Of a stretch of 64,000 nt of DNA, positions 1 to 64,000 are shown piece by piece. The stretch's first letter is position 1; every line of letters starts with the position of its first letter. Made by a program: the position numbers and the translations under genes. Below the pieces are notes generated by a model. It searched no databases. It was not told the DNA's origin and was given only the letters and a program-made list of their open reading frames with translations. The stretch is from Bryum argenteum (lineage: Eukaryota; Streptophyta; Bryopsida; Bryales; Bryaceae): the NCBI GenBank assembly GCA_037043015.1, contig CM073321.1, forward strand, positions 8,204,001-8,268,000, in the 5' to 3' direction.

Positions 1-214
1 GACAGACAATCCGGGTAGACCACCCTCAACAATTAGAAAAGGATGATGTCGAACAAAGTGAAACGTTTTGTATGATGTTTGAAGGTTCTAAGTAAACATA
101 CATGGATATGGATAACCAAGTGGCATACGAAATGAATGACCAAGTGTAATTAGAGAAAACTACTGATAATGCCACTTACAAGCATTAGTGTCAAATGATA
201 TGGTCCAATCTACT

Positions 215-362
215 CATCGGGGGATCGCCCCATGTAACAATGCGGATGCTGCTTATGGAGAATCGCTCCATAAAACAATTCCGGCTGCTAGTTGGAACTG
301 ACGATCAGCGTACTTGGGAACCAGAATGAAAGCAATGAAAGGTATGGGGCGGTCGACCCATG
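215..362. repeat. Palindromic 20-mers downstream of gene A
   Basis: Two copies lie 3' of gene A: catcgggggatcgccccatg at 215-234 and a copy in the other orientation at 343-362, with a weak version at 252-272. Nothing else is recognised in 1-449. Confidence 0.7.
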
Positions 363-449
363 GATGTCCCAATAGTGGTCATTTAGAAGTAGTATAGCAC
401 AAAATAGAATCTGTACAGGAGACATATGCGAAGTTCGGAACCTATTGAG

Positions 450-1105
450 TTATTTTTTACGTAACATGTTGAGGACTTTACGAGCGTCCTCTTCAGACGC
501 TGGCGGTAGACCACCCTCAAGTGGGTTGTTCATGACAAATTCTGAAACTGTTAGACCCGAATGAAAAAGTCTTTGTAGTCAGGGCTTCAGGATGGAAAGT
601 AAGAAGGTGTCCTGACTTCCTGCCCAAGAACGAGGGTGTATCGCCGAGTGATTGGCATTCAAGATGCACTTCAGCGGAGTGTCATCAATTAAGAGAATAC
701 GATTCGTGGAACTTAAAGAAAGACAACTCTGGACGACACGTAAATCCTTAAGCAAGAGGGGCTTATTAGCTGCCACCATGTAGGTCGAAGGCGTGCAATC
801 CTCTTGGGACAGCATGAAAATCGCATCTGGTCGGAACGAGCAACCTTTTGTGATTTTGCTGACCATGTCTTTCACATTCTTCATGGTGGCGGAACTCCAA
901 ATGACCATAGATGCATTCGTATGAACAAAATTCAGAAGCTCTGTACAACCCGGTCTTGGAAATGCAGGCCTCCCTCCCTTTTTAGAAAATTCGCCCCTCC
1001 AACAGAGCAACCCATTCAGGTCAAACACAACTACGTATCGCGGTGGTAGTACCTTGGCTTTTTCTTCGACTGTCTTGGGCTTCTCGAGCGCCGTTGAGAG
1101 CCTCC
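450..1105 (-). CDS. Gene A last exon: FCP1/NIF (HAD-superfamily) phosphatase-like domain
   Basis: The exon starts after ATTGCAG at 1105 in the phase left by the previous donor. It encodes VVVFDLNGLL (HAD motif I region; the second Asp of DxD is Asn, as in several plant NIF-like proteins), then RPGCTELLNFV, VIWSSATMKNV (motif II region) and ILLIDDTPLKCILN (motif IV with the Asp pair). These blocks in this order match the NLI-interacting-factor/FCP1 family of protein Ser/Thr phosphatases. The frame is cut by TGA at 581-579, but the same frame continues with plausible protein (EFVMNNPLEGGLPP) to TAA at 452-450, so the original C terminus was probably about 43 residues longer and the TGA replaced Trp or Arg. 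Activity is doubtful. Confidence 0.6.
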
Positions 1106-4100
1106 CTGCAATGACTCATCTATTAAGTTAGAGGAAGAAATGTGGTTTGGCTTATACCGGAATTAACGAAGGAAGGACAGATTAGTATGTAGAGCATGTT
1201 GAGCGAAGAAAAATATATCTAACTAGAATAGAGGTAAGCAAAAATAACCTACGTACCCTTATTATCATGAAACTCTTTATCTCGCTCCACAGGACTAACC
1301 ACACTTGGTCCAGCGCATGATACCGGGCGATCAAGCGATGGCACACTTACATGTGGACCTTGCTCGACCTGGTATCCAGTATTAGTTAATTGCAGAAGCA
1401 GACGTTCAAATGCCTTAGGAAGTACAATACATTTAGAGACATCATGTTTAGAACAGAAATACAAAGAGGGACGCTACAAAAGGCTCTTGAAATCATTACC
1501 TCTTGAATAGCCTGTCTTGTAGACTTCCGCATGACCTTTGACGCCACCAATTCCGTAGATACGTTCTCGGAAGGACATCTCAGCTTCTCTCTAGCTTCAC
1601 CTTCCATATCCATTTCAGTCGGCGTTCTCTTTGGTACGTCCACAGTCGATTGTTTGGTAGAACAGGCAACCATCGACAGAATCTGTAAAGGATCCTCACG
1701 AGGCCTGTCGTATGGATCCGGGACAGGTGGCACAACTGTAACTGAAGCATCGACCACAAGTACACCAACATCTATACCTGAACATTCGAGAAGTACCGGA
1801 GACTCGTTATCGGTATCCGCATCAAGAACAACAGGGGAAACCCATACTTCAGGTGGATATTCTAAGCATTGAACCTTGTCCACTGAACTCATCGGGCGAC
1901 CCCCCAATGATAGATGTGAACTCCCCGAGCCGAGTACATCCGAGTAATCAGAAAGGTTGCTGCGACCCACCTCCAGAAGACGGTCCGGCACGGTCGCCTC
2001 ATCAGGGCCCACGGATTCCTGAAGACTTCCTCCATCCGAATGCAAAGGAGACGGGTTGCGGAAGGGACTCATCTGAACGAGGTCAACTAAGGAGTCTTTC
2101 ATGCATGGGTCCAATGCCAGTTCACAGTCGATCGCAGCATTTTTGTATGGTACTAGATGTTGACTTTCAGACTCCGGAGTTTGGATGGGGCGATCCACCG
2201 ATGGGTCTTCTGACCTGGAAACTACAGAATTCAGTGCACCTGATTCCACCCGCTCTGAATCGCGGAGGTCTGCATCGGGTTGAACATTCTCCGAGTCTAT
2301 GTCCTCAGCAATTTCATTGTGGACGTGTGTAGTGTCTTCGAGTAGAGGCTGGCTGGGAGAACTTGCTGATTCCATTAGGTCAGGAGTGTGGACACGAGCA
2401 ACGACCGAACGAGGGGCAGAATTACGTCCGACAATATCCACGGACTTCCTCTTCTTTGAAGGGACGTTGACGTGTATTGAAGCCGTATGAGCGAGCTCGT
2501 CACCAATTGACTGAAAACGGTGCAGATCAAAGGCAATAAGGTTTTTTGGGATCCTTGAACATCAACTGTGGTCCGCATATTTAGTAGCTAAAAATACTGA
2601 ATCCGAATACCCAGAGCCAGGCAAGTGAGCCCAGGAGATGGCATCAGTGAGATCAGCATCATACTCAGGAAGATCCCCGACATACACATTCTCATACACG
2701 ATCATTTCCTGCACGACAAGATTATTATCTTGAAATTTGGATGTCTATGAAATTATTGAGGAAGTATGTAATTAATTTGTTCTGATTGGGGTAACTATAC
2801 ATTTAATAGCAGCGCAGTATAGTTCATTGTCATACCGTGTTTGATTCCCTCTGAGAACCACCAACTTCGTCATGAGCAGTGGACTCAAATCCCAGAGACC
2901 GTGCAGCTGCCGGCTTGTTAGAAGTCGAAGCCTCGATCGGTGCAGACGCATCTTCAGCAGCTTCGACGTCATCTACTTGTGTCGATACCTGACGGTCGCC
3001 ATCATGTGCACGATCCTCATCGGTATCATCGGCGTCACCCGGAGCATCATCTTCGGCAGGGTCATCGTCATCCCTCTCACTGGAATCTGCAAGAAGTTGT
3101 GCCAGACGTCTGCTGGATCCTGCGCTTGCATCTTTCATGATGACGTCCCACATTGATCTTGCAAGATGAGTGGAGGGAGCGATCGCATCGGCGTTGTTGA
3201 CAAACTCCAATACAGTTGCAGTGTTCGTCTGAGCAAGATGAACATGGGGACATCGGTCGGTCGCCCCATAGCATGATTAGTAGATGCAATGAAAAAGTAA
3301 CAGAGATACAAATCAGAGACATCGGTCGATCGCCCCATAGTATGATAGCAGAGGCAGGGGAGAAAAAACAGAAAAGCGAATTCAGTGTCGCGAGGGAAAA
3401 AATAGATTCTTACCAATCCAATATTCGTGATGTTCGGTCCACCGTGGACATTGATCAATAATACGCCGTCCCTAATGAAAGACTTGAGCATCTCCCTAGT
3501 AGTGCTGAGATTCAAGCACGGCTCGCCAGGACGTCGCCACTCTCGGTCCACAATATCCTTCATCCACACTCTCGCTCGATATACTCCTTCCAAGGAATTC
3601 CCAGTAGTATGTTTCTTCGTCAGCATCCAGTAGTCGAAGGCCTCTTGCCTACGCGATTCGGGGTTCTTTGCAAAGACAAAGACTATGTATGCAACATAGT
3701 CTCGTCCGATGCTGCTTGGAGGAAAATTGTCATCTGGGCAAGGAATGTAGTGAACAACGTGGTAGTCCCAGGCCTGCAAATTAGGTCTTGCGGACCGCGT
3801 ATGAATCTCCTTCACAACTTCCACCATGCCGTCAAGGTCCGTCACAATGATAGCCGCTGCTACACAAGTGATGCGCTTCTTGTCGTCGAGCTCCTCGCAG
3901 GCATCAAAAATGCCAGTAAGTCTTCTGCCCTCCATAAGTCTAGCCTTATTCTTGCCTTCAACAGTGGTGAAGCAGAAAACGAAAAACAGAACCTTGAGAT
4001 CTCTGTCAGCTATCCACTGTATGGTCACTTGCTCCTGGATAGCTAAATTGAGATCTCCCCTGAGCCAATCAAAACTCCGGCACTTGTATGATTTTCTGAA

Positions 4101-7100
4101 GAGTTCTTGAGGAGTCTGATCGATAGGAGCCTCTTTGACCGCTGCGTAAGACAGAAGGAGAGATTTGATGTTCGAAGGAAGGTCACTGTCTTTCGGATTC
4201 TTCACCAAGTTGTTGGTGCGTAATTTGAGAAAATCCTCTCCCCCCGGTGAGGACTGTACTTTGTCAAGTAAGGACATCATGACACTGCGATCAATCTTCT
4301 TCTCGCGCTCGAACTTGTCCCAATCCGCAGCAGCGTAAGGAATGTACTCCGGCTTCTTGCTTGGAAGAGGTTTGCTCTCCACTAGGTACAGGAGTTCGTT
4401 CTTGAGGACTCGTAACCTCTTCTCCGTGTTGCAGAAGTCAACCATAGACATTAACGTCGCAGGTTCAGACTTGGAGTTCGTGCTCTTTACGCAGATTTTC
4501 TTTTGAATGTATTGCACTACTGTAGAGACATCTTCATTCCGCATCCCATGGAGAATTTTCAAGTCGTTCTCGACGAACGGCTTCCTAGGATTAAGAGCGA
4601 CTTCATGTGGAGCCGGTTCCCTACCCCATTGATCAGGAAGCCTCCCTGCTAACCACTCTTTCTCAATCTGAACCCAAACTTGGAAGTCGGGATCATCAAG
4701 ATAAAGCAGTGGAACTCTTCCATCTCCTGCGTTCTTTCGTTGTGTACCGTTACCAGCGAAGATGGCCTTCAGTTGAGGAAGGAATTCAGTCTGCAGGGAA
4801 TGCCCAAACACATTTGGTAAACATGCGAAGTAACGACAACATGACACTACGATAGTCATTAGAAAGCAGACCTAATACTGGAGAACTGCACACTTGAGTC
4901 TTATGTGATCATCGCTAAGGCATCGGGGGATCGCCCGATGCTTGTAATATTGCAGAACTGCAAACTTGAGTCTCATATGATCATCGCTAAGGCATCGGGG
5001 GACCGCCCGATGCTGCTAATAATGGAGAACTGCAAACTTAAGTCCTATATGATCATCGCTAAGGCATCGGGGGACCGCCCGATGCTGCTAATAATGGAGA
5101 ACTGCACACTTGAGTCTTATGTGAGCATCGCTAAGGCATCGGGGGATCGCACGATGCATGTAATATTGCAGAACTGCAAACTTGAGTCTTATATGATCAT
5201 CGCTGAGGCATCGGAGGACCGCCCGATGCTGCTAATAATGGAGAACTGCAAACTTAAGTCTTATATGATCATCGCTAAGGCATCGGGGGATCGCCCGATG
5301 CTGGACAAGAAATTATGAATCCTGTAAACATAGACTAATGAGTTATCTTGGCGGAGGAGAATGATCTGACCTTGAACTTGTCCAAGTGAACGCGCCCACA
5401 AAGAGCTGGAGGAGGTTTTCCGCAATCCGTCCAAGCGACACGAGCATTGGAGGGTTGCTCAATATAAGTCTGTTCAGTCCTCTCACCAGCAACATCTTGA
5501 TTCAGGACTCGGGAAAGATAGAGGAGCAACTTATGGTTCGACTGATGGCACCACACAGGTATGATCGCGAAGTTCGACAGCAGATTCTTCTTCAGGTCTG
5601 AAATATGTTTCGGACCAAGCACGATTTTCCTGTGAGCTTCAACAGTGTGCTGGCCACCAATGATGAAGAAGTGCGTATCTTCTGTAATCTCGCTCTCAAC
5701 TGGTGCACGGTCGAAGTAAACTGGAATACCTTTGTTTCCGAAGGGCTTCAGCGGCAAGACAACCACCTGAACACGAACGAGACTTATATCGGGGACGATG
5801 TCTATTGCCATCATTAAATGCTTAAGGCGATCCGGTACGAGCCCACGATAGACCATCTTCCCCGCTTCTGCAAGGTGCAACTTCGAATAATTGACCAGCA
5901 GGTCAGTACCTGGAGGCCTCTGAAATGCTCCAGTCCCCGCCCTGAGTGCCTGACGATGAATATACAGAGGGCTAAAAACCTTGTCGTAGAGCACCCTGAT
6001 TTCCTCTCTTCGTTCAGCTGTGAGAAGTTTCTTGTCCTTATCAGTGTAAGTCACAGCCTCTTCAATCGTCAGTTCCTTCTTGGTGTCAGCTTTTGACTTC
6101 TTTACTGCTGGAGCCTTGCTTCTGTCCGTTCTCAGCTTCACTGGCGACTTTCGTTTCTTTGTAGGCGTCACATTATTCGGGGGAGGCTCCTCGGTAGCAA
6201 CTGCGGATTCGTGCTGGGCCTCGAGCATTATACCCCAGCCTAGATTGAGGTTGGCATGAGTGATTCTCGGATCCTCGTCCACATCTAACCCCTTTCCTTT
6301 ACAGCTGTCTGAAAGTGCGTAACTTAACTTTCGGACATCGAAGCGCAGTCCATATAGTCGGTCTGGAGGATGTCCTGGGAGTGCATCTTCGTGAACAACC
6401 ACAAAAACGAATGGCCATTTGTCATTCGCTACTTCTAAGTGCAATACCTCCATGCCGGTGCTCGGAGTTTGGTTTTTCCCATTTGCACTGGTAATTACTG
6501 GAACTATTTTAGCCCTGCCAGTTGGAAGCTTTTTCCAGAGGAATCCCCAGCCTCCAATTGACGGCAACACACTATATACTGCTGGGACTTTACTATTATC
6601 AGGCATCAGGAGGTTCTCCTCACGAAGCCAGAATTCGACGAAGCGAGCGAGTCGCATCGGACGCAAGTCCTCCGGGGCTTCTTCAAATGATGGAAGTCTG
6701 AAGAAAGCAAAGCCGAGAATTAGGATCTGAACAGAGAGACATGCGTATTTACATGGGGCGATCAACCGATACACCGTGGATAATTGCGATTCAGAATCGA
6801 AGTCATTTGACCTCTCCATTCAAAACAGTCGTCGGTCGACCGCCCGATGGACAGTTGGAACAGGATTTCATCAATTCAATAATTTAGTACTCAGAAACAC
6901 AGGTTTTCCTGCATCGGGCGATCAACCGATGAATCAGGCTGGTCGTCATCCGGATTCTAGAGGATGCGTACTTTTGGATTAAAACCTGTTTCTGAATCTC
7001 AGTTCCATAATGTGAAAATCATTTTGCTTCGGTCGACCGCCCCATGCCCGCTGACATTTACTAAAAGAGCACAACAGAATCACTGAATATAGATTGACTG

Positions 7101-7757
7101 GTTGTATGTCATCGGGCGGTCGACCGATGAACAGGCTTGGTTGTCTGGCATTGGGCGATCGACCGATGCATAGGACTTGTTAGCTGTTCAGTGCATCGGT
7201 CGATCGCCCCATGTCCACTGCGAATATGTATATCAGATTAGGTGAATCAGATATAGACATGGACTGCCTGTGTGGCATCGGGCGATCGACCGATGTAAAG
7301 AACTGGAGGTCTGACATCTGGCGATCGGCCGATGTATAGGACTGCTTAACTGTTCTCTGCATCGGTCGACCGCCCCATACACTGACCGAAAAACTTAGGG
7401 AAGCAGAGACTGTACGTGTCGTACGCAGTTCATCGTACGGACAGATACTGCGCTAGAAAACACAGGAAACGCTGCATCGGTTGATCCGCAACTGAACCCC
7501 AAAATTCTAATGACATTCATTCTCAGATAGACACAAAAGCACGAGGTGAACTTACTTCGGAGGTTCCGTACAGTCGGGATTTGCTTCTTCATTGCTTCTT
7601 CGCCGAGTAGTTCCTTTTGCTTCTCGAACACTTTCTGAACTAGATCAGGACCACGCCCACGAATCCGAGCATTTTGCTTTGTACGCGCCAGAACTTTAAC
7701 AAATCTGAGGCCGAACTGTCTACACAATCTGCATTCGAGGGAGAAAAACCGCTTCAT
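450..7757 (-). CDS. Gene A: multi-exon protein with ParB-like and FCP1-like domains
   Basis: Exons inferred from reading frames and splice signals: 7757-7556 (donor GTAAGT), 6697-5371, 4790-3414 (donor GTAAGA), 3228-2836 (donor GTATGA), 2708-1500 (donor GTAATG), 1413-1257 (donor GTACGT) and 1105-450. Phases agree for every junction except exon 1 to exon 2, where a small exon or one-base indel seems to be missing. The protein would be about 1,770 residues: a short N-terminal exon; a ParB/DGQHR-like exon with a basic KKRK stretch; a 460-residue exon of alpha/beta character; an acidic linker; an NLS-like PSKKRKS near 2460; a Ser/Pro/acidic linker; and a C-terminal FCP1-like domain. Two in-frame TGA codons (2564-2562 and 581-579) interrupt otherwise continuous coding sequence, so this copy is probably broken. 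The first TGA could be removed by an 86-nt intron (donor GTATTT). Palindromic repeats fill introns 1, 2 and 3. Confidence 0.55.
2836..4790 (-). CDS. Gene A exons 3-4: unknown alpha/beta region, possibly methyltransferase-like
   Basis: Exon 3 (4790-3414) begins after CCCTGCAG and joins exon 2 in phase 0; exon 4 (3228-2836) follows after TTGCTCAG. The order ILVTDL-type strand, helix, WDYHVVHYIP, then YIVFVFAKNPE, then a helix and GVLLINVHGGPNITNIGL resembles the back half of Rossmann-type amino-methyltransferases, where a strand plus DPFxGSGTT-like loop follows the catalytic motif. ParB-like domains are fused to DNA methyltransferases in phages and bacteria, which is why I raise this. No DPPY/NPPY motif is visible, so it may be degenerate or a different fold. 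Exon 4 is an acidic Asp/Glu/Ala-rich tail. The intron between them carries two palindromes (3251-3270, 3320-3339). Confidence 0.3.
4905..5300. repeat. 72-bp tandem array carrying the palindrome, inside intron 2 of gene A
   Basis: Six units at an exact 72-bp spacing have their palindromes starting at 4921, 4993, 5065, 5137, 5209 and 5281. Spacer variants alternate in the order A, B, C, A, B, so the array has a 216-bp higher-order period. Because 72 is a multiple of three and no unit has a stop in one frame, a spurious 137-codon plus-strand ORF results. Confidence 0.9.
5371..6697 (-). CDS. Gene A exon 2: ParB/DGQHR-fold-like domain with bipartite NLS
   Basis: The exon starts after TTTCTTCAG and ends at AAG|GTCAGA. 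Its N-terminal half is unrecognised (about 170 residues, Trp/Gly-rich). The middle has a basic stretch starting PTKKRKSPVK and continuing to VKKSK that looks like a bipartite nuclear localisation signal. The C-terminal third reads FFIIGGQHTVEAHRKI, then an alpha-helical stretch, then IIPVWCHQSNHKLLLYLSRVLNQ. That order (beta strand, GGQH-x-x-EA box, strand, helix with Asn) is the pattern of the ParB/Srx/DGQHR superfamily, where the [D/G]G[Q/H]HR box forms the phosphate-binding site. Here the Arg after His is Thr. The ParB HTH domain is not visible, so DNA partition activity should not be assumed; fold assignment is by motif only. Confidence 0.45.
6752..7379. repeat. Palindrome cluster in intron 1 of gene A (166-bp higher-order repeat)
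   Basis: About ten copies of the 20-mer start near 6752, 6831, 6912, 7029, 7110, 7149, 7193, 7276, 7315 and 7360, in both near-symmetric orientations (CATCGGGCGATCGACCGATG type and CATCGGTCGATCGCCCCATG type). The last six form two 166-bp units with three palindromes each. Confidence 0.85.
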
Positions 7758-8534
7758 CAGTACTCTATTCTATTTCAAAATGAGTCTGAATACGCGAGAT
7801 TTAGGGTTTGGCATTTAAAAATCAGAGTTCTTTAATCAACGAAGGAAGCAACGTAAAACAATTTGCTGGCAAGCTGTAGCACCGCTCGAACATTGAAATA
7901 CAACCGGAAGCAGGTAACATACGTCTAAAACATGAATCGGAAGGCAATGAAGCATCTTTTTTGATGGAACACAAAGCACATCATCCACAGATCAACTTCT
8001 AGAACCCATTCCGAAGAATAAGCTAAAAAAGAACTCAATTCTGGAATCGCTAAGACTCTGAAATAGCAATTGCAATGCAAGTGGAGAATCCTAATACCCC
8101 TAAACACAACGAAGACAATGAAACATAAGTGAACAATGAGCAATCGGCAAAGCATTGGGAGATTCAAACCTCCGATGCGCAGCAGCTGCTTCGAAGCTTC
8201 ACTTGACGGCGCTCTTCAATTCCGACGAGCACACGGACAGGGGTTTAAGAACTCTTGCGCAGTGGCACGCACGCAATCGCACTCACGCAGCGGTTTCACA
8301 ATCGAAGCAAGAATCACGCAATGGCAAGCACGCAGTGGAAGCACAATCCAAGCGAAAAAAACAAATGAACGCAACGTGCGCTCACAGCTCACAACACCAA
8401 GCGCGGGAAATGACATTGTGACGTCAGCCGCCAAATCTACTCATTACGCCGCCACCTTCAGTCATGATGACCCTGCACAATCATACTTTCACTGTCCTCT
8501 ATCACTTTGTTGTCAAAAATTTATATGTACAAAA

Positions 8535-8810
8535 TTCAATATATTCATACCCTTACTTTGGCTATCAATTATATATTCTGGCTAATAATAATACCTTGGG
8601 TAATATTTATACCCTTACCTTGGCTAATATTTATGACTTGGCTAATATTTATACCCTTACCTTGGCTAATATTTAAGACTTGGCTAATATTTTTACCCTT
8701 ACCTTGGCCATTATTTATACCCTTACCTTGGCTAATATTTATACCCTTACCTTGGCTAATACTAATACCTGGGCTGATATTTATACCCTTACCTTGGCTT
8801 CAAGAAAATA
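8535..8810 (+). repeat. 24-bp minisatellite
   Basis: Imperfect tandem copies of TTGGCTAATATTTATACCCT plus TACC, with some shortened units, run across this stretch upstream of gene A. They produce meaningless repetitive ORFs. The surrounding 7758-11777 interval is AT-rich, contains no palindromes and no gene I can support, and may be an insertion between genes A and B. Confidence 0.85.
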
Positions 8811-10412
8811 CGTATTCAATTTGAATGCAACAATGTGTAAATAGAATACTTGTTATTTGCACTCCGTCTCGGTAATAAAACGAAATTATTTTATAATCAA
8901 CTCGAAAACATATAGTTATTCTTGATTTTAGTATAAATTCATCTTCAGTGAAAATGATGTTAATAATGTTTTTATTCACAGACTATGAGGAATATCACGT
9001 ATGCGCATTTGGCTCATCTTTATGATCTTTGATGTACCTTATACGTGTATTACCAAATAAAATTCTTACAAAACATATTAATACATTCAACTTACAATTA
9101 CTAGGTTCACTTGCCAATTTTGAGTTGATTTTTGAAACTATGAGTTCTCCAATTCAAATTTATAAGTTGAAACTTACGAGGCTACGATTTTCTTTCCTTT
9201 AAAATTTAGATGTCACAAGCTACACACTAGTATGTTTGAAATCAATCTGAGGTTGATTCATTCAGATTATCTTCAAGATCTATTTGACGTAAATTTCTCC
9301 TTTTATTTTATTTGCAAAGCAATAATTAATTTCTTTAAAAAGAATGGGTTTCTACAAAATTAATGTCTTCTATGCTAATTCAATTTATTTTCATGTTCTA
9401 TTTATGATTATGAGTAGGTATTAATGATCATATGAACCTAATGGGAAGCTCTACAAACTCACTGCAATTGCTTATTAAATGATTGGAAGTCTTTGTGAAT
9501 TGCATCATGGCGACGTTCTAAAGACATGAAGAGGTTCGAAAGACATGAAGAGTCGCATACACCTAAAGGCTTTAATTATTCAATATTTGTAAATTAATAT
9601 AATTGAATTTGTTTACGAAGTTGATCATCAATTACAATTTAAAAAGTGTTATTTGAAATCAAATCACACTTTTTTCCCTTGGGAACATGGGAACATGGGG
9701 GTACTACTCAATTGGCTCGGTCGACAAAAGTTGATTTCTTTTGGCAACCCAACACCGTCTATGAAAGCGTATACGTTTGTACAAACTGAAATTCTCCGCA
9801 AAAAGAATCAACGTCATGTTCTTTGCACAATGATTCTACGTCAAGGCTCGGCGTCTGATGAATGTAACCATGTCTGATTTTTCAATATGACCATATTTGC
9901 TACGATATCCCATGTATTTCTCGTACGCTACCGTATACAAGGAACTGGGTTCTTGGTCTCTTTTCACAATTTCAGTTTCATAAATGCTCGAAATGCAACG
10001 CTCATGGTGTTGTTGGATAGATCTTCAAACTCTCTACAATTATATTGACCACAAGTGTTTTGCCCAGTGAACTCTGGATATTCTGGTCTGTAATTCTAGT
10101 AAAATTCTTCGAGGTAATGTATACGCTATGTACTACACTTGACTCGGAACATCATAATACTCTAGTTCATATGGTAGATCTGACCCATGTTTGGCCACTA
10201 GCATGTATATGAAGTTCTCTACACATTTATACGGTCGGATCTTAATTTTGACCCTTCATTTGTTCAATGCACTCCAAAATACATCCATAATATATGTAAT
10301 TCATAATCTTAATATACGTATTCTTAATCTTAATCTTAATAAACGTATTTTTGAGATTACCAATACTTGTGCATGTATTAATATATGGCATAATAGTCTT
10401 ATCAGTATACAA

Positions 10413-10701
10413 CGTTATTCTTATATTTTCTTTGCCGATTCCAAGTGTTGTGGGCAAATTTTGTGAAAGGCAAGAACATGATCGTATGGTGCAAAAGATT
10501 TGCAACTTCTAAAATCAATTTTTAGCTAGTAATTGATTATCAAGCATTGTTACCTGAATGAATGATGACTTGAGGTCATGGTTCCTGACGTTATTCTTAT
10601 ATTTTGTAGGCCGATTCCATGTTTTGTGAGCGGATTTTATGAATGGCAAAAACATGATCATATGGTCCAAACGATTTGCAACTTCTAAAATCAATTTTTA
10701 G
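10413..10701 (+). repeat. Diverged direct duplication of about 113 bp
   Basis: Two copies (10413-10527 and 10589-10701) share cgttattcttatatttt at the start and gatttgcaacttctaaaatc near the end, spaced 176 bp apart. Confidence 0.75.
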
Positions 10702-10988
10702 TTTATTTAGTGACATGATCATAATTAGTTTTTGCATATTTATGACAAGGTTACCACCTTTAATAGTTGGTAGTATAAGTATTTTCATTCGATATATTGG
10801 AATTAAATAATATTCTTACATGATTACGATGAATGATATTAATCCTTAACGTCCTCAAGAGAGTTATGTGAAAGGAAGAATAGTATTTGGTGAAAAAAAT
10901 TTACATGAACATCATGGTCTTTAGATGAACTGTAACAGATTTTTACTTCGAAGATTTGTGATCGAGAATTCCAGATACTTTTGATACT

Positions 10989-11162
10989 TAACTAAATATG
11001 GACTTTGGGCATATTTATGGACTTTAAAACATGGGAAGATCCCTCCATCCATGACCTTGAAATCTACATATTTGAAGAGTATCTTCATAGAACCTTGATT
11101 CTAGAAATCATTTTGCAACTATTGTTCGTAATTGTAGACCGTAGACTGTCCATATTTAGTTA
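10989..11162. repeat. 15-bp perfect inverted repeat with 144-bp loop
   Basis: TAACTAAATATGGAC at 10989-11003 is repeated as its exact complement at 11148-11162. It could be a small foldback element; no target duplication was identified. Confidence 0.5.
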
Positions 11163-11777
11163 AAAATGTCATACTATTTACATTTTGCATTGATGTTTCC
11201 ACAATAAGAAAAGTGAAAAAGTGGAAGATTTTCTAACAGGTATACCTTTTTCATCCACCGTTAGATTTCAACTTTATTTTTTTGGAAGGGATTCTAATTA
11301 GATGCTACTTTGAGTACATTGTAGTACAAATCTTGACAAAATCGGAGATGTTTCGTAGATAAGGCGTACAGTTTACTAGTGCAAAGGGACTGGTTTTGGA
11401 CTGTTTTCCCTTCGTAAATTTTTAGGTACTTATCTCCATTGCAAGGGTAATTTTGAGCCAAGTAATTATCTGATGATAACTTTTTACCGAGGGGTAGCAT
11501 TAAGATGAAGATGGAACACTTTGTAATTCTTGATTTTTTCATTGGAGTAGCTTAATATATTCATTTTCATCTATCAATGACACTTTCTTGGAAACGTGAC
11601 TGTAGAATAAAAATAGGCTGGAACGTTTAGTGGTTAAGAGATGCATAAATTATGTTTATTGTTTATAAACTAGTCAGAACTTTACACGTTGAACCGTTTC
11701 ATGCTTAATCCTACAAAATGTTAGAATGTGGAGTAAATTGAAAGTTAGACTAGCTGGGGTACAGCACTATGCAATCA

Positions 11778-12845
11778 CTAACGGTTCCAAGCGTAGAGGA
11801 CAATCATAATGTAAACCGCGGTGCGGCTGACACCGACTCCCACGTCTCGTACAAATTCCTTTTCATTGTATTTCATTGTTCTGGCGACTAACATCTCCCT
11901 CATCTCGGATCTATCTCCATTTTCAAGAAACCGGTAATGAATATTTAATTCATGGTCATTCCCGCCATTTCTCAGGCCAGGACCCATCATATAAATCTGT
12001 GTTCCACATTCTCTTCAGATTCCGTCTGACTTACAGTAGTAGCACTCGCCCATGCCATTCTCTGCAGAACATTACGTATTTTGATTTCATTGTGTCACGC
12101 AGTGTTTGTGTGAACGGAGTTGATGCTGGAGTTAGGGTTCTTCTAGTTGGGGGAGACAATCTTTTGTATCGGCAGCAAAGTGTCGGCGGTTCAATCTGGA
12201 GTTGATGGCTACTTGCTACTCATCTTGAAATTTTAGTTCGACGTGTTTCCAAGAACTTGCGATTTCGGCATCAGACATCTGCTGCACAAGACGACCTCGC
12301 CGCTGATTGAGGTACATTGCTCAATATCCAGTACCAATCTTGAAGTTGTCATTAGAATAGCTAGTGGATTCTGTAATCGTGTCTTAGTACTAGATTGCAT
12401 TATATGCCAGAGGAAGTCATCACAGTCCTCTTAGTCATTCTTCATGAAAAGGTCTGGTTGAGTTGTAATTGTTCTGCATAATCAGTAAACACTCTTAGGT
12501 CGACCGACGAAAGATCTTCTATAGAATCTGTGAGAAGGATGATCAGAGCAAGCTCAAGATTATAATAGTTGTCGTGGAATTGTTGTGGTGTAATTCATAT
12601 TATACCTTGATTGGAACAGAGTAAGCCTGTGAGTATCTGAATTGAGTGCCCATCATATGATAATGGCATTCACAGGTTTCAGAGCTTTCTTCATCTGCCC
12701 CAATCTCTTCTGTTATTACGGCCATTTCTGCATAGGTGATTTGGTTGTAGTAGCTCATGAATTCTCGGAAGTGGATCTCGAGTTTGAGTTTCTGCAGTTC
12801 TACTATTTTCGTGTTATGACAGAGGGCTGTACGGATGGTTTCCAA
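11778..12845 (-). pseudogene. Unrecognised minus-strand exons upstream of gene B
   Basis: Three coding-like blocks lie on the minus strand. 12845-12600 starts with ATG, encodes 80 residues (METIRTALCHNTKIVELQKL onwards, Glu-rich, helical) and ends at a donor-like AAG|GTATAA. A block near 12430-12240 reads EDCDDFLWHIMQSSTKTRLQ onwards. A third at 11990-11778 encodes 70 residues ending VYIMIVLYAWNR. Intermediate frames contain stops. I do not recognise a family. They may be remnants of a further gene in the element or of an older insertion. Confidence 0.3.
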
Positions 12846-13063
12846 CGCTTAGTTATCAATATTGAGTAATCGGAGGTAGAATACTTCTTACTTAATTAAC
12901 ATTTTACTCCCCACCCACCCTATTTGCAGGCTGAGCATCAGTGGGAATTCGATCACCTCGAATCACCCGGCCTGCATGAACTGATGCTTTGACAGTATGG
13001 CAACCATTTCCTGTTGCGCGTATCTCTGACTCGATGCAGCGTTGACTGTCTCCTTTGCTTAGG

Positions 13064-13677
13064 TATCGGGCGATCCCCCGATAGACCCGACGAGGCTGTT
13101 GTTGATACCATCATCGGGCGATCCCCCGATACACTGGCTTGACTGTTGAGATTGCAATCACCGAGGATATCCTCGACTGTGGGTGGATTGATCCGTTGTC
13201 GATTGCATCGAGCGGTCCCCCGATACACCCGACGAGGTTGTTGTTGATGCTAACATCGGGCGATCCCCCGATACAGTGGCTAGAATGTTGTGATTGGAAT
13301 TACCGAGGAAATCATCGACTGTGGTTCGACTGATCCTTTGACGACAGCATCGGGCGGTCCCCCGATAAGTAAAGGAGATTCTTCTGGGGGCCATCATCGC
13401 GCGATCCCCCGATAAGGTCCCATTGAATGCGAGTAGTAACAACGATCTAGTGAGAGCCCGCATCGGGCGATCCCCCAATACGCGGAACAAGGTTGTTGCG
13501 ATCGGACACATCGAGCGATCCACCGATACACCTCGGGGATATTCGGTGACCGCCAAGATCCGTCGAGACTACCATCATCGTGACGAGTGCAACATTGTTT
13601 TATCAGCCTCGGTCGACCGTGACATTCCAGCGTTGATACCATACCCCTACTGAGCTGCATCGGGCGAGCGCCCGATA
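13064..13677. repeat. Palindrome array immediately upstream of gene B (142-bp units)
   Basis: Copies start at 13064, 13112, 13206, 13254, 13348, 13395, 13461, 13509 and 13658, mostly of the form CATCGGGCGATCCCCCGATA. The first six form three 142-bp units, each with palindromes 48 bp apart. The copy at 13658-13677 (CATCGGGCGAGCGCCCGATA) is near-perfectly symmetric. The array ends about 80 bp before the first ATG of gene B, so it may sit in its promoter or first intron. Confidence 0.85.
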
Positions 13678-13756
13678 TACGTTTGCGTCGGGTAGCTTTT
13701 CTAATTCTGGTTGGGTTAGTGGAAGCAGTTCACACGACAATTTGTACCGGAATGGG

Positions 13757-16700
13757 ATGGATGTCACACTTCTTTATCCTGGGATCGGCGAGGTTGGGTC
13801 TGGTTTCATTCTTGATGCCCATCCTGCTGGCGACTGGAGGGGTGTTGAGCTGCATGGCAACAATAATGAGTATGTCTTGCTACGGCCATCCGAGATCATT
13901 CCACAATTTTCGGATTTGCCCATCGATCCACGCCAAGTTGGTGTTACTGTGCTCGGCCAGGCAGTTGATAAGTCTGTGCTTTGGAAAGTCCTGGACTTGA
14001 TGATTCCACCGGAGGATTCCCACACTGATGATACTGATGAGGGTGTGGACTCCCCTTATATTGCAAGATCCCAGTGGGTAGGACACGAGGTAATGCGAAA
14101 AGGGGATGGTGGTGATGTCATAGCGTCGGGGAGAATTAATTGTTGCGACTCCAGTGACCCCTACCAGGATGGTGTTCTTGGTGAGGACAGTGTGGGTGTC
14201 ATTGTACTTCAGGTGATGACCGGTGATATTATGTCCATTATGACGCATCAGAAGTGGCCCCTCTCAGAATGCTTTTTCGCATTCAGTGATCGATCCCTGA
14301 CTGACACACTTCATCACTTTGCGTCCCTGCCCGAAGTCGTCGACCCTGACGCGTATATGGGGGGGATTCAGAAACCTCCCTATCGATTTGTCAGCAGGAA
14401 GCGCCGTGAGAGTCCAGTCATTTCCATGTACACGAAAATGACGGGAGATAGCGAGATTCGTCAAATTAGCGCGGAGAAGTGTTGCGACTTACGGTGTTGC
14501 CAACGATTTCCCTGGTCACATACTCGCTCCGTTAGACAGTTGTTCTATCTAAAAGAGTATCAGGACAGGCGTGAGTACTGCATCGCTGCTGGGGGACAAT
14601 TGCACTCCAAACCGGGGGTCAGACTGAAGTTCATGACTCTAATGGGACTTGAGGTGTGCACTACGGCGTGGTATAAAATCCATGGTATCGCGAAATCGAC
14701 GTTCCATGGATTCATTCGAAACTTCAAGGAAGGTGTTCTTTCTGGTCAGCATGGAAACAAAGGTATCAAGCGTCCCCGCATCGGGACGGTTCAAGCAATG
14801 GGCACCATCGCAGCCATTGTGTCTGAGAACGCTGATCAGATGCCTAATCAAATGCGCGGAACTGGAAAACCCCGCCGAATCGACACACTGAAGTATCTTC
14901 CGGCCCTTAACAACTGGACGAAAGTCCACTCCGACGTTAATGAGGTAAATTTTGACCTTCACATTGATATGTAGATTAGGTTGGGATGGGCCGATCGCCC
15001 CATGCCAGAGCGAGGTTTCATGGTCTACGTCAGTGTAGTAATTTCTTTGCTTTGCTTGGATTTGTAAATGAGTCGACTTTTATCTAAATCGATTTATTTG
15101 AATTGTTACGCACACGAACCTTTCCTATGGCCTGCCGCCAGTCAGTCAGTCTGCGATTAGTCGAATCAAGACTAGCATGTTCAATAATGTTGCTATCAAA
15201 CCCGTTGGAAGTAGTTTCGCAAAATGTACCGAGTGCGACACCCTTCAGCAGTTTATTTCAAGGAGTCCGAATGGCAGTCCTGAGTATGTTTCATTCATGA
15301 AGCAGAAACTTTCTCATTTGCATCACCAGGCATTCTGTCGTCGGCTATATGCATCTTGGCGTGAAGAGTCAAAGCGGAATCCTCAAGAATATCTATGTGT
15401 GATTCATGACAAAATGGATACCGCTAAGACAGCTCTTCCACGGATGAGGACTACAACGAAGGCAACCTCTGGCTTGGGCCAGCTTCCAATGAACGTGACG
15501 GGAATGGTTGCTCATGGCCACAGTGACGGCGCCTACGCGCATTACTCACCGGACTGCTGGCCCTCCGATCCCAATGCCACGATTTCCTCTCTTGCAAAGC
15601 TGTTTAGGCAGCTTTTGGAGCCTCCACTTCGAGAATCGAGGGCGCTGTTTCCTCACCCTCCAGCTAATTCTCTCTTTGAAGCGTTGTTACGCGGAAAATC
15701 CCGGTGCATCGATGCCCTAACGGTCATGGATCCGAACAAGTTTACTGGCGCCTCTCCACTGCCTAGGAAACTGTATCTTCAGTTAGACAATTCCGCGAAG
15801 GACAACAAGAACAAGTACCTGATGTCATTTCTATCACTTCTGACGGCTAAGGGGGTATTCGAGGAAATTCAGGCTGGGTTTCTTTTAGTCGGACATACCC
15901 ATGAGGATATTGATGCGTACTTTAGCCATCTCTCGAAGGCTCTCAAGAGCAAGAATACCTTCGTGCTTGCAGACCTTATGAAAGCTTTCATGCAGTCTCA
16001 GGAATTGTCGTTCATGCCGGAGTTTGTGCAGGAAGTTGCAGATTTCAAGTCTTACGTCAAGGGTTACCAATGTGACGGAGCAAATCGACTGATTGGACTT
16101 GGGGAGATGCACCTTTTCAAATTCTATGTTGATTCGGACGGCTGGCCAGTAATGAGATGGAAGAAGTCAGCGGTGGATTCCCAGTGGCAACCGCATAACA
16201 AACCACCAATTCGTCTTTGGAAAGAGGACATCAACGGGCTACCTTTACTACCGTCCGGTGATCCGAACCCCGTTCCTTTTAAGCATATGTGGGGTTCCAA
16301 GGTTCCATCTGAGACGGGGAATCAAGCGAAGGCGCTTGATGCTGCAGCCAAAGCAACAGACCGACGGACTTTCATGATGCATGGAATTCGTAAGTACATT
16401 GAGTACTGGGAGAGTGGTCAGAGGAGGTGCTCAACGTTTGCTGCTGCATTTGAGCCATATGTCGAGTACTGGTCTCGGGTGCTGACAAAAATCCAGAAGC
16501 CTTTGCCCCCCACACCGTCTCGATTAGTTGAGGGCTTCTGGCCTCTTCACGATTGGCGAGGGCCCTTGTTCCCCGTTCCACGCCTGACTTTGCTTCCTGT
16601 GGATGTTACTCCGGAGGACGAGGATATCGAGGCATACTGCGGGCCTGCTAATGAGAGGCTTGAAGAACGATTTAACCCCTGGCGCCAGATCGCTCCCCTT

Positions 16701-17042
16701 TGGTGGATCCTCCTCCGACCTGAAGACCCAGCAGTTTGCCCTGTGTGGCTAGGTCGGGCAGTGTCCGCTGTTTGTAGAGACGAGGGTGTTCCTGAGTACG
16801 GGAAGTTTCTTATCCAGTATTGGGAGCCCCAGAACGCAGCGCGAGACATGGCAAAGAAGTACGAGAATTGTTGGTCTGCTAAGTGGGTTGTGGAGGATCG
16901 TCGTCCTGAGTGGATCGACGTTGGCGTCGTCTTGTATGCGTCATATTCGAAGATTAGTAACCCGAAGTCTCGTACTATTCTCAAGAAAAACAAAGCCCGT
17001 GCCCTGGACAACTTAACAAGAGCTAACGTAGCTGACCCTTGA
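13757..17042 (+). CDS. Gene B: DUF7869-like DDE/RNase H-type transposon protein
   Basis: Two exons, 13757-14944 (ending AATGAG|GTAAAT) and 15150-17042 (after GTCAGTCAG), join in phase 0 to give about 1,030 residues without a stop. Exon 1 has an unrecognised N-terminal half, then a block GIAKSTFHGFIRNFKEG that resembles the helix-turn-helix-like segment in this family. Exon 2 begins SAISRIKTSMFNNV and has FAKCTECDTL (CxxC), IHDKMDTAKTALP, LYLQLDNSAKDNKNKY and FLLVGHTHEDIDAYFS in that order. These are the three acidic motifs of the widespread DUF7869 protein family, which I interpret as a DDE/DDD-type RNase H core. The C-terminal 130 residues (WWILLRPEDPAVCPVWLG onwards) look like a small beta-rich reader domain. 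The start may lie further upstream if there is a 5' exon. This is the only large gene of the element with no visible lesion. Confidence 0.7.
14983..15006. repeat. Palindrome copy in the gene B intron
   Basis: A single copy (gatgggccgatcgccccatg) sits in the 205-bp intron of gene B, just as copies occupy the introns of gene A. Confidence 0.7.
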
Positions 17043-18415
17043 CGATGGCATACCTTCGTGGGGCTCAGTAAAGTACGTCATCGGGCGATCCCCTGATGTC
17101 AGATCTTCTTCTCAGAGCTGTCCCTGATGTCAGATCTTCTTCTGCACGCATTTCTTTGTGGGGCTGAGTGGCTTGTATCATCGGGCGATCCCCCCATGGC
17201 AGAGTTACTTCTCGTTGCTGACTCATAATGGAGGCTTCTCTTTGTGGGCCTGACTGTAGTGCACGATCGGGCGATCCCCCGATGACATATACATTTCTTC
17301 TTCTTTCACTGCCTATTCCTACATCTTCTTTATATCCTGTTTTTCTGATCAGCTATAGTTTTATTTTCATATATATCAATCTGTCCTACAGATATTTTTC
17401 TAGACTTGTTTTTCCCAATCAACATTACCTAGATTATACGTCTTGTAATAGCTCAGTTCATGAGTCTTATCTGTATCAAATTCCTTTTCATAACGTTTTA
17501 TTTTGAGAGTCTACCTAAATCACAATTTTATCTACACCATGACATTTCACCCTGCTTCTTCGAATATTGTATTCACGTACTAGGTCTTACCCTTACCTCT
17601 TTCACTTTCAGGAGCCTACTGCTTAACCCTGTCTTTTTCTTTTCTACTTCTACGGTGAACAAGGTAATTTGCTTACCTCTCTTTGCTTTTTTGCCTTAAT
17701 TTCTATAATCACAAGGCTATCCGTCAGTACTTTTGGCTTGATTCATTCATGCGTGTTGATCTTTGTCAAAGTCTTTGAGGGCGTCAAATGGTCTTATCAT
17801 ACGAACGATATTATCTCGGTCAGGATTGGTTTATGTCCTTCTTATGATCACAATTGATAATTAGCTAAGCTACTATTTTTTTCCGTCCCTAATGCATTGG
17901 TAGTGTTTTATTTATTACGTATTTCTCTCTTCAAGGTCCTCTCTTCTACTGTCCTTCGGGGCGTCCACCGATCACTTCTTATATTATGGAATTGCATTAT
18001 TTTAAGGCCCACTAACAATGGTTGCGCCTAATAATCCATTGTTTACGCCTTGTCCTCTTTAATTACATGAAGACTCATCATGAGCAGTCGTCTCCTTCAG
18101 TACTTCAGTCCTTATGATGGCTCCCATGATTACGCGTGCCGCCCGCCGCCGTCATCGATCCTGGAGTGGTCCTCATACTGCCTGATGTTGGAGTCGACCT
18201 TTCTCTATATTTGGAGCTTCTCTTCCCAAATCCATGCTGCCATTTAGGATATGCTTCATTGTGTTTTTCCTCACTCCTCTGCAGTCCGTCTAGAATTCTA
18301 CTCTTGGTAGGCAGTTAACTTTCTAGTTCTCTTGTTCATTCCTTTCAGAAGAGGCGACAAAACTCGCACCGAAGAAGTTCCGACTTGAGTTCCTACACTT
18401 CCTTATTTCTGAATC
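17043..18415. other. T-rich spacer between genes B and C with palindromes
   Basis: Palindrome copies lie at 17079-17098, about 17178-17199 and 17264-17284, each in a similar local context containing ttctttgtggggct. The remainder (17290-18415) is pyrimidine-rich and I see no supported gene in it. Confidence 0.6.
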
Positions 18416-19012
18416 ATGTCTTCTTCGTTTTCCACTCTTGCAAAGCGTGGCGAAAGTATAGAATCTCAGGTGATCTGCTTACTTCTGCTCTTGTTCTCTA
18501 GTTTCAAATTCTTTTTTCTGTATTCCGTGCACACTCACTCTCGCTATCTTATATCAGATTGATGACCGTCAACTAAGCTGATTGATTTGTTTCGGTGTTT
18601 GTAGATGGATCCGTCGTTCGTCGCTACATTCGCAGATTTCATTCTGCAGTCTATCCATACAGACTGTGTGTGGGATCCGGAATTTCAGTTCAACCTGGAC
18701 TTCGAGTCCTTGCAACTCATCGTCGACCTTGCTAGAACATGCTCACTTTTCAGGACTTAACTTCACACCCGTGTCGAGTATTTTGCTCTGAAATTAGACG
18801 TTTATTATGCAGCAATATCGCAGGTTCCATATTGGGTTTCTCCAGCTCAACAAGTTGTCTTCCAGGTGCGGACGATATGGTCTGACTTCAAGAAGTTGCA
18901 GTGTGGTCCTCAAGCTGCCTTCTATCGAAGTGTCTACGTTCACAAGCCATTAGCTGAAATGAGCCCTGAAGAGCTCATGTCGCTCCATGAAGTATTACAG
19001 CGATCAGTGTAA
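18416..19012 (+). pseudogene. Gene C: small unknown protein, two exons, one in-frame TAA
   Basis: Exon 1 (18416-18469) starts ATG and encodes MSSSFSTLAKRGESIESQ, ending CAG|GTGATC. Exon 2 begins after GTTTGTAG at 18605, in phase 0, with MDPSFVATFADFIL and ends at TAA 19010-19012. The frame is open except for TAA at 18758-18760; before and after it the composition is that of a real protein (VEYFALKLDVYYAAISQVPYW; MSPEELMSLHEVLQRS). Without the stop the product would be about 153 residues, acidic and helical. CAA to TAA would explain the lesion. I do not recognise the family. Position and palindromic surroundings suggest an accessory protein of the element. Confidence 0.5.
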
Positions 19013-20160
19013 TGAATTTCATTTCCGTTTATATAGATAGCTTAAAAGTAGCTATCAAACTTTGTTTTTTGTCCAGTGCCCAAACTGTTTCATGGATGTT
19101 GGTTTCTGTAATTTATATATGCATACTTAGTACCGCTCAATCCATTCGTATTACGTATTCAAGTGAAATCCACCGTATTTTAGTACAATGAATGACGATA
19201 AATTCATGCTCAGCAGTCTCACTTATACCTAGGGGGATCCACCCATATGTAATTGTGCACCAGTTTGTTTCGTTCTTGTGAATTTTTTATGTTTTCCTAA
19301 TTCTATTATACTATACTGCATCGGTGGATCCCCCCATGTCAATTGTAGACTACGTTCGCTTTTGTGACCGCAATTGCTTCCTGTCAGATGATGCGATTTG
19401 CTCAAGGCGATTCGATGGTTCCAATACTTAAAGATGAAAATGACACTTGCCATGGGGCGATCGCCCGATGTCATGTACTCCAACTTTGTATTTTTTTTCC
19501 TTTCGTACTGCTTATCTTTTGTACTAGTTTTCTGTCGCCTAGAATATGGCCTTTTCTTTCTACCCCACTCATGCAGTTCATGTATTATAGCTAGCTGTGT
19601 TTGCCCCCCTGCTTTTGGTTTGTTCCCCCATTTTGTGAAAATTACGTAATGATGCCAATTTCCTTATCTGTGTCGGGGGATCGACCCATGTGCATCAAGT
19701 TTAATGGTCATTTCTTGTTTTCCTTCTCTAATTGCCTTTCTTTTCTTTTATTATGCACTTCATTTTGTGCAAAAGATCGGTGTTTCTTGCTTCGCGAAAT
19801 AGGTACTCGTAGTTCTGTATCTTGTCGATGTTACACTTATACTTCTCAGAACCCACCGCTGCTATGGATTTGGTGCCTTACTCTTTTGTCTTCATAATGT
19901 CGTAACTTTATTTCTCCCACTTTGCTATGTGCACAATACAAGTCTTAATTTTTCAAGTCTTCTTCTTAAGACTATCCACTACTGTAATTTACTCCTCCAA
20001 CCACAATTACAGATCGGTGGATATCTCGATCTATCCCATCATTTTTTTCTTTCTCTTCTTAACCAATCCAATTCCTCACTGAATTACTTCCTAAATTTAC
20101 GACCTTAGTGCCTCAGGCTTCCTAACTACCATTGCATCGGGTGATCCATCCATTCATGCC
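19013..20160. repeat. Dispersed palindrome copies downstream of gene C
   Basis: Copies lie near 19208-19228, 19319-19338, 19450-19473, 19670-19690 and 20134-20155, with CATG or CATCGG ends and ggatcc or gcgatcgc centres. No gene is supported. A short hairpin (ATATGGACT, 6-nt loop, complement) lies at about 20179-20202. Confidence 0.65.
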
Positions 20161-20339
20161 ACTTTTGGTGCTACTTAAATATGGACTGGGGATAGTCCAT
20201 ATATACTTAAATAGTGCATATACAAAATAAATTGTTTAAGATAAATATTTCAAAGTTTTTCGTTTTACAAAATTAGATTACAATAGAATTAAAAGAAACC
20301 ATATTTAACAGGATGAAGCTTTTCTTATTTTGATATCGC

Positions 20340-20678
20340 AAACTGTTGCCCATTTCGTTTTTTTCTTACCTCCGCGCTGCATTCTACCCCGCATCTCACT
20401 AACTTTCATACATTTATCCTTAGTGAAAATGGAATCCCTTGTCAACGTGGCACTTTGATGTCTATCGGGATGTCTTCAAAAACATCTGCACAGACATCCA
20501 TGTCTCCACCAACATCTTTTTGTTTGGTGATGTCTTCATGCCCTTCCAATCCAAAATGTGCCCCTTAGACGTACAGACATCCTCCCGTATTCGAAGACAT
20601 CTTTTGAGACAGTAAGACATCACAAATTATATTAGATATCGCAGAAGACATCGCAAATATCACGGGTTTCTTATAGTG
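20340..20678 (+). mobile_element. CACTA-like right terminus with gacatc subterminal repeats
   Basis: Read on the minus strand, the end is CACTATAAGAAACCCGTGAT, a CACTA-type terminal inverted repeat, preceded inwards by many GACATC/GATGTC subterminal motifs. The 340 bp is homologous to the right end of the complete element at 22525-25812 (shared blocks tgcccat..., aatccctt..., cgtggcaactttgatgtct-like). No left end is recognised between here and the palindrome region, so this is either the right end of the large gene A/B/C element or a truncated copy. It interrupts a coding frame on its right side. Confidence 0.6.
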
Positions 20679-20699
20679 ACCTTCTGCACCACCTCACTG

Positions 20700-21345
20700 A
20701 TTATGTGGTGTGACCCGATCCTCTGCTTCCCCTCGTAACTCGACAGAAATCGACTTCATCAGCTTGATTGTGCAAGTCGTGGGCTTGTCCGGATTGAGGA
20801 TTGGCACCCGAAACAGGAGTAGCCTCTACTCCTGGTAGCTCTTGCAATGATTGAGCTTGAAGCCATCTTTGGTGTCGAGCGGCCTCCGGAATCGACTCCT
20901 TAGCCCCTCGTCTCCCTTCTTCGTGACATATCCCACATCCGAGTCAGGATACCGGTAGGTCGCTTTCCACTGCCGCAGCATCCAGTTCTCCGGATTGCCA
21001 CGCAGCTTGTGATCCCGGTATTCTTTTGGCCACAGCTTGATGTCCGTCTCCTTGATGATCTTTGGGTCCGTAATGTCGCAGTGAACGCTGAAGAACTCGT
21101 CGCAGTCCATTTGGGTGAGATCCTCCCGCGGCCTCGTCTCGTGCTTCTTACTACGCGGAAAATCCGATTTCACCATTTTGATGGGAATCGGTTTCACCAC
21201 CCTCCATGGCGAATCATCTCTCTTCCGCATCATTGTGCGGCAGTACTTCCTCTTTGATTGGACTCCTAGCTCTCGCTCAAAACTCTCTTCTCTCTCCGAA
21301 CTCTGCTTCGCGTAAACTCTACTCTTCTGAACACCGACTGAAACA
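20700..21345 (-). pseudogene. Unknown coding exon cut by the CACTA-like end
   Basis: On the minus strand an open frame begins near 21345 after TTATTTCAG and passes through MMRKRDDSPWRVVKPIP (ATG at 21233) to a TAG at 20828-20826. The same frame then continues with protein-like sequence (FRVPILNPDKPTTCTIKLM) to about 20705, next to the element end at 20678. The product is basic and hydrophilic, with no domain I can name. The TAG can be a CAG that changed. The exon is probably part of another transposon or a lineage-specific gene. Confidence 0.35.
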
Positions 21346-22524
21346 GCTGAAATAAAAAATGGGTGTGCAATCTACGCGTGTGGAAGTAAAGGTGCACTCC
21401 GGGCGTTTGAATTGCTCGTGGAGTGGGAGTAATTGGTGTCGGCAACACTTAAAAGCAGCAATCTCAACATTTCCGGTCGCGCCGCCATTCCGACTCCCCT
21501 GATAGTACACCGGCTACTACTCCGGCTGTAAGGACCTATCCGGATCGTACGACTGACAAACCCAGGGAAACCGGGTTACGGGTTTTCCGGAAGACCTAAT
21601 AATCTACGAAGGTCAACCGGGTTGGCCCCCATACTAAGGAACTACTAATTGACTAGTTTTAGCCATCCAGTCTTTATTCCTATCCATTAAAATTTTATTT
21701 TGAACCCTAAACACACAACAAAATTCAAAATTTTGGAGAACAAGGTTCGAAATATGGCCCAAACAATGTGAAAGACCGGCTATGTCTTCAATGTAATAGG
21801 TTAGTCATGTTTAAGTCCACATGAAGTGGTACTATGGATTTAGATGTTAAATCTAGACAGATTGCAATCATTGCAGTATCGTGCGGTCATGGTTACGGCA
21901 ATCTCCAAATGTGACTTGGAACCCTAAAGTAGACGTGTTGCTTCTGTATTATGAACTTAAGGCCTTGTTTCAAGTGTGTTCAGCTTGTTGTGGGTTTGTT
22001 TTTTAGCCTAACTGTTGTTGTGACGAAAGCTAGGCGGGGGAAAGAGGTACTCTAGGAAGAATTGCCGCTCCGTCAAAGTAGCCGTTTGGCTATGCATGAG
22101 AATGAGCAATTCTAGGGTTCACTGACGCAAAAGAAGTGCTCTCGTCAACGTTTAGCAATGTCAAGTTTCGACGGAGCCGTGGCGGACTGCTCCGACGACT
22201 TGAGATCAAAGGAACTCCACGATATCGCAGGTAAGACTTGCGCGCATGTCATGTCCAACCTACCTATCCGTAGGTTTTTCAACTTTTGCAATATTGCTAT
22301 CGTAAGGAACGTAGCGCCTATGAAAGACATAAGAAGTTCCAAGATATTTTCCTACAATAGTACTTACTTTTTGTATCCAATCTTTGTCAGTCATTACTGT
22401 AAGGTTATATGGGGTATTTCTCCAACATCGCTCCTGACACTCCATATCCGGCCAGATAAAGGTTTGAGGCCCGAATCGAAGGAGGAGAAGAGATCTCCTG
22501 TTCAGACAATGAAGCGGACGCAAT
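21346..22524. other. No supported gene
   Basis: Unique-looking sequence between the unknown exon and the non-autonomous CACTA element. Short ORFs occur on both strands but none shows a domain, repeated structure or convincing splice context. Confidence 0.5.
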
Positions 22525-23618
22525 TAGTGTAAGACAATCCTGTTTTTTCCTATGTCTAAATCTAATGTCTATGATGTCTAAACCTAACGCGTTCACATTA
22601 AGGAAGTGGATGTTGGACATTTTAACATCCAAGACATCAAGTTTAACACCAAAGACATCAAGTTAGACATCTAAAATTATCTAAAGACATCAAAGTTAGA
22701 TGGTAACTTTGAGAGCGTAAAACGTATGCGACATAGGTGACACATCAGCGCCATGTGCATGGGCAGTGCCACATGGCAATGAATTACATTCTGATGTGGA
22801 CTTTTTGGTGCTCACGTGGAATGTGATGTGTCGGCGCCAAAATCCTACGTGGACCGATAAAAATCCGACGTGGCACCCAGGGAATCCGACGTGGCACCCG
22901 GGAAATCCAACGTGGAATCGAGGAAAATGGCGTGGCATGCCATGTCAGCAACGTATTGGGGGGTTTTAGGGTCAAATGACGTTGATGTTAGACATCACTT
23001 TAGACATCAATGTCTCTTGCTTCATGTCCCTAGTGGCTAGGACGATGTCAATATGGATGTCTCTAGTGCGTAGAATGATGTTTAGGTTGATATCCTTCTT
23101 AAATTTGTGATGTTTGCTTGGATGTTTGTAGCGACATCCCGTAGAACATCGATGTAAACGTTTTGTGTTAGACATGATGTTTGCAACAATGTTACTGTTG
23201 ATGTGTTCTAGGCATATGAAAGGACATCTAGGATGACATTTATAGATGTTTATATAGTCATCAGAACCGTAATCTACAGATGTCTCACATAACATCAATA
23301 GTATACATTGTCACATCAAAAAGTGTGAGTCAAACATATATTGCTAAGGTCATTAGAACCTCAGATAACACAAAACTAGAGTATTTACTAAAACTCCTGT
23401 CAACAACTATATATACTAAGCACCGACAATCCGAACACCGGAAGCCCCTCCACTACCATCGCTTGTTGTCGATACCTAAACATCCTTGCAGACATCATCA
23501 TAGACATCTTTTACAACAAATCAAATACAACAAATATTAGGGTTTTGTCCACAACAAATCAAATACTAAAAGTCCTAGGGTTTCTTGTACATGATGCTTT
23601 TGAAATCCAGTACCTCTT

Positions 23619-23652
23619 AAGTAGTGCATGTTTCATGAAACATGCACTACTT
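23619..23652. repeat. 34-bp perfect palindrome
   Basis: The sequence from AAGTAGTGCATG to its exact complement CATGCACTACTT has no spacer; the centre is TTTCATGAAA. It is inside the non-autonomous CACTA-like element. Confidence 0.9.
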
Positions 23653-23750
23653 GAAAGCTACTAGATTTCTACAACTACTATTCTCTAATTGTAGTTAACA
23701 ATCATCCTAAAACTCATTGGAAACAATTCTGAAATCTTCTACATTTTAAA

Positions 23751-23990
23751 CACTAATTCTTTGGAAAAACTAAGGCAAAAACGAGCTTTGTACTTCCACT
23801 TAAAGGTCTCCTGACCTAACTATGGCGGCGGCAGCAAACCCTAGCCACATAAAGAAGCAAACCTTTGCCTCTACACTCTAAACACTAACTCCTTGAAAAA
23901 ATGAAGGCACAAATGAGCTTCGTGTAGCCTCTAAATCTACTTAAAGGTCTCATGACCTAACTACAGCGGCAGCAACAAACCCTAGCCGCC
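23751..23990 (+). repeat. Diverged direct duplication of about 105 bp
   Basis: Two copies share aaacactaa, then a gag-ctt block, cttaaaggtctc, tgacctaacta and caaaccctagcc. They start at about 23751 and 23881. Confidence 0.75.
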
Positions 23991-25108
23991 TCTTTTCATC
24001 CACTGAAGTTGATGAAAATCAACCCTTTAGATGGTTCTGGATGTTGTCGTAGATGTCATCTTCGACATCTTCATAGACATCATGTTAGACATCTTCATGG
24101 ACGTCATCTTAGACATACCCGCGGACATTATCAAAGACATTTAATGACATCTTCACGGTTTCATCCACAACACATTAACTATAAAAGGTTTTTCGTTTTC
24201 CTCCACAACAAATCAAATACCAGATGCTTCAAAGTTCTTTCCACAACAAAGCACGTATTATAAATTGTAGAGTTTCTTCGTCAACAAATCAAATAATCTT
24301 TATTGAAAGAAAAAGTGTGGAATTACAATCATGAGACTATTTATAGTCTCCCATGATGATAGGCTCTCTTTCAAACTCTTAACTACCTTCTATTTCTACT
24401 CTAACGATCTTTCCAACTAACTTTCCTAATACTGATTCTATTTGAGAATTGTTTCCTAAACTGTATTAAATAGCTACTTTCATAAATTCATATCTCTTGC
24501 AAAGTTACTTCAATTTGTATAATTATGGTTGTTGATGATAGAATAATGTATAATCTTGCCAATAGACTATAATACTCTAATCTATAAGTAATCAGTAATG
24601 TTGAATTCCTTCTTGAAGTAAGCCATAATATACGGTTTATTGTTTTTTATTTTCTTTTTATATTTTCTTTAAGTATTCGAGGATTGATGGTTATCAGAGA
24701 CAGAGCCCAATCAGAGACCCGCGCCAATGGAGGACCAGCAGTAAGAGAAGAAGTTGATATTATTCTTAAGAGACCCTTAAGTACTACTGCTTTTTGGTAA
24801 ATAACGTCTAGGAGGATATCGTGCAAAACATTTTCATAGACATCCCAGTAGACGTCTACGCAGACATTCATGCCTGACCGTAGTTATGGTAAGTTGGACA
24901 TGGTGTTAGACATCCGACTAGATGTTGTATGACTTGTCAAGTAGTCCAATGTGAAGTTTTTGTTGCCATGTGGATAAAGCGCTGTAAATAACTTTTTGAA
25001 TCCATGTCCACATGTTTTTTGAGGATTAAATATCCACAAAATTACTTTTACTTAGAAATTCTATTTTTCGGCACCATTGTTATTTTATAGATAGTATATT
25101 TTATATAT

Positions 25109-25232
25109 AATAATTTTTAAATATTTAAATATTTTTAAATATTTAAATATATTTAAATATTTAAATATTTTTAAATATTTAAATATTTTTAAATATTTAA
25201 ATATTTTTAAATATTTAAATATTTTTAAATCA
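25109..25232 (+). repeat. AT-only minisatellite (18-bp unit)
   Basis: Tandem TTTTTAAATATTTAAATA-like units with no G or C inside the CACTA-like element. Confidence 0.9.
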
Positions 25233-25841
25233 TAAAAAATATATAGAATTATAATATTCTAATTTATTTGAATACAATAAAAATTTACAAAATATATTTT
25301 TCATTGGAATATAATTTTTAATATTAATATTATAAAAAAATAGACCAATGAAAAAATAGTGAGAATACCCTGAAATGAGTATCTTCAATATTGCCACGTC
25401 ACATAATGATTTAATGTGAAAGAAATAAATAAATGAATAAAAATCAAAAGTGGTGTTCTTTTTCACTTTTGAAAACCGCTGCCCATTCACCAACTTTTTT
25501 AACATCAGAAATGCTTTTTACCCTGTCCACCAGTAACTTTTGGTCGTTTTTACCTTCCTAGTCCAAAATCCCTTGCCAGCGTGGCAACTTGATGTCTTCA
25601 GCGATGTCTAGTCAGACATCAAAAAAACTTAGACGTTTTGACCAACACCCCTAGACATCCCAGTCTCGACGTCCTCTAAATCTCTAAGACATCATATAAG
25701 ACATCCAACAAATTGGGATGTCTTCTTAGACATCAAAGTATCAACACGGACATCCTCAGACATTTTGGATGTCTACCTTAAGCATAAAAAAAAACAGGGT
25801 TTTCTTACGGTGAATTGAATTCGGCATCTCCACAGAGACTG

Positions 25842-28800
25842 ATGGATCCTGTTGCTTATGGCCAGTTCATGGCGTCCCAGACATGGCCAACTTCGTCGCA
25901 ACCTCAGATCTCGCCCATGCAGCAACCAATGTTTAACATGTGGCTACTAAGTGAGGCCCAGCAGCAAGCACCTATGTAGAACACGCCTGCATTGTTGCCG
26001 CTCCGACATTTGAAGCATGTAGAGAGGAGCAGAAAAACAAACGCGAGAAAAAAAAATGATGAGGAGTGTAGTAAGCGGGAGGGGCTAGGTTTAAAACCGC
26101 ACACGTTGATTATCAAAGAGAATAGACGAATGCAACTTGCGATGCCATACCAACTTGGGACGAGACTGTACGTTCGCTCATTGATAAGTATTTTGATGTT
26201 AGCGTATTGTCGTGGGAACGGCAGAACAAGAATGCACTAGAGAATGTTCGTGAAAAGCTCTACAAGGACTTTGATTACTCTCCGTGTACACTGTCAATTC
26301 GGACATTTTGAAAAGTCATTATGAACTCCTTACGAGCCGAGAGATTTCGGCTGAAAAAAAAATGAAAGAATGACAAAACATCCTGCCCTGCCAATGTTCA
26401 ACCTGTTGTTTACTAGGAGAAGAAGAGCACAAAGAACAAGGCAGATCTCATGGTCAATGCCCGGCACGAAGTAAAGCAATTGGGTGGAGTTGGAGGCTAG
26501 GCAAGGACAAGAAGAAAGCCGCAGTGGCAGATAAGGTATTTATTACTAACTTATTGCACTACCATGTTGTCCGTAAAGTTTTTGCACTTCACTCATTATG
26601 TGGTTTTGTATATATTGCACGTAAATTTGTATGCTTTTGTAGTAAATTATCACACATAAAGAATGTAACGCTAAATGCAGAGGGACACAAGAGCAGCCAA
26701 CCCTACAAAACTCGATTGGTGTTGCCTACAATTGGTGTTGCCTACAAGGGCAGGCCCCAGTACTGCAGATGGTGTACAAATGACTTGATCCAGAGCTGCT
26801 GCAAAATGTCAACAAGCAACGGAGAACACCACGACTGAAAAGATTTGTACCAAGAGAGTCCCACTGACAGACAAAGGGTCAAAGTCGGAAGGTAGCCAGT
26901 CTGGTGGGCGCGAGTTTGAAGAAGTACACATCAGCTTTGACGTGGGTGCACACCACACAAGCGAAGCCCAAGTTAGTAGTGTAGTGATGTAATGCTTGTT
27001 ATGTAGTGTTCTAGTCACCTCAAGTCTTAGAGTTGAGTATTGAGTCATATGTGTGTGCACAAGAGTCATATGCTTGTTATACCTGTGTCGAGACTATGTC
27101 ATGCATAAATGAATGCATGTTTATAAAGACGTAATGTTCTAACATAGGAATGCTTCTGGTTTTACACTAATCATGGAATTCAGCTCGAAGAGTAGCAAGA
27201 TGAGGAGTTACCTCGTCATCTGCTTGATGATATCTAGGATGCCGGTGAAGGTGAAGATAATGACGCCAATCCAGAACCCATGCAACTGTTTCCTAAAGAG
27301 GAGACGCCTGAATAAGACAAAGATGATACGGCAGTGTCAATGAAATCGGAAGGAGAGAAGGTCAAGCCCATCAGACAATCCATAGGGAAACACCCAAGGC
27401 GCGGAAAGGCTGCTTCTAGGGGGGTACTAGTTCGTGTTGTATTAGCAATTCTGACTCCAACGCACGATATCAAAGGCAAAGTTTCAACTCCACTGAAGAA
27501 GGTGGGCTCCAAAGAAGTTCATGTGTCATTTGTCAATGACAATCTGAAGAGGACGCCATGAGCTTTTGCACATGCGACCCATACTGAAGTCCTTCAATCA
27601 TCATCAAAGACACCTACGAAGACGACGCTGGAGACGGGACACGAATCGGTCACTGACAAAACACCTAAGAAGAAATCCTGGAAGCGACGTGGAGCATCAC
27701 CAAGCCTCCATGTGGATGGAAGGACATATAAGCAAAACGAATTGAAGAAGGCAATCGTTCACAAAGAGGCGGAAGAGGACGGCCCTTCGAATGAGGAAGT
27801 TTCTCAAAAAGGCATGGAGGATTCATCACTCTTTCCTCAGCAATTAGAAGCTGATTTGGTGTCCATCAATCCAGGTGATGCAGCGTGCGAGCAGAGGGAC
27901 GATATTGAAGGCTTGGTGTGGAGGTCCAAGGATCTGTATTAATGAATGAACCTACAGTGATTGTCGCAAGATTTGACCAAGACGAACATAGAGGAGACGA
28001 AGGAATGGACAAACAGGGCCACACGGACAATGCCGCCATAGATAAAGCGCGTAACAATGGCGACAAAGCTGTAGATAGAGATTGGGGGAGTAGCGGCGCG
28101 TCCTTAGATATAGAGGGCAAGGAGGATGACGCCGCCGTGCAAGGAGATATCGACGATGGCAGCGTGGCCATGAGTATTGTTGCGGATACTGCCGATGCTA
28201 CTGAAGACAACCTAATTTGTACAGGGACCCCGACAACGGACATTACAAGAACCCCGGAGGCAACCAAGAAGGCGTCACCATCTAACATTTGTGCTACAGG
28301 TAGACGCGAGCGGGGAAAGGAGTCCGCATCTAAGATAGTGAAGGCTGCGTCATCCTCAATCAGCGCTGCAACTGAGCATTCTGCAGATGAAGAAGACTCT
28401 CCTCTCCGAAGAGTATTAAGGCAACTGTGGACGCTCAAAGGCGGGGCAATGAGGCTCCATCACCAAAACTACCACACGGTTTGTCAATGACAAAAAAGGT
28501 TGTAGGGAAGGAGTCGGCTGCAACAGCAACAATCGCCCTTTCACCAACGCCGACGAAGATAATGACTCCTGGAGCAAGAAAGGAGGCCGGATTGCCATCA
28601 CCTACAACAAGAGCTGCGGCGACGTCATCGGGTAAATTCGAAGTGCCAAGGCCTTTTGAGAAGGTAGCAGGTGCAAAGGCAGCAAGGACGATGGCCACAG
28701 CTGCAAGAAAACCCAAACCCCACAACCTTTCAATGCCGGCAGAGGCGCAGAGCTGCAGGTGAGAGGCCCACCTAAAAGAAGAACTTTTGAGCCTGCAAAT

Positions 28801-29945
28801 AAGGAGGATGTTGGGTCCAAGGTTGTCATACTGGGCTGGCACGCCGCCTGCCCGTCCGTTCGCCTTGTCCGTCCGATTCAGTTGTGGCTTGCTCGATAGG
28901 GTCAAACGGCTGTTGACTTTTAGTTTAGGTAAAAAAACGACGACGTGGCAAGGCTTTAGGTGAAAAATAAGCCACTTGGCCGCCGCGTATGGGCCGCGTA
29001 GAATGCCACACACCCTTTTTACTGCAAAGTTTGTTACCCACGAAAAATAACACACCCCCTACAATCAAGGTGGGCGGACACGCCCGTCCGTATGGGACAA
29101 CTCGTACGCCCGTTTTGCCCACTCGATTACCACAACACGCCCGATATGACAACCTTGGTTGGGTGGAAGCTCATAATATTTAATATATTGGGGACGCTGT
29201 TTGATTGTAGCAACTTGACGTTGACGAATCCCAATAGTCAAATTAGAACGAGTATGACAGCAAACGAATGGAGGATTGTACTAAGGCCAGGGATCCGAAA
29301 CTTGCTGTATGTGTGTTTCTTACATTTCCATGTTGCTTTTTGGGGAGCTAAACCACCGCAGTTCATGGAGGAACTGTCCCGAAGCATTGATAAACAAATT
29401 AAATGTTGAAGGCGCTAAACCGGAGTTCGTATGGTCTTTGGTGGAGCATGACCCAGTACGAGTAGACGTCAATGGAGATGTTTTATTGGAAGGGAAGCGT
29501 CTAACTTGTGTCTATGACAAGTTTCTGCAGTGGAACTCAGAGAACACGTTGGTAATCGATAACAACATAGGTCGTGTTGAGGCAAATCTAACAGAAATGT
29601 CATCGTGGCACGTCCCTTCTACGTCACAAAGATTGAGAGGTTGTCCGTTGACAAGTCGCGGTTGCTATATACTCCGTGGCCCATGTTGGAGAATTTCTAT
29701 AATTCTACGAATTTCTCTGAATTTTGCTCCGGAAACCCTGCTCCACCGCTCCTAATCCCGACAACCACATCTGCTGCTGGCACGAGTGCAGTGTGCCCAC
29801 CTCCAATCCAAGCAGATGCACATGAGAGAGGAAATAGTACTTCCCAGAGTAGTCAATCCTCGTATGATTGGGTACCAAGTAGGACTAGAGGTGAGGATAT
29901 GCGTGAACCGAGACGTTCATATCTATACTGGTCCCTTCATTACGA
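25842..29945 (+). pseudogene. Gene F: decayed transposon-type gene ending in an FCP1/NIF-like domain
   Basis: The remnant starts at ATG 25842, 30 bp after the CACTA-like element, with a Gln/Pro-rich N terminus (MDPVAYGQFMASQTWP). A TAG at 25977-25979 interrupts it. A block near 26180-26330 (WERQNKNALENVREKLYKDF) and one near 26410-26500 (KKSTKNKADLMVNARHE) resemble proteins associated with plant DNA transposons. From about 27330 to 28790 it is Lys/Glu/Ser/Thr-rich linker. A MITE (28818-29157) interrupts the frame. After it the protein continues LIIFNILGTLFDCS, LRPGIRNLLYV, KPEFVWSL, NTLVIDNNIGRVEAN and PFYVTKIERL, the block order of FCP1/NIF phosphatases. Motif I Asp is Asn and motif IV is IDNN, so catalysis is lost. 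Frame changes near 29370-29410 and 29597 confirm decay. Confidence 0.5.
28818..29157 (+). mobile_element. hAT-type MITE copy 1, inserted in gene F
   Basis: The ends are CAAGGTTGTCA and its complement TGACAACCTTG. Flanks are gttgggtc (28810-28817) and gttgggtg (29158-29165), an 8-bp duplication with one mismatch, as for hAT elements. The 340-bp body is homologous to copy 2 in the opposite orientation. Removing the element and one flank makes the flanking protein frame continuous (EDVG then WKLIIFN), which confirms the boundaries. Confidence 0.85.
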
Positions 29946-29949
29946 TTAG

Positions 29950-30890
29950 CTATGTTAGAGGACTAACTTTGTATATTATGCTTTGATGTGTTGTCTTGTA
30001 GGGAGCAACACTGAGTCCATAGAGGCAGACTACTTCGACAGAGTAACATCCCTGCACACGTGAAATGAGTTCCTCAAGGTAGAAGGTAATTAACCTTAAA
30101 CTCTTATACAATCTGTTCTAAAAATAAATGTAATATCTGAGATGGCATGGGTCTTAATTATTTCCATGTGTTGGATGCGTCTATTATTGTACGCTTGCAT
30201 GTATCAATACAGAGACCATTTTGATCGCAGGCGAAATAGAGACTACTATGATATCAAGTTCTATAGGACGCGCATATGACTGTTAAACACAGTCATATAC
30301 CATAAAGCAATCGTAGTATGGACCCAAAAACAGTAGTTACGTCGAATTCCGCAGTTCTACGTAGGATTTTAAACCAATCACCGTCGGCCATGTCACCAGT
30401 CACAGCTCTTTTGCAATCATAAATTACCAGTCACAGCTTTTTTTTGTCATAAAGCAGTCATAGTGTCGAACTCAAAAAAGTAGCCTCATCAAATCCCGCG
30501 CTTCCCCGTAGGATTTCGAGGCCGTTGACCACCTCTGCTTGAATTCTATTTGAGTTCCACATCGGAAACAATTCCCACCATATGTGCTAACATGGATGTC
30601 ATGTCAGAAAATCTAGCCATGTCAGCAGCCACGTAGGATGCCCATGATGGATGAGGGGGAATGGATGGAATCGCAGCCATAAAAAATGTAAGACTCCCAG
30701 AAGACACCCCTATGACAATATATGACAACACACTTGCCATAATGGATGACTGGTGAGATCTGTAATTAGAACTTTTGTAAGACTCGCAAATGACAAACGT
30801 AGTCATATATGTGTTGTCATAAAAACGCGAAAAGCCAGTAGCGTCTTGTCCTTGTCCTGCCACACTCATGTGAGGCAAAATCGTATCCTA
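29950..30890. other. Short CACTA-like repeats, no gene
   Basis: The stretch has several agtcat/atgact motifs, a 10-bp inverted repeat at about 30276-30300 and what looks like a CACTA-type right end near 30842 (complement begins CGCTACTGGCTTTTCGCG). No complete element with a target duplication was delineated. Confidence 0.4.
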
Positions 30891-30894
30891 GCAT

Positions 30895-31512
30895 GTATGC
30901 ATATGCGAACCATATACGTGTGCGTGGAGCAGAGGTAGACTTAGCAACGGAGTAGCTGCAGCATTCGCACAATCTTATCGTGCAAGTCGAAAGGACAAGA
31001 ACCACAGGCTTGCAAACGTGGAGTACATGGGGTGGGCCGAAGAGATCATTTGTGCTGACTATGGGCAATTCGAGTTACTGCTACTGTATTGTATGTGGGT
31101 CCAAGCTACATGGGTTGGGCCACGGGCAACTATGAAGAGAGATGAGTACGGGTTTACTCTCGTAAACATAGACAGTACCATTCTGTACTCATCAGATTTG
31201 TTTGCGTTTCCTTTTCATGCTCAACAAGTCTTATGTGTTGAGGATGTGGCACATCTCATATGGATGGTTGTTTTACACAAGGAGGCATGAAGTATGAGAG
31301 TAACTTCCAATGTTGAGGGAAGATCATATCATCACTTCCTAAGCGTGTGGGACAATGCCAAAATTCAAGGATTGATGGCACCATATGTCAGTGACGATAC
31401 CGTAGCAATGCCATCTATTTTATCAAGTTTAAAAAGTTGTCTCGCAACGAGGTGCAACTTGCTCTGCAAATGGAGGATACAGAGGCAAACCTCAATGATG
31501 AGTCACCATAGT
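30895..31512 (+). pseudogene. CACTA transposase fragment with DUF4216
   Basis: One frame reads RGRLSNGVAAAFAQSYRA, then VEYMGWAEEII, YGQFELLLLYCMWV, RDEYGFTLVNID and FAFPFHAQQVLCVEDV, followed by a Trp-containing strand. This is the conserved order of DUF4216, a domain found in plant CACTA (En/Spm) transposase proteins. A TGA follows at about 31288-31290. A further block near 31428-31512 (NEVQLALQMEDTEANLNDES) likely is the C-terminal exon. The upstream TNP2/Transposase_21 core is absent. This is probably the coding remnant of the CACTA element whose right end is near 53575. Confidence 0.6.
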
Positions 31513-32604
31513 AGGAGTCTAGGAGCCCAACTACTATTTGTAGAATATTGGTATAGCTAAGGAGTAGTAACAGAAATTGCACAGTTAACAAATTGGAGTT
31601 GTATGGAGAAAAGGAGTCCATTGTAACCAATATAAGTAAAGAAAATTAAATTTGACTCCACAAAATAACATTCTACACCAACAACATTAATTATTAAGTC
31701 ACATTTCACGATAGCAAAAAATATGACTCAATACAGTCATTGTATGCATAGTGAAAAAATCATCCATATATTGACTAATACCTTACTACAGTGATTAGTC
31801 ACTATTTTCATATAGATGACTATATGATACATAATAATATAGTACAAATGATACATGAAACATAATTCCTCAAAGAAGTTCATATAGCCTTTAGGTGGAT
31901 AGTTGAGTTGTTGGCTCACTGCCAATCAATAGTTAGTGTCAAACAGTGCATCTCAAAAAATCTATAGAACCTCTCCTCCTCTCCACATCTACACCTTTAA
32001 CCTTCTAATTATTCTTCTAAACTGCCACCTTCAAATACTCCTCATCACCTCTTACCTTCAACAATCCTCAGAGTATTCCTCTAAACTCCTACCTTCAAGT
32101 ACTCCTTATTACCTCTTACCTTCAACAATCCTCTAGGAGACTGAGAAAGGGATAGCTTTAAATTTGAGGGGCTGGCGGCGGGATGCCCTTAATATTCCCA
32201 ACCCTGACTCTAAATAAAAATGGGGGCAAAGTCCACCCTAGCCATGTGTCAATTGTTGAGTGAGTCTTTTAAGGGTTTATGACTTTGTCGAATCATCTCA
32301 TTAACATATAAGACTACAATTAGTCATATAGTCCTTAACCTAACTACATGTCTAACGGTAGTCATGTAATCCTTAACTCAAACATGTGGTCATGTAGTCC
32401 TTAACCTCACTACATGACTAATAGTGATGTAATCATGTAGTCATGTCTACATGACTACGTGCTACATATTTGGGAGACTACATGTAGTTATCCAAACATA
32501 ACTACATGACTACATCTAGTCACCAAAACGAACTTTATTACAACACTAAATTGTACCTAAACCAAATACCAACAATATAGGAATGTTATCGACTATAGCC
32601 CAAT
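31513..32604 (+). repeat. CACTA terminal region with tagtcatg subterminal motifs
   Basis: AT-rich sequence with no gene. From about 32280 to 32520 motifs such as actacatgacta and tagtcatgtag recur in both orientations. The same motif set reappears after the giant hAT at 53480-53570, so the two stretches were once contiguous. Confidence 0.55.
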
Positions 32605-32612
32605 GTATCAGC

Positions 32613-32949
32613 CAAGGTTGTGAAACCGGGCGCATCTAGGTGATCAAGCAGGCAAACCAGGCGGACTAGTTGTCCCGGAGAGGCAGGCGTGCCTGCCTAC
32701 CTTGATTGTAGGGGTGAATTATTTTTTGTGGGTAACAAACTTTGAAGTAAAAATTATGTGTGGCGTCACACTTGGCCCGTACATAGCGGCCAAGTGCCTT
32801 AGTTTTCACCTAAACCCTTGCCATGTCGTCGTTTTTTACCTAAACTAAAAGTCAACAGCCATTGACCCTATCGGGCGAGCAACAGCTCAAGCGGACGGGC
32901 AAGTCAGGCGGGCGGGCGGGTGGCGTGCCTGCCTGGTTTGACAACCTTG
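32613..32949 (-). mobile_element. hAT-type MITE copy 2
   Basis: The ends are CAAGGTTGTGA and TGACAACCTTG with a perfect 8-bp target duplication gtatcagc (32605-32612 and 32950-32957). The 337-bp body is homologous to copy 1 in inverted orientation, including the block with ttgacttttagtttaggta. It has no coding capacity. It sits 55 bp from the left end of the giant hAT. Confidence 0.9.
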
Positions 32950-33004
32950 GTATCAGCATGGAAAATCTAGAGCAAAGTGAAGGCGTTTCTGTGCATCTAG
33001 AAAG

Positions 33005-33110
33005 CAGGGTTGTCTTATTAGACACAATTTTCGGAATGTCTGTCTGATTTGTCGTATTGGACATGTCTGTTAGACGTCCGGTCGACGAAAATGTCGACCG
33101 TACCAAAAAT
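33005..33110 (+). repeat. Left terminal inverted repeat and subterminal region of the giant hAT
   Basis: The 21-bp TIR at 33005-33025 is followed by TGTCTGTCTGA and further TGTCT copies up to 33085; the same motifs in complementary form precede the right end. Confidence 0.9.
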
Positions 33111-33214
33111 TACATAGTAAAAAACTTGCTGAGATTTACCTTAAGGTAAAAAGCTATTTTCCTACGTGGCGTAGGGTTGATAATGACGTGGAAAATCAAA
33201 ATACACGCTACGAT

Positions 33215-33550
33215 GGGCGACATCGCGGGTGGGCGACCTCGCTAGGCGGCCCGACGATCGCACGGGGCAAACGTCGGCCGCTGCTACGATGGCCGATCGC
33301 CGGCCGCCGCGAGAAGGGCGGCGGCGTCGATATGGCGGCCGGCGGTCGCCCCAGCAACCGCTAGTAGGCGACCGCCGGTCCCGATCTTGGCGACCGACGA
33401 TCGCCCGGCGTCGTCGGTCGCTTATAGCGATCGGGCGGTCGCCCTAGCAACGCTATTAGGCGACACGGCCCGGTCGATCTTAGCGACCGACGATCGCCCG
33501 GCGATCGTCGATCGCTTTTAGCTATCGGGTCGCCGCGCAGGGGTAGCGCC
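33215..33550. repeat. GC-rich array 1, next to the left terminus
   Basis: Short repeats of the type GGCGACCGACGATCGCCC run from 110 to 545 bp inside the left end. The following 33560-33909 stretch is AT-rich with no gene. Confidence 0.85.
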
Positions 33551-33909
33551 CATGTGGCGATGTGTGTGGTGACCAGCACTATGGTTGACTATGAAACAAG
33601 AAAAATAAATTCATATTGGTACAAAATGAGCTTCAAAGCATTTTTATGAATACCTTTTTATCGGAAACAAGGTCAATGGTGCATTTCATAGTACAAATTT
33701 GCCCATGTCTATAATCATAGTATTCATATATATGATGTAACTATTACATATACCAAACTATATATATTAGACTCCCGAAACATACTAGGATACCAAAGTA
33801 TTGTAAGCTAATAGTTGCCCTACTTGCAGTACATTGTAGTATTGTACCAAGTACTAACAATGAACTTCATGCTTCCAATCCAAAATAACAAAATTCTAAT
33901 AACCCGTCT

Positions 33910-34440
33910 TTAGGTATCCCTCAATGTATACGTATCGTCGCTTGATACTTCATCTGCGTTTGGATCGGTTTCACCTAGAGAGTCATCAGTGCTTTGGTCG
34001 CCATCCTCGTCTTCATCTTCTGTCTCATTGCGTACTTCACACTCAACCTCACTCGCCAAATTGCGCAATTCCGTGTCCGTAGTTGTTTTCTTGTTCACTG
34101 TAACGAGGCGCATTAAGGGCCGTGAAGCATTAGTGATCCCATTTGCGTTCAATGGTAGATGGCGCATTGTACGTGTATTCGGATTATTGGATGAAGCAAT
34201 CCCAGCATGGACTTCTTCATGTACACGTGCTCCTTTCCGACATCGTCGATCGTGTGCCTTGCTCAAACGCTTCCGGCCTCGTGTAATACGATTGCGAGGT
34301 TGTGTAGATGGCCCGACGTCTCGTGCCACTGCCAATGCCCGGTTGCATGTTGGACTTCTTGGTTCTATCTTGACCTCCATCTTCGGCAATACCATACGAG
34401 TTGTATGGGCCCCTTTAGGTTGGGTAACCCTTGGGAACAA
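33910..34440 (-). CDS. C-terminal extension of the hAT transposase frame, after an in-frame TAA
   Basis: This 176-codon frame is contiguous and in phase with the transposase tail, separated only by TAA at 34443-34441 (AAA TAA TTG). It begins LFPRVTQPKG, is basic in the middle (RGRKRLSKAHDRRCRKG) and ends in an acidic stretch before TAG. Either the transposase truly ends at the TAA and this is former coding sequence, or the stop is a recent lesion (CAA to TAA). Confidence 0.4.
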   Translation of the reverse strand: MFPRVTQPKGAHTTRMVLPKMEVKIEPRSPTCNRALAVARDVGPSTQPRNRITRGRKRLSKAHDRRCRKGARVHEEVHAGIASSNNPNTRTMRHLPLNANGITNASRPLMRLVTVNKKTTTDTELRNLASEVECEVRNETEDEDEDGDQSTDDSLGETDPNADEVSSDDTYTLRDT

Positions 34441-37067
34441 TTATTTTAGAAGTACATCGGAGTCATCTCCGTTAAGAGTTGAATTCCTTGATCGAATGGT
34501 TGAAACTCTAGGTGACCCCACTTCCATGCAACCTGAATTGGATACATCGTCAGGTTCCACTTTAATTTGGTCCATTTGAACTCCTGTCGTGGTAACCGTG
34601 CCCTTCACACTCTCAAGTTTATCGTCGTTGTTAGAGTGTGGGCTTCCTTTTAGTGGACCAATGTTCTCTTCATCCATCCGGTTTACCAAGTCTTGTTTCG
34701 CTAGGCAGGTACTCTCTTGGAGTTGTAAATTTGCCACTCCTTCTCCTTCTGTGTCGCTGGCAAATACCGCAAACTGGCGAGGCAGTTGTGGAACATCCTG
34801 GTCGTCATCGAACTCAAACGGGTCCTTGACATGAATAGTCATGTTTCCTTCGTTGTCGTTCCAATTGTCTAGGTCGTCGTGTTCGCTACCGTCATTGACA
34901 TAATTGTCGTCATCCGCCTCCGGGTTATCCATGAATACACCATCATCCCATTCATTGTCGGGTACATAGTCTTCTTCGTCAGAGTCCTCTTCTTCTAAGT
35001 AATTTTCGTACCACGTTCTCGGCGATTTGGTACGTTTCTGGCGCTCGAGTTTGGCGTTCGCATAGATGTACACAAGGTCCTCTGCTTTGGAAGTTGACAA
35101 CCGATTCCTCACTTTGTTGTGCACGAAAGAGTACATGCTCCAATTCCTCTCACATGATGAAGCTGAACATGTCAATGCCAAAATCCTCTTCGCAATTTTT
35201 GGCAAGGCATTCCCCCGACTTGATGCCACCATTGATGTGGTAACAAGTCACAGTGAGCTGGATCAGGGGCCTCTGAATTGGTGTCAAATGGACCCGTCCT
35301 CTCCTCATATTGTATGAGTTCCCGCACCACTTCCTCATAGACCACTCCCATTGGGGCGCTAAGCTTCCTTATGACCCGGTTTAAAGCTCTTTTTGCTTCT
35401 CTATTGTTTTGAATTGCTCCCATATTTGTCAAATAAGGGTTCAACAAAGCTGCTGCATAGTGGAGGTCTGTGAGCATCATCTCCCATCGTTTTTGAAATG
35501 CATCCTCGTATTTTGTAGCAATGTCGGGGGATAGTTCGAATGGAGGTTCACGCAAAGAGAACACGTGTTCCTTAAGGTCCGACATGATGACATACGCCCT
35601 GGGCATGGCTGGTACTTCCCCGTCAAACTCCCGAAGAGCTAGGAGTTCTGGTTCAACTACTTTCACAAACTTCGTACAATTCTCCCAGAACTCATCGATC
35701 CTAATGCTATTCCGCACATTCCTTGCCTTTGTCTGTAAGTGGTGACTGTTTTGCGTGTTGAACAATGTTTGGACAAACACATGCCACTCCGCATCGATCA
35801 CCATGTTGTTCAGAGGTTGTTGTAGCTTTAACAACCGCTCTATCATCAAGTAGTTTGTTGCAAATCGAGTCTGAGGTGGTACCTTGAGCTGCAGCTTCCG
35901 CGAGTACTTCCTGAATAGAGCAAGGGGGACGTGCGACCCCTTAATAAATGTGCACACTCTCTTGGCTTGCTCCACCAAATGCTTAACCCAAGCCTCTTTC
36001 CCCCAATCTTCCAGAAGGAGGTCTAGAATATGTGCCGCACAACCTTGTCCATACAAGTGAGGATAGTCTATCTGCAACTTTTTCACAGCACCTAACATGG
36101 AGCTTGCATTGTCGGTGCATATCTGCACGATGTTTTGTGGTCCAACCTCCTCTATGTACTTCGCCATTTCATTTGCCACATAAGCGATGTCCTTTTTCTT
36201 CCCTGTAGTATCCACTGATCCCAAAAACACCTCTCCCACAGGGCAAACGAGCATCATGTTAATGAGTGGTCTACTTGTGACATCCGACCACCCATCTGAG
36301 CATATTGTTCCTCCGTACTTCTCCATAGAAAGTTTTGTTCGATCCTCTACTGACCTTTGCACAGTTGCCTTCTTCGCATCGAGCATCGTAGTCCTAATAG
36401 CATGATACGAGGGTGGTTGATATCCACCAATACCGGCCTTTGCTGTCTCTTGAACGGCACTTATGAATGCTGGATGTCGTACGACATTGAATGCAATGTT
36501 TGCCTCATAGAAAAATGAAGCCCACTTTGCATCCAAATTTTGCCTAATGGCAAGATCAAAACTATCCTCCATACTCCTTTGCCCATGTCGCCGTCCACTA
36601 GAGAGTGTAGAGATCCTTTGTCCATTCTTTGCCATGACTCCCCTTGTTAGAGGATGGCACTGATTAGACCTTAGGTTAGGGGATGGCACTTGTACAGAAT
36701 TGATGCGAGGGGTATCTATGTTCTCTATAGTTTCCCTTGCCGCATATGGTATGCCAACATCCACTCGTGAGTCAGGAACAACATCCGCATAAGAAATGTT
36801 GTTCTTTGGAACTATCCCTCCGCAGTCACGGAATAGCTCGAGAACTCCACGGGGCAACCTCGTACACCGGGGTAATGGGGAATTGTGAGGATATCCGAAA
36901 TGAGCAAATGCTCGTTGCCTTACAAAGACTGTGCTTTTCCCACAGAATAAGCACACGCGAGTATTTGGCTTGTCGTTCCGTTCTGTGGATACTCGTAGCC
37001 ACTCGTCCCATTTGCGAGTGTCTCTTCTATTATCTGGTACCCCGTTGGATTGGGAAGAATGCTCCAT
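34441..37067 (-). CDS. hAT-superfamily transposase (BED, DUF659-like, dimerisation), one frameshift
   Basis: The start is ATG 37067, 170 bp downstream of a TATA box. Residues 37-67 form a BED-type zinc finger (C39, C42, H56 and a later Cys in PRCTRLP). The catalytic core shows TICSDGWSDV (first Asp), IVQICTDNASS (second Asp), GCAAHILDLLLEDW (the hAT CxxH motif) and a long helical insertion. The dimerisation segment reads CERNWSMYSFVHNKVRNRL followed by an acidic tail (EEEDSDEEDYVPDNEWDDG). The frame changes by one base in a run of five G near 35211-35215, between WWHQVGG and NALPKIAKRIL; one extra G would restore it. That is either a recent inactivating deletion or a homopolymer error. Everything else up to the TAA at 34443 is open, so the copy is young. 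It is presumably the mobilising enzyme of the 19.9-kb element. Confidence 0.85.
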
Positions 37068-37236
37068 GTTCCGGAACCGCACCTCCGCCGCTGCAATGAA
37101 ACTGGTGACGACAACACGCACTACAAGGGCTCAAGTTACTCTTTGCACATATAGACCGAGCAGGGGGCTTCTCATGGGGAGACCCAAGACAACGGGCCAA
37201 GCGCAAAGGAAAGTGGCTTCGAGCCCGTGAACGACT

Positions 37237-37248
37237 CCTTATATATTC
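37237..37248 (-). promoter_or_regulatory. TATA box of the hAT transposase gene
   Basis: GGAATATATAAGG on the minus strand lies between GC-rich array 2 and the transposase ATG, about 170 bp upstream of the start. Confidence 0.6.
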
Positions 37249-37274
37249 CATACTTCTGTAAGTCGGGGGCGAAT

Positions 37275-37412
37275 GCGCATAGAAGGCGACCGGCGGTGCG
37301 GCTAGGTCGCCACAGCCAGATCGGCGGTCGCCCTAACAACAACGCTGTCGCCCCATATGAACCGCTGGTCGCCCTAGCCCTGACCCAGTTGAACCGCCGG
37401 TCGCCATAGCGA
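37275..37412. repeat. GC-rich array 2, upstream of the transposase
   Basis: Units such as GGCGACCGGCGGTGC and AACCGCCGGTCGCC are repeated just 5' of the transposase TATA box. The stretch 37413-37949 beyond it is AT-rich with no gene. Confidence 0.8.
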
Positions 37413-37949
37413 TGACAGATTTTTCCGACGAAGAGCACTTTACTCTCCAAGTCAATATCCATGGTCCACGCAGTACAGCTATTATTAACTAGAATCCCGG
37501 AGACCATGTGGCTCAAAAATGTTTGATTCGCAATAATGCTTTTCTTTGTAAAAGAAAAAAATTAAATAAAAATAAAGGGAACATGCGAAGGCAAGAGAGA
37601 GAACAATAAGGACTCATATTAGAAACTAGAGTTTTAACTTCTCTTGCTCCAAATCCAAAAAATAAAGGGATGAATATTGCTCAATCCACGTTTCCTAAAT
37701 AATTAAGAATGATAAAAATTGCTATGTATCAATGACGGTACCTCGGACATTGAAGGTTTTTCCCTTATGCTTATACCACATGCAATAGTGAGATTTCATT
37801 CACCAAGAATATTTAAATTGAAGAAAATCAAAAACTTCATATTCACATTCAACGTTTTTGCATACAAAATGGCAATTGCACTTAGTGTTTGATATTGAGT
37901 ACACTACTTTTCTACAACTGCTAAAAAAACGTGATTAACTAACTACCAG

Positions 37950-38654
37950 TCATTCTTCGCTTGGGCCCCCTTCATTGTAAAGTTGGCTTGGCCCCCCTTC
38001 TGTACAAACTTGGCTTGGCCCCCCTTCATCAAAATGTGTTCCACCTTCCTCCATCGTTTGGTTCGGCTCCCCTTCATCCACTTCTCGCCTTTCGGTCCCT
38101 TCTTCTTCCGAATCTGACCAAACTATGTCCTCATCAGGGACTCCTCCTTTGTAACCTCTAGGCGTTGTAAGCCCTTCTCGTGGGTTGGCCGCTGGATAAG
38201 GAGCTCGCGGAATATGCGGTTCTGTTGGCTTAATTGTTTGAGGGGATTTGTTTAACGTCCTCCAATCCACCTCCCTCTGCAAAATTATCTCCGCGTACAC
38301 CATTTGTGCTATGTTGTACGAAACCTCGTTGCTCACCACATGCACACCGGCGTAGAGGAACTTCCACACTTCAATGCATCGTTGCACAAATTCATCGTGA
38401 TGGCAATAGTGCAAATTTGCGCAATTCAGGCGGCGATGAAACTCGTGACGATAGTGTGGAAACAAATGGCCGATGTGGCACCAAGCAATGTACCACTTGC
38501 AAGTCTTAAGGGTCCACGGTTCCTCTACTTGCGCCCACCCCGGAAAAGCATGTTGCGTGGGATCTATGAGAATCTTGTGAAATCTCCTTTGCTTCTTTCC
38601 TTTCCTCTTGCGGTCCTTGTCTCTCGCTATCTTCCGCTCCTGGCTAGGCGTCAT
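37950..38654 (-). CDS. Cargo gene W1: short member of an unknown Cys/His domain family
   Basis: ATG at 38654, TGA at 37950; 234 residues, no lesion. A very basic N terminus (RDKDRKRKGKKQRR) precedes the shared family domain: FPGWAQVEEPWTLKTCKWYI, AWCHIGHLFPHYRHEFHRRL, NCANLHYCHHDEFVQRCIEV, then NEVSYNIAQMVYAEIILQREVDW. The tail has an Arg/Gly segment and three near-repeats of EGGPSQ. Conserved Cys and His (WCH, RH-x2-H, C-x-H-x-EF-x2-RC) across all four paralogues could bind a metal, but I cannot name a known domain. It is shorter than W2-W4, lacking their coiled-coil C terminus. GC-rich array 3 and a TATA-like site lie upstream. Confidence 0.65.
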   Translation of the reverse strand: MTPSQERKIARDKDRKRKGKKQRRFHKILIDPTQHAFPGWAQVEEPWTLKTCKWYIAWCHIGHLFPHYRHEFHRRLNCANLHYCHHDEFVQRCIEVWKFLYAGVHVVSNEVSYNIAQMVYAEIILQREVDWRTLNKSPQTIKPTEPHIPRAPYPAANPREGLTTPRGYKGGVPDEDIVWSDSEEEGTERREVDEGEPNQTMEEGGTHFDEGGPSQVCTEGGPSQLYNEGGPSEE

Positions 38655-38894
38655 GGTCACCCAAATGCTAACCAAGGAAGAAATTTTTAAACTAACTCAA
38701 AACAAAGATATATCTATTCCGTGGACTAACACAGAATTTGGAAACTCGAAAATCGGGCAGCACGTATGTGTAAAATGCACACGTGTGGCACGTGTGTGCC
38801 AATCAATCACCGCATGCTCTAGCGCTCGAACAAGCAGGCGGCAACCAGAGGTCGACACGAGACAATGCGCAAGGCCCGACACGTGGAGGTGAAA

Positions 38895-39195
38895 AATGGC
38901 GACTGCCGGTGTCCGCGCGCGTATATGTAACCCTGGTCCTAGGGCGACCGCCGATCTAGCCGAAGAAGCGGCGTCGGTCGCTAGGGCGACCGCCGATCCA
39001 CTGTGGGTGACCTTCGGTCGAGGGGCGCGACCTCCAAATGGGAGGGCGCGACGTATGTCTGGGGCGCGACCTGATCGCGCGACCGCCGATCAGCGGACGA
39101 GACGGGCGAACGTCGGTTCTTTGGGGCGACCGCCGATCCACCAAGTGGCGAACGTGAGTCATCTGGGCGACCGCCGGTCCAGGCTCATGGGCGGG
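38895..39195. repeat. GC-rich array 3, upstream of W1
   Basis: Units GGGCGACCGCCGATCCA and GGGCGCGACCT are repeated 5' of W1. A TATA-like GGTTACATATACGC on the minus strand lies at 38919-38932. Confidence 0.8.
38919..38932 (-). promoter_or_regulatory. TATA-like site of W1
   Basis: ACATATAC on the minus strand sits at the W1 side of array 3, about 265 bp before the ATG. Confidence 0.4.
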
Positions 39196-39199
39196 GACT

Positions 39200-40850
39200 A
39201 ACCTTCCTCCCAGCGTCTTTGTCGAATTATCAAAGCGAAGAATGAATTTATATAATGGCTTTTGGTGGCAAGTATTTGGAACCATCAAAACTAAAAACAA
39301 AAAAAGAAAAAAAAAAAAAAAAAGATAAATGGGGCAATAATGTGATTTTAATACTTGGACTTCCTAATCATGACCCTATGAAAATGATCGAATCATAAAA
39401 AAACCATAGGGAAATCGCATCCATATGTCATAATTTAGGTGCACCCACCACAACTTCGAATGATAAGGGAAAAGAGAATGAAAGCGTAGAGGAGGTGATA
39501 CGAACACTTGAATTAGGTAATAAGGGCCTCATAAATGTAATGGAAGTATTCATAAAACCATAGGAGAATGCGAACTATGTGGTTGAATTTATATGGGGAT
39601 ATTTGAATTGCGGGGTTTGAAGCACGGGGGCATATGTAAATATATAAGCAAAAAGGGAGTGGAAGGGGTGTTGATAACTTTCCTAGGTGATTCATATTGT
39701 GTAAAAAATATGGTATAAATCTTAGGGGCACAGGACGAACGGAAGTATTTTTCCCGAATTTCTAAAAATTAAATAGTTATGTGAAAGTAGGCGGTGTGCG
39801 CACATGCATACGAAAACAAAGTGGGGAATGTAATTTGAACATTTGGACTACACTAAATAGGTACATAAGTGTTAGATTTTTATAAGATTTGAAAATGCTA
39901 CAAGTTTTTACTTTTGGGATAAAAATTTTACCAAGAGTATCGATTCCAATACTATGTAAGGATCCCCATCTTGACCATTGTAGAGGGTACAAATATTGAC
40001 TAATAGTAAAAACTTATAGCCTATTTATATAAACTAGTGTATCTAATACTAATCTACCTATTTAGTGTAGGTAATATGGATCATATAAAAAGGATGGAAC
40101 CATCAAAAATATTATAGGACAACCTGTACTATTTTTCCCAAATTAATCTAGAATTTGGAAGTAAGTAGAGCTTTAAATAATAGATAAAAAATAGTCAAAT
40201 GGAGAGAAAAAATATTTTAAAAAGAATTGGACTATGTAATAACTACCTTATGAACATGATGGAGCTATAAAAAAAATCGTTGGAGTAAAGGATCTATAGG
40301 GTGGATTTTGGTTGCAAGCACTTAGAAACACCAAAACTTCAAAAGATAAGAAAAAATAGATAAAGGGGGTAAGAGGACAATTTAAATCCTTAGACTACCT
40401 AATGATGACCCTATGTAAATGATGGTGTTATTTAGAAAATCGTGGGGATATGTCACCTATAGGTCATCATTTACTTGTAAGTCATTTGAATGAGTAGAAT
40501 ATTGAATGATGTACGGAAAATAGATTTGTGGAAAGAGATAACGATTTTAAAACTTGTGTTGACTAAAAAAGACCTTATAAAAATTATGGAAGAACAAAAT
40601 TTCCCGTAAAAGAAACGTATCTACATGTTATGATATACTTTGACTTTGTAGGATGCTAAGTAATAGAGGAAGTTATACTAAAGGGGGAAGGAGGTGGTTT
40701 TATTATTTTCTCTAACCGTATTAAATATATTAAATCATGAAAGAAGCCACATGGAACTTGGATTTACATGGAAGGAAATACTTGGTGTTAATTTTATTCA
40801 ACCCTGGCATGGTATAGGATACTTGGTGTTAACTTCATTCAAAACCTCCA
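39200..40850. other. AT-rich stretch with two diverged copies of a 190-bp segment, no gene
   Basis: Segments at about 39230-39430 and 40300-40490 share ggttgcaag/ggtggcaag, a poly-purine run, then gactacctaatgatgaccct-like sequence. Between arrays 3 and 4 no ORF with features is seen; this may be the place of a lost cargo gene. Confidence 0.5.
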
Positions 40851-40854
40851 AATC

Positions 40855-41333
40855 GCGCGACCGCCAATACAGCGGATGGACGAACATCGGTTGTTAGGGC
40901 GACCGCTGATCCAGTTGATGGGCGAACGACGCTGACAGGGCGACCGGCGGTCTACGTGATGGGCAAGCACCCAAGGAGAAAGTGTCTGCGAGCCTCCGCG
41001 CACCCCCTCCTGATGGGGCGACCGCCGATCCAGCCGATGGGCGAACGTCGGTCGCTTGGGCGAACGTCGGTCGCTAGGGCGAACGTCGGTCGCTAGGGCG
41101 ACCGCTGATCCAGTCGATGGGCGAACGACGCTGACAGGGCGACCAGCGGTCTACGTGATGGGCAAGCACCCAAGGAGAAAGTGTCCGCGAGCCTCCGCGC
41201 ACCCCTCTTGACGGGGCGACCGCCGATACAGCGGATGGGCGAACGTCGGTCGCTAGGGCGACTGCCGATCCAGCCGATGAGCGAACGACGCTGAGAGGGC
41301 GACCGGCGGTCTACGTGATGGGCGCGAATATCT
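40855..41333. repeat. GC-rich array 4 with a 199-bp tandem duplication, no adjacent gene
   Basis: The block starting gggcgaccgctgatcc at 40897 recurs at 41096, and a shorter related copy starts at 41256. Each contains acgtgatgggcaagcaccca or its remnant. It is the only internal array without a gene directly downstream on either strand; 41334-42010 is AT-rich and empty. Confidence 0.8.
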
Positions 41334-42010
41334 GCTTCCCCCCCTTTTGCTACAAATCTTTTTCTGCGTATTTGAAATCATGTACGAATCATTGCCTTTC
41401 GAGGTTTTGGGGGGTTTGTAAATATATTCATTGACTCTAAATACTTGCAACTAAATCCCACCATATATTTATACGTAACTTCAACAACTTAGTTACAATT
41501 CCAAATTTTTACAAATTATTTATCATTACTTCATCGTGGATTAATACTAATCAAAGCTTTCCAAAATTCAATATCATTATATATACATATGGAATGGTAT
41601 AGACGACATACTTTTCTAAAAGACCACTGTCCAAAGTATCCACCAACCTACCAACATACAAACCTACCAACTTAAATAATTACCAACCTACATACCATTC
41701 TACGAACCTTTTTTTAGATATTTCCAAATCATGCATTTAAAATAAAAAATAAAAAAATAAAAAGAATAAACAAGATGATTAAAATAACACCGTGCGCATA
41801 TATACAAATAATAAACATAACATCGTTCAACGGGTATCTTACTAGTAAAAACATATCATATAATCAAAAAGATACATTGTATAACATCCAGCCTAGCACT
41901 TATCTCCCAACTTTCAGTTCACAAATAAAATAAAGTAAATGGATATAACCAACACACCAACGTCTTTCTAAAATTTGATTCCGCTTACTCTAATCTTCTT
42001 CCATTGTACT

Positions 42011-43605
42011 TTAGATTTTTTTTAGATGGTACCAGCTCCGACATTTCTCCTTTGTCTTATTTGCAATACATAGATCTTCGATCCTTGCATTTAAGAACCT
42101 CTCCTCTTCTGCAAGCACAAGTAGCTTTTTGACCAACTCCTCAGTTGTTTCATTGCGCTGTGAACTTTGACCCTCTTCTGCAATATCCACGGTTCCATCT
42201 ATTCTATTGAGGACTAACTTTTCCTTGTTCCCCTTCAATCTTATTGATGCTAGGTTCACCCTTTCGATCTCAGCTCTCAAGGCATCGCATGCCGAAATGA
42301 GTTCCTTTAGCTCCTTCTCAAAATGACCTTGGTCCTTCGCTCCTTCAACTATAAAATCCTTCTCGCGACGCCAATCATTGACCACAAACCATTCGTCGAC
42401 GTGCTTGTATCTCCTTCGCACATCCTCGAAATATTTCATCTGCTTTATGAGCTCTTTCTCATAATCGACCTGATTCGATGCAACCAGAGCTGGGAGAACA
42501 TTCGTCGCCTCCTCTTGGATCTTCATTTTTGCATCCTTGATTACCTCTATGTCATGTTGGAGTTCAACACACTTTGCCCGTTCGTATGACAAAGCATGAA
42601 ACAAATAATCATAATCCTCATAAGCCTTCTTCAACAACTTCATCCACGAATCATCGTTTTCATTCGGGCGTTTCGCTTTGAAGACTACTTGAACTTCCTT
42701 CTCCAGCTCTACTTCTTCATTTCCTTCTCTTTACGGGTACATTCAATCGTTTCCATTGGATATTCTAGAGTCCCATCCTCTACGCTAACATTTGTTTGAG
42801 GAGAGGCGCTCATAACGGGCCGAACTATAACTTCGGGTGGACCCAAAGTACAAGCACCAAACATTGCTTCAACCTCCATGTATTCAATGACATCCGCTTC
42901 TCTTTCTGTTCGTAGGTCCTCGATGTGCTTCACAGGTGCATCAATCACATCCAAATCTTGCACGCTTGTTTCACCCACATGAAAGTGTTCAACGCCACCA
43001 ATAGAACCTTCTACAAGAGGAGTATGATGCTCCCTCTCCTTAACCTCTTCTTCATCAGAATTAGGATTTACCCAAACATACACATCATCAGCATCCCCAT
43101 CTTTCCGATGCCTTGCTGCCGTAAGTCCTTCTCGTGGGTTTTCTGTCAATGGGGCTCTTGGAATGTCTTGCTTGGTTGGAAGGAAGAATTGAGGCGATTT
43201 TTTTATTGAGCTCCAATCCACCACTTTCTCCAATATTACCTCTGCATACACCATTTGAGCAATATGATACGAAACCTCGTTCTTGGTGACATTCTTGCCT
43301 TTATAAAGGAACCTCCACACTTCAATACATCGTTGCACAAATTCGTCATGCTTACAATAGTGCAGATTTGCAGCATTTAATTTCAAGTGCGTCTCATGTC
43401 GAAAGTGTGGAAACAACTTGGCGATGTGGCACCAAAGCGATGTAATTCTTCACTCAAGTCGACTCCACACACCCTCTTCGGTCTCCCACCCCGGAAAAGC
43501 GCGTTGAGTAGCATCTTGGAGAATACGGTGATTCCTCTTCTGTGTTTTTCCTCTCTTCTTGCGTCGCTCCCCGAGTACTATTTTACGTTCCGCAATTGTA
43601 GTCAT
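42011..43605 (-). pseudogene. Cargo gene W2: family member with coiled-coil C terminus, frameshifted
   Basis: ATG at 43605 begins MTTIAERKIVLGERRKKRGK, aligning with W1 and W4. The family domain follows (FPGWETEEG, WCHIAKLFPHFRHETHLKL, NAANLHYCKHDEFVQRCIEV, NEVSYHIAQMVYAEVILEKVVDW). Just before WCHI the frame has TGA at 43452-43450; the short segment around it reads correctly (KNYIA) one frame over, so two compensating indels are present. A further frameshift near 42713 separates the acidic middle from a C-terminal coiled coil of about 230 residues that ends at 42011. The original protein would be about 530 residues. Upstream are array 5 and a TATA-like TTAAATAC. Confidence 0.6.
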
Positions 43606-43786
43606 TGTTACCTCCGATCACGGAAATGCCGCTATGATGTGATGTTAGATACAAAACACCAAAAATAGTGCAGTCCACGTTGGCCTCCAATCGAGCAAGC
43701 AAGTGGCAACTTTGAGTCGACACCAGACAATGCGCAACACCACGGCACGTGGACTGAAAAGTGACGACTACGGCCAATTACGATTG

Positions 43787-43794
43787 TATTTAAC
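43787..43794 (-). promoter_or_regulatory. TATA-like site of W2
   Basis: TTAAATAC on the minus strand lies between array 5 and the W2 ATG, about 185 bp upstream. Confidence 0.35.
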
Positions 43795-43802
43795 CTCTTG
43801 TG

Positions 43803-43995
43803 GCAGGGCGACCGGCGGTGTCACGGCGGTATCGTTAGGGCGACCGCCGGTCCAGTGTTTCTTGCAAGACTCGCTCCAGGGCGACCGCCGGTCCAGCTGC
43901 AGCAGACCTTCGAGGCGACCGCCGGTGCAGCTTCAGAAGAGTATCGATCCAGCCTCAGCGGAGCGCTTCGGGGCGACCGGCACTCTGTAGGGCGA
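43803..43995. repeat. GC-rich array 5, upstream of W2
   Basis: Several GGGCGACCGCCGGTCCAG-type units are interleaved with unique spacers. Confidence 0.8.
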
Positions 43996-45300
43996 CTTCG
44001 CGAGAGCTCCCGCTCTTTTTCTTGGATCCTCTTTACGCAATATTCAAATTTTGAATTAACCGATTCAAGCATCTCCCCCACTCCCCCCTTCAATCCCCCT
44101 CATCCCCCCTCATCTCCCCTCATTCCCTCTCATTCCCACTCCGTTCTTCCTATATCTCATTCCCAATTGAAAATGATTCTCATGGTCATGGGCATTTTGC
44201 CAAGAGCAGTGACCATGATACATGAAAAATGTATTTTATGCTCATTGGATACTCTTGTCGTGTAATATGGATTTAGATCGATACAAGTTTAATCACAATT
44301 TACAAAATTATAATTTTCAACATTCTCAAAATTCTCAACATAAAATACTCATCAAATATTGGTTCCAAAAGTACCCTCAGTAATGGGTTGATAAGAATGT
44401 CCGCAAATCATTAGTCTTCTTGACTTCAAATATTTACCTTCATATAGTGGTCACTCATTTTTTCTCCAAACATATAATATGTCATGATATATCACCTTTT
44501 AATTTGGTAAGCAACTATTTCTCTCAGTGCTTTCTAGGGTATATGCACTAATCTCATTCACTTAATTGTATTTCAAGGCCTTATTATTTGACTTGCCAAA
44601 ATTTTCAAAATCCTCCCCCCACTCAATTTAACCAATTTCATAATGTTATGAGCCCATAAACTCATTGCAAGGATAATCTATCAGTCGGATATTATATACG
44701 GAGATCTTATAATTTATTAAAGGCTCCACTGATATAAAAAGAAACTAGAAATTGTTCTTGAATGTGATGTTAAAATATGAGGTGCAGTTTTGGTACAAAA
44801 ATGGTATCTTATCTAGATGCTAGAAATGGACTACCTTGGATTACATTCTTAGATTGTACGTATTGAATCGTTAGATTCATTAAAGTGTTTTCATGCATTG
44901 AAGAGGCTGATGCTCTATAAATGAATTCACATTTTATCAATTATTATAAATGATTAGGCACGATATGACTTCTTAAAATATACACCATACAAAATAATAT
45001 ATACCATTCGTGCCTACAAAGAGGACGAGGAACTCTCACCCCATCCTTCCTCCCATTCATTATTATCCATTTAGACATCTCTTGTCCATTTCTTAGGAAT
45101 TGAATGATCATAAAATGGGAATTATGAGACCCACGATCCGAAATTCCTACCCTCTACGTACCTTCCTAATTTTTAAATTAATACATTATAAACTAAAGGG
45201 CTCTTTTATTCCTCCCCCATCCAATATTCATCCTCATCTCATGATTCTCATCCTCGTAGGAGCTGCTATGAAACCTCATGCCCTCGCATTCAACATAAAG
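43996..45300. other. AT-rich spacer, no supported gene
   Basis: A C-rich run (tcccccctca-like) at 44080-44120 is followed by about 1.1 kb of AT-rich sequence with no ORF worth reporting. Confidence 0.5.
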
Positions 45301-45307
45301 AGGTGAA

Positions 45308-45545
45308 ATAGGGCGACCGCCAATTCAGCTCATGGGCGAACGTCGGTCGCTAGGGCGATCGGCGGTCCAGCTCATGGGCGAACGTCGGTCGCTGGGGCGA
45401 TCGGCGGTCCAGCCAATGAGCGAACGTCGGTCACAAGGCGACCGCCGGTATAGCTTATGGGCAAACGTCGGTCGCTCATGGGCGAACGTCGGTCGCTGGG
45501 GCGACCGGCGGTGCAGATTTTGTAGACCGCCGGTCGCCTTATCAC
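45308..45545. repeat. GC-rich array 6, upstream of W3
   Basis: Alternating GGGCGAACGTCGGTCGCT and GGGCGATCGGCGGTCCAG units end about 135 bp before the W3 ATG. No clear TATA box follows here. Confidence 0.85.
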
Positions 45546-45680
45546 TGTGCTTAAGAACGCGACGGGCAGTCCATTTTCACACTTTGCGAGTACCTCCTTT
45601 TCGCGCATTGACTAGTATCGACTTCAGAGTTGCTGCTTGCTTGCTCGTAGAGGGACTTTGCGTTTCTACGAATTTTTCTT

Positions 45681-47006
45681 ATGGAGGCACTACCCGTTGT
45701 AGCGGGCACATCCATGGTGCGCCATGACCGAGGTCGGATTGCGAAGAAGCGCAGAGACATCTTGAAGAATCCAAAGATAGTAGCATTTAGAGGATGGGAG
45801 GAAGAGACGGGGCCGTGGTCTTTTGCCATATGTGAGAAATATGTGGAGTGGTGCCACATCAACAAGCTCTTTCCTCTACATCGGCACAATATTCATTGGC
45901 ACAAGAATGAAGCTAACCTCCGAGAGTGCCATCATTTCGAATTCAAAGCGAGATGCATATATGCTTGGCATATGATATACGGTAACAACCATAATTTTAA
46001 ATATGAGGTTCCCTACTTTTTGGCACAAATGGCATATGCGGAAATGATTCTTGGGAAGGAGGTGCATTGGTGGACGCATCCACGTTTGCCTATACAAGAG
46101 AAGACCGAACCAATAGAGGTTGGAGAGACATCAAAGACTATTGAAGGAGATGGAATTGGAACTATACCTATGAGTCCTAAGGCCGACGCGGAATTTTACA
46201 CAGCAGGGTCTTCTTCCGAATCCTCGGAGGATGAACACACACACGAATACGAGCTCTGTGAACCAATTGGTCTTCCAATAAATTGGACTGAAGGAATTTC
46301 CTTTGAGGTAAATCCACTCCGAAAAGTGGGTGGAAGATTATCCAAAGTCATGGATACTTTGATCATTTTGCACAATTTCAGTATAAGAAAATGCATGGAA
46401 TTGGAGTTAGTACTGCAGAATAGAAAGGAATTGGAAGCCCTCAAAGAAAGAGCCCTTTCTGCACCATACGATGTACAAGAAGAATGTCGGGAGGTTTTGG
46501 AAAAAGCTCTAGACTGCATAGCTGACATAGAGACCATGCTTGTGCTACGAAAAGAGGCTCGTGAGAAGTTTTTCGAGAAGAGAAATTCAAACAGCCTTTC
46601 CATAAAAGACTACGTAGAGTTCTGGACAGCAAAACATACTTACCTGGAAGGGGTCCTAGCTGGGAGGAGGGATCGGTTGACGGATATTGAAGAATCTATT
46701 GCTCTAGAGGTAGATAAAGAGATGCTACGCATTCGGGATTTGGCATTAGCGGGTAAGTATGGCAAGACTCCAGAGGAAGTTGACAAATTAAAGAGGCTGG
46801 TGAAATGGAGTGAAGACCAGAATGTAAAACTCGCAAAGCAACTACGTGTAGCTGAGGAGAATGCTCGATTCGAGGACGCATGGGCAGAGTGGGCTCATCG
46901 TAAAAGTAACGCAAAAGATGACATCAACATAAACGCAATCGACGTTGATTTGGAACCGCAACGATCACTTTTTTCAAAGGGCAAGGAAAAAGTTGAAGAT
47001 TCTTAA
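45681..47006 (+). CDS. Cargo gene W3: intact family member with coiled-coil C terminus
   Basis: A single open frame from ATG 45681 to TAA 47006, 441 residues. An alternative ATG 11 codons in (MVRHDRGRIAKKRRD) aligns better with the paralogue starts. The family domain covers about residues 28-130: AFRGWEEETGPWSF, EKYVEWCHINKLFPLHRHNI, NEANLRECHHFEFKARCIYA, YEVPYFLAQMAYAEMILGKEVHW. An acidic Ser-rich linker follows (SSSESSEDEHTHEYE), then from about residue 220 a long helical region rich in Glu, Lys and Leu that is likely a coiled coil, ending in a basic KGKEKVEDS tail. Function unknown; domain plus coiled coil suggests a scaffold or DNA/chromatin-binding oligomer. It is the only cargo paralogue on the plus strand. 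Confidence 0.75.
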   Translation: MEALPVVAGTSMVRHDRGRIAKKRRDILKNPKIVAFRGWEEETGPWSFAICEKYVEWCHINKLFPLHRHNIHWHKNEANLRECHHFEFKARCIYAWHMIYGNNHNFKYEVPYFLAQMAYAEMILGKEVHWWTHPRLPIQEKTEPIEVGETSKTIEGDGIGTIPMSPKADAEFYTAGSSSESSEDEHTHEYELCEPIGLPINWTEGISFEVNPLRKVGGRLSKVMDTLIILHNFSIRKCMELELVLQNRKELEALKERALSAPYDVQEECREVLEKALDCIADIETMLVLRKEAREKFFEKRNSNSLSIKDYVEFWTAKHTYLEGVLAGRRDRLTDIEESIALEVDKEMLRIRDLALAGKYGKTPEEVDKLKRLVKWSEDQNVKLAKQLRVAEENARFEDAWAEWAHRKSNAKDDININAIDVDLEPQRSLFSKGKEKVEDS

Positions 47007-47821
47007 CGTAGAGGCGATGGACTTACACCCCCAACATTCACCAAACGATATTTGATTTACGTTAATTAGGTGTAGGGAAAGTGTACGTAATTTCTTCTAT
47101 GTACTTTTTCTCATACACTTTATATATGGAAGTTTGTTTTTACCTTTCATCATGCGTAAGTACGTGTTTGTGCATTGGTACAAGGGGTTGGGCGGGTTAT
47201 ATGGACTATGAAGATGTAAGATACAATAAAAGCTGACAAAGTACAATTGATAGACCACAAGCAAAGGAGCGAACCAAATACATACCATTGATTTAGTCGA
47301 TGCAAAAAGTAGTACAATAGGAAATGAGATACATTGTTGCAAAAAGCTGCCACTCGATAATACTATAATGAAATATAGTCCTATATAGCTAAAACCATAC
47401 GCTATCTTTGGAGTGTATGGATTCACAATATCGTAATTATCATTCACTAGGCTGAGGGTTGGAGCATTCTCCAACAAGAAGTTTACGCTTTGCACGAGTT
47501 CGATTGAATGGACCATCTGCATTTAAGATCAGATCTAAGACTCTAGAGTCTTTCAAGTCCTGCAAAGTCCTTCTTGTGAGGGGACTATGTACATCCAAAG
47601 AAATAGTCTAGAGCTTGAGACTGTATATCGTGGCCCCCAAGTAGACTCAAAGATATTGACACTCTTCCAAATCTTCCATGGAGGCACGACCTTCACCGTC
47701 GGTTACTCTCTTCCCATATTGATTCCATCGATGTCCCATTGGATGGGGCCCCCACTTGAATATATTAGAGCTCACATCAAAATAGCCTCCAAGGCATTGG
47801 AAGAAGAACATCCGATTACCC
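47007..47821. other. No supported gene
   Basis: The AT-rich 3' flank between the convergent ends of W3 and W4. Short ORFs are present but none shows a domain. Confidence 0.5.
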
Positions 47822-49780
47822 TCATCTTTGTGGACCTTGTCCGCAAGTATTGGTGCAACTCTTAGAATCTCGTTTGGGTCGAGTCTCCCAATTCAATTGG
47901 GAGCTAGGAGTACTCTTCTCGAGATCATGTTCACGTCTCTCGCCAACTCCAAATAAGGTCTTTACCCCAGAATCGAACCTCGTCGCAGTCTCGGCATTGT
48001 GTTCCCAAGAAGGCGGCATATAAGTTCTTAGATTGAACATCTCGTAGAACCGCTCGTGAAAAGGCGCTTTGCATATAGCACAACGACTTTGAGTCAAACA
48101 ATGAACTAAAAGACACTGCTGCGGATGATACATATGGACACAAGAGCCTAAAGCCCATCCACCCTCGGGTCCAAATGGATTTAGGCATATGGGACACGTA
48201 GAGTGATCCAATACAAATCATGGAGGGTTGGGCCACAATAATGTCCTGGATGCTACATCAACATGTGCCGACATGTGGTGTTTGAAATTCCACCCGGCCT
48301 TGCTCCAATCTACAACCTCTGTAGAAGTGTCATCTTGCATCTTGATGTCCATCATAGGAAGATTATCAAACAATGTATCCACACTCGGCCACGAGGTCAT
48401 ACCGAACGTTCGCCGACCAGCTCCACTAGTAAAATTCTTATCGATCTTCTCTAGCTCCGCTGCAACTTGTCTCCCTCTATCCACCGAAAGTATACATGCC
48501 ACCTTCCAATGGTAGTAAGTGGCAGACAACTGCTCCAAACGAGCTTGCAGTTGTTGCTTTTCCTTTAGTAAGGAGTTGTATCCATCAGACGACATGAAAG
48601 GGGGATTACGAATAGGGGGGAACAGCGGTAAAGATAAAGAATCTTGAGAATCACATCGTACATCTTCTTCTCGTTCGAGGCCCGACATATTAACAACACA
48701 TGGCTGAGCTTTCACAGGACGGCGCAATGTAGGGCGTTGGGGTGACATTTCTCCAAATGCCAAGTCCTCTGTAAGGTTGAAGACAACTCTATCAACATCC
48801 GCCATGTCTGATTTCTCTACATCTCCACGAATGTTACGTGCGTGAGATAGTTCTTGCATCTTCTCGCGCATGCGTGCATATTCCACGGAAAGCCGGTCCC
48901 CTTCTTTCACCTTCTCCTCATACATTGCTCGTGTTTTTTCGAGATCCGCTTGCAATCTTGCTATGACGTCGTCTTTACTCTTCAGAAGAGCTTTGAGATC
49001 GGAAGATGTGTCAAGTTCTTCCAATGGTAAGATGCAAGTACCATGGGGCTCTACTACGAGTGGATGATTACTTGCTATTGCAGGGCGAGAGCCACCTATT
49101 TCAGGAACGCGGCCAGGTAAATTACGACGATGATCCGCATCAATCACAACGCTGGCGGGAGGAAGAGGTTGTTGTACTTGACGCACCGCCTTACGAGGCC
49201 GCGAACCATCCGAATCATCGTCCTCTTCTGATGTAGCACTATGATAGGCAGCCTCTTCCATAGCCTTGGTAATAGACCTCGTCACTGCCATGCCACCATT
49301 AGGAGCGTCAGGGAATCTTAGAATGCCTGTCGGAATGTCACTTGTTGAAGGTCGTGTTACATGCTTCCCCTCTTTGACAGTTGTCCAATCCACTCGTTTA
49401 CCAAGAGCAACCTCGGCGTATACTCCACGAGCAAGAAACAATGGAACCTCGTTGCGCTCCACACATGGCATGCCATACAGGACTTGGTAAACCTCAATGC
49501 ATCGTTGCTTGAAGTTTGGGCATTCGCAAAACTTAAGATTTGCCTTGTTGGTGCGCCGATGAAAATGGTGACGAGACAGAGGGAATTTCTTGTCAATGTG
49601 ACACCATTCAATAAACGATTCGCAAGTGGCCATCGTCCACATATCTGGTTCATCTTCCCAACCTCTCAAGGCAAGCTTATTTGGATTTTGAAGCACGTGT
49701 AATCTTTTCCGTTGTGGAGCGCCCTTCCTCTTCCTCTTCTTGTCGTTCTCTTCCTTCCTAAGTTGCCTGAGAGTAGCCAT
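47822..49780 (-). CDS. Cargo gene W4: family domain, coiled coil and RING finger; one in-frame TGA
   Basis: ATG 49780 (MATLRQLRKEENDKKRKRKG) opens a 520-codon frame to TGA 48220-48218, and the same frame continues without another stop to 47822. The family domain is near residues 30-140 (ALRGWEDEPDMWTMATCESFI, EWCHIDKKFPLSRHHFHR, ANLKFCECPNFKQRC, NEVPLFLARGVYAEVALGKRVDW, with CE-x-PN in place of C-x-H). A Ser/acidic linker, a coiled coil (LKALLKSKDDVIARLQADLE onwards) and a second helical part follow. After the TGA comes a RING-type finger: CPICLNPF, CVHMYHPQQC, CAICKAPF. RING fingers commonly act as E3 ubiquitin ligases; that role is inferred. The TGA is explained by CGA or TGG mutating. Array 7 and a TATA box lie upstream. 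Confidence 0.7.
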
Positions 49781-49906
49781 GGATGAAATAGCCAAAAATG
49801 GCAAATAGTTATTACCTACCCGGAACGAGCATGCAACCAATTTAATGGATGTAAGACAATGCGCTAGGCCAGTAAACCCAAATAAGAAGTTCAGATACGA
49901 TGGGGG

Positions 49907-49915
49907 AATATATAC
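49907..49915 (-). promoter_or_regulatory. TATA box of W4
   Basis: GCGTATATATTCC on the minus strand lies directly at the W4-proximal edge of array 7, about 130 bp before the ATG. Confidence 0.6.
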
Positions 49916-49917
49916 GC

Positions 49918-50307
49918 CGGGGCGACCAGAAATTGAAGGCGACCGGCGGTCCAGATAGAGGTATGACGTTGCGTGGCGACCGCCGGTCCAGTGAGGGCGC
50001 GATCACAGTGACACCGGGCGCGACGCAGAGGTAGGGCGACCGCCAATCACGGCTAATCGCGACAATGGGAGGCGGCGACCGCCCGATGCACTGCTCGCGG
50101 CAATGGGGCGTAGGGCGACCGCCCGGTTCACCGTTCGCGACAATGGGCGTAGGGCGACCGCGGTCAATGTTCAGCGGCAATGAGGACGCAGGGCGACCGC
50201 CGGTGCAGCTGTCGCGACAACGGGACGTAGGGCGACCGCCGGTCAAATTGTCGTGACAATGGGACTGGGCAACCGCCGGTGGGCGACTGTAGGGCGACCG
50301 CCGGTCT
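49918..50307. repeat. GC-rich array 7, shared divergent promoter region of W4 and the kinase gene
   Basis: More than ten GGGCGACCGCCGGTCCAG-like units with a recurring cgacaatggg spacer fill the gap between two divergent genes. A TATA box sits at each edge (49907-49915 minus; 50315-50322 plus). Confidence 0.85.
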
Positions 50308-50314
50308 CCAAGGA

Positions 50315-50322
50315 TATATAAA
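50315..50322 (+). promoter_or_regulatory. TATA box of the kinase gene
   Basis: TATATAAA begins 8 bp after array 7 and lies 215 bp upstream of the ATG at 50530. A short upstream ORF in another frame starts at 50493. Confidence 0.65.
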
Positions 50323-50529
50323 CCCCAACGCGGGTTTGATATTACTTTCCCAAACCGCTACCGAACTCTTCTCCGCCCGTGTCCTTGCTCGTCTTAATGA
50401 TGCGCCTTTGCGGGTTGTCCGAGGAGTTTGTGGAGTTTGGTGCACATTGATAGCAGGGGGAGATTTTTGCGGTTTTTTCAAGAAGTTCAACGATGAGTAA
50501 ATCCAAAAGCATCGAAAGGGACAACGAGC

Positions 50530-52041
50530 ATGGGATCCGGATGCCCCGAAACATTTGCACCGGACCTTGGTATGCAACAACCTAGTGGAAGTGGAGGCCA
50601 TAAGAGGAAGAGGAGACACCCAAAAGAAGTAAAACCCGGATTCCCAACACCGATTATACTAGGTTTTGCGGAAAAAGCATGCTTGGATTGGTATGAGGAA
50701 ACGGAGGCTCAATTCCTAGAGCACAACTACCTCAGGAATGTTAGCACGGGCAAAGAGAGACTAAAGAAGAAATTGGAGGCAGTAATTTTGAAGGCCATGG
50801 CGGAATTGGATGAATACCAAGATGTGGATTATCATTCGCAGTACCAGTTGTGGATGGAAAATACAGTTGAACAATGCATCTTCAATGTAAAGGAGTTGTG
50901 GAAGAAGCGATCTGGACAGAGGCGTCTAACACAAGAGGAGGACCAGTTTAAACGCAAGATGGATTGGTGGCAACACACAATCCAAAAGCTTAGCAAGAAT
51001 AAAACCCGAGGGAAGTCATGGGAAAAAACCGCTTTGCGCGCCACATTTGAACGAGACACAGGGTCGGGGGTGGTGTGGATTCCTCAAGACGCTACGATAG
51101 AAGCTCTATCAGCCCGCAATATGGAGGGAGGCCATGGACTGGTACGGAAGGTGAAGATACTTGGAGTAGACCACGTTCCAGAAAATATCGAGTTTGCAGC
51201 AAAGCTTTCCAAGAATATGAATATTCAGAAGAGGAGGATAGAGACTGCAGCAGAAGCTCTTGTATGTCCTTTGAATCATCCAGGAATTATCAAGTTTTGG
51301 GCGTTGCATACAAGGACATTCGAAGCTTACTCATATTGGTGGAATGGAGGATCACTACACGAGATGTTGAAGTTGGATGAGAAGGTCGGCGACAAACATC
51401 TTCACTGATCGAAAGTGAAGGAAGTTCCAAGTCTCACTCAAGAGGAGGCTTTCAGAATTAGCCTTTTCCGTCAGCACAGGATGAAGTTAGCTTGGGGTTT
51501 AGTGTACATCATGAATCTCGTGCATAAGACAGGAGTACTTCACAACGACCTATCCCCCTCGAACATACTATTGCATTTCCCAACTTTCGGAGGAACCAAG
51601 ATTTGTATTGGAGTGTGTGACTGGGGGATGGCATCTCGTATAGTAGAACAACAGCCTTCACGTTACGGATACCAGACGACGCCGAAAAAAGAAGAAGATA
51701 TGGCACGTCGATGGTGGGTGGCGCCCGAGATGTTCTATACTTATGGACCTGAAAGTTCTGATACAAATTTGAACGTCCAGGAACTTCGACATCCAACCAC
51801 AGTAGCATCAGATTCGTATGCGGTTGGCAAGCTCATCCAGCTGATTGGTGTGCATAACGAATTCGACGAAGAATTATTACCGAATTCGACGGTGCGAGAT
51901 TCATTCCTAACGAAAGTGTTTTCACTGACCAGGCATGAATTAAAAGAGAGAATGACCTGTGGGGAGGTGGTGAACCGCTTGATGGCAAAACCATATCATA
52001 TGCTTCCACCGGAGCTTGTATTTAGAGAGGACAGTTATTAG
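50530..52041 (+). CDS. Cargo gene: protein-kinase-like protein with one in-frame TGA
   Basis: ATG 50530 to TAG 52041 is one frame interrupted only by TGA 51406-51408 (CAC TGA TCG; CGA to TGA by a CpG change would explain it). The N-terminal 190 residues are charged and helical with no recognised domain. The kinase domain follows: a degenerate glycine loop near GGHGLVRKVKI, the likely ATP lysine in EFAAKLSKN, HPGIIKFW, WWNGGSL, the catalytic loop VLHNDLSPSNILL (HND for HRD, Asp and Asn kept), CDWGMAS (DWG for DFG) and WWVAPEMF (APE). Catalytic residues are thus largely present. The activation segment is long (KKEEDMARR). Two-part translation is unlikely to give an active enzyme, so this copy is probably recently inactivated. 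Substrate is unknown. Confidence 0.7.
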
Positions 52042-52449
52042 TTTATAATATCAGTATATCTTCTTGCAATTCATAGACTCCTATGGATGACCATCTCACG
52101 TCATTGAGTGCTCATTTAGCCAGGTAATTCACAATTTATACTTGCAATATATACAATCTACTTTTTGACATATTGTTCCAAATCTAATAGATTTTTGCAA
52201 CTCTTATAATTATGTTCCCTTTTTACACTAGTCACATATGTATGTCACCACATTTTTTGTTACATGAGTTTCAAACCTCATGGTTGATGTTAGCCTTTTC
52301 TTCAGGGGTTTGTGGATTGTTGTAATTTGTTTCATCTTGAATTCTTAATGCTTCATCTACGTTTAAAAACGTGAACGGAAGAATTTTGGATAATGTTGGA
52401 TAAAAAAATGACTTATTCTACTCGGGGGAAGCCTCCAATGCAAGGCCAC
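52042..52449. other. No gene; 3' flank of the kinase gene
   Basis: AT-rich sequence between the kinase stop codon and array 8; nothing recognised. Confidence 0.5.
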
Positions 52450-52735
52450 CCTAGGCGACCACCGGTCCAGGGGCGAAAATAGGCGACCGCCGGTCCAGCG
52501 AGACCACCGGTCCAGCGAGACCGCCGGTCCAGCGAGACCGCCGGTCGCCCTGGGCGATCGTCGGTCGCTCATGGACGATCGTCGGTCGACCCTGGGCAAT
52601 CGTCGGTCGACCTGGGCGATCGTCGGTCGCTAAGGCGACCGCCGGTCCAGAGAAGGCAACCGCCGGTCCGGCCAAGGCGACCGCCGATCTAGATGACGCG
52701 ACCGCCGGTCCAGTCCTACGTGGCGCGGTCGCGAA
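52450..52735. repeat. GC-rich array 8, next to the right terminus
   Basis: Tight GCGAGACCGCCGGTCCA and GGGCGATCGTCGGTCGC units end 174 bp inside the right end of the giant hAT. Array 1 holds the mirror position at the left end, where the first units start about 210 bp in. Confidence 0.85.
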
Positions 52736-52819
52736 CCGTATTGCTGAGCTGTACAGGCCACGTGGCAGCCACGTAGGATGCAACGTGGACAGGGTAAATC
52801 CAGGGTAAAAAAAAGATTC

Positions 52820-52909
52820 TGTAGATTCTATTAGACATTCTGAGGCTCAATGTCTGTCTGACATGTCGTGTCTGTTTGACGTCCGTCAGTGTCTAGCAAG
52901 ACAACCCTG
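52820..52909 (-). repeat. Right terminal inverted repeat and subterminal region of the giant hAT
   Basis: The TIR occupies 52889-52909 (ending acaaccctg), preceded by TGTCTGTCTGACATG and related motifs. The target duplication ctagaaag follows at 52910-52917. Confidence 0.9.
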
Positions 52910-53399
52910 CTAGAAAGTAAGTGGAAAGGTAGAGGAAGGGCTAATTATGAGCTTTAATCTCTTTTGCAAGTTGTTAGTAATCGTTTGAAGTAATATTCAT
53001 AGCTTTTTCTAAAATGCAATTCATTACTAATACAAGTAAAGAAAACGATCTACGTAACTATGTCATTTTGCATTAATTCCTAATTGTAGTAAAGAAAACA
53101 AATCATATGATTGTATCATTTTGCAGTCACTTTGATGTCTCAAAAAAAAATGGAAATGTGATCAAAAATGATTTTTTTGTGAGCATGGATACCCTGTATG
53201 AAACTTAAGTTTAGAAGGTAACTTTGTACATCTGGAATACAAGTGAGAAGATGGAGCAAGTGGAATCATGATTTTTGCACTCCCTTGCAAAGTAGTCATT
53301 AATTTTTGGAGGTGTATTTAAAAGTGTTTCTAGAATTCTAAAATCATGCTCTAAAATAACATTTTAGAATGTTTGCGCAAATATAGTAGTGTTCAACAG

Positions 53400-53575
53400 G
53401 GAAGTTATTCTGTAAGTGGGCGTTATGGACCTACTCCAATTTCAAAGTACTCACCTATTTCGCCAAAAAGTAGAGGACTTCAAAATCACGTGATTGTCGT
53501 ATATGACTACTACGAATCACGTTATTGACTACATGACTGTGTGTAGTCACCCAAACTAATTTGTTTCCTCTAGTG
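53400..53575 (+). mobile_element. Right terminus of an older CACTA-type element
   Basis: Read on the minus strand the end is CACTAGAGGAAACAAATTAG, a CACTA-type terminal repeat, followed inwards by GTGACTAC and CATGACTG-type subterminal motifs that match those at 32280-32520. A second possible end lies near 53842 (complement CACAACAAAAAATCCACC). The left end was not found, so the 3-bp duplication cannot be checked. Confidence 0.5.
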
Positions 53576-54450
53576 TGTCATACATAAACCAATTATCCTT
53601 AAAATGTGACTAGATTACTATAACTATACATAGTAAGCATTCAGAGCGTGACTCGGAGAACCATGCCGGAGAGCATATGTCCCGTTCCCGCAGCCGTCCT
53701 AAAAAATATGATTACATATATGACTAATGCATGACTGGATACTCTTAGGACTGAACTTAGACTAAACAAATGACTGAGGTGACCACGTACTTAAACGTGC
53801 TTAGTCACATCCAGTCACATTGGGGTGGATTTTTTGTTGTGAAGACATGCCTCTTGACCGATCAATGACCTTCTCCATTGTAGTGTAACTAACACTTATA
53901 CTCAAAGTACACCTCTCTAGTGGATCTCTCTCATCACAGGCAAAACGTATGAATAGTTCAGTATTTTAGACCAACCTACATTGAATGACATGGAATATAA
54001 CCTTTTTTACGTAATGCCTTCAAAAAGTTTTTATTCAATAGGGACTATAGAAAGTATCAATTATCTAGAAGCATAACTTTGAATAATCATTTCTTTTAGA
54101 CTAAATGAGCAATTTTAGTGAGACAACGACCAAATTGTTTGTAATCAACCTGACTATTCAAATACTCTTTGTGTATTGTAATTTCGATAAGTTCCGAAAA
54201 TGTGAAAGAGATTTAGAGTTGAGAGTATGGTATAGATTCATGTGATTCTATTGTTCTTCAGGCCTTTGCACATGAGGCACCGCGCGTAGTTGCGCCCCAA
54301 ACGGAGCTCCCTGCAGGCTCCGAAAAACACTTGCTAGCTAGCGCTATCCGGCGGCACCCCTGCCCTGATACTCGAGCACCTGGCCCATAGACTTAAAGGC
54401 ATCTTCTACCTCGCGAAGTAGGGGAGATGGCTAAAAACGAGGGCAATAAG
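53576..54450. other. No supported gene
   Basis: AT-rich flank with agtcac/gactgg motifs up to about 53845, then a short GC-rich patch at 54270-54450 that contains a repeated ggggagatggctaaa. No RNA gene or CDS recognised. Confidence 0.5.
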
Positions 54451-54458
54451 TAGGGGAG

Positions 54459-54710
54459 ATGGCTAAATGCCCTGTAGTAGAACCGTGCTATCGTCGTCGC
54501 GTGGTTGCGCGCGACAGCGCTGCCTGGAATACCCTGCCCTTCTGTCCACCGCCCCGAAAAACCAGCCTCGAGTATCGTATCACAACTTCCGCCTTTGAGA
54601 CACTGATCGAGGAATTACTTTCATCCATTCCCTCCCCATGTATGCCATCCCCACCCACGCCATACCCATCCGGTGTCACAGAACCAAGCAGCGCCGCCGT
54701 TCAAGCTTAG
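54459..54710 (+). other. Weak 83-codon ORF
   Basis: The ORF starts in the repeated agatggctaaa context and encodes a Pro/Ser-rich tail. No domain, splice signal or paralogue supports it; it may be noncoding. Confidence 0.15.
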
Positions 54711-55574
54711 TCTTCCTTGGTGTGTCACAATTTTGAAGATTTGAGCACATTTATGGTTGCGTTCAATGATGTGCTGCAAGGGAATTTTGGAGTTTTGATT
54801 GTGGTCTAGCATTCTTTTCATATTCTCCGTGGGTGTTGTGTCGTCCAATTACAAGATTGGATTGTCTGATCGCTTGGAAGGCTATTTTTATTGCGTGTTA
54901 CAGTAGAAATGGATTTCAGGGGTATTTGGGGTTTTAGGGGTTTAAGGGATTTTGGGGGATTCTGTACATGGATATGATGGCTTTGTATGTGGGAATTTGA
55001 TTTGCCATGAAATTCAAACATGTGATGAGATTTTCAAGGATTGTACGAGCTTCTGAACGGTCATCATCCCACTGATTTCCAGCATGGCCAGCATCCCACT
55101 CATTTCTCTGTGAGTATTCATCATTTTACTTCATACTGGCTTGACTTATAATTCTTTGTTGCCTCCGGCGCACTGAACACAATCCCGCCCCTCACGTACA
55201 AGCTTCCATTGCGTTTACAATTTCAAGCTTTCGGATTAATTTGCACGTTTAGGGCGCCTTTGGAGAGTGAGCGTAACAAGCGCCTAGCTTTTGCGAGAGA
55301 ATTAGGTAGACCCTTGCCCGCTTGTGTTTAGGATTTGTCTTCCTTTCATGTGCATGTTTGCGTCATAATTGTTGTATAGGTGGAGTTCAAATCTATTTGG
55401 GCACTGTATCACATTTTATATACTCCGAGCGGCCTCCGACTAGCGGATCAAGGTTTAGGCATGGCGTGTTCTGTATTACCACTCGCATTTCTGAACAACA
55501 CTTTCTGAATTGACTTGTATGCTATATTGCAGTCCATTGTAATCCATCATCTGTTGGCTTAGGTAGGAGACATT

Positions 55575-58500
55575 ATGAACCTTCCCACAAATCTTTACGT
55601 TCGCATGCAGCGCCATCTCTATCGGAGGTACTTCGTCTGCGTCTATTGCGGAAAGAAAGACTTCTCTAACAAGATGGTGCTAAATATACACAAGTTCGAA
55701 AGTGGTTGTCCGGCTGCAGTGGTTATCTAAAGAAAACATGTCTTGCTATTACCATATCTTGATTTCGAGAAGAGTCAGGGGAAGATGGTGGAGGATATGG
55801 CAAGAAGAGGGATCCCTCGCAAAGACGGTGGTTGTGGAGAGGACGATGAATTCGAAGGCGTTCTAGCAACAAAGAAATCAAAGACAGCGCTTGCCTAAGG
55901 CTACCGGGGCTTCATAGGATCTGAGTTGCCGATCACGCCGGACATGGTCGTGTGCCTTCAGCCCGACCGTCCCGAGGAGGTCATAACAAAGTCCAAAAAG
56001 GACCATAAGAAGCGGAAGGTGTTGGAGGACGCAAGAGACGCCTTGGTCGGCCTGAAGCAACCGGGAGGAAGTGGACGTGGGGACCTCAAGGTATCCAAGG
56101 ATGTATGGGGCGAAGAAGTCCACCCCGCCGATGTTACAGAGGACTTAGACAACGATTATTCCCCTCCCCTAACGCGCAAGAAAAGTATGAAGAGCCGCAT
56201 CAAGTTCGCGGTTGATTCTCCGACGAGTTTGGATGTACTCACCAATTCTTCCACAGGTGATAGCTTATTTCACGGCAGTGTTTACATTTTTGTCTTTCAT
56301 GAAGTTGATTCTGACATCATTTGTCCGCTCTTTCAGTACCAAAGATCTCGTCTTTTGGAGAGCATGGAGTAGGGTCACCAAGCAAGCATGGAGTACAGTC
56401 TCCTGTCGGGCATAGAGTGGAGTCTCCTGTCGAGCATGGAGTTGACTCGCCTAGCAAGCATGGTCCTGGAGTAGACTTGTCTGTCAAGCATGGAGTAGAA
56501 TCGCCCGACGAGCAAAGTGCAGGGTTGCTTGGTGACTATGAAGCTTGGTCCCCTGTCGAGCGAGAAGAGTCACTTGCTGAGCCTGCAGCGTCACGTGGCG
56601 AGCCTGCACCAACACATAAGGTGCGAGCAGTGTCACATGCTTCACGTGCAATGCCACCTCCCAAACCACAAGCGCCACGTGGTAAGTCTCGATCAGCACT
56701 CGGTAGAAAAACTTAGCGTCTAGATTCCGTGTTTGAACAGTCAGGTGGAGATACCATGTTCCTTTGCACACCACGTGTTATTTTGGATATAGTGACTCCA
56801 AAGCGCAAGGGATCTGTGCGAACTGCTCGGTGTTCCGGTGAGGGGAACATCGTAGTGTCTCAACTCCAACATTAGCCACAACCAGAGCCTGAGCTTCAAC
56901 CTCAACCTTGCGTCTCAGCTATTGAGGAGGGATCCGGTGCGGTGAATATTGATGCATCCACTGAGCCTCGACAACAACCTCAACCTCTAACGAATGTCGG
57001 ATCATTGGGAGGAGCGGAGACGGTAGCCAATAAAGGCGGTTTGACATGACACAAATGCCGTTCCTGAGGCAAAACCTCAGACTCAGCCTCACCCTCCGAC
57101 AATTGCAAAGTTATTGGCGCTAAATGTACCTCCCAAAGTGGGATTGAACCACGCTATGCGTGACTTCTGGGATAGAGTCAAAGCACCTAATTCAAAACTG
57201 AACCAGTTCTCGGTTGATGGCGTCGGTGACAAACTCTTACCGTTTGACTTTCATCCGGAGGTATTTTTGTGAGCAGGCAGGCTGCTTTGACACTGCTGGA
57301 AAACCAATGGGCCGAGGCCGCGGAGATTAAAGATAACACCAAGCTACAGGCAATGCCTCTCCCTATCCGGCCGCTGAAACCAGCTATGCCAGAGTTGTAT
57401 CACTTGCGAAACATCAAGAATTTAGTGTCACTGCTGTGGAGGTGGAATTACTCTAGCGTTCATTAATTCAAGGGCGATTGGGAGGCGTCATACTTCACAG
57501 ACCATTTCCGACTTCGTCTCCAGGAATGTCTATGGTGGTGGACATACAAGAAGGTCCTACCCATATTTGCATTGTTCTTGCACACACTTGCACTGATTGC
57601 GCACTCACTGTGTGACTTTATGTGCACTTAAAGCCGAAGTCCTGTGTCACTCTATGTGTGCTTACCGTCGCTGAGTCATGAACTGTGCAGAACGATAAAA
57701 AAATGTGGGAGAGAAATTGAAGGCGGTACGCGATTCAATAACGTGAGCTCTCGAATCGTTAGTTGCATCCGTTGGTCTCGGTGAGTCATATGGCAATCTT
57801 GACCGCGTCTGCGAATATTTGGAGTGAACCATTCTGGACGGTTGATTTACCAAATTGTTGGAGGATCATGCAGCGATGATGCAAGTCCAGAAGCATACTT
57901 GCATTCAAAGCGCACAGGAGGAATTTCGTAAGAGGAATGGAGCCCCATCTGGCGTATCATGCGTTCAGATGAAAACCGTCTCTTCGACATTCCACCCCGA
58001 CCGTGGGTATATAGCGGTGAATACAACAAGTTCTCATTTCCTATGCCAGAATATGTTTCACTAGAAATACCATGTGTCACTAACTCGTACCTGTGACATT
58101 TATTGCTTGCAGAATCAGAATCAGAGAAATTTCGTTTGCAATTGTTGAGCAAGATGGTTGAGCGAGTAGTCGCACCACCCCTCCTTATGGCATTCAAGAT
58201 CTTCTTCTTGCACAACTATGGGCATCAGCAACGAATCACCTGTCCAGACTATGGATTGACGGCAACCATAATGGCAGACATTTGCACTAAGCGTGAGTTG
58301 TCCGTTTGGAAGGTCGTCCACGTCCTTCCACATGAAGGGAAAGCACTGTTTGCTGATTTTAGTTGCGAGAAGCCAGACTTACTGATCAATTCCATCCTAG
58401 AACACGTAAGGGAGATTAGGGTAGGAAAAGGGGACGCGATATTGCATTCCATAATGGCTTGGGTGCAGGTGATCCAACTTCGTGGATTGCAGGACTTCGT

Positions 58501-60310
58501 GGCACAACAGTCCAGAGTATTCAAAGGATCTTGGACTTGCCCTTCACATAATAGCTGCCGGAAGCATCAAGCGGAATGGGTGCAAACTCTGCAGGTGCGA
58601 GAGGTTCGTGACATTATGTAGATAGGTATTACCGACACACCCACGTGGAGCACAAGGACGTCTAGAATTTGGTAGTCTATCTTCCAACTTGTCAGTGGAC
58701 TACCGAAAACCATCATCATTGACGACGACGATCGATGGACCAGTATCACTAGGATCTGTGTCGGTGATGTCTACGATGTCATAGGAGCAGATGATGACGC
58801 GGAGCATAGTTTGACAGCGATAGGGGGTGGGGGCGTGGAGTCGCCGCTTGTAACATCGAGTTCAATTCTCATACTGTGTGTTGATTCGGCTGCTACACTA
58901 GCGACTGCAGGTGTTGCTTCATCGACCATTGAAGGCGCAACTCTAGCAGATGAGGGTATTCCTACAACGACTCTCACGGCTGCTATTAATGTGGATGCTC
59001 CTACCAACAATCTTATTAATGTGGTACAGTAGGACGATGAAGAGAGAATTGTGTGCACCGACGTTCGAGGCGCAATGGAGGATATTCTCTAGTCGCAGGA
59101 TGGTGAACATGTTGTCACCGTGACACAAATGAAGAGGGGAGTGTACGACGTTGAACTTCCGAAGAATGTAGACGATGCGAGTCTCTCCTAGTAGTTGGAT
59201 CGTACTCCTTGTGCACGGGAGCTGTCTTTGGATGAAGACGTCAATTCTTGCCGGCAGAAACTATCGCCGGAGTTTGATGATGCCCTCAACAAAGTAGTGG
59301 ACAATGTGGTGGACGGTGCAACACAGAGTACAAATGGGGGCGACTGGTGTCACGACGACATTACGCCTTTTGGGGATCATACCTGCCCTGAACTTTTCAA
59401 GGAGCTCCGCATTTATTCGCTTCTGAAGGAGTTAGGAACGGGAGCAGTTTCTGGACGCACGAGAAAAAGGGAGGTTGTGTTCTACAACCATTGTGGGAAG
59501 GAGGTCAGTCTATCCCTGAAAGACATTCAAGGGTTGAACAATTCAGATGACCGGCTCGGTAACGACTTAGTCGACTACGGTGTGTCACGACTCTCTCAGA
59601 AATCAGCTAAGGAACGTCGTCGAGAGATCCATGTCGTCAGTTCGCACGCGACTGCAGCCACATGGGAGACAAATTCATTGGATAAGCTGGCACGAAATGC
59701 GCTTCAACCACCCAGTGGAGTGGACATTAAACAGGTGAAAGAGTTAATCCTTCCTTAGGTGATCGACGACCATTGGTCAGTCCTCGTTTTCCATCCAAAC
59801 CGAGTCTTCTACATGGACTCCTTCCGCGGCAGGGTCTATTTTCCCAAAACGGTACACTCAGAGTTTGTCCGGTGGGTTTGTCAAGCGTGGCAGCGCCTTA
59901 AAGGCGTGAAGGAGTTCGTAGTGACAGATGTTGTTGATGTCAAGGTTTATCAGTAGAGAAATGACTTCGCGTGTGGGCATCTTGTATTCGGAACATTGCG
60001 TTGTACTTGCAGGTACATTTCCCCACTCTTTTACCTCTGTTTCAGTCGATGACATTGTTACAAACCTTGTCACTAACTTCCGTAACTCTGAATGTGTTCT
60101 TATGTTCAGTTCGGGACAGGGAACAACGGAGAAGCTGGTCTACACCTTGTGCCCCAATACTTGCGACCTTTCCGAGCATCAAGTGTAAACAGGCAGATCA
60201 TTGCCCTCTTTGGGGAAGAACTGGATCCCTTGCAGAGAGACAACACGGTGAAGGCACCCTTCTATCCAGCAGCTCTAGTTCAAACAGGAGTAGAGGCCGA
60301 GGAGGCGTGA
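55575..60310 (+). pseudogene. Gene E: decayed zinc-finger and C48 (Ulp1-like) protease transposon gene
   Basis: ATG 55575 opens MNLPTNLYVRMQRHLYRRYF with a CVYCGKKDFSNKMVLNIHKF finger-like motif; the frame has TAA at 55728-55730 and 55896-55898 and then a basic/acidic linker to 56372. The middle (56380-58100) is low-complexity repeats (KHGVESP-type) and broken frames. From 58103 to about 60010 one frame carries the C-terminal part: LNNSDDRLGNDLVDYGVSRL, then DDHWSVLVF (catalytic His), FYMDSFRG (Asp), VYQ-stop-RNDFACGHLVF (Gln and Cys). This is the His-Asp-Gln-Cys order of C48 SUMO-type proteases, a domain often captured by plant transposons. The frame is broken at eight positions, all TAG. 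A final exon frame ends at TGA 60310. All catalytic residues remain visible. Confidence 0.6.
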
Positions 60311-61855
60311 GTTGTTGTAGACGTGCCTCTTGCCACAGATAGAAGGGTATATCGGGCATTCCAAAAGTTTGCTGAGTGAGACACTGTCAATCATACGAAG
60401 GGCCATGTTAAAATTAAGCATCAGAGTGTCTCAGATAGTGTAATAGCACTGTGAATGTACATAGCTACAGATAGTGTTACAGACTTTGTATATAACACTC
60501 TCAGACTTTTGAACAATCCTTAATCATTCCGAACATCTGTGGCATTCTCCAATATTGTATACCATGGCGGTTTTTCATCGATTCCCCATTAGACCGTAAG
60601 ATTTAAGGAAGTTTATCTCACAAGTAGAAAAACAACATTTTATGACTAGAGGCATTTGACTGGCTAACCACATGAATTTCATGTCAGTCAGAAATTGTAG
60701 TCATATTGTCCGAAATTAAGAATTCTTTTGTAGCAAACATTTTTTCTTAATCAAAATGTCCTTGTTAAATATTCTCTCTCTAAATCCCTCAAAATCCATG
60801 CGTCTTTGGAAATTAAAGTGCTATTTTAATAGAATTGATGATTGAATCTACTTTATCGATATGGAAAGACAAATAATTCAAAATCCTCAATTCTATTAAG
60901 ATCACATGGTTCGATGTGCAATAATAATGACACATTTTTGCCTACCCAAGAATCACAAAACAATTCATGTTTTTAATGAAGGAGGCTATGACTTAAACAT
61001 TGAGCCATGCGCTATTAACTATGAGGAGCTCATCGGTTAAGAAATATTCCTAATTTTTTTTAAAAATAACAAAATCAACACAAGTTACTTTTTGATGAGA
61101 AACATTCCATAATAGTGAGAGAAATTCATAGCATTTGTATCCGAATTGGCAATTATGTTATTTTGGCAATATTCTGTAAAAATGGCACACAAAAATTTTT
61201 TAAAGGAAAAATTCAGAAATTATGTGCTATTAAAGAATTAGAAGATGATATTATAGAATATGTATAATAATGTACAAATAAGAGTGATATTACAAGTTAC
61301 ACTATTGTGTAGGTATGTGAATGCAAGTTTTGGTGTGAGAAACACTAAGAATTATAGTATGCCATAATTTTAATGAAGTTGCAAATTAAATTCTTACACA
61401 ATGGTATGCTCTATAATATTAAAAACTATTTTGATATTACATGTGTCTATACGATATCACTTATATTCCATAATTATATCATCTCCAAATTCTATAATTA
61501 TATCAAGCGGTTATTGCACATTAGTTCACAAAGTTGAAGCTTGCCATTTAGAAGAAATAGTATCATTTTAAGGGAATTCCTAATCAAGAGATCATTTTTA
61601 TTCCAATTTGAACAAGAAATTTGGCTTGAGTTCTTGGTTGCTTCTAGATTATATCCTTGACCGTATTAACTAAGTGGGTATAGAAGTAATAAAGGCAATA
61701 ATTAAGGGTAAACCACGCCAAATTCAAATCACACTACATTCAAACCACATCCTATTCAAATAACACCACATTTATATAAAATATATTTAAACACGAATAC
61801 AAGCACTAATATAATCTCCTAAATTATAATAATTATATTTCTCTTTTCCTCCGTA
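60311..61855. other. AT-rich, no supported gene
   Basis: About 1.5 kb of AT-rich sequence with no ORF of interest and no recognised terminal repeats. Confidence 0.5.
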
Positions 61856-61859
61856 TTCT

Positions 61860-63030
61860 TCTCGTAACTACTTTTTTCTTTGTCAACAATACAACACCTA
61901 CTTGAGTAAAGCCTATGTTCTTCCTAGTTCCATGGTAAACAACTCTTGATTAAAGAGTTAAAATAGATCCATGTCTAGGGGAAACATAAATTCCATATTC
62001 TGGAAATAAGAATTCACGACCAGCTTTGACATTTTTACCTGAGAATGAAGTACGTGTTTGGAACCAAGAAATGAAGTAGAAACCAGAATCCTGCTCATCC
62101 ACGTGAATTCCACTAGAATTGTCTTCTGACAGCCCCATGGTAGAAAATGGTTTTCTACCCATTCGACCCAATCCTTCTTTTTCTTCAAACATGTCTTCAA
62201 GTTCCTTCGAAAATGATGGAAATAACTTTGTTACATATACATGTAAATCTTGAACAAGAATTGTACCGTAGAACTCCAATTCTGTTGACTTAGCCATTTT
62301 TTCTTTGGAAACCGAGTTTTCTCCTTTTCTTCTCTTTTCCCAAGGAGAAGCATACCTTCAAAAGCATTATATAAGCAAAACATTAATGAAATAACTTAAA
62401 CATTTCTGAATCATAAAAAACATTGTTGCAATAGAATTCTACCTATCAAAGTCTTTTCCAGCAAATCTATACCTAAACATCTACATGTCGGTAGCGCCTT
62501 TCTCTAGTCATCTCTCCACACAACCTCCTAATCGAGAAAGACTTAAACCCTTCGAGCGTACAATATTAGCTTCATTTGTTTCCATTGCAACATGGAACAA
62601 AATCCCCAGAACCTCTTCTTTCTCATTATCAATGAGTGATAATGAGCCGTACACTTCAGTCGCACAAGATACAAATTCATTTTTGTCAAACGTACTTTTG
62701 AATTCCTTTTTTTAATATTCTTTAAACTTTTAAAACACACTTAATCTCCAAAGCAATACTAAACCCTCTTAAACGATACATTTTAATTGTTTCAAGAACA
62801 TCGGAGCTCTGAAGAACCTGCATCTGGAGCTTGTATTTATTTGAAACACTTGTGTTGCTTCCAATATTTTCACTACTGCTGACATTTTGCAAATATGCAT
62901 TAAGGTTGTGTTGAAGAGGTAGACCTTGAGCCTTCAAAACTCCTTGATGCAGCCTACTCATATTATGGGTCATAGCTTGTTCCAAAGAATTTATTGATTT
63001 GGAACAAATAACACAAATAAACTTCGTCAT
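61860..63030 (-). pseudogene. Gene G: C2H2 zinc finger plus 2OG-Fe(II) oxygenase-like domain, decayed
   Basis: Exon 1 starts ATG 63030 with FICVICSKSINSLEQAMTHN followed by MSRLH, a C2H2-type finger. A second block (about 62712-62452) reads KEFKSTFDKNEFVSCATEV onwards with TGA at 62510-62508 and TAG at 62483-62481, ending at donor GATAG|GTAGAA. The third exon begins after TTTTGAAG (YASPWEKRRKG) and contains SSGIHVDEQDSGFYFISWF (HxD), FLFPEYGIYVSPRHGSI and, after a TAA at 61952-61950, SRVVYHGTRKNIGFTQVGVV (distal His). HxD, a Gly/Phe-rich jelly-roll middle and a distal His about 60 residues on is the iron-binding layout of 2OG-Fe(II) oxygenases; TET/JBP-like enzymes linked to transposons are one possibility. 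All three stops can come from single transitions. Confidence 0.45.
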
Positions 63031-64000
63031 AATGTATCTACAAAATTATAATATACAAAAATATTAAACTTTATATTCGACAGTCCAATAAATTACAAAA
63101 ACCAATTTGATTATTTAACTTCAAGACACTTTCAAATTTAGTTTCATTTTCCTTAAGAAAGTAAAGGAACTAGTCCTTAACTTTCATCAAATGAAAATGT
63201 CCCTATAAATTTCAAATATGATATGTCAGTACATCACCCTAGAAATAGGTTCCATAGAATAATAGTACATGAGCAGTCGAAATTGTGTCAAGATGTATAT
63301 TCAAATGTGAATCTCCCGAGAGTCCCTTAAATCCAGGGATTGAGAGTCCCTTAAGGCTCGCCACCCTGGTTGAGAGAGTATATTCACTCGGCTGTCACTA
63401 ATCTTCACCATTCAATCCAACAAGTAAGCAAGTTGCTCTGTCTGTATCCACTTGCCATTATTACCGGATCAAGTAAACTGATCCAGGAAACTCAAACTCA
63501 ACGATCATGGCGATATCACTTTCTCGATTCCACATGGACCCGCGTGCTTGCCTCCACACTCCGTGCCTGCCATTCCATCACTTAACAGTATTTTATTATC
63601 AATATTAGCAGTTTTTTCTCAAAAAATAGTGGTGATATAAATTCTTCTATGAGCGGATTAAGTTGATATGTAGGTAAAAACTATCCAATGAAAACCAGAG
63701 CAGCAGGTTTGTCTAGGTAAAAGCATGTACATAGAGGCGATCCAATTAGCAGACATGACTAGCACAGGAGCTGGAATAAGCTGATAATAGAACCACCATA
63801 TAGCTTCCAAAAAGTGAAGAGAGAGAGAGATATTAGAAGTCGTGATTCGCCTGAAAAAATTGGAGCGTTCCTCATTCACATGTAAAGGAGTTTCCGCTTC
63901 TTTGAGAAGATTTTTCGGTTGTTGATACAGCCCCACTAACGAAGACCTTCATTCGGATTGCCACTTCCCGTAACGAATCTCAAGGCTGCTTGACGCGGAG
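63031..64000. other. No supported gene
   Basis: AT-rich sequence; a 13-bp direct repeat (gagagtcccttaa) occurs twice near 63318-63360. A 92-codon minus-strand ORF at 63658-63936 shows no recognised domain. Confidence 0.4.

Follow-up and report, generated by a model that had tools for sequence, protein, structure and literature searches.

The interval 33005-52909 (forward strand; 19,905 bp) of the window, the 64,000-nucleotide stretch of Bryum argenteum DNA analysed here, is one of multiple copies of a giant hAT transposon, which carries six genes as a fixed set and has moved as one 20-kb unit many times. From its sequence organization, we think it somewhat probable that the element is self-addressed and regulatory, with one or more of its own proteins binding operators, switching on or de-silencing the element and helping it to move.

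The element is bounded by 21-bp terminal inverted repeats, CAGGGTTGTCTTATTAGACAC on the left (33005-33025, plus strand) and GTGTCTAGCAAGACAACCCTG on the right (52889-52909, minus strand), which differ at 2 of 21 positions, and the 8-bp target duplication CTAGAAAG stands on both flanks (32997-33004 and 52910-52917). A sequence-only reading had described these ends and flanks and proposed a single giant hAT between them; the former were re-found in the window sequence, and the latter is confirmed by the length class of facing ends, the target duplications and the empty sites. In the 258.8-Mb assembly, 35-nt patterns of the left and right ends gave 226 and 78 matches, respectively, at up to 3 mismatches, while the same patterns read backwards gave 0 in both cases. 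Among 85 facing pairs lying less than 100 kb apart, drawn from the ends listed, at least 22 are spaced at 17.6-20.0 kb, within the 10-25 kb that the sequence-only reading had proposed to search. Since the backwards patterns found nothing and the facing pairs cluster at this spacing, the end matches are not due to chance. The target duplication is exact in 15 of 21 long pairs tested, matches at 7 of 8 bp in two and is lacking in four, and the duplicated targets differ in sequence between copies. An empty site, sought by the earlier reading in related strains, has its counterpart in eight uninterrupted paralogous sites in the same genome that span the insertion point of the window copy (two of them aligned).

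Ten other fully read copies align over 83-98% of the window copy at 93.5-95.7% mean identity. Gene order and orientation are unchanged wherever a gene was located in the 11 copies, which answers the question of whether the gene content is constant: the copies vary by internal deletions and broken frames, and the set is otherwise the same. A divergent locus, at ~79-84% DNA identity in the longer matches, retains paralogues c1 and c3, the RING part of c4, the kinase gene and the right end in the same order. There are also two gene-less derivatives, of 2.29 and 5.74 kb, both with exact target duplications.

The gene set comprises a hAT transposase, four paralogues of a Cys/His-containing family and a protein kinase. 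All had been predicted by the sequence-only reading and all are present, although the window copy is partly decayed and its genes cannot all be called intact: transposase and c2 are each split between reading frames, and longer open frames for the decayed genes are found in other copies. The transposase gene (33910-37067, minus strand) occupies several frames in the window copy, its left end being placed from longer frames elsewhere. It encodes a DUF659 domain, a hAT dimerization domain and an acidic C-terminal extension, with Pfam matches to DUF659 (2e-40) and Dimer_Tnp_hAT (1e-05) in the window, and to DUF659 (2e-36) and, above the cut-off, PF05699 (4e-06) in a longer frame from copy L034. 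An N-terminal BED zinc finger is common in hAT transposases; the L034 protein has Cys/His residues in its N-terminus and no BED match at E <=0.1 in Pfam. Paralogue c1 (37950-38654, minus strand; 234 aa) and c3 (45681-47006, plus strand; 441 aa) have open frames in the window copy, while c2 (42011-43605, minus strand) is broken there and reaches 530 aa in copies L027 and L028. The fourth, c4 (47822-49780, minus strand, with a tail that extends further left in other copies), carries a C-terminal RING-like finger (E 6e-05 in the window and 1e-05 in L021, both just under the Pfam cut-off), preceded in the window copy by a stop codon at 48218-48220 that is missing from several other copies. The kinase gene (50530-52041, plus strand) matches Pkinase at 1e-09 and encodes 516 aa in L018, with a stop at 51406-51408 in the window copy. 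The paralogues have a basic N-terminus and conserved Cys/His residues. Among 19 paralogue sequences scanned, none matched a Pfam family at a usable E-value (best 0.12), nor was there a PDB match, and DNA binding is for this reason read from the basic and Cys/His residues only. A candidate seventh gene in the AT-rich tract between c1 and c2 was rejected, there being no convincing ORF; in the six copies listed, shared frames were short or crossed repeats.

Measured against the divergent locus, dN/dS is 0.36 for the RING part, 0.51 for c4 and 0.55 for the kinase, and selection looks weak on c1 (0.84) and c3 (0.79). Variants shared between the 11 copies were not significantly less amino-acid-changing than singletons in any gene (in-frame Fisher p 0.17-0.95), and the in-frame dN/dS of shared variants (0.32-0.81) overlaps that of wrong-frame controls (0.54-1.56). 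Shared stops numbered nine in frame and 49 in the two other frames combined, as sums in which the c4 and RING stretches overlap. Because the gene set is constant and part of it appears to be under constraint, the six genes are probably the element's own. The earlier description of a giant hAT element is supported, but 'cargo' is probably the wrong word for these genes. The further suggestion that it moves a regulatory gene set appears more likely than the sequence-only reading could know, because palindrome arrays precede each gene.

These arrays, absent from the earlier reading, consist of a palindrome of approximately GGGCGACCG-N-CGGTCGCCC, which occurs in eight clusters of the window copy: upstream of every gene at a distance of up to ~600 bp, at the two element ends and in one non-coding tract. 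Array 1 is left subterminal (33337-33495; 4 motifs) and array 8 right subterminal (52457-52710; 12 motifs). Array 2 (37288-37402; 3 motifs) lies 226-330 bp 5' of the transposase start, array 3 (38946-39179; 6 motifs) 297-520 bp 5' of c1, array 5 (43810-43927; 4 motifs) 210-317 bp 5' of c2 and array 6 (45338-45535; 9 motifs) 151-338 bp 5' of c3, while array 7 (49941-50306; 5 motifs) sits between the divergent c4 and kinase genes. Array 4 (40942-41311; 8 motifs) adjoins no gene and falls in an AT-rich non-coding tract; the tract 39575-41287 is retained at 95% identity in the 5.7-kb gene-less derivative L059. Both gene-less derivatives keep arrays, with 13 motifs in the shorter and 27 in the longer.

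The element contains 51 motifs against 1 in the window's other 44.1 kb, with an expectation of 0.2 from 10 Markov simulations, and the number per element varies from 41 to 56. None of the 546 motifs in the 11 copies falls in protein-matching sequence, though such sequence makes up 47.6% of the length; 272 lie upstream of a located start at no more than 700 bp, and a further 175 within 700 bp of an element end. The spacing between a located start and its nearest motif is steady for each gene across these copies, at 151-157 bp for c3, 164-200 bp for c4, 190-201 bp for the kinase, 188-226 bp for the transposase, 210-314 bp for c2 and 294-377 bp for c1. The divergent locus has motifs at its right end, in the interval from c4 to kinase, and 5' of both c1 and c3. 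Genome-wide, a 19-nt motif form has 139 places in total; of the 100 listed, 91 have a family gene or a paired end no more than 20 kb away, compared with a mean of 7 under random placement, and for the other nine no listed gene or paired end is close by. Only 19 places in the genome hold the full 17-nt palindrome, GGCGACCGNCGGTCGCC, and the putative operator is therefore usually imperfect. Information content is roughly symmetric around the palindrome, also outside the searched core. The palindromes are CpG-rich, number ~50 per element and are family-specific. We favor, with some reserve, the view that a protein of the element binds them. In arrays 1, 4, 6, 7 and 8 a tandem structure is reported by Tandem Repeats Finder, and the arrays, partly tandem repeats, could have grown by slippage. 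A second motif family with a similar layout is present in the same window; for a second element on the window's left side, no ends were found among the 25 longest of 354 inverted repeats.

We propose that at least one element-encoded DNA-binding protein, for which the four paralogues and the transposase N-terminus are candidates, binds the palindromes as dimers. Protein bound at the promoters would switch on or de-silence all element genes together, and protein bound at the ends would mark the DNA for transposase. The RING protein and the kinase might target host factors of silencing or replication, or modulate other element proteins, and the gene-less derivatives, with ends and arrays kept, would be moved in trans. 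We put forward tentatively the idea that this system serves to counter silencing, rather than to dock the transposase or simply to activate the genes. Equally tentative is its fullest form, a hAT lineage with an independent anti-silencing system, in which a new palindrome-binding family (the four paralogues), a RING ubiquitin ligase and a kinase, with operators at every promoter and both ends, might allow a 20-kb element to escape silencing while leaving host genes untouched.

The palindromes could alternatively be subterminal sites of the hAT transposase, comparable to AAACGG of Ac, that have spread to the spacers, the genes being transposase-regulated or unregulated and the paralogues having some unrelated role. 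Such docking sites would explain the arrays at both ends and their retention in both gene-less derivatives, whose duplications are exact; Cys/His residues in the N-terminus of the transposase are of a type that we assign to a finger (without a Pfam match), and the Ac transposase is described as binding repeated subterminal hexamers in PMC3260210. Docking alone, however, needs neither arrays whose distance 5' of the start codons is steady (150-380 bp) nor four paralogous genes in constant order across copies, and we consider this explanation rather unlikely. It is improbable that the arrays are functionless selfish minisatellites, expanding in the spacers and eliminated wherever they enter coding regions. 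The tandem structure of five arrays and the differing motif numbers between elements would fit such growth, but the symmetry of the palindrome roughly continues past the searched core, array positions are steady in 11 copies and partly kept at the ~79-84% identity locus, and arrays are retained in the gene-less derivatives.

Turning to the genes, they might be passengers captured from the host, true cargo serving a host phenotype. Kinase and RING domains, both found in the element's genes, are common among host domains. We nevertheless judge host capture quite improbable, given that the set stays constant from copy to copy and is largely preserved in the divergent locus, and that four genes are mutually paralogous and lack known relatives in Pfam and PDB. 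The chance that the ends belong to separate elements and were paired by accident around host DNA is negligible: matches to the end patterns are scattered through the genome (226 for the left end, 171 for the right) and four of 21 pairs have no duplication, but the exact 8-bp duplications in 15 of 21 pairs, the colinear interiors of 11 copies and the eight paralogous empty sites rule it out.

The self-addressed reading can be set beside known systems. With the hAT superfamily, characterized by an 8-bp target site duplication and terminal inverted repeats of 5-27 bp (PMC12506042), the element shares the 8-bp duplication, short inverted ends (21 bp here) and the hAT dimerization domain of its transposase. 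As in Ac/Ds, there is a repeated subterminal motif, and non-autonomous derivatives have common ends. Ac carries one gene. Maize Ac is given as 4.6 kb in PMC3260210, whereas the element here is ~20 kb, has six genes and bears its motif ahead of each gene as well; the same paper describes the capture of genes as rare among hAT transposons. In the Starships, the tyrosine recombinase captain (DUF3435) is the first gene (PMC12506042); here a Pfam scan of ten ORFs from the window and five longer frames finds no DUF3435. ToxTA (formerly ToxhAT) of fungal wheat pathogens is a 14-kb TIR element with genes that was once reported with a hAT-like transposase, but it has the 2-bp TA duplication of Tc1-mariner elements and 74-bp TIRs, in contrast to the 8-bp duplications seen here. 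VANDAL21 of Arabidopsis is Mutator-like, and VANDAL elements with VANC are characterized by a Mutator-type transposase, by a motif to which an element protein binds and by loss of methylation. In two sources (PMC5735166, PMC10398659), VANDAL21 (Hi), the element of the VANC anti-silencing proteins, has a short element-specific motif in dense non-coding arrays arising by tandem repetition, located in introns and upstream regions of its genes. Dense element-specific arrays in non-coding regions are common to both, but Pfam finds hAT and not Mutator domains here, the VANC21 motif is described there as 9 nt in one orientation where ours is a palindrome of ~17-19 bp, and our paralogues, without a Pfam family, are set apart by Pfam profiles. 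By analogy, we infer that the element works like VANC/VANDAL, but in the hAT superfamily. Enlargement of an ordinary DNA-transposon superfamily to 16-20 kb with several ORFs has a parallel in the En/Spm families of Chondrus crispus, which are CACTA and not hAT (16-20 kb, 4-5 ORFs; Kojima et al. 2013, cited from PMC6431247). The whole word 'hAT' is absent from the main text of that review and from that of a 2026 review of gene capture in plants (PMC13317346), and the open-access literature searched yielded no report of a giant multi-gene hAT.

Collectively, our results show that many copies of a hAT element can arise by movement of a 20-kb unit, where the usual picture is of one gene in a few kb, and that the additional genes are constant like core genes rather than variable like cargo. 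The palindrome arrays make the question of cargo testable by asking which protein binds them, and whether binding leads to de-silencing or to transposase recruitment. The second motif family in the window is a hint that such a strategy may be widespread in this genome. If the anti-silencing interpretation is true, the VANC strategy of Arabidopsis would have arisen a second time, in an unrelated superfamily and with different proteins.

The element moves as a unit. Its ends (33005-33025 and 52889-52909 of the window) are 21-bp inverted repeats that differ at two positions, and CTAGAAAG lies on the left and right flanks, which confirms the ends and the 8-bp duplication claimed by the sequence-only reading. 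In the G000 assembly (258.8 Mb, 25 contigs), where the window spans C1:8204001-8268000, a 35-nt pattern of the left end has 226 matches at up to three mismatches and the right end has 78, or 171 with a looser pattern; reversed control patterns of both ends have none. Pairing 138 left and 113 right ends, among the matches listed, gave at least 85 facing pairs less than 100 kb apart, including at least 22 at 17.6-20.0 kb, the window copy counted in, and at least 13 at 5.5-7.0 kb; pairs much wider than 20 kb may be false or nested. Besides the window copy, 10 long copies were read whole and 10 more at their ends only. The reading had also proposed a search for facing ends with 8-bp duplications, and in 21 of the 22 long copies (window copy included, C1:10238168 left out) the duplication is exact in 15, agrees at seven of eight bases in two and at four or fewer in four. 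Duplication, ends and transposase domain together assign the element to hAT, in agreement with the earlier assignment.

An uninterrupted site was also found. When both flanks were joined with one copy of the duplication (221 bases), eight places in the genome crossed the junction over at least 170 bases at 87-94% identity, and three weaker matches (70-80%) likewise cross it. Base-by-base alignment of two of the eight shows no interruption: a single TTAGAAAG stands where the window has CTAGAAAG. The reading had suggested looking for an empty site in related strains; these places, which are paralogous repeats and not alleles, show the site without the element. About 45 bp left of the insertion ends a stretch of about 4.15 kb between long imperfect inverted repeats (28808-32959; repeats of about 340 bp, near 80% identity), which is probably another TIR element.

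The gene set is constant among copies. The 10 other copies align to 83-98% of the window element at mean identities of 93.5-95.7% and are colinear with it, with internal deletions and few insertions. At a query coverage of at least 80% and an identity of at least 70%, the transposase and c1 are present in 8 of 11 copies each, c2, c4 and the kinase in 10, c3 in all 11 and the RING part of c4 in nine; wherever found, the orientation is -,-,-,+,-,-,+ for transposase, c1, c2, c3, c4, RING part and kinase. Coverage is zero for c1 in two copies and for the RING part in one. In C1_4554571 the DNA alignment shows c1 deleted, while the zeros for c1 in C1_446463 and for RING in C8_15163840 are read as broken frames, since in the former the c1 region still aligns and a 97% c1 fragment is present, and in the latter frames matching RING remain. 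The proposed alignment of copies for gene constancy returned the same set in 11 copies, minus deletions and broken frames. The 55 pairwise identities between copies range over 93.4-96.3%, and none of the 11 copies read is nearly identical to another; judged from these sequences, the family is an older burst.

Read from the first Met that the copies share, the longest open frames outside the window copy give proteins of 789 aa for the transposase (copy L034; the acidic tail is longer in other copies), 234 for c1, 530 for c2, 441 for c3, 593 for c4, part of whose RING tail lies past this length, and 516 for the kinase. The transposase matches DUF659 (2e-36) and hAT dimerisation (4e-06) in Pfam and the kinase gene Pkinase (1e-10), each passing the cut-off, and RING falls slightly short of it (1e-05); by eye, the kinase sequence has the kinase Lys, HND, DWG and APE motifs. 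A domain common to the c1-c4 proteins, about 130 residues long, has a basic N-terminus. Within it, C59, H60, H70, H73, C84 and C93 (numbering of the first sequence) are invariant in 19 sequences from element copies, and it has no relative in Pfam or PDB. A genome search with c1 gave at least 154 matches (150 of 1268 candidates scored); among the matches listed, at least 36 span residues 1-234 without a stop codon. Identity declines gradually from 100% to about 57%, the level at which c2-type matches set in.

One c1 match, at 65% identity (C1:15869929), is the centre of a divergent locus with c1, c3, c4 with RING, kinase and right end in the order and orientation of the main family, at about 79-84% DNA identity in longer matches and 75% in two short ones. 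Transposase, c2 and left end are absent from the 20 kb read there. This locus is partly broken, because its c4 and kinase matches each fall into several pieces. Against the main family, dN/dS is 0.84 for c1, 0.79 for c3, 0.51 for c4, 0.36 for the RING part and 0.55 for the kinase; from these values, long-term constraint is visible on RING, c4 and kinase and weak on c1 and c3. Of five paralogue pairs compared, three gave a value, 0.27 (c1-c2), 0.28 (c1-c4) and 0.30 (c1-c3), with synonymous sites near-saturated. Variants shared among the 11 copies give in-frame values of 0.32-0.81, with no significant difference from singletons, and wrong-frame controls on the same stretches give 0.54-1.56.

Palindromes are placed outside the protein-matching sequence. 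The window element holds 51 instances of the motif GACCGNCGGTC at up to one mismatch and the remaining 44.1 kb of the window one; 10 Markov simulations averaged 0.2. The majority extension of the 51 motifs is GGGCGACCG-G-CGGTCGCCC, and information declines roughly symmetrically outside the searched core. Of the eight clusters that they form, two are subterminal, one at each end; transposase, c1, c2 and c3 each have one 5' of the gene; c4 and kinase, which are divergent, have one between them; and the last (array 4) stands in an AT-rich tract that holds no gene. Across 11 copies, none of 546 motifs lies in sequence matching the six proteins (47.6% of length, excluding the transposase tail past 789 aa); 272 stand 5' of a located start at a distance of up to 700 bp, a further 175 within 700 bp of an end and the remaining 99 elsewhere. 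A 19-nt form has 139 genome matches; of the 100 listed places, 91 stand no more than 20 kb from a paired end or a listed c1/c2-type match. Random placement, repeated 50 times with an assumed size for one contig, gave 7 on average and 13 at most. The long copy at G000:C1:26669416-26689050 (ends L047 and L048), whose duplication AGGGCGAC is exact, seems to have inserted into a palindrome array of another family member.

Gene-less derivatives bear arrays. The two short copies read whole, L060 (2,291 bp) and L059 (5,735 bp), have exact duplications and 13 and 27 motifs, and neither gives a tblastn match (E 0.001) to the six genes, represented by nine translated ORFs of the window. L059 retains, at 95% identity, a stretch of 1.7 kb that surrounds array 4; the corresponding AT-rich non-coding tract of the window (39575-41287), with its orphan array, is unusually well kept. 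Such derivatives are expected if ends and arrays suffice in cis, with the rest acting in trans.

The window holds other repeats. Another CpG-rich motif resembles a palindrome (about CATCGGGCGATCCCCCGATG, with many instances only at two to three mismatches) and clusters at 4872-5303, 6831-7361, 13065-13660 and 17080-17266, immediately 5' of the ORFs at 3135-4871(-), 5335-6819(-) and 13637-14974(+) and adjoining a DUF7869 gene (15102-17042). It has 120 genome matches at up to one mismatch, often in arrays, two of which (C3:13.597/13.605 Mb) are about 8 kb apart, spaced as in the window; clusters and ORFs are possibly another large element of similar layout. An AT-rich tandem array of ATTTTTAAATATTTAAAT units, itself self-complementary, lies at 25095-25298. 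Elsewhere in the genome, the chlorophyll a/b-binding family has 90 matches, with a profile that also matches one control, Synechococcus; on these matches the host is taken to be a photosynthetic eukaryote. Its tandem clusters (C5:8.16-8.41 Mb, C5:14.73-14.76 Mb and C2:25.06-25.09 Mb), whose matches cover mostly profile positions 31-161, we take to be possibly ELIP-like arrays; ELIP arrays are linked to desiccation-tolerant plants.

Searches of an open-access library listed no paper that describes a giant hAT with several genes; given this scope, the novelty of the element is provisional. The giant-transposon review PMC6431247 lacks 'hAT' as a whole word in its main text; among the families that it cites are CACTA ones of 16-20 kb with 4-5 ORFs. 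ToxhAT, the only gene-carrying 'hAT' that turned up, has been reclassified, according to PMC12506042. PMC5735166 and PMC10398659 describe VANC of Arabidopsis VANDAL21: it binds to 9-nt motifs that stand in arrays in non-coding regions, and it induces methylation loss. PMC3260210 describes binding of the maize Ac transposase to repeated subterminal hexamers. The motif layout here combines the non-coding placement of VANDAL21 with the subterminal placement of Ac. It is reasonably probable that an element protein binds the palindromes. Binding at promoters would couple the expression of all six genes, and binding at the ends would help transposition; that the purpose of such binding is anti-silencing is a more tentative suggestion, which we hold to be possible but doubtful.
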